Source: Echinarachnius parma (lineage: Eukaryota > Echinodermata > Echinoidea > Clypeasteroida > Echinarachniidae). Taken from it: a DNA stretch of 64,000 nt. Under the pieces are notes generated by a model that ran no database searches, was not told the origin of the DNA, and was given only the letters and a program-made list of their open reading frames with translations. The position numbers and the translations under genes were made by a program. Below are positions 1 to 64,000 of this stretch, in pieces (the first letter of the stretch is position 1; each line of letters starts with the position of its first letter). The DNA lies in the NCBI GenBank assembly GCA_037951105.1, contig JBAMJV010008303.1:91001-155000 (forward strand), written 5' to 3'.

Positions 1-362
1 AATGTTTGTTAAAATAATGATTCAATAGAGATATCATCAACAACTTTTTAAAAACCTATTCTGATTTGTTTTAAAGTAGTCTTCGAGCATTTTTTGATTT
101 GTTAAAAAAAAGTCTAAATATCGCCCGGTGATTGCCGGTGAAGAACATTTTGAATAAAAATATATTTATGAATATTTCAGCCGTTTCTGAACCGATTTTG
201 ATCAAATAAAGTTTATTCTGTCATTCAAATTGTATGTTCTTTCGAATTTGACAGTCAGTTTTTCATTATCTCACAAAAAAATATCGGGGGGCACTTCGGG
301 AAATACCACTACCTTTAAGTATTCGAATATTTCTTCAGATTCTCGCCGCTAAGAAAATTGAT
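1..362. repeat. AT-rich dispersed repeat, no gene
   Basis: No coding potential is seen. The stretch from about 175 to 280 closely matches 9745-9855: both carry 'gattttgatcaaataaag'-like sequence (accgattttg here, acaaattttg there) followed by a matching tail ending in 'cattatctcaca'. It is therefore a dispersed repeat copied about 9.5 kb away in the same orientation. The family is not identified. Confidence 0.5.
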
Positions 363-2337
363 TGCAGGGCAATTCCAAGCAAACATTGACATAAGCACCC
401 ATTTTTCAAATTCGTCAAATCATAACATATTTGGTATCAAAATAAAGCTAAAAGATTAAACTATTCAGAAATGCATTTCGTTCAAAAAATTTGTTTGCGT
501 AAACTATTATTTTTTTAGCATAAATTAACTTCTAATATACTTGTAAATATTAAGCTTAAAAGAGCTGCAAAAATAGGTTTTCATAAAATTTTCTTTCAGT
601 GTTGGTAAGATCATTACTTCAATTTATCAGATAAATATCTATTTCGGCATTTTCGGTCTTTGTTCTGCTTCAGTGACTGTCTCATTTATAGTCATCAATA
701 TGTCACGCTGTTACCCTAAAAACAGGTATTTTTAATATTTCTGGAAAAATATCAATGGGAATGAAATTATTTTTTGTTTCTTCTTCATTCGCCCATATGG
801 CTATATTATGGATGCTAAATAGCAGCATTATCTTTTACCACTAATTAATCTAAGCAATATCAATTTGGTCACGCTGTTACTTTTGGGGTAACAGCGTGAC
901 ACAACCTACTTGATCTCCATTGATATAATACACTAGACAAAATCAAATAATGAAATATGTGTTTTGTTTAGGTATGCTCGGGTATTGCTCATGCTTTGAT
1001 TATATGAATGGGGTCAGTTGATAATGTTTCCATCACAAAGTTACCCGAGTCATAAATGTGTAGGGGTTGTATGTCCGTCTGTCTGTATGTGCATATGTAC
1101 ATTAGTGTTCCTTTTTTTGCAATATCTCAAGAATCATTGGATGGATTTTGTTCAAACTTTGTACAACACATGTATTCAGGGGTACGGATTATCTGATACA
1201 TTTTGGGGCCATGAGGTCAAAGGTCAAAGGTCACATAGCTAATTAATATGCAAAAAATATATTATTCTCAAGATATTTCAAGAATCCTTCAAGGATGACA
1301 TGATAATTAATACTGGTATGCGTCCAGTGAAGTAGATGACCTGATTATAGAATGTGGTCATGGGGTCAAAGGTCAACAGGTCAAATTATTGTAGTTTATT
1401 TTTTATCTCACAACAAAAAATTTTGAATTAATGTTAGAAAGAGTATTGTAGGTAAAAGAAAATTCTCTGAAAATGTTTGGAGCACAGGTCAAAGGTCACT
1501 CGGATAATTACCAATTCAAACACAAAAACTTACTGACATTGAAATCATGTTACATGAAACAAATCACTTGTAGATATGCACTGTGCAGACAGAAAATTAA
1601 ACATTTGTATGCTAATTTGAGAAATAAGGTCAAAGGTCAGATGTCAAATGTCTAATATTTCATTGTTGCAATTAAGTATGCATTTTGGTTTTGATATTTG
1701 ATGGTTCACCGAACTAAATTCTGAAAAAGAAAAGAATTTCAGTTATGTCCAAAAACATTTTTTTTTATCAATAGAGGGCGCTAGGCTGCAAATTTGTGTC
1801 ATGCGAACCATCATTTCAGAGCATCTGGGTTATATTACCCATTCATCTAGTTCTGTATAGATTCTGGATCACTACATCCAAATTATATAATCTTATTCAT
1901 CTTATCAATATCTCTCGTATATATAACATGTACAATTCAGAGGTCACGGTGTTACCGTCACGCTGTTACCGTGCACAGATACGTTTATGATATCATATTT
2001 ACTATGAACATTAGATTTTATCTACATTTTTATTTGGATGTTCTAGCTTGATGTCTAGTACAAAGAATCAATGTGACAAAATTGCAAAATGTTCCTGTAG
2101 TTCACAGAGAAACCCATGTCTTTTTGCCGTCACGCTGTTACCGCAGATATTTATATTCATAATTCATAATTTAGTGGGAATTCTGACTTTCTTTCCTATT
2201 GTAAATAATTGGTAGGATAGTGGTAACAGATGCATATCAAAATTTGGTTCTGGACATTTTATTTTGTGAGTTATTTAGACTTTCATCGTGAGAAACACCC
2301 TCCGACCGTCACGCTGTTACCTTGGAATTGCCCTGCA
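363..2337. mobile_element. Candidate 2-kb element with 17-bp terminal inverted repeats
   Basis: TGCAGGGCAATTCCAAG at 363-379 is repeated exactly inverted at 2321-2337. Between them are five exact copies of GTCACGCTGTTACC or its 13-base core (702, 868, 1957, 2129, 2308), a one-mismatch copy at 1942, and an inverted copy at 888-900. The last copy ends directly at the right terminus. No transposase reading frame is present and no target-site duplication is clear. It could be a non-autonomous DNA transposon with subterminal protein-binding repeats, or a decayed satellite-like insertion. Confidence 0.45.
1040..1660 (+). repeat. Dispersed repeat rich in AGGTCA direct repeats
   Basis: The stretch has 'gtatgtccgtctgtctgtatg' -like sequence followed by four clusters of AGGTCA spaced by one A, at about 1214-1233 (three half-sites), 1370-1390, 1485-1497 and 1627-1639. 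AGGTCA-A-AGGTCA is the DR1 nuclear-receptor consensus. Here it recurs at regular intervals in repeat DNA and also in tomosyn introns near 60100-60560, so it is probably part of a repeat family. Receptor binding is not shown. Confidence 0.45.
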
Positions 2338-2479
2338 TCGTAGTTTGGTGAGTCTACTCAAGTGGTATAAAAAATGATAAGATATTTAATAGACAGCAAA
2401 TAAATGACTTATTACGTATTTATGTCGATCATAACAGTTTGGCCGTACGATCGATAATCAACAACAATGTACTTCAAAA

Positions 2480-5400
2480 CTATTCAGGTGGGATTAGAGG
2501 ATTGTACTTCAGATTGACGGGTACGACCTTTGTCAGTTCATTCCAGAAGTATTCACGTCCCCTCACGTTGTCAGGCCATCGCAAGTACGGCCTGCGGTCG
2601 CTAAGATACAGTCGAACCAGGTACGGGATCTCCTCCTCAGGAATATCTTCCAGGAAGATGACGACGGTGTTTTCTGTCAGCTGGTCATGCACGTTGTCCA
2701 TGGCGGTGCGAAACTTGATGAGGAACCAGTTGTCCTGGACAGCTCTCCTGCTGAGAAGGACGATGGTCTTGAAGCTGTGCTCCACGGCGTAGTGTACTGC
2801 CTCCAGGTAGTGCATACCAAGGGTGAGGTCCTCATCACCGAAGGAATACCTATCGTAGTCTGGAAGACGCTCTTCTAGAGTAGGTCGCAGGTGCTCTCTG
2901 GCCCACACCTCGTCGTCTTCAGTAAACATGATGTTGAGATCAAAGACAAACTCGCCATGTTCTCGTGCATCTTGCATTTCCCTGTAGCCAATAATTGCCA
3001 ACTTCAACAGGAACATTTTGTGCCTGATCAACCATCTGTTGCGGACCGCGACCAACAGACCAATAATCAATACGAGTGCAGCGAAAGGGATGGTTGAAAA
3101 AAGGACAATATTCGGATGGCAATATTTACTTGGATCGAACTGAAATAATGGCTTCCCTCGCAGTTGGTCCAAAGAGTCGACTGAGCAAAGTGTGTCATTG
3201 GGGTGTAGAAACATGTCGGACGTGTTGGCGAGGTCCTGCAACCAGCCATAGTCGCATCTGCATGCCAGCGGATTTCCTGAAACATCAATGTAATTTAGAT
3301 CGTGCTTTATCAACGTGCCCCAAGTGCTGCGATTAAATGCTACCAGCTGATTTCCCGAAAGACTCAAGTTCTTGAGATACGGGACTTTGTCAATGGCTCG
3401 TTCCTCAACAAAAATCAGTTTGTTGTTATCAATGTTCAGAACCTCCAACAACGGGAGATACTTCAGCATATCGCCTGTTATGGACAGCAAGTTATTATTG
3501 TTCAAATCTAAATAATACAGAGATTGCAGTCCATGAAATACGTGGGCTGTTAGGCTCGAAATTCTGCAGTTGTCTATCTTTAGGTCACTCAGTAGCAGGT
3601 TGTTCTTAAACAGTCCTTCCGGCAGAGTTCCCACAGGGTTGCCGCTTAGAATCAGGGTTTTGAGATGACCTAGACCTCTGAACAAAGATATGTTCGCCAA
3701 GGGGTCCCAAATATTTCCACCGGTAATTCCCGAATGACTGATATCTACGACTGTAAGCATGATTGTTTGGTTAAACGTTTGACCTGGCGTGATAGGGATG
3801 TATGGAAGGGGATTCTTAAAGCAGCCCAAACAATAAAACTTTAAAAGACTGTGCAATATCAATGCTAAATGTAATATATTGGTTCCTGTAATATCGAGCA
3901 TTTCAAGGCTTTTAAGCGTTTCATTAGAACGTAGTTCCACCACTCCCAGGTAGCTATTACCACTGAGATCCAACGTCTTTAAATTGCTAAGACCGCGTAA
4001 CTGGTAATCTTCAATCGTTATTATGTTATTTTTCGCCAGATTTAGAATCTCTATATTACTTTCCCATGTTGAATTCCGTATGTTTAATTCAATGATATGG
4101 TTATCCATCAAGTTCAAGAATTTTAGACGAGACATTCCCAAGAAATACCCTGCATCGATCTTTCTCAATAAATTTCCAACCAAGACCAACCTGTCAAGAT
4201 AGTTTAACTCAGAGAAAACGTTTACATAGAGCGAGAAATCACTACACATACCGATAGAAATACCAAGTAAACCGTGAGAAGATAAAGGAGTAAATATGTC
4301 ACCAAGGGGATTTGGAAGCTCCATGTCATGCAAAATTACACCTTGAATTTGTACTGACTTTGCAACACCACGGAAAATGTTTGATAATAAAGATGTATTC
4401 AATGGATGTAATCCTAAATACAACTCGCTGACAGACAAGGCCGCTATAGCATCTTCCGCAATGTTTCGGATCGGGTTTCCTTCCAGGAGAAATCTTAGAG
4501 TCGGGCAAGCAAAAAGGAACTTATCTGGAGTAAGATCTTGCAACTTGTTGTACGTAAACATTGCTTCAAGCAGCATATCTGTCTTACATCGGGATACATT
4601 CAATGAACGTATACGGTTTTCATCTAAATTAAGATACTTCAGCTTTGGAAGCCAGTCTAGTAGACCAAGTGGTAAGTCTTCCAGAGAGCCACCACTCAAA
4701 TCTAATATGAAAAGCGCATTGAGAGGTTGGAAAGGTACACCGTTTGGTAGTACAAGATCATAATTACATGCGAGATACAAGTGCTGTAAATAGTTTAAAT
4801 TCTGAAAAGCCGCCGTCTGAATCAACCTCAGGCGGTTAAAACTTACATCCAAATATAAGAGATTCGGATACGGCATGAAAGAAGTATTCAACAGAACCTC
4901 AACCTCGTTGCATCCCAACACTAACTTCCGGGTGCTATCAGGAAAATCGTGTGGCACAGCTCTGAGATGCAAGTTTTCACAAAGTACGGATTCTTCTTTC
5001 GGGATCCTTCGGCAGAGTGCTCGGGCAAATAGAAGCTTCTTCATGTTGGGGCGATTGGCCTGCTCAGAGGGTGTTCGGGCGAAGAGATCCCTCTTCATGT
5101 TGGGGCCATTGAACTGATCGGAGGGTGTTCGGGCGAAGAGACACTTCTTTCTTTCTGGGCCATTAAACTGATCGGAGGGTGTTCGGGCGAAGAGATCATT
5201 ATTCATGCTGGGGCCATTGACCTGATTAGAGGGTGTTTGGGCGACGAGATCCTTCTTCATATGTGGGCCATTGACCTGATCGGAGCGTGTTCGGGCGAAG
5301 AGATCCCTCTTCATGTTGGGGCCATTGAACTGGTCGGAGGGTGTTCGGGCGAAGAGATCCCTCTTCATGTTGGGGCCATTGAACTGGTCGGAGGGTGTTC

Positions 5401-5932
5401 GGGCGAAGAGATCCCTCTTCATGCTGGGCCCATTTGACTGATTGGTGGGTGTATGGGCGAAGAGATTATTCTTCTTGTTGGGGCGATTGACATGATCGGA
5501 GGGTGTTCGGGAGAAGAGATCCCTCTTCATGTTGGGGTCATTGAACTGGTCGGAGGGTGTATGGGCGAAGAGATTCTTCTTTATTTTCAGGCCATTGAAC
5601 TGATCCGGGGGCATGGGGGGTGTTCGGGCGAAAAAATCCCTCTTCATGTTGGGGCCATTGAACTGGTCGGAGGGTGTATGGGCGAAGAGGTTCTTCTTTA
5701 TTTTCAGGCCATTGAACTGATCCGGGGGTGTTAGGGCGAAGATATTATTCTTCATGATGGGGCCATTGGCCTGATCGGAGGGTGCTCGGGTGAAGAGATC
5801 CTTCTTCATGCTAGGGCCATTGAACTGATCGGAGGAAGTCGTTTTGCCGCCAGTGATGGAAAGTGACTTATCCACTCCAAACATCATAAGGAATAAGATG
5901 AACACATATCTCCGTACTCGTATGTTTGCCAT
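2480..5932 (-). CDS. Toll-like receptor with N-terminal 18-residue tandem repeats
   Basis: Intact 1150-residue single-exon coding region for a type I membrane pattern-recognition receptor that would signal through its cytosolic TIR domain. Residues 1-25 are a signal peptide. Residues 34-306 are 15 tandem copies of an 18-residue unit (consensus SDQFNGPNMKRDLFARTP). A short cysteine-bearing leucine-rich-repeat cap follows (about 306-320), then about 20 leucine-rich repeats, a single C-terminal cap (CRC near 890), a transmembrane helix at about 941-963 and a TIR domain at about 993-1137. The single capped LRR block is the vertebrate-like arrangement. Box 3 FW is present. The box 2 loop reads GDEDLTLG, with Leu where most TLRs have Pro. 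The start follows a good 3' splice site 25 bases upstream (AG at 5958-5957), so a 5'-UTR intron is likely. Typical TLRs are 750-1000 residues; the excess is the repeat block. The ligand is unknown. Confidence 0.93.
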   Translation of the reverse strand: MANIRVRRYVFILFLMMFGVDKSLSITGGKTTSSDQFNGPSMKKDLFTRAPSDQANGPIMKNNIFALTPPDQFNGLKIKKNLFAHTPSDQFNGPNMKRDFFARTPPMPPDQFNGLKIKKNLFAHTPSDQFNDPNMKRDLFSRTPSDHVNRPNKKNNLFAHTPTNQSNGPSMKRDLFARTPSDQFNGPNMKRDLFARTPSDQFNGPNMKRDLFARTRSDQVNGPHMKKDLVAQTPSNQVNGPSMNNDLFARTPSDQFNGPERKKCLFARTPSDQFNGPNMKRDLFARTPSEQANRPNMKKLLFARALCRRIPKEESVLCENLHLRAVPHDFPDSTRKLVLGCNEVEVLLNTSFMPYPNLLYLDVSFNRLRLIQTAAFQNLNYLQHLYLACNYDLVLPNGVPFQPLNALFILDLSGGSLEDLPLGLLDWLPKLKYLNLDENRIRSLNVSRCKTDMLLEAMFTYNKLQDLTPDKFLFACPTLRFLLEGNPIRNIAEDAIAALSVSELYLGLHPLNTSLLSNIFRGVAKSVQIQGVILHDMELPNPLGDIFTPLSSHGLLGISIGMCSDFSLYVNVFSELNYLDRLVLVGNLLRKIDAGYFLGMSRLKFLNLMDNHIIELNIRNSTWESNIEILNLAKNNIITIEDYQLRGLSNLKTLDLSGNSYLGVVELRSNETLKSLEMLDITGTNILHLALILHSLLKFYCLGCFKNPLPYIPITPGQTFNQTIMLTVVDISHSGITGGNIWDPLANISLFRGLGHLKTLILSGNPVGTLPEGLFKNNLLLSDLKIDNCRISSLTAHVFHGLQSLYYLDLNNNNLLSITGDMLKYLPLLEVLNIDNNKLIFVEERAIDKVPYLKNLSLSGNQLVAFNRSTWGTLIKHDLNYIDVSGNPLACRCDYGWLQDLANTSDMFLHPNDTLCSVDSLDQLRGKPLFQFDPSKYCHPNIVLFSTIPFAALVLIIGLLVAVRNRWLIRHKMFLLKLAIIGYREMQDAREHGEFVFDLNIMFTEDDEVWAREHLRPTLEERLPDYDRYSFGDEDLTLGMHYLEAVHYAVEHSFKTIVLLSRRAVQDNWFLIKFRTAMDNVHDQLTENTVVIFLEDIPEEEIPYLVRLYLSDRRPYLRWPDNVRGREYFWNELTKVVPVNLKYNPLIPPE
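5015..5833 (-). repeat. 15 x 54-bp in-frame tandem repeat in the TLR ectodomain
   Basis: Fifteen 54-bp units encode SDQFNGPNMKRDLFARTP-like sequence. Only one unit is irregular, with a 9-bp (three-residue) in-frame insertion in the fourth. Several units are nearly identical, which points to recent amplification or gene conversion. The units have a conserved N-G-P core and a basic M-K-(R/K) stretch, with no cysteines except in unit 13. I do not recognise the repeat as a named domain. Confidence 0.9.
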
Positions 5933-5939
5933 GACTAGC

Positions 5940-5990
5940 TCGGCTACCCTTGGGTTCTAAAAAGAAATGTAATCAATTAAAGGAACTTGA
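5940..5990 (-). promoter_or_regulatory. Probable 3' splice site of a 5'-UTR intron of the TLR gene
   Basis: Reading the minus strand toward the TLR start, an A/T-rich branch-point-like stretch is followed by 'attacatttctttttag' and then 25 bases of leader before ATG. This is a good acceptor and implies that the promoter lies further upstream at higher coordinates. Confidence 0.5.
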
Positions 5991-7130
5991 TAATTGATGT
6001 CAAACATCATCACACAAAATTGTCTTGATGAATCCCAAAATCAGTGATACAGTATTAAATCGTTATTTATTGCCGTTAGATATTTCATATTTCATTTTTT
6101 TAAAGAACTTAACGAAATAAGGGTAATTAGGGGGAAATATAAAAAGGAGAATAAGGAATGGACAACAATACGATCTTCGGGACATTTCCCAATTATTTTT
6201 AAATAAGATTTTTCTACAAAGAAATCTAAATAATTGGAGAATATTGACGTTTTTCGGATGACTTTGAATAAAGATTATATTACATTGTGTTAGGAAATCT
6301 GAAAGTTATGTTATTTGTATTTCACAACATTTACAATTCCAGGCTGTATTCGTTGATTCTATTATTGATAAAAACGCTTTAATTTTAATAATAATCAACA
6401 GAAAAATGTATTCAATTTTCAAAAAATATTCAACTTTTAAAACTTTCAAATGCTGTATTAAATATGTCACAGCATATAATTTAGCTCCATCATATCATAT
6501 ACTCAACTCGTGATCTTTCAGTAAATTTATCACAATACTTATAACATAACTGGAATGGACATTTTTGTTGTATGAAATAATGAGATACGGTACGTTGTGA
6601 TATGAAGAGGTTTGGTATACATACCTACATCAATGGATGATGGCGACCCTTCACAAATGTTGTGTTAAATTAAAATGTCCGTGCTATTGCAATGGTTCCA
6701 ACAAGTAATGTGAGATATCTACCCTCACATAAGATATATATCTACAGAACCCAATCGAAAATACAGTCACGCCCAATATCAATGGCCAATAGAATCGTCC
6801 ATTCTATCCGCGCATCGATGAAAATCTAACACCCACTCAAATTCGAAGCTACGCCCAATTTCATTGGACAACAATAATCATACATTCTATCCACGTATTT
6901 ATTGAAATATTCAAAAGCCACTCGAAACCAGGCCACACTTACTTTGATTAACAGATATAAACAAGCATTTGAATCATGCAAAGGCAAACGTAGATCTTTC
7001 TGAAGTCCTTGGGATACATTAAAAGCAGAATCGAAAGTAAAATTACCAAAACATGAAAGTAAGCCTATATAAACAGTTTATGCTTCAGGTGAGTGTTCTA
7101 AGTGTCACCGATATTTGATTGAGCAATAAC
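5991..7130. other. Non-coding, AT-rich; no gene seen
   Basis: No supported reading frame is visible. If the TLR has a 5'-UTR intron, this stretch holds that intron and probably the promoter. Nothing more specific can be placed. Confidence 0.4.
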
Positions 7131-7136
7131 AATCAT

Positions 7137-7231
7137 ATTTACCCATTCAGGACTGGTCCCCAAATTATTTGGGCTATCTATGGACAATATAATTATGTTA
7201 GAGCAAAATAAATCAGTCATGAACGGGTTAA
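7137..7231. mobile_element. Short inverted-repeat element (family also at 52743-52860)
   Basis: The left end reads 'atttacccattcaggactgg', and the right end is its imperfect inverse ('cagtcatgaacgggttaaat'). The same terminal sequence recurs at 52748. A small MITE family is the likely explanation. Confidence 0.45.
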
Positions 7232-7344
7232 ATAAGATACATACAATGTGATGTTTGTGATTGAATACAGAATACCCAGGCACGGTTTATGCGAATATAA
7301 GTGATGTTATATACCTCTCCATGACGCCAAGAACAACACTTAAA

Positions 7345-7530
7345 TGGAATGAATAGATGGATGAACGAATGAATGAATGTACTTGATTAATTAATTTATG
7401 TATGAACAAATAAATGATTGCATTAATAAATCAATCAATCAATCAATCAATCAATGTATGAATGAATGAATCAATCAATGGATGAATCAATCAATCAATC
7501 AATGGATGAATGACCAACATTAATGAATTA
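7345..7530. repeat. (AATC)n/(AATG)n simple repeat
   Basis: Interspersed tetranucleotides (gaat, aatc, atgg) form a degenerate microsatellite with no coding meaning. Confidence 0.85.
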
Positions 7531-7769
7531 ATAAATAATTAATGCATCGGTGGATGCAAGAACAAAATGTGAATGCATGAACTTATAAACAGCCTAGGAA
7601 TACCCTAATGCATAGATTAATGAAGGTACTGAATGCAGGCATGCGTGATGTAATGTTGTCATTAAGGAATTTATTAATTAATTACTATACAGTATTTAAA
7701 TCATTTTGTTGCTGTTTCCCGTGTACTTGTACAGGTTGTATGGGCCTCATCATTATGCTGTTGATTGTG

Positions 7770-7985
7770 CATGGCAGGGCGTACTGCGCGTCAGCTACCT
7801 CTGATACGGGCAATTATACTGACGTGTACATCATGGGCGTCGATACTTACGTAATACATATTCATCAGGGGGGGGGGGTGAATGAATGGATCATCCCCCC
7901 CTGATGAATGGGTATCAATGACAGATCGACGCCCGTGGTGTACATCATTACATGTAACTATAGTCCGGCGTGAGTATAACTAGTT
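7770..7985. repeat. Imperfect 200-bp inverted repeat with a G/C homopolymer loop
   Basis: The left arm (…gtacatcatgggcgtcgatac…attcatcagggg) is mirrored by the right arm (ccccctgatgaatgggtatc…gatcgacgcccgtggtgtacatc). A run of ten or more G faces a run of C around a short loop at 7868-7900. This could be a foldback MITE. Nothing links it to a gene. Confidence 0.6.
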
Positions 7986-8364
7986 TCGTATATTATGTTA
8001 TCATTATAACGAGTTTGTGTTTGTGTAAACATTTCTAAGTTTAGCGATTAATCCGCGCGAGTGAATTCAATGTCATACCAACGGATAACACAGCAGACGG
8101 AAGAATACGCCAATTTGTCCCGATCGCCATCATGGTCATACGGGAACATTTTGTTCAGGGGCTCAAATCATTTGCCTGAATAAGTAAAACAAACACATTA
8201 TTTTGTAGACTATTCACTTAATTTGTATTTGTGTTTCCATCTTTAAATAAAATATTAATTGGTTTTAACATTTTCAGTCAGATGAAGCCAGTTGTAATGT
8301 TTTTATGCGGACGATTACTGTTTAAATATATTTCATATACGGTATCTGATTCGTACCATGTATG
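7986..8364. other. Intergenic, no feature seen
   Basis: I see no coding frame or recognisable repeat between the foldback repeat and the TTAA-flanked element. Confidence 0.4.
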
Positions 8365-9008
8365 TTAAAGGGACAGGCCCTCTTTTGCAAGCCAATTTTC
8401 AAAAGTTGTGAGGTTATTGTCTTATATGAAAGAAAATGTCATTTAACAGCATGCCTAAACAAATTAGGGCTTGAAATCTCTTTTTCGTGGAGTTATAGAC
8501 CTAAAACTAATAAACCGTCATCCAACGTTTAATTGTGCACTATAGTTACGTGTATTCACCCTGTGAGAAAGTTCGCACACGGATTCCACGGAGTACCACA
8601 TTGCTACGCGTGACCCATACGTGATCCGCGCTAGCTACGTGACCCGCGCACAAATAACAACGGCATAAGAGAATACTAACAAAATAACCAAACCTCGCTT
8701 AAACTGACTTACATGTAATATATATTCTTCATTGTTTAGATCTTATTCCGTGACATATACCTTTACAAATGTCGGCTTCACAATACATTTACAAGAATAA
8801 GTACAGTATTGTTGTAATATTATGCTAAATCAGTTAAACTCCTTAATTGACCGATATATAATTTGATGGAGGGACTCATTCGTTTTTCATTCGTAGAATC
8901 CAATTTACAGGGCTGTTCGATCTGATTTTTTTGTGTGTGTTACATTCATCCCCATCCGTCAACTGGAAACTGTTCAGACATTTTGTAAAAGAGGGCCTGT
9001 CCCTTTAA
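8365..9008. mobile_element. 644-bp TTAA-flanked MITE with perfect 22-bp ends
   Basis: The first 22 bases (starting TTAAAGGGACAGGCCCTC) are exactly inverted at 8987-9008. Both ends are TTAA, so the structure is TTAA target duplication plus an 18-bp inverted repeat, as made by piggyBac-type transposases. The interior has no transposase frame. Perfect ends suggest recent mobility. Confidence 0.82.
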
Positions 9009-9086
9009 TTATATATTATCTATCTGACTAAAGTTTCATAATTTTCGATTTGAATTTTAGAGGGAACTACGTCGGAGCACATCCTT

Positions 9087-9300
9087 AAGCCCGGCGCAGA
9101 CAGAGCTGACTCGACCCGATCCGACTGGTTTTAATCAGGCTAGAGTTGGGCCCGGTCGGTCGGAGCAGATTTATCGTGTTGAATCGGCCCCAACTGGCAT
9201 CCGACTGTCTCTCGACTGGCAAAATGTGTGTCGCGAGGCACTAAAAACTGAGCCGATCGGAATGACAACCAGTCGAGTCGGCTCTGTCTGCGCCGGGCTT
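9087..9300. mobile_element. 214-bp MITE, copy 1
   Basis: AAGCCCGGCGCAGACAGAGC at 9087-9106 is exactly inverted at 9281-9300. The interior is G/C-rich with many CCGACT/AGTCGG half-repeats. No target duplication can be assigned with confidence. Confidence 0.75.
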
Positions 9301-9389
9301 TACACATCAGGACCAAGTTGTAGCCAGTGTGAGTCCGGGGTGGCGCTGTGCTCAATAATCTATGTCGTAAGATGGATTATACTCACCTC

Positions 9390-9600
9390 AAGCCCGGCGC
9401 AGACAGAACCGACACGACCCGATCCGACCCGACCCGACCCGACTGAAAGTCACAGTCGGTCCGACTCAGTTGCGGCCCATTCAACATGTTTAATCGGGCC
9501 CGATTGGCTTCCGACTGGCTTCTGACTGGCAAAATCGGAGTCGTGATGCAATGCACACTGAGCCGATCCGATTGAAACCCATTCGGATCGGGTCGAGTCA
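9390..9600. mobile_element. Second, degraded copy of the 9087 MITE
   Basis: It begins with the same AAGCCCGGCGCAGACAGA and shares the interior (cgacccgatccga; tccgactggc; gagccgatc). The right terminus is lost. It contains a short (CGACC)n expansion near 9418-9440. Confidence 0.65.
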
Positions 9601-9744
9601 TGCCCCCCTCTTCTTTGTTTCCGACATTTTTGTAATTTTTTGAAAAGAGGAAGCATTTTTAAACAGTTTTAACGGCTGGTTCAATATTGTTGAATGATTG
9701 TGAGGCCCCACATTCATATACAAATGGATATCATATTATGGATA

Positions 9745-9855
9745 GTTCAGCCATTTCTGAACAAATTTTGATCAAATAAAGTTTATTCTGTCATTAAAAT
9801 TGTAAGCTCTTTCTAATTTGTCACTCAGATTTTCATTATCTCACACAAAAGTATT
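9745..9855 (+). repeat. Dispersed repeat, second copy of the 175-280 sequence
   Basis: About 110 bases match the start of the window in the same orientation, including an AATAAA-like 'caaataaagtttattctgtc'. The family is unrecognised. Confidence 0.6.
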
Positions 9856-9899
9856 TTCTTTGCTCATTTTCAATCATTTATTATATTTTCTAGTAAGTT

Positions 9900-10590
9900 T
9901 TCTCTGTTTGAATTCAAAAAGGTATTTTGTGTAGCGCCCTCTGTACAAAAACTCAACTATCCCGTTAAGTTTGAGAAATTGCCCAACACATTGCGACATG
10001 TTGAATTCCTGTAACCATGGTAACCGAAATGAAATGTGGAGCTGTGAACAATATGTTGGGTCGTATTCAAACATGTTAACATTTTTGTTTTTGTAGTATA
10101 TAACAGCATAATTGTCATGTTGTTGATGTTGTGCTTTTTTTTTGTTGGGGGGGGGGGGGGGGTGGGGGTGGGGGATATACGTTTGGGAGTAAATGTTTGG
10201 GCGTGTAATCGTCCGGGGGGTAATTGTATGGGGAATCGGCTGGGATTAATTTTCTTAAGCAGTGGCGTAGCTACGGGGGGGGGGGGGGGGCGTGCCCCCA
10301 ATCGTTTGGCAAAACAAAATGTCGAATGACCCGAAATTAAGCCAAATGTGTCTATACCATTCATTACTTTCATGTTTTATTAAATGGGTGATGACAATAA
10401 TGTTATCAATTATAATAACAAACTAAACATAACAGTCGTTCGTAGTATAACGTATACCAATTTGAAGAATCCGTCCAAGTGGGAGGCCGCGGGCAAAGCG
10501 CCTAATGCAAATCATGTCAGTCCCGCGCGCGAGGATCGACGCTCCCGCATTTCAGTCATAGAAGTAGTAAATAACTAGAAGAGAATCTAC
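9900..10590. other. Non-coding; poly-G tracts and an isolated TE end
   Basis: Poly-G runs occur at 10145-10175 and 10276-10290. 'cagtggcgtagctacgg' at 10260 is the terminus of a family seen paired at 14559-14745, here with no matching right end. The frames crossing the G-runs are low-complexity. No gene is seen. Confidence 0.5.
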
Positions 10591-10593
10591 GCA

Positions 10594-10951
10594 CTGCGCG
10601 CTAATTTTCCCATAGCCTTAACACGCAGCAAACATGGCCGGTTAGGGAAACTTCATGGACTGGCTAACATGGAATGCTGGGTATTTTGTAGTCTATGATC
10701 TAAGACCCTCGATCGCATGCTAACAATAATCCCACCACCCATAATAAATAGCCGCCAACGAGAGAGATCTGCACAACAGCAGTGATGGCTGCCAGCCGAG
10801 GCCTCGTGAGCAGCGATCACTGATGTTACGCAGACCTCTCTCGTTGGTCGCGCTATGTTCAGCATGCGATCGAGGGTCTCGATCCTAGACTAAACGTATC
10901 CCAGAATTCCATGTTAGCCAGTCCATAAAAGTTTCCAAGATTAGCGCGCAG
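10594..10951. mobile_element. 358-bp inverted-repeat element
   Basis: Outer ends ctgcgcgctaat (10594) and attagcgcgcag (10940-10951) are inverse. Inner arms 'ggactggctaacatgga' (10657) and its inverse near 10910 extend the fold, with further pairing around gatcgagggtc. It could be a MITE or a foldback element. Confidence 0.6.
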
Positions 10952-11318
10952 TATGACCCCCCTGATTTCAGTAGTATCGCGTGTAGGCCTATAAACAAAC
11001 TGCCTAGCGCATGGTAAATCGTCCACCATGGGCCTCTGCAGGATCCTGCAGCTGCCTCCCGCTTTTATTCCGTTTGACGCATTTTTGCATGCTATAGTCA
11101 GGATAGTAGGCGCATATAGCTGCACCACGTATACCGTAGTCCAACGCGGTACTTGAAAAATGGGCGTCAACAGGCGGGGGACGGGGAGGGGGGACATGCC
11201 TCACCCCATACATTTGAAAGTGGAGGTGATTATCCCTCCCACTTTTAAATATGGATACATTATGTACATTTTAATGATAATGTTCAAGTGTTAGTTACTA
11301 ACATTTAGTTTGACTATA
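10952..11318. other. Intergenic, no feature seen
   Basis: There is no supported gene. Minus-strand frames here lack family resemblance and overlap G/C-rich repeat DNA. Confidence 0.35.
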
Positions 11319-11478
11319 GGCCCCGTTGCAGAAAGAGATACAATCGATTGTAAGTTACAATTAATTGTTAGAAAATTTGCGCGTTTCAACCAATCAGACT
11401 TGCACATTTAGAACACATGATCTGACTAACCATTAATTGTAACTTACAATCAATTGTATCTCTTTCTGCAACGGGGCC
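11319..11478. mobile_element. 160-bp near-perfect palindromic MITE
   Basis: Arms of about 50 bases beginning GGCCCCGTTGCAGAAAG are inverted around a 60-base centre with only two or three mismatches. Single-stranded copies would form a long hairpin. No target duplication is evident. Confidence 0.8.
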
Positions 11479-11479
11479 C

Positions 11480-11985
11480 AGAAGTGAATACCATCCCTTT
11501 AACAGGTGCTAAGTCAATGCCAAATGTTTCTTTATTTCATTGGACTTTCCAGATTTACCAAAAGTTATAAAGGAGGAAACAAACCAACAAATACACATAT
11601 ACACAAACAAAACAATAATATTACACAATGTAATTCATTCGAGAGCAGAATAAAAACAGTATCGCATTTGATTCTTGGTTTCCACTGAATTATTGATCTA
11701 CACATTGTCAAATAACAATACAATTTTAATGTTGTTCTCATCGCAACAAATTTCATAAATACATTATTATGAATATGTTGCAAAACAATAATAAGGCCCA
11801 AACCCAACCGGCAAAAAAAAAAGAGTGGGGAGGGGGAAGTTTTCCCGTGAATGGGGGCAACTTGTGCTACTTTTTGTGTGTGTTTAGTATCTTATTGATT
11901 TATTTTTCAAATTGATGCCTGTGAAAGGGCGCAATCCCCCATGAAATAAAACAATACAAAAATAAATCGAAATTGCGATATTTTG
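11480..11985. other. Non-coding, AT-rich; no gene seen
   Basis: There are only short unsupported frames, plus a short polypurine stretch at 11808-11835. Confidence 0.35.
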
Positions 11986-11989
11986 CGCT

Positions 11990-12140
11990 ATGAATGAATG
12001 AATAACTTTATTACCAATATATGTTCAAAGATAACAAGATAACAATCATACATGTAATAGAAACGTTAACAGACAAACAAATTGGTAAAAGGACCCTACA
12101 GAAATAGCAACTATTGCTAGTGGGGCGTAGGAACTTCTGT
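11990..12140 (-). mobile_element. Possible truncated non-LTR retrotransposon 3' end
   Basis: On the minus strand the sequence ends in 'aataaagttattcattcattc', that is a polyadenylation-like signal plus a short (ATTC)n tail. This is typical of CR1/L2-like LINE 3' ends. No reverse transcriptase is visible, so the call rests on the tail alone. Confidence 0.3.
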
Positions 12141-12840
12141 ACATGGGTGGATGATAGTTTACATTTGAATAAGGCAAGAAACTATGATTAAATAAACTTT
12201 CTATACTAAGTATTTACAATAGTGGACATTCATCCACTAACAACAACTGAACTATAAGATTATATAACACATGTAAAATGTTTTCAAGAGAATACAAATG
12301 CTATAACTTTGGTAGCAATTCATTGACTTAACAAACACTTTTTAACATTTATCTATCAAGTCCTCGTATCTCCAAAGGCATACTATTCCAAATATCTCAC
12401 CCCTGAAACAAGATTGAATTTGTTTCCATGCTCTGTTCTCATCTTAGCCGTAACCAAAATATTTCCGTCTTTTTGTCTTGTACTATAAGAATTTTCAAAA
12501 AAGGTATAATATTCAAAACACTGAGTGTGGTAAGTGTTTATGAATTGTAAGTGTTTAAAAATGAAAACAAGCAGATTCTGAATCTATACATGATCTACAT
12601 GAACTACGGAGGAACTTTCTTTTTCATTTAGTCTTGTTTCCCAAAATATGAAATCTTCACAAACCTCGATTTTCTGGCATATACTAGCACGGACTATAAA
12701 CCCCATACGGTAGGTAGTTGATTATCTTGCTGTTCAGTGTTTGTCTCCCATGTTAGTGATTGTAGCTTTGCCAAACCAAATTATCATTGAAACGTGTGGT
12801 GTGGACTGCGTGTTGACAACCTGTCGTAAATAGTGCAAGT
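12141..12840. other. Non-coding; no gene seen
   Basis: No frame above background and no recognised repeat beyond the possible LINE tail. Confidence 0.35.
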
Positions 12841-12844
12841 TTCA

Positions 12845-13610
12845 TTTGAATGTCACAATCCCGACCTCCATTGCCAATTATTTCAATTAATAGATCTTAA
12901 CCCGCATCATCCCGGATTATCTTATTACCATATAGACTTACTATACATAGTCCGACAGCTGTCCCATATTACATGCACATAATTATGAATGCACAATCAA
13001 GCGTCGCGACCCCGGTGTCAATAATTTAAATTAACAACTTACCCTTAACGGTGCTCTTAACACACGACATCCTGCAATACCTTATTCTGAATAGAGTTAC
13101 TACACAGTAGGACATTAGCGTTCCCAAGTATAAAGTAACGATTTGTCTGAATAAGTGGTCTGATTTTTAGAATTTATTTATTTATTGAATTTGTTTGTTG
13201 TTGTTGTTGTTTTTTGTTGTGTTTTGTTTGTTGTTGTTGTTGTTGTTGTTTTTTTTTTTTTGGGGGGGGGGGCACGCGACTGATTGGGGGCACAGCTTAT
13301 ATATTCCTATATTTTACACAGAATATCCCCTTATGTTTTGTTTGTATTGTTTTTGTGAAATTATTGGGGGAGAGGGCGCGTACCCCGCTTTGTGCCCCCT
13401 CATCCATCGCTACGCCACTGGTCTGAATGCACTGTCAAGCGTCGCGACCCCGATGTCAATAATTTAAATTACTTAAGGTTCCCCCTCCCCAGGCCTTGAC
13501 CCCTCGGTCCCCCTCCCCCGTAGCCACTACGCCACTGATGTGAATGCACAATCAAGAGACGTGGCACCCAGTGTCAATTAGTTCAATTAACCACTTACAA
13601 AACATCATAG
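12845..13610. repeat. Diverged tandem repeats interrupted by a G-rich element
   Basis: A unit containing 'cgcgaccccggtgtcaataa' or a close variant, followed by tttaaatta, recurs near 12850, 12990, 13435 and 13545. The first two copies are about 138 bp apart. Between copies 2 and 3 sits DNA with a poly-G run (13260) and a 'gctacgccactgg' terminus (13408), probably an inserted MITE relic. Confidence 0.5.
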
Positions 13611-14119
13611 AAAGGAACCAAAGCCAAGTGTCAGTACAAATCAACATCTGATTTCTTCCTATATCGATAGTTGAACTTATTTTCCAAAGAGCCTATAGTT
13701 AATTTCATCCTATCAACAGTTGAACTTATTTTCAAAGTGCAGAGCTTATAATTCATCCAATACTTTGTGTAAGGTTTAGTCCTCTCTCGCAGACAAGACT
13801 TTTAACTATTAATCGCTAACAATTCGTTTAAAATTTGTCATAGAATTTGCTATCATGCTCAACTTTCGATCATAACTAATAGTTTTGCAGTAAACTATTC
13901 TCAATCAAACTTTTAGCCTGTTACAGATAGTTGCTAAAAACTCTTTCTGTACATCGATCATTCTCTACATTTCGTTAACTGGACAAGGTGTATACCCCAA
14001 GCTTGGATTTTAAATCGTACATTTTATGTATTATCATCAACTTTTGATTTAAACTCAATCGCACCAATAGGTGCTTAACGTTCTTCAGTTTGCATAAATT
14101 TTCCCGCGGATCAATAATC
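13611..14119. promoter_or_regulatory. Presumed promoter and 5' leader of the repeat membrane protein gene
   Basis: AT-rich DNA without reading frames precedes the ATG at 14120. The promoter is presumed here by position only; no TATA box or factor site is convincing. Confidence 0.25.
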
Positions 14120-14165
14120 ATGCAGCCGTCATCTCCACCGTCTTTCCTTCTGTTCATACTGATTG
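14120..14165 (+). CDS. Exon 1 (signal peptide) of the orphan membrane protein
   Basis: ATG to the GTGAGT donor at 14166. It encodes a hydrophobic leader and ends in phase 1. Confidence 0.65.
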
Positions 14166-15797
14166 GTGAGTTTTGATGAGTATTTTTTCGACGTGACTTT
14201 AACGATGATGCCTATCATATAAATAATAGATGTTCAAAACAATTGCCATTGTTGATGTTTGTATGTGTATATTCCGAGTAATTATATCCCTTGTTTAAAT
14301 TTAAAAGTTATGTAGACCACGGACTGTTGCTATTTTAAGATTTGATGACAGTGCAGCTAGTATTTATTTAAATAAGCTCGCCAAATTGGGTTCATTACAA
14401 TTTATCAAATGGCATCAATGTAACTTGACTTCATTATATGTATAAATTAAGTGATCTTAACTGGGTCGATACTGTCTTCTAACACTCTATCATATTTTAG
14501 ACTCGCATTTGTATGGAAAAGGAACAACCTTCATCAACGATATTATATATAACATCCAGTGGCGTTGCTATAGGGGGGGGGGGGGAGGAGACACGTGCCC
14601 CTGCCTAATTATTTGACAAAACAATACAAAGCTTGAGGGGAATATCTGTGGACAAAATACAGAAATACACAAGGTGTGCCTCTCCCCTCCCTCAATGATA
14701 CGCCCCCCCCCCCCCCCCATTCAGTCTGACCACGCTACGCCACTGAGAATTATTATACATAATCATGAATTTTATGTCACTCTTTTCCATTTTCAGGGTT
14801 ATTTACCCGAGAGGCATGTGGAGTAGTTAAGCTTGTCAATCCACTGACTTTAGGGAAACCTGTTATTACACCGTCACAACCAAAGGAGGAAATCGTACCA
14901 AGTTCCAACGTGAGTTCTAAAAACAACGCTTCTTCGAGTGACTTCAACGCGACCCAAAGTTCCACAGTAAGCAGTGATCGGAAGAAAATGTTTGACAGCG
15001 CACATTACGCGATTCCACGTTTCACCGCTAGTGATAAAAAGAACGTTTCTACGAGCGGCTCAAACGCGACCCAACTCCCCGCAGTGAGTAATAGAAAGAA
15101 CGTGGTTGACAGCGTCGTTAACGCGACGCAACGTTCCAGCGTGAATGGTAATAAGAACGCGTTTGATAGCGTCTTTTTCGCAAACCAAATTCCTTCCGTG
15201 AATGGTACAAATAACGCGTCTACGGGCGACGTTAACACGACGCAACCGGTGCCAGTGCGGGAGAAAGAACGCAAAGCGGGCGCGGTAAATCTGAATGGAA
15301 ACGCTGCTGCGAAAAACGCCTCTGACGCCGATCCTACCACCTCACAGCCCAGCCACAAACAACGCGAAACGGTCGTTCATTCGAATAAAAACACCGCGAC
15401 AGCTGACAATACTTCTGAAACCAATCGTAGCAAAACGACGTCAACATTCACCCCAGCACGGAATAACAACGTTAGTTTCGACGGGAAGCACAAGCCTACA
15501 ATTTTATACGCGCGTGTGCCGTTTTCTCTCGCGGACCCGTACAAGAAATCGTCGCAAGACCGCGGTTGGATGAAGCGGTCAATCACTGTCGTGGTGGTTG
15601 GGGCCGTCGCGGTAGCGTTGGTGGGACTGATAGCGTCGCTGGGCGTCGGGGCGGCCATCATGTCACATCAGAACAGAGTCTATGCGGCGACGGGGTTGCT
15701 GCGCGGGACCAGCGCCAACGCCAAGATGCCCATCATCCCGCTTCACAGCAAGGAATTTGACAATTACATTGCGTTCGAGACGGAACAACAGTCGTAA
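14120..15797 (+). CDS. Two-exon orphan gene: signal peptide, glycosylated 20-residue repeats, transmembrane segment
   Basis: Exon 1 (14120-14165) encodes MQPSSPPSFLLFILI plus one base. Exon 2 (14797-15797) continues in frame after a GT-AG intron, giving 348 residues. Residues 1 to about 20 form a signal peptide. From about residue 45 to 175 there are roughly six diverged 20-residue units ending in NATQ (pattern S-V-x-x-x-K-N-x-x-D-S-x-x-N-A-T-Q), each supplying an N-glycosylation sequon. A Ser/Thr/Asn-rich stalk follows, then one hydrophobic helix (ITVVVVGAVAVALVGLIASL) near residues 280-300 and a short C-terminal tail of about 45 residues. It resembles a mucin-like type I surface protein. 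I recognise no named family. The 5' boundary depends on a single splice inference, which matches in phase at both ends. Confidence 0.72.
14559..14745. mobile_element. 187-bp MITE with CAGTGGCG ends, inside the intron
   Basis: The left end 'ccagtggcgttgctata' plus a poly-G run is mirrored by a poly-C run plus 'ccacgctacgccactg'. Isolated ends of the same family occur at 10260, 13408, 13525, 27937 and 28201, making it one of the commonest repeats here. Confidence 0.6.
14797..15797 (+). CDS. Exon 2 of the orphan membrane protein
   Basis: The acceptor tttccattttcag is at 14796. The frame stays open through the repeats, stalk, transmembrane segment and tail to TAA at 15795-15797. Confidence 0.75.
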
Positions 15798-15914
15798 CCA
15801 TTATCATCATAATGTAACTGTCCATCATAGGCATCGTCAGCTTTCGGATTTAGCTGGAGATTACAAAGTGCACACAATTGCAACCACCCTGATGGAATCC
15901 TGAATTGAATCATG

Positions 15915-16100
15915 GGGGTCCAGGGGTGGAGCCCCTGGGGTGGAGCCCGTGGAAGCTTTTGGATTTTTGATATCCAGAACTAACGATGTTGTCTATAATT
16001 ATGTAAATAAAGCAAAATAGTTGCTAAATTTTTGTGGGCAAAGCGAGAAATGGCCTTAATGGAGGTCCAGGGGGCATAGCCCCCGGAAGATTTTGGATTT
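15915..16100 (+). repeat. Two copies of a 'ggtccagggg…agcccc' repeat
   Basis: Copies near 15917 and 16065 share ggtccagggg, a short spacer, agccccnggaag and ttttggattt, about 148 bases apart. They overlap the presumed 3' UTR. Confidence 0.5.
16006..16011 (+). terminator. Polyadenylation signal AATAAA
   Basis: The hexamer lies 209 bases after the stop of the orphan membrane protein gene and is a plausible 3' end. Confidence 0.5.
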
Positions 16101-16575
16101 GGGCTGTTTATCACTCTCAATATGTGGTTTAAATGGTAGTATTGTATCAACTTTCACATATGAATGAGAGGGGGCAATGTCCCTTCATTTTTTATCTTAT
16201 TATATATTTTATCCCCAAATGGGATAATAATACAGGCCACCCCATCTCAAATATTGGGGGGGGGGGGGGGTATATCCCCACCCCAAATCTTGATCATGAT
16301 CATGATCATGATCGACGGCCATGCTGTACATAAATGCGACCCTTTTTTGCAATTGTAACATCAGACAATTTGGCTTTATGTAGTTATGAATGATTATAAG
16401 ACCTTTTTACGACCTTTGCGCATGCACAGCCATTTAATTCCTGACTACATGTAATTACTTTTTAGGACGAACTTGATTGTCATCGTTTGTCACGGATTAT
16501 GAAGAGATAATATTAAATGCCAAGCGATTAATTGTATTATCTGTCACTATCACTTTCGCTTGTGCTTGGTTACTG
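16100..16575. other. Non-coding; short poly-G and (GATCAT)n
   Basis: A poly-G run at 16256-16270 and 'gatcatgatcatgatcatg' at 16293-16311 are the only structures seen. Confidence 0.4.
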
Positions 16576-16963
16576 TTAAAGGAATCTTTATAACACAGTC
16601 AAAATCCACAAAACTTTCTCTCATGCTTTGTATTCGTATGTATTCGTATTCATGCATGTATTCGTATTACCACTTATAGAAGCATGGAACCAGTTTTTTA
16701 ATTTTTTTATTTCCCTTTTGTTAAAAAATATGTACGATTGAAGTTTCGGATTTTTAATTATCCACTGGAAAGTTGTAACTGTGTACAGCGTTAGTGCAAT
16801 TAGATAGCAAATCTCACTTTGCATTTCGCTGATTATTCAGCCATATAACATTTATTTGACGTTAAATTTTCACACAATACTTCAGTGGACATATCACAAC
16901 AATACACATTGTATCAACCATTTATCACGTTTTGCAGATGTCAACAATACTAGATCCCTTTAA
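16576..16963. mobile_element. TTAA-flanked MITE family A, copy 1
   Basis: About 388 bp, TTAA at both ends. The right end reads gttgacat-inverse…actagatccctttaa. The interior (tgaagtttcggattttt…tatccactggaaag…actttgcattt…) is shared with copies at 17021, 17436, 23396 and 60930. Confidence 0.75.
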
Positions 16964-17020
16964 AAGTCAGCTTATCACGGTATTATGTTCTTGTGTAACT
17001 CGAAAACTAAACTATAGCAG

Positions 17021-17351
17021 TTAAATCAACATTGTGCAAAAACTGACGAAGGATTCATAAAATGTGAATTTATTTGATATGATACGTCCACTGAGTGATG
17101 TGTAAACATTCATGCTATATGGATGTCAAATCTCCGAGTAATAAGCAAAAATGCAAAGTGATATTCACTCACTCATTGCACTAACTTTGTACATGGTTAT
17201 AACTCTCCACTAGAGAATTTCAAACACGAACACTTCAATCATACATCTTTAAAACGGAAGAACATTTTGGAAAACCGAAACCTGTTCCATGCTTCTATAA
17301 AACGAAATATGTGAGAACCGCTAAGTAAATTGCGTGGATTTTTACCTTTAA
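17021..17351. mobile_element. TTAA-flanked MITE family A, copy 2 (inverted, shorter)
   Basis: About 331 bp, opposite orientation to copies 1 and 3. It shares gcaaaaatgcaaagtgatattcac-type sequence, 'ccatgcttctat' and a TTAA at each end. The termini are more decayed. Confidence 0.65.
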
Positions 17352-17435
17352 CAAAATTGGTGTCGCCTTTCCCCTACATAATGATGATTAATACCATATT
17401 TATTATGTGCACGTGCTGTAATCATATACATCACA

Positions 17436-17825
17436 TTAAAGGGATCTAGTAACATTCGCAAATTCGACAAAAACTTACCTATAGAACTCTATCGGTTCTC
17501 AAATATCTCATTGTAATCATATTCCAAGTATAGCAACATGGAGCAGTTTTCGTTTTTTGGAACTTCCCTTTCTTTAATAATACATTTACGATTGAAGTGA
17601 TCAGATTTGTAATTATCCACTGGAAAGTTTTAACTGCGTACAAGTCAGTGAAATTGGTTGGCGAATATCACTTTGCATTTTTGCTCATTACTTGGCCATA
17701 TAATATCCATTTAACGTGAAATTTGCACACATTACTCAGTGGTCATATCAGTTCACATCAATACACATTTTATCAACCACTCATCACTCTTTGCTCATGT
17801 CAACAAAGTTACTAGATCCCTTTAA
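17436..17825. mobile_element. TTAA-flanked MITE family A, copy 3
   Basis: 390 bp from TTAAAGGGATCTAGTAAC to its inverse gttactagatccctttaa. This is the best-preserved copy and defines the family ends. Confidence 0.82.
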
Positions 17826-18910
17826 CTGAAAGGTGCGTGTACTTAAAAAAAAAAAAAACGCTATCGTATCGATCTGTATTGTATATAAAAGCTCCGTTTA
17901 AATGTAATGCAATAAAGACGACTCGTTTACATTGCATAATCGTAATTATTATCAAATGGACAAAACTGTGTATAACTCAAATTATCCAAAAGACTTGCGA
18001 CTATTACTGTACAAATAGGCCCTGTTTGCAAAGACATTTTGTTTGTTTATCCTTATAATACTCTGGAAATCAGTCAGCATTTTGTAAAGATGTTATGTCT
18101 TCCTTGGATGGTCTTTTAGTCAGGTTGCACTGTTACCATGCATGACAAAAACAAACAATAAATTATAATTATTAGAATATATTAATATAATTCAGATTAG
18201 TTAATTCAACCATGAATGTTAAAATCGTTATTGTGATTATTGTGAAAGGACTGCCCTCGACTAGCAGGGTTCGCTAATGCTGGTTCTTTTTCTTTGTTTT
18301 ACCAACTGTAATATTCTAACAATTGTGATTGTTTTGCGATTTACGGGATCTTTTTGGTAAACGATGTTGTTGTTTGGTAAATACAACAATTCAGTCAATA
18401 TGTTAAAGCCGCACAAGCACAACTTATTATTTTGGAGGATTTTACAAACTAAGTAACCAATATTCGTGTCAGACTTGAGCCACCTGTCACGCAATGCGAG
18501 GCGAGGTCTCCGTCTAATTAATGTTGGCGCGGATTGTTGTTTAGTACAGGTCGCTGTTTGCTAAATAACACAGTGTGCCAGCTTCTCTATCAACAGCTGA
18601 AGTTCAATTTAAGTGAAACCTTCGTGCGCCTAATCAATGGCTGGAATTTAAAAAAAGGAGGCTTACGTACACGTACGTATGCAAACAATGGTTCAAACAG
18701 TTAGAAGTGAAAATCACATTTGCTACTTTCTAATGATATGGTCGTTGGTGCTTGTTGCTAACCAGTGGCATACAAAATGAACCATTATTTTGAAGTCTTC
18801 AGCCAATGCTCAGCTTCAATATTGTTAGAATTTAAGAAGTGTATACATTCATTGCCCATCAGTTTTATCAGTTTACAAATGGAGCTTAATAGTTTCAAAT
18901 CATGGTTGTT
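17826..18910. other. Non-coding; no gene seen
   Basis: No supported frame. A poly-A run is at 17845-17858. Nothing is recognised between the MITE cluster and the direct repeats at 18914. Confidence 0.35.
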
Positions 18911-18913
18911 AAC

Positions 18914-19078
18914 CTGTTGTTTAAATAAACCACTTTTGTAAATATCAGCCATTGACAGGGTACGCTGTATGTATTTCTTTATTTTGTTGTTTTATCAGTT
19001 TATCATGATTTTAAATTGTTGTTTAGATAAACCACTTTTGTAAATTCCAGCCATTGATAGGGCAAGCTTTATGTATTT
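18914..19078. repeat. Two direct repeats of about 62 bp, 103 bp apart
   Basis: Both contain 'aaccacttttgtaaat', 'cagccattga', 'aggg' and 'tatgtatttc', with about 85% match by eye. Confidence 0.6.
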
Positions 19079-19261
19079 CAGTATTTTTTCTTTTCCCCCC
19101 TAATTTAAGTGTTTGTATAGTGTCATTCGATTGTGGGCGGGGGCACGTGACCTCGTGTCCCCATAGATAGTCATGCCACTGGAATTTAGCGAAACCTTTA
19201 CATCACCGTGAAGACAGGTCACAATCCGTCTCCATTTGGCCGCGCACCCCCTTATTATTCT

Positions 19262-20800
19262 TAATGGCCTAGTCCCACTACACAGAAAAAAAAATCTGAG
19301 TCCAATGACTCACTTAGGTGAGTCTTTAGTTTGTCCGTGTAGCGACACGTTTTTTTTCTTTTACATCTTACCCACACATACCGAGTCAATTGACTCAATA
19401 AAAGTCGAATGACTCACTTTTCTGAGTCCAATGACTCACTTCAGTGAGTCTTTAGTTTGTCCGTGTAGCGACACGTTTTTTTCTTTTACTGAGTCTTCTT
19501 ACCCACACATACCGAGTTTTGTGGGTAAAAGGGGTGGGAAATAAAAATAATTATGCTTATAATACGGATTGAACATTATCCTAAGCCTAAGCCTAAACCT
19601 ATCACCCTATCAACCTTAATCTAAACCTAAACCTAAACCTATCACCCTATCATCCTACCGACAATTGTTATTATTGGTTCAATATGCATATATACACATC
19701 TTCTTGATATGCTTGTTTAATAATGGTTAGTGTTTGCAGGGAGTTAATATTGAAATAATAAGCCTTCCATTCATATTCATTACACTATTATACAGGTGTT
19801 ATTTATATTTGGTATATATTATATACAACATAAAAGACACGATAACAATGTTTTCAATATGAATAATTACAAAAAGAAAGAAACAAATGTTATATTTTAC
19901 ATTTCACTTACCATTGTTTATGATCGATCATACATAGGCCGATAGCAATGGGAAAGCGTGGGGGTCGATTATGAGCCAGCATGGGCTGCCCACATGGGCC
20001 CCATCGGTTCACTATTATCCAACACCTCTTCTTGATATGCGTGATTTATAATGGTTAGTGTATGCAGGGAGTTGATTCCGAAAGAATTAGCCTTGAATTT
20101 ATAGTCATAACACTATACAGGGTGGCCCCCCAAATAACGGAACGAGGCACTTCCCAAAACAAAGTCCAAAGACTCACTAAAAATGAGACATTCGTTATTG
20201 TGAGTCTTTTGACTCAGTAAAAGATGTGAGTCAGAAGACTCTCCGCAAGTGAGTCAGATGACTCAAAATTAATGCAAAATGTGTCACAATATCGAGCTGT
20301 GCTTCTGACTCAGCATAAGCAAAAATGAGTCAAAACTTGAAGCTGACTCGTTTATAACACAATACCGTGTCACATAGTTATGATGTCAAGTGAGTCATCT
20401 GTTGTGTGACTCATTTGTTTTAATACGGTGAGTCATTTGTGGCTCATGAGGTCTAAAAGTGAGTCAGAATGGCAATGACTCACACAATATTGCGTTTAAT
20501 GAGTCAAAGTACTCGGCATTATTTTTGTGTGTATAGCGGATCTCCTTCCGTTTCCTATCCGCTTGACATCCGGAAGGTAGCCTACTAGGGGCCTACTAGC
20601 AAGGAACGAACGCAAGAAACGAACATACATGTTTCGGACCAAGTCCGGAATGGACTAGTAGGATACTTTTAATAAGGCTCCCGTTTCGTGTGAAACGAAA
20701 CGTCATGGAACTTCAGACATCGCTAGATACTGACCGTTTCGGCACATTTTGGTCTGATTGGAAACGGAAGGAGAAACGGTGCAGTGGGACTAGGCCATTA
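19262..20800. mobile_element. Outer MITE (18-bp perfect ends) interrupted by a second element
   Basis: TAATGGCCTAGTCCCACT at 19262-19279 is exactly inverted at 20783-20800. With the insert at 19281-20531 removed, the two halves pair further through ctccttccgtttcc and its inverse. The host was therefore a roughly 290-bp inverted-repeat MITE split by a later insertion. Confidence 0.78.
19281..20531. mobile_element. 1.25-kb inserted element crowded with TGAGTCA heptamers
   Basis: It is flanked by TA on both sides (TA target duplication). Its ends CACAGAAAAAA and tttttgtgtg are inverse. It holds 16 exact copies of TGAGTCA or TGACTCA between 19306 and 20506, where well under one is expected by chance. 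Two internal direct duplications are visible (19313/19438 and 19673/20005), plus a short degenerate (CCTAAA)n tract near 19585-19640. There is no transposase frame. Confidence 0.72.
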
Positions 20801-21628
20801 GAAGGATCCGATTTGTTCCCCCTTTCCTTTCCTCTTGTTGGCGTAATCCCAAATTGAGTTCACTTCTTGCAAGCACAAACACAAGCGACGTTAACATGTT
20901 ACTATACAGTTAATAAAAGGCGAAGTAACTAATTAGGGGCCAAGGGGCAAATGACACCCCTCCCCCCCCCCCCCCCCCCCTGGATTGAACCACATGGAAA
21001 GAACTATATACAATACATATAATATATACATTAAAGTTTTGATTCATGCAGTGTAAATATGTTAATCTGAACCCCCCTCTTTAGCCCTCGTCTGATTTGA
21101 CACTGACTGTACAATTGACATGGTTATTCAAATCGTTACATTAATTTATTATTATAATTATTTTGTAGCGTTTGAAGAGTATTTTAAATCTCAAATTCAT
21201 TTATAATTCATTTATAATGTACGCCCAACATTTTCAGATCATTCTGCATGTTGTGGACAATAAATAAAACCTTTTCAATTCAATTCAATTCAAATTGATG
21301 TCAAATATTACCGGTTATTTGGCGTACTAGTAATATTCAGTGAGTTTTTATAGATTGCAATTGTGTGGTCGCCAAACGAAGGATAACGGTGGGAGGGGGG
21401 GGGGGGGGGGGTGGGGGGGGAATAGGTGGTTATACGCTGGCACAATTTTTAAATTATGCTGGCTACACCGCCACTGATAATTTATTAATTTATTCACGAT
21501 TCTTAATGAAAAATGGACGAATTCCATGCCAGTTATTTGTGATTTGTCATTTTACCAATTGTATTATTACACGTTATATACTTATGCTAGTACATTTTGT
21601 TTTAGCAAGTAAATTATTTAATAAATTC
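20801..21628. other. Non-coding; homopolymers and a possible LINE tail
   Basis: A poly-C run is at 20961-20980. 'aataaataaaaccttttc' plus (AATTC)n at 21260-21295 resembles a non-LTR retrotransposon 3' tail. A poly-G run is at 21394-21420. No gene is seen. Confidence 0.4.
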
Positions 21629-22019
21629 ATTCATTCGTTCGTTCGTTCGTTCGTTCGTTCGTTCGTTCGTTCGTTCGTTCGTTCGTTCGTTCGTTCGTTC
21701 GTTCGTTCGTTCGTTCGTTCGTTCGATCGTTCGTTCGTTCGTTCGTTCGTTCGTTCGTTCGTTCGTTCGTTCGTTCGTTCGTTCGTTCGTTCGTTCGTTC
21801 GTTCGTTCGTTCGTTCGTTCGTTCGTTCGTTCGTTCGTTCGTTCGTTCGTTCGTTCGTTCGTTCGTTCGTTCGATCGTTCGATCGTTCGTTCGTTCGTTC
21901 GTTCGTTCGTTCGTTCGTTCGTTCGTTCGTTCGTTCGTTCGTTCGTTCGTTCGTTCGTTCGTTCGTTCGTTCGTTCGTTCGTTCGTACGTACGTACGTTC
22001 GTTCGTTCGTTCGTTCGTT
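21629..22019. repeat. 390-bp (GTTC)n microsatellite
   Basis: Nearly pure GTTC repeats are interrupted only by a few GATC and GTAC variants. Because four is not a multiple of three, all frames stay open and give spurious FVRS or NERT peptides. Confidence 0.95.
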
Positions 22020-22740
22020 TGTATACGGTGTATGCACAGATATGGTCGAAATATATGTTTGCGCTGAAATTATACACACATACTTATGCATAACATTTTG
22101 GGGGAATACCGGTAATTTAAAAAGTCAAACTGCCAAATTGCACTTTCGAATTGAGTTTTAAAAACATTAAAAAACTAATGTTCGGAATTTCCCATAGCTT
22201 CATTATTTCTGTAATACAATGATTATAATGTATATTTGATGTTATACATGAGATACAATATCTCTTAAATCACGGTAGAAAGTGAGAGTACTACATGTTT
22301 AATCAAGTTGTGACGTAGATTGTGGTTTTACAAATTTAACGATAATTTATACTTAAACACATACATCAACACTCATTAAACAAATTAATTGCTCTTAATT
22401 TATTTTACTTTCTGTTCTCTGTTTTCGTTTTAATAGTACGCGGTAAATGATATTGTGAGTGGCGTATACATGTATAATGGATGAAAACGAATGGGCGGCT
22501 GAAAAGGGAGCGAAGCGAACGAGCGAGGGGTGCACCGGAAGCGGATTGGTGGGTTGGGGTTGGGGTTCAGAAGAATATTACAATAATAATGACAAATGAT
22601 TAAAGCCTCTTATATACAACACTTTTGGACAACAATCTTATAAAGTTAATGGAATACTTTAATTGTTGGTGCCATGGATTTGTGGAAATCAACATAAGAA
22701 CAATATATGGAGAAAAAAATACTACATGAACAAATGTAAC
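22020..22740. other. Non-coding; no gene seen
   Basis: AT-rich. A short CpG-containing stretch at 22480-22560 has no frame. Confidence 0.35.
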
Positions 22741-23262
22741 TACAGTCAAACCTACTATAGTGACCACCCAATGGGTTCACTTTTGGTGGCCACTATAGGC
22801 AGGCTGACTGCTATAGACAGGTGGCCACTAATACAGGGGTTGACTGTACATAATACTACAGATAAAATCAAAGTACTATAAGGATAGCATAATAAAGAGC
22901 ATGAAGAGTGTGGATGGATATCCCATTTTCAATGCAGTTGTAGATAATTATGCACTACTGCTAGTCTTACAATCATGATATTAAACCTGTGTACCGTGAC
23001 CACCAAAGGGAAACAATAAATACGGCCACTGAAGACATGTGACCTCTGTAGACAGGTTCCGTATTAGTACAGACAAACCTGTGTATAGTGACCACCAAAA
23101 GGAAAACAATAAATATTGCCACTGAAGACAGGTGACCTCCATAGACAGATTCTATAACATTGTTTTTCATTGCATGTGAACACATTTGGTGGCCAATATA
23201 GAGGCAGGTTGGCTGCTATGGACAGGTGGCCACTAAGACAGGTTTCACTGTATATAGGCCTA
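22741..23262. mobile_element. Cluster of TACAGTCAAACCT-type MITEs
   Basis: A 108-bp palindromic copy spans 22741-22848 (tacagtcaaacct … ggggttgactgta). A compound copy at 22980-23262 has two direct units of 'aacctgtgtanngtgaccacc' and ends in 'gacaggtttcactgta'. The family has gtggccacta cores. Confidence 0.65.
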
Positions 23263-23395
23263 CACATATTTTTAAGTTGTTTTCCTAACCTAGTAACCCT
23301 TTTTTTGATCAATGTTGTATGCACTTTGTTTCTATAGAAATGAAATTCAATACAGTATTATAGATACTGACTTCGGTTTCCCATTCATCATGCTA

Positions 23396-23758
23396 TTAAA
23401 GGGATCCTATTAAACATATAGTAAGCGGTTCTCGCATACCTCGTTGCATTCATATTACCAATAGAAGCGTAGAACATGTCTCGGTTTTCCAAATTCCTCT
23501 TTCGTTATAAAGATATTACGATTGAAGTGTTAGGATTTGAAAATCTCCACTGGATACTTTCAACTGTTTACTAAGCTAGTGCAATGAGTTAGCAAACATT
23601 ACTTTGCATGTTCGCTCATTACTCGGTCATATGACATTCATTTACCATGGAATGTTCACACATCACTCAGTGGACATTATCAGATCAGTGAAATACACAT
23701 TTTGTCAACGCTTCGTCAGTTTTTGCACAAGTCAACAAAGTTACTAGAATCCCTTTAA
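23396..23758. mobile_element. TTAA-flanked MITE family A, copy 4
   Basis: 363 bp from TTAAAGGGATCCTATTAA to gttactagaatccctttaa. Same orientation and interior as the 17436 copy. Confidence 0.75.
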
Positions 23759-24628
23759 TGGTCAACGACTATAATATAGACCAGACAGGATTTCCCAGCT
23801 CATATTTTGATGAAAAATTATGACATTTGATACTACAGTATCGCAATGACACCGCTTAAGCTTGTCCGCAGATGAAGATAAAGTAACGATAATTAATATG
23901 AGTACACTTTCACTCTCTGTTTGAGAGTCTAAGATGTATGCAATCAAATCAATCATTCTACATAAAAGATCAGTGACATTCAGACAGATTCACTATTATT
24001 TACAGCAAGCGGAATTGGTATAATTATAACAACGAAAATAAAAGTGTACATAATTCCCTCATCTCTCTTCCGTAAAGCACGTATAGTGACATGCACACTA
24101 ATTACTTTAAGCAATGCTGATCGTTTTATGATATTTTTAAGAAAGCAGACGCAGTATTCGGTTAAGTAATGACAAGTTATTAGCCATATGATATAGAATT
24201 AGTTATATACTCGTAAAAACATATTGATTCGGTTGTTGAATTGTCTTGAAATAAATGTTCTTGGAAAATGAAGTGCGGATACAAAGAACAATCGAAATCA
24301 ATCTGACCGCCTGGATTTATCGCGTGCTTGGAAAACTATTTACCCGAGTCGAATCGTCTGCAATAAACAAATTATACCATCGTTATGATAATGATGGTTG
24401 ATTATTTCACATAGCGCTATATACATCGCGTGAGTATCAATCGCTCTACTTATTTTGTTTCACTAATAGTAATACCCTTGTAAACGGACACACACTATCC
24501 TTTGCTGAACACCGAAGTGCACTTTTCACCTCCATCTGAGAGTATCCCCGCCAATCGTCTTGTTAGGCGCGCACAGTATAGTGCGGGCAGTTTAACACCG
24601 CCTATAGCGGCTAGTGGAAGCCTTGGGC
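23759..24628. promoter_or_regulatory. Presumed upstream region of the GPCR gene
   Basis: No frame is supported. The promoter and leader are placed here by position only. Confidence 0.25.
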
Positions 24629-24940
24629 ATGTTAGGAATATCATCTCGGCTCGCGACATCGAACATGCTCACTTCAGCGTTTTCTCGAGTAGAAACCACT
24701 ACCATGGTGACGTTGAAAATGACAACGTGCCTCGAAGACTCAATTAACCATGACAACCAGACGCATGATCGTAACGTCTGTGTCGCTGTACACACGACGA
24801 GTGATCCCGACATCGACTTCCATCAAGGAGACACCGCAGTCGTGGTCGCCGAATCTTTCACGATCACGCTCATCATGGTCGTCGCTATCTTGGCCAATCT
24901 AATTGCCATGGTGACTATCCTTCGCGTGCCGCTGTTGAGG
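24629..24940 (+). CDS. GPCR exon 1 (N-terminus, TM1)
   Basis: Ends in CTG TTG AGG before the GTAAGT donor, phase 0. Confidence 0.75.
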
Positions 24941-27900
24941 GTAAGTTATGACTATATTGTTCCAGATTAAAAATTCCCCTGAAATTAATGGAGAACTTAT
25001 AGTGGAAACTGTCTCAACGATGTTGTATGAGTATAGTGTTTTGAATTAGCAATGTTGTCTTGAGTGTTTTATTATGTCTGTATATAAAACATGATAATCA
25101 CTATGTATAGCATAGTACACAGTAATTATTCGTGTGACCTTCAGACCTTGTGAACATGTAACTCACATTATATTTGAAGAGGAATCCACACATTCTACTT
25201 ATCATTAACCCAACTACCACTGACCTGTGTGTATCGGTCACTTCGATGTTCTCTCGATCACTTTTTGGCGATAGGCTAATGTATGTTTCGTGAGCTGCTT
25301 AAAATAACTCTCGTTTTGGTCATCATTGGCGAAATTGAATTCCAATGAAAAAATTCCCCCCCCCCCCCCCCCCATTATCGTTAAAGATGAAAAAACACAA
25401 CCTTCTGACCACGACTGACCTGTGTATAACGGTCACTGCAGTTATCTCTGTCCTTATTTGTGGATTTGTGCGAGGCGTGCGCAATATTGTTAGTTCTATT
25501 GTTTGTGATGAATGGTTATTTGTATAACCATGCAAATTCAAATAATTGATTTCACACTCAACCTACTTATCATCAACACGACCGCTACTGACCTGTGTAC
25601 AGCGGTCACTTCGACTGTCTCTGTCCATGAAATACATGTTTGCGATGGGCTAGATAATTATTTTTGCGTTATTTTGTTTTTACTTAGATTAGCAGCATAA
25701 ATTAGCACATTCTTGGCAACATTGCATTCAATATAATTAATTTCTTCACGTTGTTTTCAAAGAGGAACCCTCACAACCTTCTCATCCTCAACCTTATCGT
25801 CACGGACCTGTGTATAGCGGTCACTACGATGACTTTCTCCTTGAAATCGATCTTTGATGACGGGCGATTTTTGGAGGGACACGACGGCTGGTGCCAGGTA
25901 AGCAAAATTGGCCGATTTGTTTGATTTATCTGTTTGTTTTTTTTTAATTAAATTTTATATATGTTATTATCATGCATTCCAGCCTTGATTTTATTATATG
26001 GGGCATAATTGTATTTAAATAAAAGCTACATTAATAAAAGTAAAATGAAATTAAGAAAGTGATTATAATATTCAATGACAAATATGTATACAGTTATAAA
26101 GTTAATTTATACGGTATGCGCTGATGATAACTATTGATTGCTAATACACTATCCATCATTCATAATGACATGTAAGGTTTCATGCCGCTTTGGTTCTTGT
26201 GTGCTTATCGTAATGATATATACATGGTTTTACTTTCATAATTGTTTTACAATGTTACTTTGTCTTTTAAATATAACTTGTATCACTTGAATTGAAGATA
26301 TTATTAACTTGAATTTTTGATAGTTTTGAATCGTAAAATACTATAACGTGAAATTCTTCTGAATCAATTGAAAGTTAACACACGTGGATAATTATATAAA
26401 TGTCACAGAGATTATATTGGCGCTATATCCTATTACTATGACACCAATTGTCACAATACATAGTTCATTTCATGACCACATAATTCCAATAATCATGGGT
26501 ACACTTATCCACTAGCGCAATTATGTTACAGTTTTTCGCATTTTGTTGAGGTTTATTGGGTGTAAACTTGCATTTCTTCGTTACTATGCCAGGGTAACAT
26601 TATACTTTCATAATGATAATTATTAAGTTTCGTTTATTTGCATGTTTTGTGAACGATTTTAATTGAAGTTTATTTGTTTGTATATATCTATTTCTTGTAT
26701 TTCTGTATCGACTAAGTTCAACGGATTCTCCGCGGTTGTCCTGGCAACGTCCAGCTTCACAACGATCACCTGCATATCGATCGACCGATACCTTTCGATC
26801 GTCTGGTCGACGCGCTTCCCGCCGAGCTACGCGCGCGCATGCGCAATGATGGCCATCATCTGGTTTTTATCTTCCACTTTTGCCGCCCTCCCTCTCTTCA
26901 AGTTTAATAAGGTATTCAGTGACATAGATGAAGGGGACATTCCCAAGTGTATCGTGAAAATATATATTTGCATCATACTTAGCCCCCCTCACGGGGAGAT
27001 GAAATAAATTTACCTGTAAACCATAACCCCCTTTTATAGCAGACTGCACCGTATGGCATCCTTGTGCACATCACGTCCTATTCTAAGAAATTTTATTATA
27101 TTTTGTGCTTAATTTATATTGATGAATTTTTGTATAATTGTATTTGGGAAAGTTTATGACTCCGTAGTCTATATCATGATTGCATTTTCTATATAAATTA
27201 GCTTGCTAAAATGAAAACAGATTGTAAGTGAAGAGTAGTATAATCGGCTTGTCGTTACTTGTAAGTGTCGTGAATAGACCGCTTATGTATTGATATTATT
27301 GGAAATAAAATTGAAATTGAAAATTCTAATCAATACGAATTGAAAGACAGAAATAAAATGATTAATCTTGTCAGCTTATGGGATAATAAAGGAACAGAAA
27401 AGAAATGAGAAAAAGAGGGGACAACCAGCGACATATAGGGTATAGGTAGTATGAGCGGTTGCAAATAACAAATCAAAAAGAATGTCGTCGAATCAAATTT
27501 AAACCATGAATAGCGACGTGATTCTAAGAAAACACTATGTGGAAAGTGGGTAGTAGATGAGGTAATCCTAAGAAGGACCGACTAATATTCTGTATAAGTC
27601 TTGAAAGAATGATATCCAAATAATTATGCTACATTTCCCCAGTCTTCCTATAAATACCTGAATGAAACGCACCACTGTTCGCCCGACTGGCCGGAGGAGG
27701 GGAACGCGTGCTCCTTCTACGTGGTCGGTTTCGTGATGAACTACGCAGTCACAATCCCGGTCATGACCATCTGCTACTCGGCCATCTTCCGGGCCATCTG
27801 GCTGCGACAGAAGCGACTCGGAAAACATCGTAAGGCAGCTGGAATCAACGCATCTAGCATCAACGAGGTAGGATTATGATCAGAAAAAACACTGAAAAAA

Positions 27901-29805
27901 ATAATAATTGTATTCTTCTATGTTATCCTACACAGCGGCGTAGTGAGGAGGATGACGGGTGGGGGGGGGGGGGGGGGGGGGGGGGGGTGGGGGGGGGGAG
28001 GCTCATGGGGCCCAACCCGCATCATCTGTCAAGTCCGGCAAGTGTATTTCTTTCTTTCTTTATATTTTTGCTTCCTTCAAATCTAAAACAAGCTGAAATC
28101 CCAAAGCTACTGCGGGCCATGGACCCCGCCAGGGTTGCAGAGGTGGGTCCATAAACCCATCCTAAGCGGATCGCAGGTCAGAGTCCCCTTGCAGAAATCC
28201 TGGCTACGCCACTTATCTTATCATTCCATGGCTGCTTCATAATAACAATTGCACCCTGGGTCAGCGTTAACGATTGTCATGAATGATGTAGAGGGCACTG
28301 TCTGAAATGCCACACCACGGTTCAAGTGTGTATTTTGAACATTGCGCAAGGCGTTCGCAAGATGGCACCGGACAAAAGCGAATCAGCAAGGATGTCGATA
28401 TAATTGTCTATGCTTATTAAACATTTAGTTTTTTTCATTTCCTTCTTCTAGTTTTCCGAAGCCACGCCAGCGAACATCAGCGAATCGCACACGGCCTTTA
28501 ACTCGTATTCAGAATCGTGCCAACAGATCCACAGTGCTATTGGCGCGCCGTTCGTGTCTCGAATAGGACTACCATCGAGTGCAACGACCACGAAGCCAGC
28601 AACACAAACCGCCCGGCTATCGACATCATACTCGATGTCCGATATAGACCGCATTGGACTCTCGTCGTCGGACCCGTTAACCTTTAACATCACAGTGGGA
28701 GATCTTTTTTGCATCCCAGAAACTTCTCTACGTAACCATGGAGAAGTTCCACCTTCACCGGAAGTGAGCCACGAGACAGGACTTCAGGGCCACCAGCCCA
28801 CCAGGTCAAAGTCCGAGTTCTCCCTAGCCAGCTGGCGCAGTCAGGACCAGGCAGTTGTCGATGAAAATATCGTGGTCGAGAATGACGACGTGCACGGGTA
28901 CGGGGTCACGTTGGGTGAACGGACGGTACACTTTCAGCGGTTGTCGAGACGGATAACGCATACGAGAAAGCCATCTCGCCGCGATGTCAGGAAGAAGAAG
29001 CGTCGTAAGCGCACGCTCCTGCGGATAAAGAAACTGCGTGCGGACAAACAGGTTGCATTGACAGGTGGGTCTAATGGTAATACTTGTTGGGTATTCCAGC
29101 TAGATTTTTTTTTTTTTTGCTGAAAGAAAATTCGATTGGCTTAACATTTTAAACTTATATCAATTAAGGCTTCTGCCGCTTAATTCAATGTTAACTTTGC
29201 CATCATTTTCATGACATAATACATCCAGCGAAGTCTCACACATTCACCACAACGCACTCCAATCTCATAGTTTATAATTAATTTATAATTACTTTTCATC
29301 AAAATATATAATCGCACATTGTAAATTCCCGTGTCATAATGGTTTTGAGGTGAACGTCTACAAAAGATATAATTAATTATTGAAATACATGTTAATTTTT
29401 CATGCCCGACCATCTGGAATTACTTCCCTGTTTGATCTTTCAATGTATTGAATCATTTGTTGTACAGCTTCGATAAATGAATTCAGCATGGGTTGTCCCA
29501 GTAACATTATATGACTTTTATTCTTGATAATCTTGTTTTATAATCTTCCGACAGGAACATTCTTGATATCATCCAGCGTCATTTGCTGGTTGCCCTACGC
29601 CATCATCCGGTCATGTTTCTTCCCCGTCAAGCATACAAGTCATTGGGTCAGCATTGCAGCCATGTGGCTCGCCTTCGTCAACGCCTGCATCGACCCACTC
29701 ATATACGTCTTCATGAACCGTCGCGCGAAGGCGAGAGTCCGCGCCGACATCAAAGCTCTCAGGCTTTATTTTGGTCAAGTCTTCTCCCGTGCTTCTCACC
29801 GATGA
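24629..29805 (+). CDS. Orphan class A (rhodopsin-like) GPCR, six exons
   Basis: Exons 24629-24940, 25763-25897, 26717-26911, 27643-27867, 28452-29064 and 29555-29805 join in matching phase to give 576 residues. TM1 has ANLIAMV (N1.50), TM2 LNLIVTDLC (D2.50), TM3 starts WCQ (C3.25) and ends in DRY, TM4 has IIWFLSS, TM5 follows a two-Cys second extracellular loop, TM6 has CWLPY and TM7 NACIDPLIY (DPxxY). Position 3.32 is Ala, so the amine-binding Asp is absent. The third intracellular loop is very long (about 240 residues), Ser-rich, and ends in a basic KKKRRKR cluster. The N-terminus has an NQT sequon. Later in-frame ATGs at 24665 and 24701 are alternative starts. The ligand and subfamily are not recognised. 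Confidence 0.85.
25180..25285 (+). pseudogene. Decayed copy A of GPCR exon 2
   Basis: Reads RNPHILLIINPTTTDLC then VSVTSMF in the exon-2 frame, against RNPHNLLILNLIVTDLC and IAVTTMT in the real exon. It has a usable AG before it but no downstream donor, and later residues diverge. Confidence 0.75.
25387..25475 (+). pseudogene. Decayed copy B of GPCR exon 2
   Basis: Reads HNLLTTTDLCITVTAVI, with an internal deletion relative to exon 2. It is preceded by a poly-C run that destroyed the acceptor region. Confidence 0.7.
25552..25655 (+). pseudogene. Decayed copy C of GPCR exon 2
   Basis: Reads TLNLLIINTTATDLCTAV then TSTVSV, in frame with the exon-2 pattern. The 5' boundary and the C-terminal half are lost. 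Confidence 0.72.
25763..25897 (+). CDS. GPCR exon 2 (TM2 to start of TM3)
   Basis: 45 codons, phase 0 at both ends, acceptor ttttcaaag and donor gtaagc. Ends in WCQ, where the Cys is the conserved 3.25 disulphide partner. Confidence 0.8.
26717..26911 (+). CDS. GPCR exon 3 (TM3, DRY, TM4)
   Basis: 65 codons from FNGFSAVV to LFKFNK, phase 0. Acceptor 'gactaag' has a moderate polypyrimidine tract; donor gtattc is weak. Confidence 0.8.
27643..27867 (+). CDS. GPCR exon 4 (second extracellular loop, TM5)
   Basis: 75 codons, acceptor tttccccag and donor gtagga. It carries an NET sequon, two loop cysteines and TM5. Confidence 0.82.
27935..28210. repeat. Poly-G-bearing MITE relic in GPCR intron 4
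   Basis: 'cagcggcgtagtgagg' with a run of about 27 G faces 'tggctacgccactta'. It belongs to the CAGTGGCGTAGC family seen at 14559. Confidence 0.5.
28452..29064 (+). CDS. GPCR exon 5 (long third intracellular loop)
   Basis: 613 bases, phase 0 in and phase 1 out (gacag|gtgggt). Ser/Thr-rich with a strongly basic end just before TM6. Confidence 0.8.
29555..29805 (+). CDS. GPCR exon 6 (TM6, TM7, C-tail)
   Basis: Acceptor ttccgacag. Encodes CWLPY and DPLIY, then a basic helix-8 stretch, and ends in TGA at 29803-29805. Confidence 0.85.
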
Positions 29806-29814
29806 TCAATGATT

Positions 29815-29990
29815 TCAGCCACCACTGGGTCAGCATCGCAGCTATGTGGCTCGCCTTCGTCAACGCCTGCATCGACCCACTCATCTATACGTCTTCATGA
29901 ACCGTCGCGCGAAGGCGAGAGTCCGCGCCAACTTCAAAGCTCTCGGGCGTTATTTTGGTTCAGTCTTCCCTTGTGCTTCTCACCGATGAT
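29815..29990 (+). pseudogene. Tandem copy 2 of the GPCR last exon (frameshifted)
   Basis: Repeats HWVSIAAMWLAFVNACIDPL almost exactly. A 2-base insertion at 'catctata' then shifts the frame and stops it. Confidence 0.85.
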
Positions 29991-29995
29991 CAATG

Positions 29996-30180
29996 CTTTC
30001 AGCCACCACTGGGTCAGCATCGCAGCCATGTGACTCGCCTTCGTCAACGCCTGCATCGACCCACTCATCTAAACGTAATACGTCTTCATGAACTGTCGTG
30101 CGAAGGCGAGAGTCCGTGCCGACTTCAAAGCTCTCGGGCGTTATTTTGGTTCAGTCTTCCCTTGTGCTTCTAGCCGATGA
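29996..30180 (+). pseudogene. Tandem copy 3 of the GPCR last exon (nonsense)
   Basis: The Trp codon of AMW is TGA and the DPLIY region carries an insertion (ctaaacgtaata). Confidence 0.85.
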
Positions 30181-30214
30181 TCGACCGATAATATTATCCC
30201 TTCTTCCTCAATAG

Positions 30215-30342
30215 GCTCGCCTTCGTGGCTCGCCTTCGTCAACGCCTGCATCGACCCACTCATATACGTCTTCATGAACCGTCGCGCCAATGAGAGAGTC
30301 CGGGCCAACTTCAAAGATCTCCAGCGTTATTTTGGTCTATAA
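30215..30342 (+). pseudogene. Tandem copy 4 of the GPCR last exon (open, possible alternative last exon)
   Basis: A strong polypyrimidine tract (tcccttcttcctcaatag) precedes an open 128-base stretch. If joined to exon 5 it keeps phase 1 and encodes WLAFVNACIDPLIYVFMNRR and a short tail to TAA. Such a transcript would lack TM6, so it may be regulatory or merely a relic. Confidence 0.55.
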
Positions 30343-31985
30343 TATATATAGTCTCATCTCGTGTTTCTGGCAGATGATCTTCATGATCGGTGATATCACC
30401 CGTCACCGGGTCCGTGACAGTCATGAAGCTAGTTTTCTTCGGCGGTTGTTTTGACCTATTCATCTGCGCGTTAGTGTGTCACTACGTCGAGGAGAGACGT
30501 AGAGTCCGATTCGATTCGACTTCATATCCGGATCTCCGGCATATTTTTGTATTGCACCTTCTCTAGTGTCTTTGCTGACGATAGATGATCACTTCTTGTT
30601 TGTTCTGTTATATTATCATACCAATGCTTAATCTGGCACTAGAAGAATTATCAGTACTGTAACACACTGAGTACATTTATTTGTTCAATATTAAGATTTT
30701 ATTTCAATATTCACGCGTTCATATCAATTCACCAGTTCACGAGTTCATTAATCCGAAAAGGAAAAGGCGTTCATTATTCCAAAGTTTCTTTTACTATGTG
30801 TGTTAATCCAAATAATGACATGAGGTTCGTTAATATTATGTACATTTTATATAAGATTTAGATGGAATTATCTACCCTTTTTGTTTTCGGAATAACGAAC
30901 GGTCTTCGTAATATCCCATTAAAAAAATGTATAATATGCTTTTAATAATGGTATTTATTCAACACACAAAATGTCATAATTCACAGCTACAAGCTGAATT
31001 GCAGTGGCATAAACAATAAAATGCAACGATATTTACAAACATCAAAATAGCTAGGACGAAATCACGAGGTATAAAGAAATGTCGTTAATATACATACAAT
31101 AATTAGAGAAAGAGATAATAATAATAACACATGGATAATATTACGATTTTGCCGTGAATATTAATGGAAATTGGTAAGTTATATTAACATATTAACATAA
31201 AAGGTAGCAAGTTTCAATTTGTGTTTCAATTAATGCTTATTAAAAATTTTGGGATTAAATTGTATCAATTAATTATAGTGAACTTTTAAACATAATTAAT
31301 TTAAGAATGTACATTATATTAAATATTAAATTGTAACGTCATAATAATATAAATGAGAAAATGTTAATATCCATACACGCATGACATAACGACTACTGGG
31401 CAAGCTGAAGGTTTGCGAAAAATTACATATAAAAGAAGCAGCTATCAATGCTAAATTTAAAAAGGCCCGTATGACAGGCCAAATTAGTTTCGAAAGTTAA
31501 ATGATAGGAAACATAATATGTCACTAAAGGGGACCACCAGGTAAAGAACAACTCATGATTATATGTTTTGGTACCGTTGTGTGATAAGTATAGATGCCCA
31601 GCACTTTGCAAAGGATTGTGTAATTCATGAACTATACAATTAATTACCACCACTTACGGAACCAACATGGCCTCATGGTTCCGTATGCGCCAATTATATT
31701 CACGCATACGTATAAGGAGACAATAAAAAACGTCCTAGACAAAAGGTAGTCTTCGTCTGCAGACCCATGAACATAATGGTGATGCCTTTTCCAACTAATT
31801 ACTTTTTCTGGAAACATATTTTTCGGAACTTGTTGGTGGAATTGACTATTTTTTAGGTGGTGGTATATACCCTTCAAGAATCACTATTGTAGGCAGTCTC
31901 CTGCACCTGTGACACCCGGTAAGCAATCTCTCTGGAATTCTCTCTAAAGTCTGGAAACTAAAATGTTTATTAAGCCTACAAGATT
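30343..31985. other. Non-coding; relic of the TTCGTTATTCCGAAGG family
   Basis: At 30735-30910 degenerate 'gttcattaatccgaaaagg', 'gttcattattccaaag' and 'ttttcggaataacgaacgg' resemble both arms of the foldback element at 38485. The remainder is AT-rich without a gene. Confidence 0.4.
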
Positions 31986-32330
31986 TAGAAAGAGATTCTT
32001 CAATGTCCTGCATACGTAATGCATGGGCAAGATGTTTGCTTTTGTGGAACTATTGAAACGCTACCTGGCGTCTCAAGTGCAGGAAAAGCGTGTTTAGATA
32101 ATAGTCAAGACTCAATTTACACGTTTTTGTTTTCTCCACAATCTTTGCTGAAATTTGGAAATAATTTCTACATGTATATATATGTGAGATTCTTCAATTT
32201 TTCTGACGACATAATGTATCGTCATGTTGCTAGGTAGATCTATACGCGGCATACATAATCAATAGGGTGTAGTGTACAGATCGAGATGAACCTCAATTTC
32301 CACATGTATATATATTATATTTTTTTATGT
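31986..32330 (-). pseudogene. Decayed copies of the IAP RING exon
   Basis: 31992-32150 aligns to the RING exon (gagattcttc; ctacctggcgtctcaagtgcagga; aagcgtgt; cacgttttt), with stops on the minus strand. 32165-32240 repeats the exon's end (ctacatgtatata, gagattcttc, cgacataa), and 32280-32320 repeats its 3' flank. The first two are 194 bp apart. Confidence 0.6.
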
Positions 32331-32569
32331 TGGTTTTTTATTATGATGACTAAAGTAAAGTTTGTTTAATGTACGTAGCTTATTTATTATACCGACTGTA
32401 ATTGTTTTGTATTTGTATACATGGCGCACCTGTAAAGCAGTTTTTAAACTGAGATTGCCTCCCGGTTGCCTACCTGTATTTTTTAAAGAAGACATGAATA
32501 AATAAATAAATTAAATTTTTTCGATATCTTTGTGAGATAATGGGCAAAGTCATTTGTTGTGCGCACTCA

Positions 32570-32883
32570 TGGGGGAGTGTTTCACAAAGGTCCCAAGTTG
32601 AACTTAACTCTAAGTTGGACTTATCTATTATGGAAAGCCATTTGTAGCCTCGGAATAAAACATATTCAAAAGCAAGAATGTAATTATTTTATAATTTCAT
32701 AAGTTTTACATCAGGAACATGAAATCTACTTGATAATAGGAAATAATATTATGATTGAAATAACATCTAATGCCTTTTATACAAACTTTTCCCCAAAAAT
32801 TCAAAAACACTAACGGCTTTCCATACTTTTTAAGTCCAACTTAGAGATAAGTTCAATTTAGGATCTTTGTGAAACACCCCCCT
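32570..32883. mobile_element. MITE with GTGTTTCACAAAG ends, copy 1
   Basis: About 55-base arms (gggggagtgtttcacaaagg … aactctaagttggactt) are inverted at 32830-32883 (ctttgtgaaacaccccc). A shorter member lies at 35312-35476. Confidence 0.75.
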
Positions 32884-33182
32884 GGCATATAGCTAGGTAT
32901 ATATATATATATCATAATTGAAACAATCATAGCCTATCTTCGCCAATTATTGACCAAGGTGTTAGAACAAAGCATCAAATGAAAGCTTTTTAATTATGAG
33001 GCCTTTCTAATGGTATGAAATCTAAATTTCGATTTTTACCGACAAGTACAAGTGCAGGGTTTTGCTATAGCCGGTCACATATGATATACTTAGTACACTA
33101 CAGTCATGTCAAAATCGTGTACAGATCTAATTTAGATGAACTTCAATTTACTCCGGTGTACGTGTTATTTCCGCAGTTATTG
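32884..33182. other. 3' flank of the IAP gene
   Basis: AT-rich. The presumed 3' UTR on the minus strand starts here; I see no decisive polyadenylation signal. Confidence 0.35.
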
Positions 33183-33391
33183 CTACATGTATATACGAAG
33201 AGATTCTTCGATATACTGGCGACATAACGGACACGATGTGAGTCGTTGCGCGCACACCCGACATGTCACCAGATGTCTGCAAGGCAGGAACAGCGTGTCC
33301 AGTGGTCCGTCCAGACATACCTTGCACGTGTTTGTGCCTTGCGAGTTGGCAGGTCCACGGTTCGAGTCCCCAGTGGCGCCCGTGTTGCTTG
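33183..33391 (-). CDS. IAP exon 4 (RING)
   Basis: Acceptor tttatttcag, 2 bases then 69 codons to TAG. All eight C3HC4 ligands are present. Confidence 0.88.
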
Positions 33392-33844
33392 CTGAAATAA
33401 AGTGAAACATTCAATAATATTATTTTGATCTATATTATTGTATATGAAGTTATGTCTTTCTTTCTTACAATTTTCGATAAAAATGTTCATTGTTTTATCT
33501 TTTTTGTATAATGCACGTAGATTTACAAAGTAATAAACTCGAGACTGAATATAAGTAATGATTATTTAATAATTTGTTAATGTATTATACATTATCTTAA
33601 TTAGCCTAATTTCATTATATAAATTACCAGTTGTATCAATTATATACAGCTACTAATGAAAGTGTGTATATAAATTATTACATGTTAACCGTCTGATGGA
33701 GCATAGGGGGTGGGGTTAAGACCTGTCAACCGCCTCCAGGCCCGTAGCCAGGATTTTTCAAGGGGGGGCGTAATTTACAAAACCGGGACCGAGAACGAAC
33801 GTGGCCGAGACCGAGACCACTGTTTGAGAGTCGTGTAAGCACGG

Positions 33845-33887
<43 letters not shown>

Positions 33888-34031
33888 GTCCGTCGCGAAA
33901 AAAATGTCGAGGCCGAGACCAATGGTTAAGTTGTGTAATCAAGACCAATGTTGGACAAGAACGATAAAAAGTGGACTCGAGACCGCCAACAGGTGGACCT
34001 TTCTGATTTGAAATTTGTTTTAAATTATTGT

Positions 34032-34066
<35 letters not shown>

Positions 34067-34079
34067 TTTTTTTTTTTTT

Positions 34080-34111
<32 letters not shown>

Positions 34112-36533
34112 GGGTGTGCGTACGCACCCAACGCACCCCCCCCCCCCCCCACCCCCGCCTACGGGCCTGGTCTCCATCCATCCTTTAATACTTACATTCC
34201 TCGCTCTCACATGGCTGAGGCAAGGTGCCAGAGGTGGACTCTGATGGCGATTGTGCTTCGTTGGTAGTCCTATATCCATCAAATTCGTCATCATCATCAT
34301 CATCATCGTCGTCGTCATCATCATCATCATCGTCGTCATCATCATCATCATCATCATCATCCTCCTCTTGTGTCTGCTTGAAAATGAAACACAAATTAAT
34401 CACTTAGTAATGGCTTGGGAAACTAATCAACTCGTTTAACTATTCTATTCATTGAATCAATTAACTGAAGTAGTAATTTGAACTCTTCAATCAGCATAAA
34501 AAGCTTAGTTGAAATCACTTTAGAGTCTCTTCATAATATTCTTGTTAATCATTAATGTCAAGATGAATTGTATTGATATTCCGTGTAATGTCCTTCTAAT
34601 AAAAACAAGATAAATATACATGACCCTCGAATTCGCATTCTTTAATCCGCATTCAAAGCTAAGTCGAAGAGAAACTCTATAATATATTCTGGACGGGTAG
34701 ACCATTAATGACACAATATCAAATATGTTTGATATCATCATTTCTGAAATATATTTCGAATAAAAATACATTTTAAAATCTACGTCCCACATGAAAGCAT
34801 GCCCTCTTTTTCGTGTCACCATCAGCAGTTCCGTAGTGTCTTTCATATTCTTGCCATTGATAAAGTTCACAGTTTTAGGCCAAAATTTTGTAACATCGAT
34901 CTTGGGTATGAGAAAAGTAAAACTGAGGTACTGACATTTAAATTCAAAAGGTTTCTGCTGTTAACTTTGACACCACGTTGTCAATACAAGCACACCATCT
35001 TTTTTTGTTTAGTGAACAAACGATAGGTGGAGTAAACAAATCTAGCCACTAATAATAATGCTATCTAAATAATATTTACTTATGAAAATAAGAATACAAA
35101 ATGATACCGACCATCAAGCGTGGAAGGTTTCTGTTTGATACAACGTCATCAATAAAAGCACGTCCTCTTTTCCGTCTGACCCAGCGGCAGTTCGGGTAGA
35201 GTCTGACGTGTTCTAGCCATGGATCATCTGTGGGTCCCCAATTCTTCATGATGCACCCCGAGTAGAAACACGCAACTCTATCCTCAGGACCTTCATCAAA
35301 AGAACAAAATCGGGGGGTGTTTCACAAAGGTTCGAAGTTAATGATAAAAATTTGTGTTTGAATATGTTCAATTCCAAGAGTACAAACGGCCTATACAGTA
35401 TACCATCATTTTAAGTTCAACTTAGGATGTTAGTTTGACTTAGGATCTTTGTGAAACGCCCCCCCCCCCCCCCCCAGGACAAGTTTTGTTTATAACATTA
35501 TACATTTACATCACCCATTGGTTTCCCCGATGTTTGACTCAGTGATGTTTGAAAACAAAACCCTAGGTCGATCCTTAGAGAAAAGAAAATAGGTCGTAAA
35601 TTAATGCCAGCTCTTCAAAACACAGCTAGTGTGGAAACACTTCCCCATATCACAACGGCTCGTAGCTACGTGTATCTATATTTAAAATGTGTTAACTATA
35701 AATCGGCATAAAGCAAATATCATATTGATGAATAATACATATTTCAAATTACCATGTATAGTCCAACACATGCGCATACCGTTAGACACATGAATACATT
35801 TATATAGTTCATTTTATAATTGTTTTGTTTTTTGTGGAAAAAGTTGCTTTATGACTAAACGGCACGAAAATTAATTGTTATCAACCTTTAGACACATGCG
35901 TACGTTTGTAAACTTATATTTTTGTCCTTTTCGAAATTGTTGATTAATGAATACATGGCCAGTCTGACGCGATCATCAGCGTGATAATGGCAATATAAAA
36001 GGTGGATAATCTAAATACTAACCGATATAGAACAACCCGGCTGATGCCAATAGTGTCGGAGTAGGACCGCTAACTCGCGAATTGAATGAACTTTGTTCCT
36101 CAAGCAGCGACGCGAGTCTTGCGTCTACGTCCGCATAATTCGGATGCGCGCAATTCCTCAATGCCGACGCAGAAGGGGCACTCGTCCTACCCGTGCGTAA
36201 CACACGCGACACGTCCACTACGCAAGAGTTTTTGCTGCTGCTGCTGCTGCGCCCCTCTTCTCCCAGTGGAATGTTCCTGGTGTCTGTGCCAATCAGAAAC
36301 GGGCAGCGGGGGCGATGTTTCCGATGTTCGCCGATTGCCGTATCTCCGACAGCCCAGTTCTTGAGGCGACAGCCGCAAGAGAAGCACTGAGCGCGATCGG
36401 GTAAACCGCCAAAGAAGAATCCCGCTTTCGCGAGGTCGCGGGGAGCGACGGGGTTCCTCTCCGGCCAGGAGTAGAATGTACTGAGACGATATTCCTCGGA
36501 TATCGTCAGGGTATATTCGATGTCGTCTGCCAT
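33183..36533 (-). CDS. Inhibitor of apoptosis protein (BIR-BIR-RING), four exons
   Basis: Exons 36533-36023, 35290-35112, 34376-34196 and 33391-33183 join in phase to 359 residues. BIR1 (about 16-83) has ligands C50, C53, H70 and C77. BIR2 (about 131-210) spans exons 1 and 2 and has C178, H198 and C205, but Ser at 181 where the second zinc Cys belongs, with a Cys two residues later. A linker with a 25-Asp run follows. The C-terminal C3HC4 RING is CKVC…CRHLVTCRVC…CPLC, ending at residue 359. IAPs with this layout bind caspases or IAP antagonists through BIRs and act as E3 ubiquitin ligases through the RING, in the cytosol. Vertebrate XIAP/cIAP have three BIRs and are longer; two-BIR forms are common in invertebrates. 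The unusual donor GTCGGT after exon 2 is the weakest junction. Confidence 0.85.
33700..34175. repeat. Homopolymer-rich DNA in IAP intron 3
   Basis: It has G45 (33842-33886), T20 plus G21 (34067-34110), C14 near 34138, and 'cccgtagccagg'/'cctacgggcctgg' ends. Probably a MITE pair with expanded homopolymers. The low-complexity frames crossing it are not genes. Confidence 0.6.
34196..34376 (-). CDS. IAP exon 3 (poly-Asp linker)
   Basis: Acceptor cattttcaag (or CAG three bases later, same phase) and donor GTAAGT. It encodes TQEE, about 25 Asp, then EFDGYRTTNEAQSP and a Ser/Pro-rich end, phase 1 out. Confidence 0.72.
34285..34361 (-). repeat. In-frame (GAT/GAC)n microsatellite coding for poly-Asp
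   Basis: A trinucleotide array inside IAP exon 3. Length variation would change the acidic linker without shifting the frame. Confidence 0.85.
34778..34845 (-). pseudogene. Decayed copy 2 of IAP exon 2
   Basis: Reads TRKRGHAFMWDV against VRRKRGRAFIDDV in the real exon. DNA match extends through agcagttccgtagtgtct. No BIR ligands remain. Confidence 0.65.
34947..35005 (-). pseudogene. Decayed copy 1 of IAP exon 2
   Basis: The reverse strand matches the end of exon 2 (gtgcttgtattgacaacg and aacagcagaaacc, against gtgcttttattgatgacg and aaacagaaacc). No usable frame remains. Confidence 0.65.
35112..35290 (-). CDS. IAP exon 2 (second half of BIR2)
   Basis: Acceptor ttgatgaag, phase 1 in and 0 out. 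Encodes GPEDRVACFYSGCIMKNW then DDPWLEH and NCRW. Confidence 0.8.
35312..35476. mobile_element. MITE with GTGTTTCACAAAG ends, copy 2
   Basis: 165 bp inside IAP intron 1, from 'cggggggtgtttcacaaagg' to 'ctttgtgaaacgccccc'. A C-run is expanded at the right end. Confidence 0.72.
36023..36533 (-). CDS. IAP exon 1 (BIR1 and first half of BIR2)
   Basis: ATG at 36533. Ends FYIG in phase 1 before donor GTTAGT. Includes a five-Ser run and a GRTSAPSAS linker between the two BIRs. Confidence 0.85.
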
Positions 36534-37137
36534 AATTCCTGTTCACGCTAGGTTTCTACAGTTTTTATTTGGCTTCAAAGTGCGAAGTAAATATATTTTA
36601 TTCTTTGCGGATGATATTGTCGATCAAATCATAATGCGACAATTAAATCCATGTATATTCAATGTTTTCACCGTGATAAATGATAGACTGCCCTAAATAT
36701 ATCATGCCCTTTTAAGACGAGGCTTTGAGGATTCGTCAACAGAAAAATAAAGAATCGCACTCGAGTTTATTCTTGGACACGTGCGCGTGAAATTGTTTGT
36801 GAATAAATTCACGATGCTCCATGTGGCAGAAGAGTTTCCTGTTCATGATGAAACTCCTGTAGAATAAAGTAAAAGAAAATAATAAAATACTTCATGCTAC
36901 TACCACTAGCTCCTAAAAACCATGATTGATTATCCTCTCTTAACATGGCAGGCCTACACATTAATTACAACTGGAAACATACGATCCACTTTTGCAATGT
37001 AACTTGCTACATGTACATGATATATGGTACATGTGTGAACAAATGGAACATCATTTTAACCCCTTGCCTACGGGAACCGGGTGGTCTATGTAGGTTACAA
37101 AGTCTATGGGGATTTCTGAAACTCGAAGGGAACGTCA
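36534..37137 (-). promoter_or_regulatory. Presumed promoter region of the IAP gene
   Basis: The sequence just upstream of the IAP start is duplicated at 43322-43930 with few differences. No TATA box or factor site is convincing. Confidence 0.3.
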
Positions 37138-37142
37138 TCTTG

Positions 37143-37188
<46 letters not shown>

Positions 37189-37212
37189 GGGCATCATCAT
37201 CATCATCACCAC

Positions 37213-37265
<53 letters not shown>

Positions 37266-37332
37266 CCGTCATCATCGTCATCATCGTCATCATCGTCATC
37301 ATCATCATCATCATCGTCATCATCATCATAAT
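37138..37332. repeat. (CAT)n/(ATC)n microsatellite
   Basis: About 195 bases of CAT with GTC interruptions, ending against a minus-strand SINE tail (37345-37385: tatagcgcc … cacgatc), so it probably grew from a retroposon tail. Confidence 0.9.
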
Positions 37333-37385
37333 AATAATAATAATATTCTCGATTTATATAGCGCCTATGCGGCCTATCACGATCA

Positions 37386-38475
37386 ATATCTATCTATCAT
37401 CATCATCATCATCATCATCAATATCATCACCACCATTATTATTTTGTTATATTACTGGATAATGAATAATGAATGATGTGAACTTGAAAGTGGACAACTG
37501 GATGCCTATGGATAACTTATACCGTGACATTAAATGTGTTGTCTATTCAATAGTACAAGTAGGCTACACTACCGGCATGTCATATAATATTTGACACCGA
37601 TATCATATACGGCCTTTGACATTCAGCCATAGCCTATCGAACATCAAGACAGTAATCAACCATGGCACTAGCAGTATATTGATACAGTCATAGGGACAGG
37701 GTTATAATATATCTAGAGACACCAGTAACTGTTGTAGGCATGAGCGTTAATCGAATGCCTAAATAATTATTAACATCGGTGCTGCGCAGCAACGGCGCCT
37801 GGTTAGGTTATTGAATGCGTCGGGTACATTTTGTATCCTGTAATATCTAACGGCAAAGGAATTTTATGTCAAATGAACATTTATTAGATGTGAATGTGTG
37901 TTCGTGAGTGTGTTTTAGGCATACACAAGAATCATATATCAGCACTGTAATATATATTAACGGAAAAGCTAAAAGAATGTTATGTCGAAAGAAAATTAAT
38001 TAGATGCGAATGTGTATTCGTGGGTATGTTTTAGGCACACACAAGAGTTATCAGCACTCTGATATATTTAACGGCAAAGGAATTCTATGTCAAACGAAAA
38101 TTAATTAGATGTATATTGTGTATTCGCGAGTATGTTTTACGCCGCATATACATTCGCAATCAGACTGATCTCAATAAGAAAAAAATGAACAAACAACAAC
38201 AGCTGAATATTCAAAACACTAGTTGAGGAAATGTACTAAGTATACAATATAAGTTTTTAGTAAACGCATGTGTATAACACAAATAAACTTACCGGGAAAA
38301 TAACGTAGGTATATGGAGCTACTCGCCTTGCGGTTCATTATTAATTTGTTTGGCTCTACCACCGATCTCGGTGGGCTCTACTCATCTACATCTATGGAAA
38401 GCCGTAGGGGGAACAATTATATAATTGCAAAGCGCTGGTGAAATACATCGATATACACGATGGTGAAATAGCGTA
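37386..38475. other. Duplicated non-coding DNA
   Basis: It matches 44590-45640 of unit B. Three diverged direct repeats of about 85-130 bp (each with 'ggcaaagga' or 'gaaaagct', aattag, atgtg and gtatgttttaggc) lie between 37845 and 38135. No gene. Confidence 0.5.
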
Positions 38476-38484
38476 CGTGTTTCT

Positions 38485-39395
38485 GGTTACAGTCCGTTAT
38501 TCCGAAGGTTCGTTATTCCGAAGGTTCAGTTATTCCGAAGGTTCGTTATTCCGAAGGTTCGTTATTCCGAAGGTTCGTTATTCCGAAGGTTCGTTATTCC
38601 GAAGGTTCGTTATTCCGAAGGTTCGTTATTCCGATGGTTCGTTATTCCGAAGGTTCGTTTATCCGAAAATAAAATCGGGTTCGTTATTCCGAAGGTTCGT
38701 TATTCCGAAGGTTCGTTATTCCGACGGTTCGTTATTCCGAAGGTTCGTTGATCCGAAAATAAAATCGGGTCGTTATTCCGAAGGTTCGTTGATCCGAAAA
38801 TAAAATCGGGTTCGTTAATCCAAAAATTAAATCGGGCTTGTTATTATACTATAGTTTGTGTTTTGTTTATTTAATTTACAGCTTGCATTAAGCATACCCC
38901 TCCCCCTTTCCCTCCCTTGGCCAGACCAATCAAACATTTAAGTTTATTTTATCTTTTTATATGAAATTATAGCATTATAACAAACCCAAATTCATTTTCG
39001 GATTAACGAACCCGATTTCATTTTAGGAATAGCGAACCTTCGGAATAACGAACCCTCGGAATAACGGACCTTCGGAATAACGAACCTTCGGAATAACGAA
39101 CCCGATTTCATTTTAGGAATAGCGAACCTTCGGAATAACGAACCTTCGGAATAACGAACCTTCGGAATAACGAACCTTCGGAATTACGAACCTTCGGAAT
39201 AACGAACCTTCGGAATAATGCAACAAATGTTCGGATTAACGAACCCTATTTCGTTTTCGGATTAACGAACACTCAGGTATAGGAAATTTGCGTGTTCGGA
39301 ATAACGAACCTTCGGAATAACGAACCTTCGGAATAACGAACCTTCGGAATAACGAACCTTCGGAATAACGAACCTTCGGAATAACGAACCGCACC
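38485..39395. mobile_element. Foldback-like element with 9-bp target duplication
   Basis: 911 bp lie between two copies of CGTGTTTCT (38476-38484 and 39396-39404). Unit B has a single copy of this site (cgtgttttct near 45638) and no insert, so it preserves the empty site. Each arm consists of many tandem 16-bp TTCGTTATTCCGAAGG units, direct on the left (38492-38825) and inverted on the right (39000-39393), around a core of about 175 bp. This is the build of Drosophila FB elements. No protein is encoded. Confidence 0.85.
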
Positions 39396-39774
39396 CGTGT
39401 TTCTATGTCATTGATAAGCCGTCATTCGTTTATTTACGTATGACGCAAATGAACATAATGAAGAGAACTTCTTGTTAGATCGATGGCGCGTTGTTCGAGC
39501 TTTCGGTATATGTATATATTTATTTTGATACGTTGACGATTCCATATAATCCTACGAGTCCATTGGGTGGGCGCGGCCGGCTGGGTGTCATGTGTGGGGC
39601 GGAATTCTAGTTTGACTTTCCTGACCAATACACGAAAATAACCATTTGAACAACAAACAATTCTTTTGTTAAATTTCTATCCTTTGAATAAAAAGAGAGA
39701 TGCAATACGAATATAAATAATATTTTCATTTCATGTACCTATAGACCGAACTATCAGTCTCTATTATTATATGT

Positions 39775-40139
39775 GGACGTGGTGTGGCAAGATTGGTAGA
39801 GCGCGTGCCTTCCAATCGTGAGGTCCCGAGTTCGAACCCATGCAGAGTTTTTGATACCCATCGCGTTTTTCCTTCAGCAAGAAACTTATCCACATGTGCT
39901 CCTCTCCACCCAGGTATATACATGGGTACCTGGAAGGATGGAACGTAGTTCCTTAGCATTGTGTGAGCCTTCAAGGTTGCCCGTGGTTGGAATGCTCCCC
40001 AGGGAGCGGAAAACGTGCACTTTGTGTGCTGGATTGATTGCCGAATGTATCCGATGACCGGGGTAATATTATAATTGTTAAGCGCTTAGAGATGATTATC
40101 AATCGTGATAGGCGCTATATAAATCGAGGATCGAGGATA
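39775..40139 (+). mobile_element. tRNA-derived SINE, copy 1
   Basis: Head with box A-like 'ggcaagattggtagagcgcg' and box B 'ggtcccgagttcgaaccc'. The anticodon-loop position reads TTCCAA, as in tRNA-Gly(TCC). A 250-base body and a tail ending 'ggcgctatataaatcgagga' follow. The acceptor arm does not pair, so it is not a tRNA gene. Confidence 0.82.
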
Positions 40140-40649
40140 CAATTCTATCATATTCTGACGGTTGTTCCATTTAGAACGGGGCGATAGTACGGAGTCAGAT
40201 ATACAATAGAAACCCCCACGTAGAGTCGGTTGTTTCGAACTTGTATTATAGGTAACCAACAGTGAAAGTGACTGTCATACCATGATCTTATAATACAATG
40301 TCTTTATTTTTAAGCCAATCCTTTTTATAAGCAGATAGTGGAGCTGTAAAGGTTGATTAAAAAGGTGTCCACATATGTCATTATCCTGAAAAAAAAATCA
40401 TAGTAGGCATATCTTGCTAAATACATGTATATTTAGACCAATAGAGTAATCGCGGATGTGATCTGCATGTGACTCCTTTTGTCCAAATAGAGGTGGGATA
40501 CCTATCATTTATGAACTATGGACTGCATTAATTGTAAGGGATATCTGGGGACTTGCAGACATTAATGATGGATACAGATTCATGGCGTTCATTGTGAACT
40601 CAATCTCGGATGCGTCCGCCGAGTAGTAGTAGTAGTAGTAGTATATATA

Positions 40650-42495
40650 TACAGAGTGTATTAAAAAAATGTTACTCGAAGTTCAAAGGTCAACAATTTA
40701 AAAAGTATATATTTTCGCACTTAAAACCGTAAATAGATGCAAAGAGTCACTATTCAGCTTTAATTTTGTACACTTCCTGAATCAGCAATGTCACGCATTG
40801 CTGAGTTCTTTGTTGTTGAAGATGACAGGTGCGAAGCCCACTTTTTGCAACTTTGGGCTAATGAATGAATTCCTGAAACTAATGGTGCCACACATACATG
40901 TAAATGAACACACCAATATGAACAATTTGTATTTTGTTAATGTTTTCATGGAAGACTGAGTTGTTTGTGGTCGATGTCCTTACCTTATGCACCTACACCT
41001 TCCACGTGTCCTCTTCCCCTGTCAACACACAGTAGACAGCAACGACGCATGTCTTGAACAGCTCGTCTCACCATAGCCGGGTCGTTGCGTAGAACATCCA
41101 CCTCATGTCAAATGCGGTCCTGCAATTCAACGAGATCACGAAGAGGAGATGCAAACACCTTGTTCTTCAAATGTCCCCAAAGGAAGAAATCACAAGGTGT
41201 TAAGTCAGGGGACCTAGGTGGACATTGCACCTCATGATTGAGCGAAATTACTCTTTCCCCAAAGAGGTCATGTATAGTCTATTCTCTGACAGCGACAAGG
41301 CGATGGGCTGGGGCACCGTCTTGGATCCACCATATCTGCCTGAACACTCCTCTCACCTGTCGCTCAAAGTGTTCCTCCAACTGAGGAACAACATCTTCAT
41401 CTATCATCTTTCAAAGAAGAATGGTCCAATCACTTGACCGCTGCCGCAAAGTCCAACCCAAACTGTCCACTTTTGACGACTGAAATTGACATCAAAATTG
41501 TATTCTGGTGGATTCCCGGCCGGCGCATATTGAACAACGATGAAATTTGGCAGGAAATTGACATCACCCTCGGTTCTCGCTACCAGCCATCTGCCAATGG
41601 TTAGCCTTCGTTGGAAGTCTCTAAGCATAAGTTTGTGACGAACATGAATTTTGTATGGATGCATCCGCAAATCCAACTTCGTTATTCTGTAAAGGTCGCT
41701 GATGCAAGTCCAATTCCATTCCGTCTTGCACTGGTGGTCCTATGATGCGCTTCGAGATGTTGCGTAACAGCTTCAATGTTTTGTTCAGTCCTGCCTGTGC
41801 GCCTTCTTCCGGAATTCCCCTTATTTCTGTTCAGGCTAGTTCCATGATGTTGATATTTCCTCACATTGGCCCGGCTTGTATTGCAGATGGAGGATCCCTA
41901 TCAGGGAACTGTTGCCTGAAACCTTCCTTTGTTTGTTGAATGCTTCCAGTTTGGTGAAATGTTGACACCACAAATGTCCTCTGCTCAACTGTGACTTGAT
42001 ACATACTTAATTTTTTTTTCAACTAGCAGCCAAAAACCCCAAAACCTACTCATTCCACTTGATAATTAGTGAAAATGTGTTTTGTTTGTTTTACAGTACA
42101 GCATTGCTTGCCTGAGCTTGCAGTAGTGTTTTGTTTCACATGTCATGTTCAATATCAATGTACTCATTCATGTGTGATATCAGGGAATGTATTAAGCTAA
42201 ACAATTCAGTCCTCTATGAAAACATACAAACAAATGAAACAATACAAATTGTTCCAATTGGTATGTTCACTTATGTGTGGCACCATTAATTTCAGGAATT
42301 CATTCATTAGCACTAAGTTGCAAAAAGTGGGTTTTGCACCTGTCATCTTCAACAACAAAGAACTCAGCAATGCGTGACATTGCTGATTCAGGAAAGGTAT
42401 CAAATGAAAGCTGAATAGTTACCCTTTACATCTATACATAGTTTTAAGTGTGAAAATAATACTTTTTAAATGATTAACACATGAACTTTTTTTAT
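40650..42495 (-). pseudogene. Dead Tc1/mariner-type transposon, copy A
   Basis: It begins TACAGAGTGTAT after a (GTA)n tract. Terminal inverted repeats are about 290 bp (40680-40950 against 42210-42475). The minus strand has fragments of a transposase with stops and frameshifts: an HTH region, an 'WTVWVGLCGSGQVIGPFF' block, 'WIQDGAPAH' and 'PPRSPDLTPCDFFLWGHLK'. These are the DDE-region motifs of this superfamily. The right terminus is eroded. Confidence 0.82.
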
Positions 42496-42528
42496 ACGCC
42501 GAACTATCAGTCTCTATTATTATAATTA

Positions 42529-42890
42529 TGTGGTGTGGCAAGATTGGTAGAGCGCGTGCCTTCCAATCGTGAGGTCCCGAGTTTGAACCCAGAGTATGCC
42601 CATCGCGTTTTTCCCCCAGCAAGAAAATTCATCTACAATGCTGCTCTCCACCTAGGTGTATAAATGGGTACCCGGAAGGATGGAACGTAGTTCCTTAGCA
42701 TGTGTGCGCCTACAAGTTTGCCCGTGGCTAGAATGCTCCCCAAGGAGTGGAAACGTGCACTTTGTGTGCTGGATTGATTGCAGAATGTATCCGATGACCG
42801 GGGTAATAATATAATTGTAAAACGCTTAGAGATGATTATATCAATCGTGATACTGATAGGCTCTATATAAATCGAGGAGCGAGGATAAAA
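42529..42890 (+). mobile_element. tRNA-derived SINE, copy 2
   Basis: Same family as 39775. It also shares flanking DNA with copy 1 (gaactatcagtctctattat before it; ctgacggttgttccatttag after it), so it arose by local duplication, not by separate retroposition. Confidence 0.8.
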
Positions 42891-43017
42891 TTCTATTATA
42901 ATTCTGACGGTTGTTCCATTTAGAACGGGGTGGTATAGTAGTACGGAGTCAGATATACAGTAGGAAACCCCACGTAGAGTCGGTTATTCCGAACTAGTAT
43001 TATAGGGAGGTGACACG

Positions 43018-43108
43018 ACATATGCTCCGCCGACATATGCTCCGCCGACAATTGCTCCGAAAAATGCGACAATTGCTCCGCGACAAATGCTCCGCGATAC
43101 TTGCTCCG
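43018..43108. repeat. Short 'cgacannngctccg' tandem repeats at the duplication junction
   Basis: Six or seven imperfect 13-15-bp units (cgacatatgctccgc, cgacaattgctccg, cgacaaatgctccg) fill the gap between units A and B. Confidence 0.75.
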
Positions 43109-43321
43109 CCGATGTTCGCCGATTGCCGTATCTCCGACAGCCCAGTTCTTGAGGCGACAGCCGCAAGAGAAGCACTGAGCGCGATCGGGAAAACCGCCAA
43201 AGAAGAATCCCGCTTTCGCGAGGTCGCGGGGAGCGACGGGGTTCCTCTCCGGCCAGGAGTGGAATGTACTGAGACGATATTCCTCGGATATCGTCAGGGT
43301 ATATTCGATGTCGTCTGCCAT
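43109..43321 (-). pseudogene. Truncated duplicate of IAP exon 1 (partial BIR1)
   Basis: 71 residues match the IAP from the start Met to EHR with two changes (Y to H, L to F). The duplication breakpoint then removes the last BIR1 zinc Cys and everything after it. The frame runs on into junction repeats. It is probably non-functional, but it keeps the start codon and upstream region. Confidence 0.85.
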
Positions 43322-43934
43322 AATTCCTGTTCACGCTAGGTTTCAAAACAAATTATTTGGCTTCAAAGTGCGAAGTAAATATATTTTATTCTTTGCGGAT
43401 GATATAAGTTCATGAAATTGTCGATCAAATCATAATGCGACAATTAAATCCATGTATATATTCAATGTTTTCACCGTCATCTGATAAATGATAGACTGCC
43501 CTACCTATATCATGCCCTTTTAAGACGAGGCTTTGAGGATTAGTCAACAGAAAAATAAAGAATCGCACTCGAGTTCATGCCCGAGTAATTGTTTGTGAAG
43601 AAATTCACGATGCTCCATATGGCGGTCGAGTTTCCTGTTCATGATGGAACCCCTGTAGAATAAAGTAAAAGAAAATAATAAAATCCTTCATGCTACTACC
43701 ACTAGCTCCTAAAAGACATGATTGATTATCCTCTCTTAACATGGCAGGCCTGCATAATAATTACAACTGGAAACACACGATCCACTTTTGCAATGTAACT
43801 TGCTACACGTACCTGATATATATGGTACATGTGTGAACAAATGGAACATCATTGTAACCCCTTGCCTACGGGAACCGGGTGGTCTATGTACAAAGTATAT
43901 GGGGATTTCTGAAACTCGAAGGGAACGTCATCTT
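43322..43934. other. Duplicated upstream DNA of the IAP gene
   Basis: Matches 36534-37137, including 'catgattgattatcctctct' and 'ccttgcctacgggaaccgg'. No gene. Confidence 0.5.
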
Positions 43935-43935
43935 G

Positions 43936-43999
<64 letters not shown>

Positions 44000-44028
44000 G
44001 GGCATCATCATCATCAGCATCATCATCC

Positions 44029-44073
<45 letters not shown>

Positions 44074-44545
44074 GGGCAATCATCATCATCATCACCACCA
44101 TCATCATCATCATTATCATCATCATCATCATCACCATCATCACCATCATCATTTCGTATCATTACACAACTTCCTGCCAGTAGCGGGCACATCTGAGCGC
44201 TTCGTCGTTGGCCTCTGCCACATTTTCGATTGTGCACATTCCATGTACAAGATCACTAATCATTAGGCCTACTCTTCATCATCATCATCATTATCATCAT
44301 CATCATCATTATCATCATTATCATTATCATCACCATCATTATCATCACCATCATCATCATCATCATTAAAATCTTCTTCATTAACACTACCATACTACTA
44401 CCACCACCATCGCCATCACACCCAAGACCACCGTCATCGTCACCATCACCATCATTATCATCATCATCATCGTCATCATCGTCATCATCGTCATCATCAT
44501 CATCATCATCGTCATCATCGTCATAATAATAATAATAATATTTTC
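43936..44545. repeat. (CAT)n microsatellites around a dispersed repeat
   Basis: CAT arrays occupy 43936-44158, 44278-44370 and 44440-44545. Between them, 44155-44270 (cacaacttcctgccag…gcgggca…gagcgct…cgtcgttggcctct) matches 51380-51500. Read on the minus strand it ends in (GATGAT)n, as a retroposon tail would. A SINE 3' end in minus orientation follows at 44540-44580. Confidence 0.7.
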
Positions 44546-44580
44546 GATTTATATAGCGCCTATCACGATCAATATCTATC

Positions 44581-45640
44581 TATCATCATCACCATCATCA
44601 TCATCAATATCATCACCACCATTATTATTTTGTTATATTACTGGATAATGCATAATGAATGATGTGAACTTGAAAGTGGACAACTGGATGCCTATGGATA
44701 ACTTATACCGTGACATTAAAGGTAGTTCAGATTCGTCAAATGAGATGCGCGGCGCCATCTTGCATACGCGTTGCGCACGGTGCGTAATGCACGTTAGCTC
44801 AGTGTCATGCGGTGCGCGCAAACTAACCCAGTTCAAAATGGGCGACCCGCTATGTAGCATCCCCACGCTTGATGCCCTTTAAATGTGTTGTCTATTCAAT
44901 AGTACAAGTACACTACCGGCATGTCATATAATATTTGACATCGATATCATATACGGCCTTTTGACATTCAGCCATAGCATATCGAACATCAAGACAGTAA
45001 TCAACCATGGCAGTATATTGATAGTCATAGGGACAGGGTTATAATATATCTACAGACACCAGTACCTGTTGTAGGCATTAGATGCGAATGTGTACTCGTG
45101 AGTGTGTTTTAGGCATACACAAAAAATCATATATCAGCACTGTAATATCTAACGGTAAAGCTAAAAGAATGTGATGTCGAAAGAAAATTAATTAGATGCG
45201 AATGTGTATTCGTGGGTATGTTTAAGGCACACACAAGAGTTATCAGCACTCTGATATATTTAACGGCAAAGGAATTATATGTCAAACGAAAATTAATTAG
45301 ATGTATATTGTGTATTCGCGAGTATGTTTTACGCCGCCTATACATATAATAAGAAAAAAATGAACAAACAACAACAGCTGAATATTCAAAACACTAGTTG
45401 AGGAAATGTACGAAGTATAAAATATAAGTAGGGCTATTAGTAAACGCATACATGTGTATAACCTGTATATCCTATGAAAGAAAATATAATATATTACAAA
45501 TAAACTTACCGGCAAAAATAACGTAGGTATATGGAGCTACTCGCCCTGCGGTAATTTGTTTGGCTCTACTCATCTACATCTATGGAAAGCCGTGGGGGAA
45601 AAATTATATAATTGCAAAGCGCTGGTGAAATAGCGTACGT
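44581..45640. other. Duplicated non-coding DNA, unit B
   Basis: Counterpart of 37386-38475. No gene is seen apart from the TTAA insertion listed separately. Confidence 0.45.
44716..44882. mobile_element. 163-bp TTAA insertion with its empty site in unit A
   Basis: Unit A reads gacattaaatgtg near 37527. Unit B reads gacaTTAA, then 159 bp of G/C-rich DNA, then TTAAatgtg. The TTAA duplication and AGG/CCT ends indicate a piggyBac-type MITE that inserted after the duplication. Confidence 0.85.
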
Positions 45641-46030
45641 GTTTTCTATGTCATTGATAAGCCGTCATTCGTTTATTTACGTATAATGACGCAAATGAAC
45701 ATAATGAAGAGAACTTCTTGTTAGATCGATGGCGCGTTGTTCGAGCTTTCGGTATCATGTATATATTTATTTTGATACGTTGACGATTCCATATAATCCA
45801 CGAGTCCATTGGGTGGGCGCGGGCCGGCCGGGTGTCATGGGTGTGGGGCGGAATTCTAGTTTGACTTTCCTGACCAATACACGAAAATAACATTTGAACA
45901 ACAAAACAATCTTTTGTTAAATTGCTATCCTTTGAATAAAAAGGGAGATGCAATACGAATATAAATAATATTTTCATTTCATGTACCTCACTATAGTAGA
46001 CCGCACTACCAGTCTCTATTATTATATGTG

Positions 46031-46378
46031 GGACGTGGTGTGGCAAGATTGGTAGAGCGCGTGCCTTCCAATCGTGAGGTCCCGAGTTCGAAACCCATGC
46101 AGAGTATACCCATCGCGTTTTTTCCTTCAGCAAGAAACTTATCCACATGTGCTCCTCTCCACCCAGGCATGGGTACCCGGAAGGATGGAACGTAGTTCCT
46201 TAGCATTGTGTGAGCCTTCAAGGTTGCCCGTGGTTGGAATGCTCCCCAGGGAGCGGAAAAACGTGCACTTTTGTGTGCTGGATTGATTGCCGAATGTATC
46301 CGATGACCGGGGTAATATTATAATTGTTAAGCGCTTAGAGATGATTTTGGCGCTATATAAATCGAGGATCGAGGATAC
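46031..46378 (+). mobile_element. tRNA-derived SINE, copy 3
   Basis: Unit B counterpart of copy 1. A short deletion removes 'tatcaatcgtgatag' before the tail. Confidence 0.82.
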
Positions 46379-46903
46379 AATTCTATCATATTCTGACGGT
46401 TGTTCCATTTAGAACAGGGCGAAAGTACGGAGTCAGATATACAGTAGGAAACCCCCCACGTAGAGTCGGTTGTTTCGAACTAGTATTATAGGTAACCAAC
46501 AGTGAAATAACCAACAGTGAAAGTGACTGTCATACCATGATCTTATAATACAATGTCTTTATTTTTAAGCCAATCCTTTTTATAAGCAGATAGTGGAGCT
46601 GTAAAGGTTGATTAAAAAGGTGTCCACATATGTCATTATCCTGAAAAAAAAATCATAGTAGGCATATCTTGCTAAATACATGTATATTTAGACCAATAGA
46701 GTAATTTCGGATGTGATCTGCATGTGACTCCTTTTGTCCAAATAGAGGTGGGATACCTATAAACTATGGACTGCATTAATTGGAAGGGATATCTGGGGAC
46801 TTGCAGACATTAATGATGGATACAGATTCATGGCGTTCATTGTGAACTCAATCTCGGATGCGTCCGCCGAGTAGTAGTATTAGTAGTAGTAGTAGTATAT
46901 CTA

Positions 46904-48771
46904 TACAGAGTGTATCAAAAAATGTTACTCGAAGTTCAAAGGTCAACAATTTAAAAAGTATATATTTTCGCACTTAAAACCATAACAAGATGTACAGGGT
47001 CACTATTCAGTTTAATTTGATACCTTTCCTGAATCAGCAATGTCACGCATAGTTCTTTGTTGTTGAAGATGACAGGTGCAAAACCCACTTTTTGCAACTT
47101 TGGGCTTATGAATGAATTCCTGAAACTAATGGTGCCACACATACATGTAAATGAACACACCAATATGAACCATTTGTATTTTGTTAATGTTTTCATGGAG
47201 GACTGAGTTGTTTAGCTTTAAAGTAATATGGATGAGTGGTCGATGTCCTTACCTTATCCACCTACACCTTCCACGTGTCCTCTTCCACTGTCAACACACA
47301 GTAGACAGCAACGACGCATGTCTTGAACAGCTCGTCTCACCATAGCCGGGTCGTTGCGTAGAACATCCACCTCGTGTCGAATGCGGTCCTGCAATTCAAC
47401 GAGATCACGAAGAGGAGATGCAAACACCTTGCTCTTCAAATGTCCCCAAAGGAAGAAATCACAAGGTGTTAAGTCAGGGGACCTAGGTGGACATTCCACC
47501 TCATGATTGAGCGAAATTACTCTTTCCCCAAAGAGGTCATGTATAGTCTATCTCTGACAGCGACAAGGCGATGGGCTGGGGCACCGTCTTGGATCCACCA
47601 GATCTGCCTAAACACTCCTCTCACCTGTCGCTCAAAGTGTTCCTCCAACTGAGGAACAACATCTTCATCTATCATCTTTCAAAGAAGAATGGTCCAATCA
47701 CTTGACCGCTGCCGCAAAGTCCAACCCAAACTGTCCACTTTTGACGACTGAAATTTACATCAAAATTGTATTCTGGTGGATTACCGGCCGGCGCATAATT
47801 GAACAACGATGAAATTTCGCAGGAAATTGACATCACCCCTCGGTTCTCGCTACCAGCCATCTGCCAAAGGCTAGCCTTCGTTGGAAGTCTCTAAGCATAA
47901 GTTTGTGACGAACATGAATTTTGTATGGATGCATCCGCAAATCCAACCTCGTTATTCTGTGAAAGGTCGCTGATGCAAGTCCAATTCCATTCCGTCTTGC
48001 ACTGGTGGTCCTAGGATCCGCTTCGTGATGTTGCCCAACAGCTTCAATGTTTTGTTCAGTCCTGCCTGTGCGCCTTCTTCCGGAATTCCCCTTATTTCTG
48101 TTCAGGCTAGTTCCATGATGTTGATATTTCCTCACATTGGCCCGGATTGTATTTGCAGATGGGGGATCCCTATCAGGGAACTGTTGCCTGAAACCTTCCT
48201 TTGTTTGTTGAATGCTTCCAGTTTGGTGAAATGTTGACACCACAAATGTCCTCTGCTCAACTGTGACTTGATACATTCTTTAATTTTTTTTCAACTAGCA
48301 GCCAAAAACCCCAAAACCTACTCATTCCACTTGATAATTAGTGAAAATGTGTATTTTTGTTTTACAGTGTAGCATTGCTTGCCTGAGCTTGCAGTAGTGT
48401 TTTGTTTCACATGTCATGTTCAATATCAATGTACTCATTCATATGTGATATCAGGGAATGTATTAAGCTAAACAATTCAGTCCTCTATGAAAACATACTA
48501 ACAAATGAAACAATACAAATTGTTCCAATTGGTATGTTCATTTATGTGTGGCACCATTAATTTCAGGAATTCATTCATTAGCACTAAGTTGCAAAAAGTG
48601 GGTTATGCACCTGTCATCTTCAACAACAAAGAACTCAGCAATGCGTGACATCCCTGATTCAGGAAAGGTATCAAATGTAAGCTGAATAGTTACCCTTTAC
48701 ATCTATACATACTTTTAAGTGTGAAAATAATACTTTTTAAATGATTAACACATTGATTGATACGCTCTGTA
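46904..48771 (-). pseudogene. Dead Tc1/mariner-type transposon, copy B
   Basis: 1,868 bp with both termini: TACAGAGTGTATCA on the left and its inverse (tgatacgctctgta) on the right, flanked by TA, plus long inverted repeats of about 290 bp. The minus-strand transposase starts at 48276 with an N-terminal HTH region resembling the DUF4817 type (EQRTFVVSTFHQTGS), is open for 147 residues, then is frameshifted at VARTEG. Later fragments carry GLCGSGQVIGPFFFER and the SPDLTPCDFFLWG motif. It is more complete than copy A but not active. Confidence 0.85.
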
Positions 48772-48807
48772 GTACACCGAACGATCAGTCTCTATTATTA
48801 TACTTAT

Positions 48808-49163
48808 GTGGTGTGGCAAGATTGGTAGAGCGCGTGCCTTCCAATCGTGACGTCCCGAGTTAGAACCCAGAGTATATGCCCATCGCGTTTTTCCCCCAGC
48901 AAGAAAATGTATCTACATTTGCTGCTCTCCACCTAGGTGTATAAATGGGTACCCGAAAGGATGGAACGTAGTTCCTTAGCATTATGTGCGCCTACAAGTT
49001 TGCCCGTGGCTAGAATGCTCCCCAAGGAGTGGAAACGTGCACTTTGTGTGCTGGATTGATTGCAGAATGTATCCGATGACCGGGGTAATAATATAATTGT
49101 AAAACGCTTAGAGATGATTATATCAATCGTGATAGGCGCTATATAAATCGAGGATCGAGGATA
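48808..49163 (+). mobile_element. tRNA-derived SINE, copy 4
   Basis: Unit B counterpart of copy 2. Box B has one change (gagttagaaccc). Confidence 0.8.
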
Positions 49164-49277
49164 AAATTCTATTATATTCTGACGGTTGTTCCATTTAGAA
49201 CGGGGTGGTAGTCCGGAGTCAGATATACAGTAGGAAACCCCACGTAGAGTCGGTTATTCCGAACTAGTATTATAGGG

Positions 49278-49660
49278 AACCAACGGTGAAAGTGACTGTC
49301 ATACCATGATTTTATAATTCAATGTCATTATTCTTTAGCCAACCCTTTTCTAAGCAGATATGTTGAGCTGTAAAGGTTGATTAAAAAGGTGTCCATATGT
49401 CATTATCCTGAAAAAAAATCCTAGTAGGCATATCTTGCTAAATACATGTATATATATATAGACCAATAGAGTAATCTAGAGGTGGGACACCTATGAACTA
49501 TGGACTGCATTGCAAGGGATATTAAGTGTAAAAACTGGGGGACTATTGCAACTGGGGACTATTGCAGACATTAATGATGGATACAGATTCATGGCGTTCA
49601 TTGTGAACTCAATCCCGGATGCATCCGCTGAGTAGTAGTAGTAGTATATATATATCTCTT
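49278..49660. repeat. Third copy of the pre-mariner flank, without the transposon
   Basis: It matches 40256-40650 and 46495-46903 up to the gagtagtagtagta run. The other two copies then enter the mariner element, whereas this one continues 'tatatatatatctc'. It therefore looks like the pre-insertion site. Confidence 0.7.
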
Positions 49661-49777
49661 TTTATACATTTACCAACAAAATTAATATGTAATTGATGGT
49701 TGTATAGTAACATGGGAAGAAAATACAATTCCAGAGTGGTGATTGTTCAATCCATACCATATCAGCATTTTTATCTA

Positions 49778-49804
49778 GCCCCCCCACCCCCCCCCCCCCC
49801 CACC
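49778..49804. repeat. Poly-C tract
   Basis: C-runs broken by single A residues. Confidence 0.8.
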
Positions 49805-49939
49805 CAAGATCAATCCAAACTTCACTACAACACCTCGACCCATCCCCTTCTACTGCTTATACTTATGACCAATAACGCAAGTGCACATACAGAAATACAT
49901 TTAGCACTCACACATACATGTATACACTCCTGTTTCCAG

Positions 49940-49940
<1 letters not shown>

Positions 49941-49981
<41 letters not shown>

Positions 49982-50310
49982 ACGAACGCACACACACACG
50001 CACACACGCACGCACGCATGCATGCACGCACAGTAATATACCATAAAAAACATTGACAAAATGGATATGAACAATCACACTCACTCACACACAAAAACAA
50101 CCCACCACCAAGACCTATACGCACTATATGCAATAAACAAATAGGAGTAAAGTGGAATTGTGTGTGTGCATTTTTGTTTACATTTGTTTTTTACATTTGG
50201 ATGTGTATATTGTGTATGTGTATATTGGTGTGTGTATGTGTGTGTGTGTGTGTTTGTACGTGTGTATGAATGTATGTTTGTTTGTATGTATGTATGTATG
50301 TATGTTGCGC
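49941..50310. repeat. (CA)n and (TG)n microsatellites facing each other
   Basis: (CA)n with CACG variants at 49941-50030 and (TG)n/(TATG)n at 50160-50305. They are largely complementary and could pair over a 130-base loop. Confidence 0.85.
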
Positions 50311-51360
50311 TCTTTCGAGCTAGTCTTATTATTGCTTTATTTATCTTCACGTACAAACAATGTTTTGTTTCATTCACAATAAATCCCTAAAGAATCCTTA
50401 TGGGCGAAAATTTGAAAAACAATGTTTTCTCACGAATGTCTATTTATGTGTGGGTTGGTCAGAGCAAACAACTCAAGTAAATCTAAATGTGTCAATATAA
50501 CTTGCATCATCTTCCATGGCACTCACAAACAATTCAACCATTTCATAGACATTTTAAAAAACAATTCCCAACAGACAAGCAATGGGCAAAATGGCGAACT
50601 GCAGTGTTACATCCCGCGCATGATAATCTCAAATAGAACATGCATAAAATGTGAAAATGTTAGAGAATGGTTCTATTGTATAAAAACACTAGAGACAACA
50701 AGCTTGTAGAGTAATGCGTGAATATACTGTCATTTAATTGTTACGTGCCTACAATTACAGAATTCTCTAAACCACGGTCTGTACGCATTTTGCAAAACAA
50801 AAAAACAACCACCGTCTTTGTTTCCTTTCTCGTGGGTTGAAGTACAAGAAAAGAAACACAATTTGTCTAAATTTTGACAGTAACATAGTTTATGGTTCAT
50901 AATTTTTTGTATTCAGGTATTCAGATATATTTATAATATTTATATAATATATTTATTTAGAATGAGTCTTCTTTTTTCAAACACAGAACACAATGAAAAG
51001 AGCTACAATTCAAATAATTTGGTATAATACATTTATATATATATTCTCTATACTTATCTAGATATCAACTTTTTAATGCCTACAATGTACGAATCGGCTA
51101 ATGACATCGTCGCACCGTTACCATCAAATAGTGTAGCAATTTTACGGTAGTAATTATGATATAATATAGAGTTCAAACTCTCTTAACACACATCATTTAC
51201 AATATTAAGTTTGATGAATGCTATGGACAATGTAAACTGCTGATAAATTGCACGTTTAGCGAAGCAAGGGGAATAGCTTCTGTATATTAACCAACTACTG
51301 GAATGTTGTCTAATCTAGCAAAACATACAAAATAATGAGAAAATAAAGTTCTTCCCTTCA
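50311..51360. other. Non-coding; no gene seen
   Basis: A 95-codon plus-strand frame at 50422 has no family resemblance or splice context and is not called. Confidence 0.35.
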
Positions 51361-51374
51361 AATCTGACTATCAT

Positions 51375-51510
51375 CGTCATTTTGTATCATCACACAACTT
51401 CCTGCCAATGGCGGGCAAACCTGAGCGCTACGTCGTTGGCCTCTATCTGCCAGATCTTCGATTTTGCACATTCCATATACCAGATCACAACTAGGCAGGT
51501 GGTCCATGGT
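51375..51510 (-). repeat. Dispersed repeat shared with 44155-44270
   Basis: Shared blocks: acaacttcctgcca, tggcgggca/agcgggca, gagcgct, cgtcgttggcctct, gcacattccat and agatcac. Read on the minus strand it ends toward GATGAT sequence. Probably the 3' end of a retroposon. Confidence 0.5.
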
Positions 51511-52740
51511 CTGAGGGCCTTGACTACGAAATAAATTAATTCTACACGGGGTAATAAGAACCTAAACAGGTGCGAAAAATTAAATAAAAATAGAACGGAG
51601 TACTACTTGTTGGAGGCAGGTATCGTTGCTAATTCTTTTAATTTCGGCAGGTTCACATATTTTTTTCCAACATAAATCTTCACCATCAACAACATGCTTT
51701 TTTTCACCAGTAGTCAGACATTTGATGCTTAAGTAAAAATACACTTTTATTTTGTATTGCTAATTAATATTCTTCATTTTTTTTTTGTCTTTGGCAATGG
51801 CAAGCTTGCATCACAGCAATAGATAGAGGATCATAGTTCACATGAGAATTCATACATGCATGTGTATGGCTGAAAGTCGTTGCTGGAAATAACTTTCTAT
51901 TATCCAAGATATTTTGTTTAACATTTCTAAAGAACAAAAGTAAAATCAAGTTTGTTGTACAGTTAGTTTTAATAATGCAAAATATAATCCAATCAAATCC
52001 CAATTTCCAATTAGCTATTAAATGATATCAATGTTTCTATACCCCCTGTACATTAGGGTTCAATGCCTTAATGGTTTTAATCCGATTACTTGCAGTAATA
52101 CTCAATAAACCTCATGGGTTAAAATAATAAATTAAAGGCTTTATGATAGATTATTTGAATTTCCACTTTGATTTTGAGAGAGAAATTACAATGTTTGTAA
52201 TGTGTTTGTTGCTTCAGCAAATAACATATTTCATATATAGAAGATAAATACTACAGACAAGCGAATCAATTATTTTAATTTGTGCAGCTCTTCCAATAAT
52301 TTGTTTAATTTGTTTAAATATTGATATTGGCAGTATTATAAATATTGGCATTAATAAAAGGCAGGTCATGTAAATGCAAAAGTCCTTGGGAGTTTTATGA
52401 TGTGTTAAACCCAAGTTTGTTGCATTGCCACATAATTCATGTAACTAAACTACAGACTGAAATAAATTACCATACTTTGTTAAAAGCAGAATTCAGGTTA
52501 TTTGTAATGGAACTCAATGCCTCATCAGGTTGTATATGATAAACAAAATTAATAATTAATAATTTTCTGGCCTTGTCGAGTGAACGAAGATGGATAGTAT
52601 ATATTTTGATTTACAATATACATCGTTCAACAAATTTTTTGTGTATATATTTAGATACTCTCTCTAGAATTTACACAAGATTCACCAGCAATATCCCTCA
52701 TTTACATAGTTACACAGTTGTGTCTTCTGAGCCTTGAGTT
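51511..52740. other. AT-rich non-coding; no gene seen
   Basis: No supported coding frame, tRNA or clear repeat. Confidence 0.35.
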
Positions 52741-52742
52741 AA

Positions 52743-52862
52743 GTTTACCCATTCAGGACTGGTCCAAAAATGGTTAGGCTTGGGCTTATAAAGAAAATAT
52801 GTGTGAGTCTATTGGGAACGTGTGCTACACCAAAATTCAACGGTCCTGAATTGGTTAAAACA
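52743..52862. mobile_element. Inverted-repeat element related to 7137
   Basis: Starts 'tacccattcaggactggtcc' and ends 'cggtcctgaattggttaa', an imperfect inverse. Confidence 0.5.
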
Positions 52863-53855
52863 CCCTAGTTTATGTTGACACATTCTGGTTCTCTAACCAG
52901 AATTATGAAAATATGAGAAAAAATAAACAGAACCCCTTTATTAATAAAAAATAAAAAATAAAATTATCTTTAATGGGTTAAAAGTTTTCTTCATATAATT
53001 TAGAGCAACTAGGTCATCGTGCTACGGGGGTCTTTCCAAAGAACTTGTGTTAAATTTACGCACACAAAATGTTCTGTAGCATGCACACATGTACACTACA
53101 TGTAGAACATTACGCGACTTTTACGCTCCCCAAAACGACCTCGAGGAGATGGGAGTCTGGTTAAACCCTCTATTAATGACCCGCATTGAACACAATGCAC
53201 ATAAAGATGTAGAGAATCATCGTAATACCATATATAATTATCTATATATATATAAAGATCGTTTATACTTGCAATACCTGATTTAACATGAATATGATCA
53301 TTAGAAATTAGGTTTAGTGTATTTTTATCATTGCACATTGTTAGGTGGACAGTCAAGCTTTTTGAAAACAAGTTTCGAATTGCATTGGTACGTCTGAAAC
53401 AAATAACAAGACAGACACCACAATAAGATGCTAAACTACAATCATTATTATATCAAATAATTATCTTTGTATAAAATCAATTCAGGTAATCAACAAAATT
53501 AAATTGACTTATAATTAATATTTGTTTAAAATTGTATAATAATTAGAACCGATGAGATAAAAACTGCAGTTGGGAGGTATTAATGAATACATATTTTATT
53601 CAAATTATATTTATTTTATGTATCTTTCACAACCCTGAAGAAAAGAAAATACATGGTGGCTGGCTCAGAGTGATGTACATGATACATAGCCCCGGAAACA
53701 TATATTTGCTAATATTAATATCCAGTTCAAATCATAAATTGGTTTTACTTGAAAAGTGATTGAGATAAATCCCTTCGAACCTACACATTACAATGGAGAA
53801 ATGAAATGCAATCTTAAATGCTAATTAACACATTCAGTACTGCTTCAGAAAAAAA
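52863..53855. other. AT-rich non-coding; no gene seen
   Basis: Nothing recognised; short frames only. Confidence 0.35.
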
Positions 53856-53903
53856 ATCATGTTATACCAAAATCATGTTATACCAAAATCATGTTATACC
53901 AAA
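53856..53903. repeat. Three tandem 16-bp repeats
   Basis: Three identical atcatgttataccaaa units. Confidence 0.9.
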
Positions 53904-54059
53904 ATCAAATTGTCTTGCATGGCTTAAACTTATCAGCACAGCTCTATGAAAAACATGTGGCATATCCCGGCTCTCAATCAAAACAAGCCTTACTATTAAA
54001 CATTCATAAAAAAGTACAAACAAATAGGAAAGATGCACTATAAAAAAAATTGATTGCAG

Positions 54060-54490
54060 TGAGGAATGAATGTAACAAGAATTAGGGGTGAGGGACTCAA
54101 AACCAGCCCAGTTTACAAAGGTGATTGGGAGCATTGGCTCTAAACTCACCGATATCAATACACTGGAATCATTATATTGTGTATAAGAATGTAGCCAGAG
54201 TAGATGCTGTTCACTCTTTCAACCAAGAATGCTCATCTACATGTGGTACAGAGATCAGTGGATTAAAGGGGTGATGGGCTCGAAACCGGCCCAGCCCAAT
54301 TACCGAGGTGATTGGGAACATTGGCTCTAACTCATTGATCTCAGTAAACTGACCAGAGCAAATTGCACATCTCCATGTGAAACAGAGTTCAGTGGATATA
54401 GGGGTGGGGGGCTCCAAATCAACCCAGCCCAGCTCTAACTCACCGATCTCAGTATACTGACCAGTGCACAAGTATTGCACATCCATTCTG
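54060..54490. repeat. Diverged tandem repeats, about 130-170 bp
   Basis: Three units contain 'aggggtg..ggnctc.aaa.c..cccag', 'tgattgggaacattggctct' and 'aactcaccgatctcagtana.tga'. The minus strand is partly open across two units, but no start, splice site or family supports a gene. Confidence 0.7.
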
Positions 54491-54724
54491 GGTACATAGA
54501 GAAATGGATAGAACTGGGCCTAAGCGGGTGTTGAGCCCCTGCCCCCATTTTCATGGCTATAACGTAGTCTTTTCCTCAGTGCAATAATTGCAATGGTGTC
54601 CAAGAAGACAAAATGATAAAAAGGGTACAAAATAGGGTACATTTGAATCTTCTTGTAAAGAATTACTGGGGTATTAACATAAATGTAATTACCACACAGT
54701 AATTTTTTGTAGCAAATCTTATAT

Positions 54725-54905
54725 GTGATTTGTACATTGGAATCTGAATGAAGATTTCACCCATTAAGAAAAAAATATTTGTGCAAGTTGTGATGATTTG
54801 TACATTCGAATCTGACTGAAGATTTCACCCATTAAGAAAATGTGTGCACGATGTTGTGATTTTTTTACATCCAAACCTGACTGAAGATTTCACCCAAATA
54901 AAAAA
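54725..54905. repeat. Three tandem repeats of about 66 bp
   Basis: Units start near 54729, 54797 and 54861 and share 'ctgaagatttcaccca'. Confidence 0.8.
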
Positions 54906-55274
54906 AGGTGAAGTTGGAATGTAGGGGAATGTCCACTGCCGATGTGTATTATACAAGTAATGTACAGGACAAAGTGATGTGCTTTTAGTATGCTAACTTC
55001 AGCAAGAGAGTGATGTATGTGGAATGAGTGTGAGAAAGACTTTAATATGAAGAAAAAATATATATATATTCTTTAAATACTATCTTCAATTTGACTTGAA
55101 AATTTGAAAGTTTTTTTTCCCTTATCGCAGCTAACATACACAAATTGGTTCAACAGTTGCCAGAATCTTTGAAGAGTCAAAAAGCAGACTCTACAGAATT
55201 ATGTAAAGTTTGAGTACTGACCGTTGAAGGAAGAAAGTTGAATTAAAAAAGTGATGAAAAAACAATGATTGTAA

Positions 55275-55525
55275 CAATGTTTCGCAGAATATTCTACCAC
55301 CATACCATTTTGTATAACAGATGTTATTTTCATATGATTTGTAGAATAATGTACTACGTTACAACAAATTTTAAAAGCTGTTATTTTTGTAATCTTAAAA
55401 AATTGTATTATACAACAATTTTGAAAGATGTAATTCTGATAGATTTTGCAGAATAATCCACCATCATTTCGACAGATATTATTTTGTATTTGTTTTGCAG
55501 AATGTTGTACTATTATTGCACAACA
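55275..55525. repeat. Diverged tandem repeats of about 55 bp
   Basis: 'ttttgcagaataatgtacta'-like starts recur at about 55279, 55337, 55443 and 55494, with 'gttattttngtaat' between them. Confidence 0.55.
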
Positions 55526-58500
55526 GCCATTTTAAAGGTTTTTATTCGGCAGATGCAGGTGAAGAAATTCACCAGTCATATTAGCCATGTCTCTGTTCAA
55601 ACTCAACAAAATATAATAATACTTATTTGTACACGGAATGTTACATTTCAACTCCCATACATTAAAAACAGTATTCTTTGAATTCAGGTAGCAAATTTAA
55701 AAGATTGAAGGTGACGTATCTGAGGTTATGTTCGGTTGCTAACCACTACCCCAATAAACGATTTACAAATAACTTAAATTTTGTCGCAAGCTCCAGAACT
55801 TAACATTGTTAGCCCACTTGTAAGTAATTGCATGTATTAACTACAGGAATAGGAACATTGAATTAAATAAGTTAATATAAAGGAAATTGGTCACTTTTAA
55901 ACCGAACGTTTTCCCTTTTCTGCGAAAAAAACCCAACAAACTAAATCTCTGGTCACTTGCTATTTCGTTTCCATTTGTCATTATCTCGTATTTCTTTTAT
56001 TTTCACCTTGTCCCAAACAAACTTTTGGCTGCCTGAATGATTTACAAAAGCTGGAATTATCTGAAGACAGATTTATGATTTTTTTTCCTTCAATATTTGT
56101 AAACAACTTTATAAAGGACTTTAGTAACGTGTATGCAGGTAGAATATAATAAATGTTGTCTTGTTTTCTTTAGGTTGTCTGAGCAACGTAGGCATTTTCT
56201 TATGTAACTGTGAGCAACAAATTGCATTTATTTGAATTATTTAAATTAGATCAAATCAAATCAAATCAAATAAAATCAAATCAAATCAAATCAAATAGAC
56301 ACAAATTAATGTTGAGATTTCAGAGGCGACAATTCAACTACCTTCAAATAACAAATGCTACAGAAAAAATAACATACCTATCTACTGAACACATTTGAAA
56401 CCACTTTCAAATGCACAAATGAAGTGTATAAATAATCTTTAAATGTTACAAAGTGTAAAGATTTATGGTTACATACAGTATTCTGGACTATTTACAGTGC
56501 ACTATGTACAATATAATATAAACTGTCAATATTTCTTGCACGAATAAGGAACACAATTTAAATACGCAGTCATCATGTTGAATAAAAAGTCAATTATTTG
56601 CTGGGTTTGTTAAATACTGTAAATAACGTGGACATATATTAAACAACAGAAGAAGATCAAGGATGTCACATTACAATGTTTTGGTTTGTACATTTGTATA
56701 TACACTTCCAAAACATAATGGCTGGTATTTCGATAGCATGATTTGACTTTATCTAGATTAAAGTGTGGACTAAGTGTAGACTCACCTTCGGCTAACTTGT
56801 CTAATTTTAGACAGGCTTAAAATGTAGTATTCTGGTTGCTTAGTCTTAGCCCTGAACTATGCATAAGCATTGAGCGAAGTCTAGAAAGATTAACTCTAGT
56901 CACATCAATCAGAATATAAACAGGTTATGTGTAGACTTAGTCTAGAGCTGTTGACCAAGTGTTGAATACTAAGTTCACAGTTAGCCTAAGTCTAGATGAA
57001 GTAAAACCACTCTATCGGAATAACCACCCAATGCACTGTTGATCCCCTATACTTATAATATACTCAATATACTCAAGTATAATCCTACTTTACCAATGAC
57101 CACTGCCTACTAAAAAATAACATTATGAACATGTCTATATGTACTCATTATTTCATTTTGCAACCTCAACCATGAACTAATCCACAGACATATGTAAATG
57201 CATTACCATTAATATATGTATCTAACATCAAATCATCTTCATAAATGCTTGTAATTATTGTCTCAAATATCAAATATTTTTGTACACTATATAGTATATA
57301 AGCTTGAGACACATCCTATTTACAATGTACAGTTAATTATTGAAACAAAGCTAAAATTGTTTTTTTGTTTGCACATCCAATCATCAGCAGGAACAGTTGT
57401 ATGACAGCAAAATACATAATAATTTCATCATTTTCACCTCACAGAATTCTCAACAGGCAATTCGAACAAAACTTCTGAAATTAAACTACACTGCTACTCG
57501 GTTACTTAGAGAAAATAAAATAAAGAAATTGATAACAATCTGTTTTGAGCTTTTACCACAAAAAAAATTCTGTTCATTGATCCTTTGCATCTGTGGACCA
57601 AAAATATGATGGAAAATAAAGATACGGTGCTATACATTCTCAAAAAACATCAAGGAATATACCAAAATGGATTTCATATAATTATATATTTCACCAACGT
57701 CATCGTGAAGACCCACTTATCACATTAAAATATTGGCACGTAAAAACAAAACTGTTTACAGCAAGAAGGATACAAATCCTTCTGAATGTGTATACCAGTA
57801 CTGGAATGTTTGCAGAAGCCACTATAATGAGAGTCAAAAAGACGCTAACGCAATAGACTTTGTACAGCCTTGCCAACTCTGTGACAATCAGCAGATAAGT
57901 TGTCTAACTCCGAGACGAAGAGAATTAAAATTAAATTTGCACAAAATCGATACACATGGAATAGTCGTCTTTAAAGATTTGATTTAAATTCCAAATAACT
58001 TTTCTTCAGCAAAAAGGAATATTTTTGAGTAAAAAACAAACAAACTACTTTGCTTCTTAATCAATATAAGTGGACCGATAATCTGAGACAATGTAATAAA
58101 ATTCATACTGAAAAACATGCACAGTAAGATAGGTAACGCTTAGCTTAGAGTTTAGGCTCTTGTACCATGCAAATGTAAAGCATGGCTAGTGAAAAGAACA
58201 GCAAGAGGAAATAAACTCTTTCTCACAATAAATAAATAGGTCTTCTTTAAGACTATCATGATAAAACCTTTATATTGGCCAACCATGTAGCAGAAGCGAC
58301 ATAGAAATACCTCAAGAAATTTAAAAAAAAGTGAAAAAAAAAAGAGTCATTTGCAAAGATCATACCTCCACAATAGCTTTAACGTCTTAATGCACAAATC
58401 AGATATTCAAAGTGGTAGAGTAAGTTCAAAAATAAAGTTGGCGTGTATAAATGACAACTGAATTCCTTCTCACAAATATACATGGAAACAAATATATATC

Positions 58501-59759
58501 ATTTTTTTTCATCCATTTTTTGTCAATATTTTTGTATGAATTATAGTTAAGGTGTGATATTCAAACAAGGGGAGTGGGGGGACCAAACGGACTAGTACCT
58601 ATCTAAAGCTACGCTCTGCACATCCATCGACTCAAATCAAATATAACAATGTTTTTTGGAAGAGAATTTGTACCCAAATAGTTTGATTTTCATCTTATAC
58701 CTGCCACGTACTACATGTATGTTACATAATAACAAATGATCACGGAATCTCCATACATACCTACAAAGGAAGAGATGAAGTCATGCATCCTATAAGATGT
58801 GAATAATGCTGCACTAGACACAGGTAAAGTGCGACTGGTAGGAATAAATAGTCATAACTTAAACGATGAAGTATTAAAGAAATATACATATTGCCTCCTG
58901 CAACAATACAATATGCCCTATAAATCGTTGCACGAACATGCCCGGTTAGTCTTCCCGAAAGAACCTGCACCTTCTCTCCGTCTCCCTTGTCCGTTAGACT
59001 TCGGCCAACAATAAATAGTATGCTCCTTCTCCGTGCAGCTAATCAAGTCATGCATCGGTACGTGTGCAATCGCTACGGTTACCAGCGATCCGATCGTCAA
59101 AGTTCACCTCCAGTTTGCGCTTCCACCTCATCGAAATTGCTACACACAACAGCTAATGTCATTAGTTTCTCGCTTGCTGGCTCTCTACTCGCAAAATGAT
59201 TTGTAAACGAAGCAACGACACAAAGGCTTTTAAAGTAACTGATTGTAACACACTTTGGCATAATTCCAACTTCAGGAATCATTGTATTTGTTACCCCTCA
59301 GCTATTCAAACAGATAAAGAGCAACAACAGCAACAACAACAAAAGCTCGCACCCAATCAGCAACTCTCATTTCTCCTTCATGATTTCGCCATCCATGCAA
59401 CAAATCACACTTTGTTTGCACATGAACTTATTTGAGAACAAAGTAACAAAGTCACCTTGAACGATTAAACACTAATGAGCAACAAAGGTATCTATGGCAA
59501 GCCATGCATTTTTTTAAACATTCTACTAAAAGCCATGTGCTCTTCATTCTCACTCAATAAGGTCCAAAATTCAAATTCTGCCCTCAGGTGGTCAAAAAGC
59601 CACCATGAATGAGAAACATTGCCGAGCAACAAGCAGATAAATCTATGAAAAGCCAATTGTGCGTCAATCACTATGACAAGCCATGTGTGCTAGCTTTACT
59701 CCCTACGATAAGGTGTACAACTGGAAAGTCGCCCTCTGTTGTTTGGTGATGGGGCAGTC
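55526..59759 (-). other. AT-rich; may include the tomosyn 3' UTR
   Basis: No gene is supported on either strand. (AAATC)n is at 56243-56296 and a (CAA)n run at 59322-59345. Tomosyn transcripts would end somewhere here on the minus strand; I cannot place the polyadenylation site. Confidence 0.35.
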
Positions 59760-59897
59760 TCAGAACTGGTACCACTTCTTGTCCTTGTACTTCTGCATGA
59801 TTTGGTTAGCCGCCTGCTGGAAGTTCTCAGCGTTGGCCATCATCTGTGCCGTCCTCTCCTCCAACTCGCTCAGCTTCGAACCCCTCTCGTACAGGGC
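59760..59897 (-). CDS. STXBP5: Tomosyn last exon (R-SNARE motif)
   Basis: Acceptor cctcttttcag, 45 codons from ALYERGSK to WYQF plus TGA. Confidence 0.93.
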   Translation of the reverse strand, partial: ALYERGSKLSELEERTAQMMANAENFQQAANQIMQKYKDKKWYQF

Positions 59898-62462
59898 CTG
59901 AAAAGAGGTTAAAGGTTAGGAATTAGAGGTTAAAGATCACTCAGTATCTAGGTCTGAACAGGGGTAAAATTAATGATTTGCTCAGTCGCCTACAGGAAGT
60001 TCTCAGCATTGGCCATCATCCGTGTCGTCCTCTCCTCCAACTCACTCAGCTTCAAACTCCTCTCATAAAGGGCCTGAAAAGGGGGTAAAGGTCAGAGATA
60101 CGAGGAAAGAGGTCAAAGGTCATTCAATGGCTAGGCTGAACTGGGTAAAATTCATTATTTGGTTAGTTGCCTGCTGGAAGTTTTTAACGTTGGCCATGAT
60201 TTGCGCAGTCCCCTCCTCAAGCTCACTCAGCTTCGAACCATTCTCTTTAAAAGGGTTAAAGGTCAGATATAAGAGATAAGAGGTAAACGGCCACTCATTT
60301 TCTTGGTTTGAACAAGGAATTTTAGTTGATTTGGCCGTCATCGGCGCTGTCATCTCCTCAGAACTGCCCTGCTTTGAACCCCTCTCATATAGGGCCTGCA
60401 ACAGAGTCAAAGGTCAGAAACTGGATGTCCCAAGTCCAAGGTCAGGGTCAAACATCAAAGGTCACTTGCTTTCTGGCCCCTCTTGTATAATTAAATATAT
60501 TCTCTCAACATGTTATAGAGAAATACACCCTACACAACTGCCATCAGATAAGAGGTTTGAAGGTCAAAGGTTATATGTAAGAGGTCATTCAAGTTTTTGA
60601 CCCTTACTTATCATGGTCTGTAATGGAAATTAAAACTTGCTAACATAAAGTTTGAGGTTTAACAGAGGTCAAGATTATATTTAGCTTATTATTATCACTA
60701 GTATCCTTTCATTCAACTGTAATATACAAAATATAAAACATACATGCGACACTTCATCATTACATAAACATGGCGTGCCCTTAGTAGTGGCCCTGGTGCT
60801 AATGGTCACCATAAATTTTATTTGGACACTAACAACTCTTGTATTAGTCACCACATTTAGGATCTGCAACACTAAACTCTATGGTGGGAGTCTATTGAAT
60901 GAATTATATTGGCTGCCTGAAAGAAAAGCTTAAAGGGATCTAGTAACTTTGTTGACAAGTGCAAAAAGTGATGAGTGATTAATACAATATGTACTGGTGT
61001 GATCTGATATATCCACAATGTAATGTGTGAACATTTCACGTTAATTGGATGTTTTTTGGCCGAGAAATGAGCAAAAATGCCAAGTGATATTCACTAACTC
61101 ATTGCACTTACTTTGTACACGGCTTAAATTATCCCGTAGACAGTTTAAAATCTGAAAACTTCAATCTTAAATATCTTTTGAACAAAATGGAAATTTGAAA
61201 AACTGAAACCTGTCCCGTGCTTTTATTGTTAATAAGAATATGACAAGGTATGAGAGAAGCACTAGAGTTCCAATTAAGTTATGAGGCTTTGGACAATGTT
61301 ACTAAATCCCTTTAAAGCTGCGTTTCCATTAGAGCAAATTTCCGCGGCAAATTTTTTTTTTCGCAGCGAATTATTGAAAAAATCGGTCTGAGGAGCGATT
61401 AAAATAATTCGCTTGCAAATATTCGCCATGTAATAAGAATAATATATATGAATAATATATGAATAACACTGATTTGGTCCGTGTGAATGTTCGCGGCGGA
61501 AATTCGCAGCGGAAATTCGCTCTAATGGGAACGCAGCTTAAGGGAGAGCTCTGATGAGCAATCGCTTCTTGTGTACAAAATTAAGGAAATACATGAGGAA
61601 TGAGAGAGAGAACTTACGATGCGAGCCTTGGCAACCTCTCCCATTGCTCCTCCTGCCTGGCCTCTCACTCCCTCTAGTCCCCCGGTCCCTGGAATGTGCC
61701 TGGCAACGCTTTTTGAAGGCTTGCCTGCCGTCTCACCGACTGCCAGGAAGAAATACAAATACAAACATCAAATGTCAAATATCAGTTTATTAATACCACT
61801 CACAGTAGGGTTTAGTACAAATTTTAATAGGCTTAGGTCGATGAAGACAATTTATTAAACCTGTTACCTACTAGATCTTGCAATATCCATACAGTTAATA
61901 AAGGACCCACCAAGTTCCTGTAGGCAATGGGTTAATTTCAGTATAAAAAAACAGCAACATATTTTAAGGGCTCGCCTGCCATCTCATCAACTGCAGGGTA
62001 AAAAATATAAATACACTTTTACATTAAATATCAATAGCCTTCACTCAACAATCTAATAAAACTAAAAGGAGGCTTTACTATAAAATGAAGATGATTCAAT
62101 TTCAGTATTAAAAAACAACACATTTTGAAGGCTTGCCTGCCATCTCGCCAACAGCCAGGTAGAAATACAAATATAATAACGTACAGGTACATTGGATATC
62201 AATACCATTTTAGGGTCAGATTTAATCAACATTTAAACAGGTTCAACTAATTCTCTTCTCTTGCCATTTGATTTAGCAATTTTGGTTCAATATACATTCC
62301 CATCCTGTAGAACCATAAGCCGCTTTGGGATACTCACATAGTTCTTCCCTGTCTAGCGCTCCTCCACCCCCTCCGAATAGACCCTTGAAGAAGCCTTTAC
62401 TGGGAGCTTCAGGAGTGTTAACAGGTAAGAACAGATCACCTAGCATGTCGTGAAGGTTCTCG
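59760..62462 (-). CDS. STXBP5: Tomosyn (syntaxin-binding protein 5 family), C-terminal three exons
   Basis: Exons 62462-62338, 61739-61618 and 59897-59760 join in phase (E-E-L-[F]-G-E; A-R-I-A-L-Y) to the last 127 residues. The first has 'LFLPVNTPEAPSKGFFKGLF' and 'DREEL'; the second 'SVARHIPGTGGLEGVRGQAG'; the last is the R-SNARE coiled coil with the central-layer Arg in LSELEERT, ending KYKDKKWYQF. These closely match the C-terminus of tomosyns as I know them. Tomosyn binds syntaxin/SNAP-25 through this motif and restrains vesicle fusion. The full protein is over 1000 residues; the WD40 part lies beyond the window. Whether it is closer to STXBP5 or STXBP5L cannot be told. Confidence 0.93.
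59971..60080 (-). pseudogene. Tandem copy a of the tomosyn SNARE exon (truncated but open)
   Basis: The acceptor (ccccttttcag) is intact and in phase. It reads ALYERSLKLSELEERTTRMM then ANAENFL and stops at TAG, giving a SNARE motif cut to 27 residues. It could be an alternative last exon or a relic. Confidence 0.75.
60150..60257 (-). pseudogene. Tandem copy b of the tomosyn SNARE exon
   Basis: Reads GSKLSELEEGTAQIMANVKN then FQQATNQIM. The 5' end (acceptor and ALYER) is eroded and the central Arg is Gly. Confidence 0.8.
60318..60402 (-). pseudogene. Tandem copy c of the tomosyn SNARE exon
   Basis: Acceptor ctctgttgcag and ALYERGSK are intact, but the heptad sequence has been lost (QGSSEEMTAPMTAK). 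Confidence 0.8.
60930..61315. mobile_element. TTAA-flanked MITE family A, copy 5 (in a tomosyn intron)
   Basis: 386 bp from TTAAAGGGATCTAGTAAC to gttactaaatccctttaa, with the interior inverted relative to 17436. Confidence 0.78.
61312..61541. mobile_element. Second TTAA MITE family, abutting family A
   Basis: Ends AGCTGCGTTTCCATTAGAGC and its inverse (gctctaatgggaacgcagct) are flanked by TTAA. The left TTAA is shared with the preceding element, so one inserted at the border of the other. Confidence 0.75.
61618..61739 (-). CDS. STXBP5: Tomosyn penultimate exon
   Basis: Acceptor tcttcctggcag, donor GTAAGT; phase 1 in, 0 out. Confidence 0.92.
61960..62175 (-). pseudogene. Two short copies of the tomosyn penultimate exon 5' end
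   Basis: 'gctcgcctgccatctcatca' with gcaggg (61973) and 'gcttgcctgccatctcgcc' with caggtagaaatac (62132) copy the acceptor and first ten codons seen at 61718-61756. The rest of the exon is absent. Confidence 0.65.
62338..62462 (-). CDS. STXBP5: Tomosyn antepenultimate exon
   Basis: Acceptor tctattctattccag, donor GTGAGT; phase 2 in, 1 out. Confidence 0.92.
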
Positions 62463-62555
62463 CTGGAATAGAATAGAGAAAATTGCTTTAATAAAAGTAA
62501 TAATTATGATAATAACAAGAAAATATTAATGATAATAACAAGCATGAACGTAGAG

Positions 62556-63706
62556 AAAACAAAAAGAAAAGAAAAGAAAGAGAAAGAGGATGAGGGAGAG
62601 GATAAGGGGGAAGATAAAGAAGATCATGAAGGAAATAAGAATGAAAAGGAGGAGGAGGAAGAAGAGGAGGAGGAGGAGGAAGAAGAAGTAGAGGAGGAAG
62701 AAGAGGAGGAGGAAGAAGAGGAGGAAGAAGAGGAGGAAGAAGAAAAGGAGGAAGAAGTGGAGGAGGAAGAAGAGGAGGAAGATGAAGAGGAGGAAGAAGA
62801 AGAGGAGGAAGAAGAAGAGGAGGTAGAAGAAAAGGAGGAAGAAGTGGAGGAGGAAGAAGAGGAGGAAGATGAAGAGGAGGAAGAAGAAGAGGAGGAAGAA
62901 GAAGAGGAGGTAGAAGAAAAGGAGGAAGAAGTGGAGGAGGAAGAAGAGGAGGAAGATGAAGAGGAGGAAGAAGAAGAGGATGAAGAAGTGGAGGAGGAAG
63001 AAGAGGAGGAAGATGAAGAGGAGGAAGAAGAAGAGGAGGAAGAAAAGGAGGAAGAAGAGGAGGAAGATGAAGAGGAGGAAGAAGAAGAGGAGGAAGAAGA
63101 AAAGGAGGAAGAAGTGGAGGAGGAAGAAGAGGAGGAAGATGAAGAGGAGGAAGAAGAAGAGGAGGAAGAAGTGGAGGAGGAAGAAGAGGAGGAAGATGAA
63201 GAGGAGGAAGAAGAAGAGGAGGAAGAAGAAGAGGAGGTAGAAGAAGAGGAGGTAGAAGAAGAGAAAGAGGAGGAGGAAGAAGTGGAGGAAGAAGAAGAGG
63301 AGGAAGAAGAAGATGAGGAAGAAGAAGAGGAGGAAGAAGAAGAGGAGGTAGAAGAAGAGAAAGAGGAGGAGGAAGAAGTGGAGGAAGAAGAAGAGGAGGA
63401 AGAAGAAGATGAGGAAGAAGAAGAGGAGGAAAAAGAAGAGGAGGTAGAAGAAGAGGAGGAAGAAGAAGAGAAAGAGGAGGAGGAAGAAGTGGAGGAAGAA
63501 GAAGAGGAGGAAGAAGAAGAGGAGGTAGAAGAAGAGGAGGAAGAAGAAGAGAAAGAGGAGGAGGAAGAAGTGGAGGAAGAAGAAGAGGAGGAAGAAGAAG
63601 ATGAGGAAGAAGAAGAGGAGGAAGAAGAAGAGAAAGAGGAGGAGGAGGAAGATGTGGAGGAAGATGAGGAGGATCAGGAGGAAAAGGACAAAGAGGAGAA
63701 GAATTA
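62556..63706. repeat. 1.15-kb polypurine (GAA/GAG)n tract
   Basis: Almost every base on the plus strand is A or G, with isolated T (gtgg, gatg, gtag). Higher-order repeats of 60-110 bases are visible (…gaagtggaggaggaagaagaggaggaagatgaa…). The poly-Glu and poly-Pro/Leu frames are artefacts. It lies in the tomosyn intron. Confidence 0.95.
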
Positions 63707-64000
63707 GTATGTGTAAGAGAATAAGGAGAGAATAAGCAGAAAACTAAAACAAAAATGAGATCATGAAAATAACTAGAAATTGCGCGCTCGGCGGGTCGCG
63801 CAGCCGAGCACATGTATCCCCCGAACCAATTGCATTGCACTTTTGTGGGTTGTAATATTGTGAACTGAACAAGTTTGGTGGTGTACGTTGCTCTACTAGG
63901 CTGGCAGTAGCCTTTGGGCAAGGCCTCGCGCGCTGTTTGTCCTCCGAGCAGGGTCTGATTAATAGAAAAGGCGATGTGCGCTTACAGCAGTGATCGCTGG
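63707..64000. other. Non-coding; no gene seen
   Basis: Includes a CpG-rich stretch 'gcgcgctcggcgggtcgcgc' at 63782. No tomosyn exon is recognisable before the window ends. Confidence 0.35.

Follow-up and report, generated by a model that had tools for sequence, protein, structure and literature searches.

Low-copy tandem arrays at exon edges in unrelated genes of the echinoderm Echinarachnius parma

Tandem repeats whose unit spans one boundary of an exon are known from amphioxus as mirages. In the amphioxus globin genes, tandem units of 150-160 bp repeat one or the other boundary of an exon, with 6 and 3 units in two haplotypes, and in its accessible part that report considers that mirages may be a general feature of cephalochordates (PMC3087553). 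A further report added PGBD5 as a case and cited Adh and troponin C, again according to its accessible part (PMC3902484).

Three other systems are less close, each compared here as far as the available text of the source describes it. In the potato RdRp case a tandem duplication crosses an intron-exon boundary as well (PMC4974935). In contrast to intron gain of this kind, no new intron in coding sequence was seen here, and the copies are confined to introns already present or to DNA beyond the gene's 3' end. Internal tandem repeats of human segmental duplications, some of them at exon-intron boundaries, share a minisatellite expansion that touches gene structure; unlike here, their units have a mean length of 30 bp, and of the variable repeats half are located in coding sequence (PMC2812944). 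Mutually exclusive tandem exons also arise from local duplication of exon DNA, but those are usable exons and the copies found here are partial, decayed pieces (PMC5896119).

The arrays analyzed in this study share with the amphioxus mirages (Adh3, the globins BflGb6 and BflGb9, troponin C and PGBD5), as presented in the accessible parts of those reports, tandem repeats at one boundary on either side of an exon and a copy number that differs between haplotypes (here, presumed haplotypes). In contrast, the host is an echinoderm and not a cephalochordate, and the periods are about 164-313 bp. A 601-base piece of COX1 is open under five of the six mitochondrial codes tried (tables 4, 5, 9, 13 and 24), which does not distinguish between them, but one AAA at a conserved Asn, several ATA at conserved Ile and AGA at Ser together agree best with table 9, the echinoderm code. 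The AAA evidence is a single site, and another ambulacrarian host may also be compatible with this reading. The GFP family yielded no match, which is in line with a host other than amphioxus but is no proof of it. Among the titles covered by literature searches, none concerned mirages in echinoderms. Here too the unit spans a boundary, both 5' and 3' boundaries are affected, and the composition is unstable between presumed haplotypes. The arrays are very probably mirages: minisatellites of low copy number, each with a unit that crosses a single exon/intron edge or, in the last GPCR exon, the 3' end of the exon.

Exon relics within the window

The window is the whole stretch of 64,000 nucleotides that was analyzed. 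Pfam searches agreed with the gene names given in the first-pass annotation: a GPCR (7tm_1, E 1.8e-40 for the joined protein), an IAP (BIR, E 1.4e-23 and 1.4e-10; RING, E 7e-16) and a gene with a Synaptobrevin-type SNARE. The latter, with a reading frame that continues across exons x, y and z, we take to be tomosyn, as that annotation did. Decayed copies of individual exons had been described beside the real exon in all three genes. Such copies exist and their spacings were mostly right, but none of those examined is a whole exon (Table 1).

Table 1. Real exons and relics in the window (positions of the window)
Feature	Position	Strand	Evidence
GPCR exon 2, real and complete (7tm_1 protein)	25763..25897	+	Pfam, tblastn
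Three relics, acceptor side of GPCR exon 2 (~25180, 25396, 25560)	25163..25660	+	
GPCR last exon (E6), real, with stop codon	29555..29805	+	
Three relic copies: 3' part of last GPCR exon, stop and downstream DNA, period 182-195	29823..30337	+	
Two short RING-like relics	31976..32214	-	31976-32010 E 0.012, 32168-32214 E 8e-5 (DNA); 0.002 (protein)
Weak relics, 3' part of IAP exon 2 (edge covered: putative)	34791..35005	-	
IAP exon 2, real, encoding the second half of a BIR; ends assigned by eye	35115..35290	-	Pfam BIR E 1.4e-10
Tomosyn SNARE exon (z), real, last exon	59760..59897	-	Pfam Synaptobrevin E 1.2e-7
Relics: acceptor side of SNARE exon with intron flank, period ~176	59898..60428	-	
Tomosyn second-last exon (y), real	61618..61739	-	
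Two relics, acceptor side of second-last tomosyn exon, ~164 apart	61934..62204	-	

All relics of GPCR exon 2 lie upstream of the real exon at 25763, and their spacings of 195, 173 and 215 bp were reproduced via a shared GACCTGTGT motif. The region of this exon was located at two places in the assembly. The array of the last GPCR exon was recovered at 29641-30337 with a period of 182-184 bp and 3.7 copies. Within this array copies c2 and c3 were 91.8% identical to each other and 86.9% and 80.8% identical to the real copy, and there are stops or frame breaks among the copies.

The tomosyn SNARE array was found at 59796-60428 as previously noted, with a period of 176 bp, three relics and exon starts 176, 181 and 141 bp apart. 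A fourth good array, at the second-last exon (61703-62204), had been overlooked. Here the relics were 75% identical to each other and 63-68% identical to the real exon. The SNARE array shows the reverse of this array and of the last GPCR exon, since relic a was 81.7% identical to the real exon but 74.7% identical to relic b. Relic a is broken by a stop or frame break. In each good array the similarity is beyond chance, with best self-BLAST E values from 7e-9 to 3e-172. A GAA/GAG-rich array of 1.1 kb (62569-63703) adjoins the tomosyn exons; it is ~80-86% identical to the other haplotype.

The IAP relics were less distinct. Among the copies of exon 2, the relic at 34791-34861 was recovered (75% over 73 bp, E 3e-8), but the middle one at ~35000 was seen by eye only. 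The RING relics are present and ~192 bp apart, but they are short, and 1 kb separates them from the RING exon (33183-33391), beside which they had been placed. A partial BIR copy is located at 43082-43321, its protein being 89% identical to the first IAP exon. Furthermore, the window contains two similar segments (39740-43006 and 45991-49646) with direct repeats of ~0.5-0.9 kb near both ends; judged by eye, their ORFs resemble transposases.

One-edge units in the window and in other genes

Ten arrays from this and other genes were read at the DNA level, nine of them clear and one weak (IAP exon 2). Six are acceptor-side arrays: GPCR exon 2, tomosyn z, tomosyn y, a kinase here presumed to be CHK2-like from its motif, the 5' part of the kinesin array on contig C12482, and the kinesin on C1406. 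Two are clearly donor-side (the 3' part on C12482 and the kinesin on C4289), so that one kinesin exon carries arrays of both kinds. The weak array of IAP exon 2 is probably donor-side. In the last GPCR exon the unit spans the 3' end of the exon, which is not a splice edge. Altogether, a splice edge was clearly spanned in eight of the ten arrays. Acceptor-side units are located upstream of the complete exon and donor-side units downstream of it.

No unit with both splice sites and the full exon was found in the ten arrays. Duplication of whole exons was therefore rejected, as the units cover one exon edge only. According to a simple geometric estimate, the chance of finding no whole-exon unit among ten without any filter is P 0.05 to 0.46, depending on the assumed unit and exon lengths. 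The result is thus only mildly unexpected by chance; it fits selection and is no proof of it. With only one edge included in a unit, a functional edge is left to the complete exon, and normal splicing may be retained.

To survey other genes, profile tables for six families were drawn from the assembly of 1.2 Gb. They comprised 758 matches (kinase 138, kinesin 134, myosin 82, PTP 154, p450 100, Ras 150) and are less sensitive than self-alignment of DNA. Loci were tallied by eye if at least two matches to the same profile region were found on one strand within 1 kb. At least 13 loci were counted: four kinase, five kinesin, one myosin and three Ras loci, with no exon-relic pair in the p450 table and none among the PTP matches listed. 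Merging three presumed allele pairs leaves at least 10 loci. The Ras tally leaves out C2717 and C5856, which are ambiguous and carry stops, and a pair on C2822 whose members are separated by slightly more than 1 kb. The DNA was checked at six of the 13 loci, or four once allele pairs are merged; these had been chosen because pairs were seen in them, and all were tandem.

The expectation that the same kind of event would be found in unrelated genes was thus borne out at the DNA level for kinesins and the CHK2-like kinase, and in profile tables only for Ras and myosin. In the kinesins on C4289 and C1406 the exon part of the copies is 92-93% alike and the spacers barely align. This contrast is greater than simple neutral drift predicts.

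Drift, turnover and the tandem-repeat background

Contig C316 was taken as the other haplotype of the window. It is collinear and ~96% identical in the GPCR and tomosyn parts, and the IAP and transposon-like part between them is rearranged. C316 also carries ~10 kb of extra DNA at window position ~33751-33762, between the RING and the acidic IAP exons. No indels of at least 8 bp between the window and C316 were found inside the GPCR or SNARE arrays. Introns differ by 1.4-3.5% between the haplotypes with the exception of the E5-E6 stretch, which is near-identical in both and therefore uninformative on drift.

The relics of GPCR exon 2 differed at 4/105, 2/88 and 2/92 sites (2.2-3.8%; 8/285 sites in total), and for tomosyn relics a and b the difference was 3-4% (7/199 sites). 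These relics diverge about like introns (2-4%), as judged from few sites. Tomosyn relic c showed 0/67 differences and the relics of exon y 0/31 and 1/35. The real exons were not uniformly slower than the relics, with differences of 5.2% in GPCR exon 2 and 4.5% in E4. Since this is so and some relics have no or one difference, the argument for drift depends on a small number of sites.

The tomosyn array is present on four contigs: that of the window (C8290), C316 (98%), C464 (97%) and, in part, C6220. Four contigs with this array at 97-100% are more than two haplotypes would give; candidate explanations are DNA from two or more individuals, a segmental duplication and an assembly left uncollapsed. 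On C6220, which we take as a haplotype and which may be a near-identical duplicate, the order is a truncated relic c (the oldest relic), relic a, an extra copy, and the real exon. The exon part of the extra copy is identical to the real one, and the exon part of relic b is absent. Except for a 3-base difference, the junction of the extra copy is that between relic a and the real unit. As this junction pre-existed, it points to unequal exchange between units. Array composition therefore varies between contigs taken as haplotypes, both in tomosyn (C6220 and the window) and in kinesin (C12482 and C1423, taken as alleles).

Such arrays have to be seen against the tandem repeats of the genome in general. 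Self-alignment with the low-complexity filter on, E up to 1e-4 and offsets of 50-1000 bp gave 21 tandem clusters in the window. With these settings the weak IAP and RING relics fell outside the clusters. In 17 random stretches, all from contigs over 20 kb, 34 clusters were found in 143.7 kb, or 2.4 per 10 kb. When segments of 150 bp were compared with their surroundings at offsets of 100-600 bp, a tandem copy spanning 60 bp or more was present for 312 of 2495 random segments (12.5%; from stretches longer than 1500 bases) and for 125 of 1119 within the window (11.2%).

If only spliced genes are considered, four clusters touch exons (those of GPCR exon 2, the last GPCR exon, and the SNARE and second-last exons of tomosyn), which compares with 3.0 expected (P 0.35, window). 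In total, six of the 21 clusters touch exons in the window and 4.8 were expected (P 0.32 with circular shifts and 0.33 with clusters placed freely; 16 annotated exons of 7806 bp, exon 2 being one base too long). Specificity for exons, as implied by the first-pass annotation, was consequently not borne out in the window, and the lack of enrichment there matches, on the scale of the window, the genome-wide outcome which that annotation had named as speaking against its proposal. As a class, the exon-edge arrays do not exceed the background of tandem repeats in the window.

Two arrays are located inside coding ORFs and have periods of 54 and 117 bp, both multiples of 3. One is an 18-aa tandem repeat (QFNGPNMKRDLFARTPSD type; 5009-5835, TRF period 54) near the N-terminus of a single-exon ORF of 1158 aa (2480-5956, minus strand) that resembles a Toll-like receptor, with LRR followed by TIR by eye. 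The other (14898-15246, plus strand) is a repeat of 39 aa (offset 117) within an ORF of 342 aa.

Period, alternative readings and probable origin

The period of each array is about 164 to 313 bp and mostly 165-215 bp. For comparison with the background 16 exon arrays were entered by hand with one value each, six of them from profile tables only. One value was used since the spacings within one array are not independent, and the twelve spacings originally listed thus represent about five arrays. Six of the 16 spacings were divisible by 3, about the chance level.

The recurrence of spacings near 140-215 bp had originally been linked, tentatively, to nucleosome-size units. In such a process slippage or re-replication would duplicate roughly the length of a nucleosome repeat (150-200 bp), preferentially at nucleosome-bearing exons. 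A tendency of this kind exists: the exon arrays have a median spacing of 190 bp and 13/16 lie within 140-215 bp, compared with 10/34 random arrays (Fisher P 0.0008; 0.00002 once 15 non-exonic window arrays join the background). For periods of 130-350 bp the median is 190 bp in exon arrays and 155 bp in the background (P 0.002; 0.009 with the window arrays), so exon arrays tend to longer periods than background arrays. Several background arrays have periods of 137-172 bp as well, and most satellite units are reported, in the accessible part of one source, to be of nucleosomal length or 5-10 bp (PMC8122249). However, within 150-350 bp, taken as the range where an exon relic is recognizable, the share in the 140-215 bp band is similar (13/16 and 8/10; 8/12 with the window arrays), with medians of 190 bp for exon arrays and 164 bp for the background (P 0.025; 0.19 with the window arrays). 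A relic found by profile needs an estimated ~100 bp of exon plus the splice flank, which sets a floor near 150 bp and explains the lower bound on the period of exon arrays. The periods also range from 164 to 313 bp between arrays, and exons were not enriched in the window. Nucleosome-sized copying is not needed to explain the exon-edge copies, and we regard it as an unlikely source of them.

It is more improbable still that the copies are functional tandem exons, used as alternative or mutually exclusive exons. Some do keep an open frame and an acceptor (the CHK2-like L029/L030 and the extra copy on C6220), and the copy in the kinesin on C4289 is 92% alike with differences that are mostly synonymous by eye. 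Against this, no examined copy in the ten arrays has both splice sites and a full exon, several are broken by stops or frame breaks (copies of the last GPCR exon, tomosyn relic a), and the divergence of the exon-2 relics between haplotypes is intron-like. Slightly harder still to credit is an origin from mobile satellite or Helitron-like elements with captured exon pieces. Tandem repeats are dense here, as the 34 clusters of the random stretches illustrate, and satellite-like arrays of oyster ride on Helentrons according to the accessible part of one report (PMC7492417). The copy counts, with the GPCR exon-2 region at two places and the tomosyn array on four contigs (97-98%), fit instead the own gene locus together with haplotypes or near-identical duplicates.

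If the arrays are mirages, as we think very probable, their founding mutations would be tandem duplications of ~100-300 bp, which are common in this genome. Where the unit holds only an acceptor, splicing to the distal copy would still yield a normal mRNA; where it holds only a donor, splicing from the proximal copy would do so. Splicing of the host mRNA would then be undisturbed, and with a normal mRNA such a duplication would be tolerated and its incomplete copies could drift. Selection would act as a filter on the duplications. Unequal exchange or slippage between copies would add and remove units at the founding spacing, the direction of gain or loss being putative.

Mirages appear to reach an echinoderm. 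It is a tentative idea, and one we would hold rather improbable at present, that exon-edge minisatellites form a pervasive and still active mutational regime in the genome of an echinoderm, beyond the cephalochordates for which they were named, and a standing pool of spare splice sites for new introns or exon variants with a unit near one nucleosome repeat. For annotators these arrays are a warning not to assume that a decayed piece of an exon next to the real one is an alternative exon. Mirages in several unrelated echinoderm genes, with a number of units that differs by contig, would widen their known range and would give a natural system for watching the model of intron gain by duplication.
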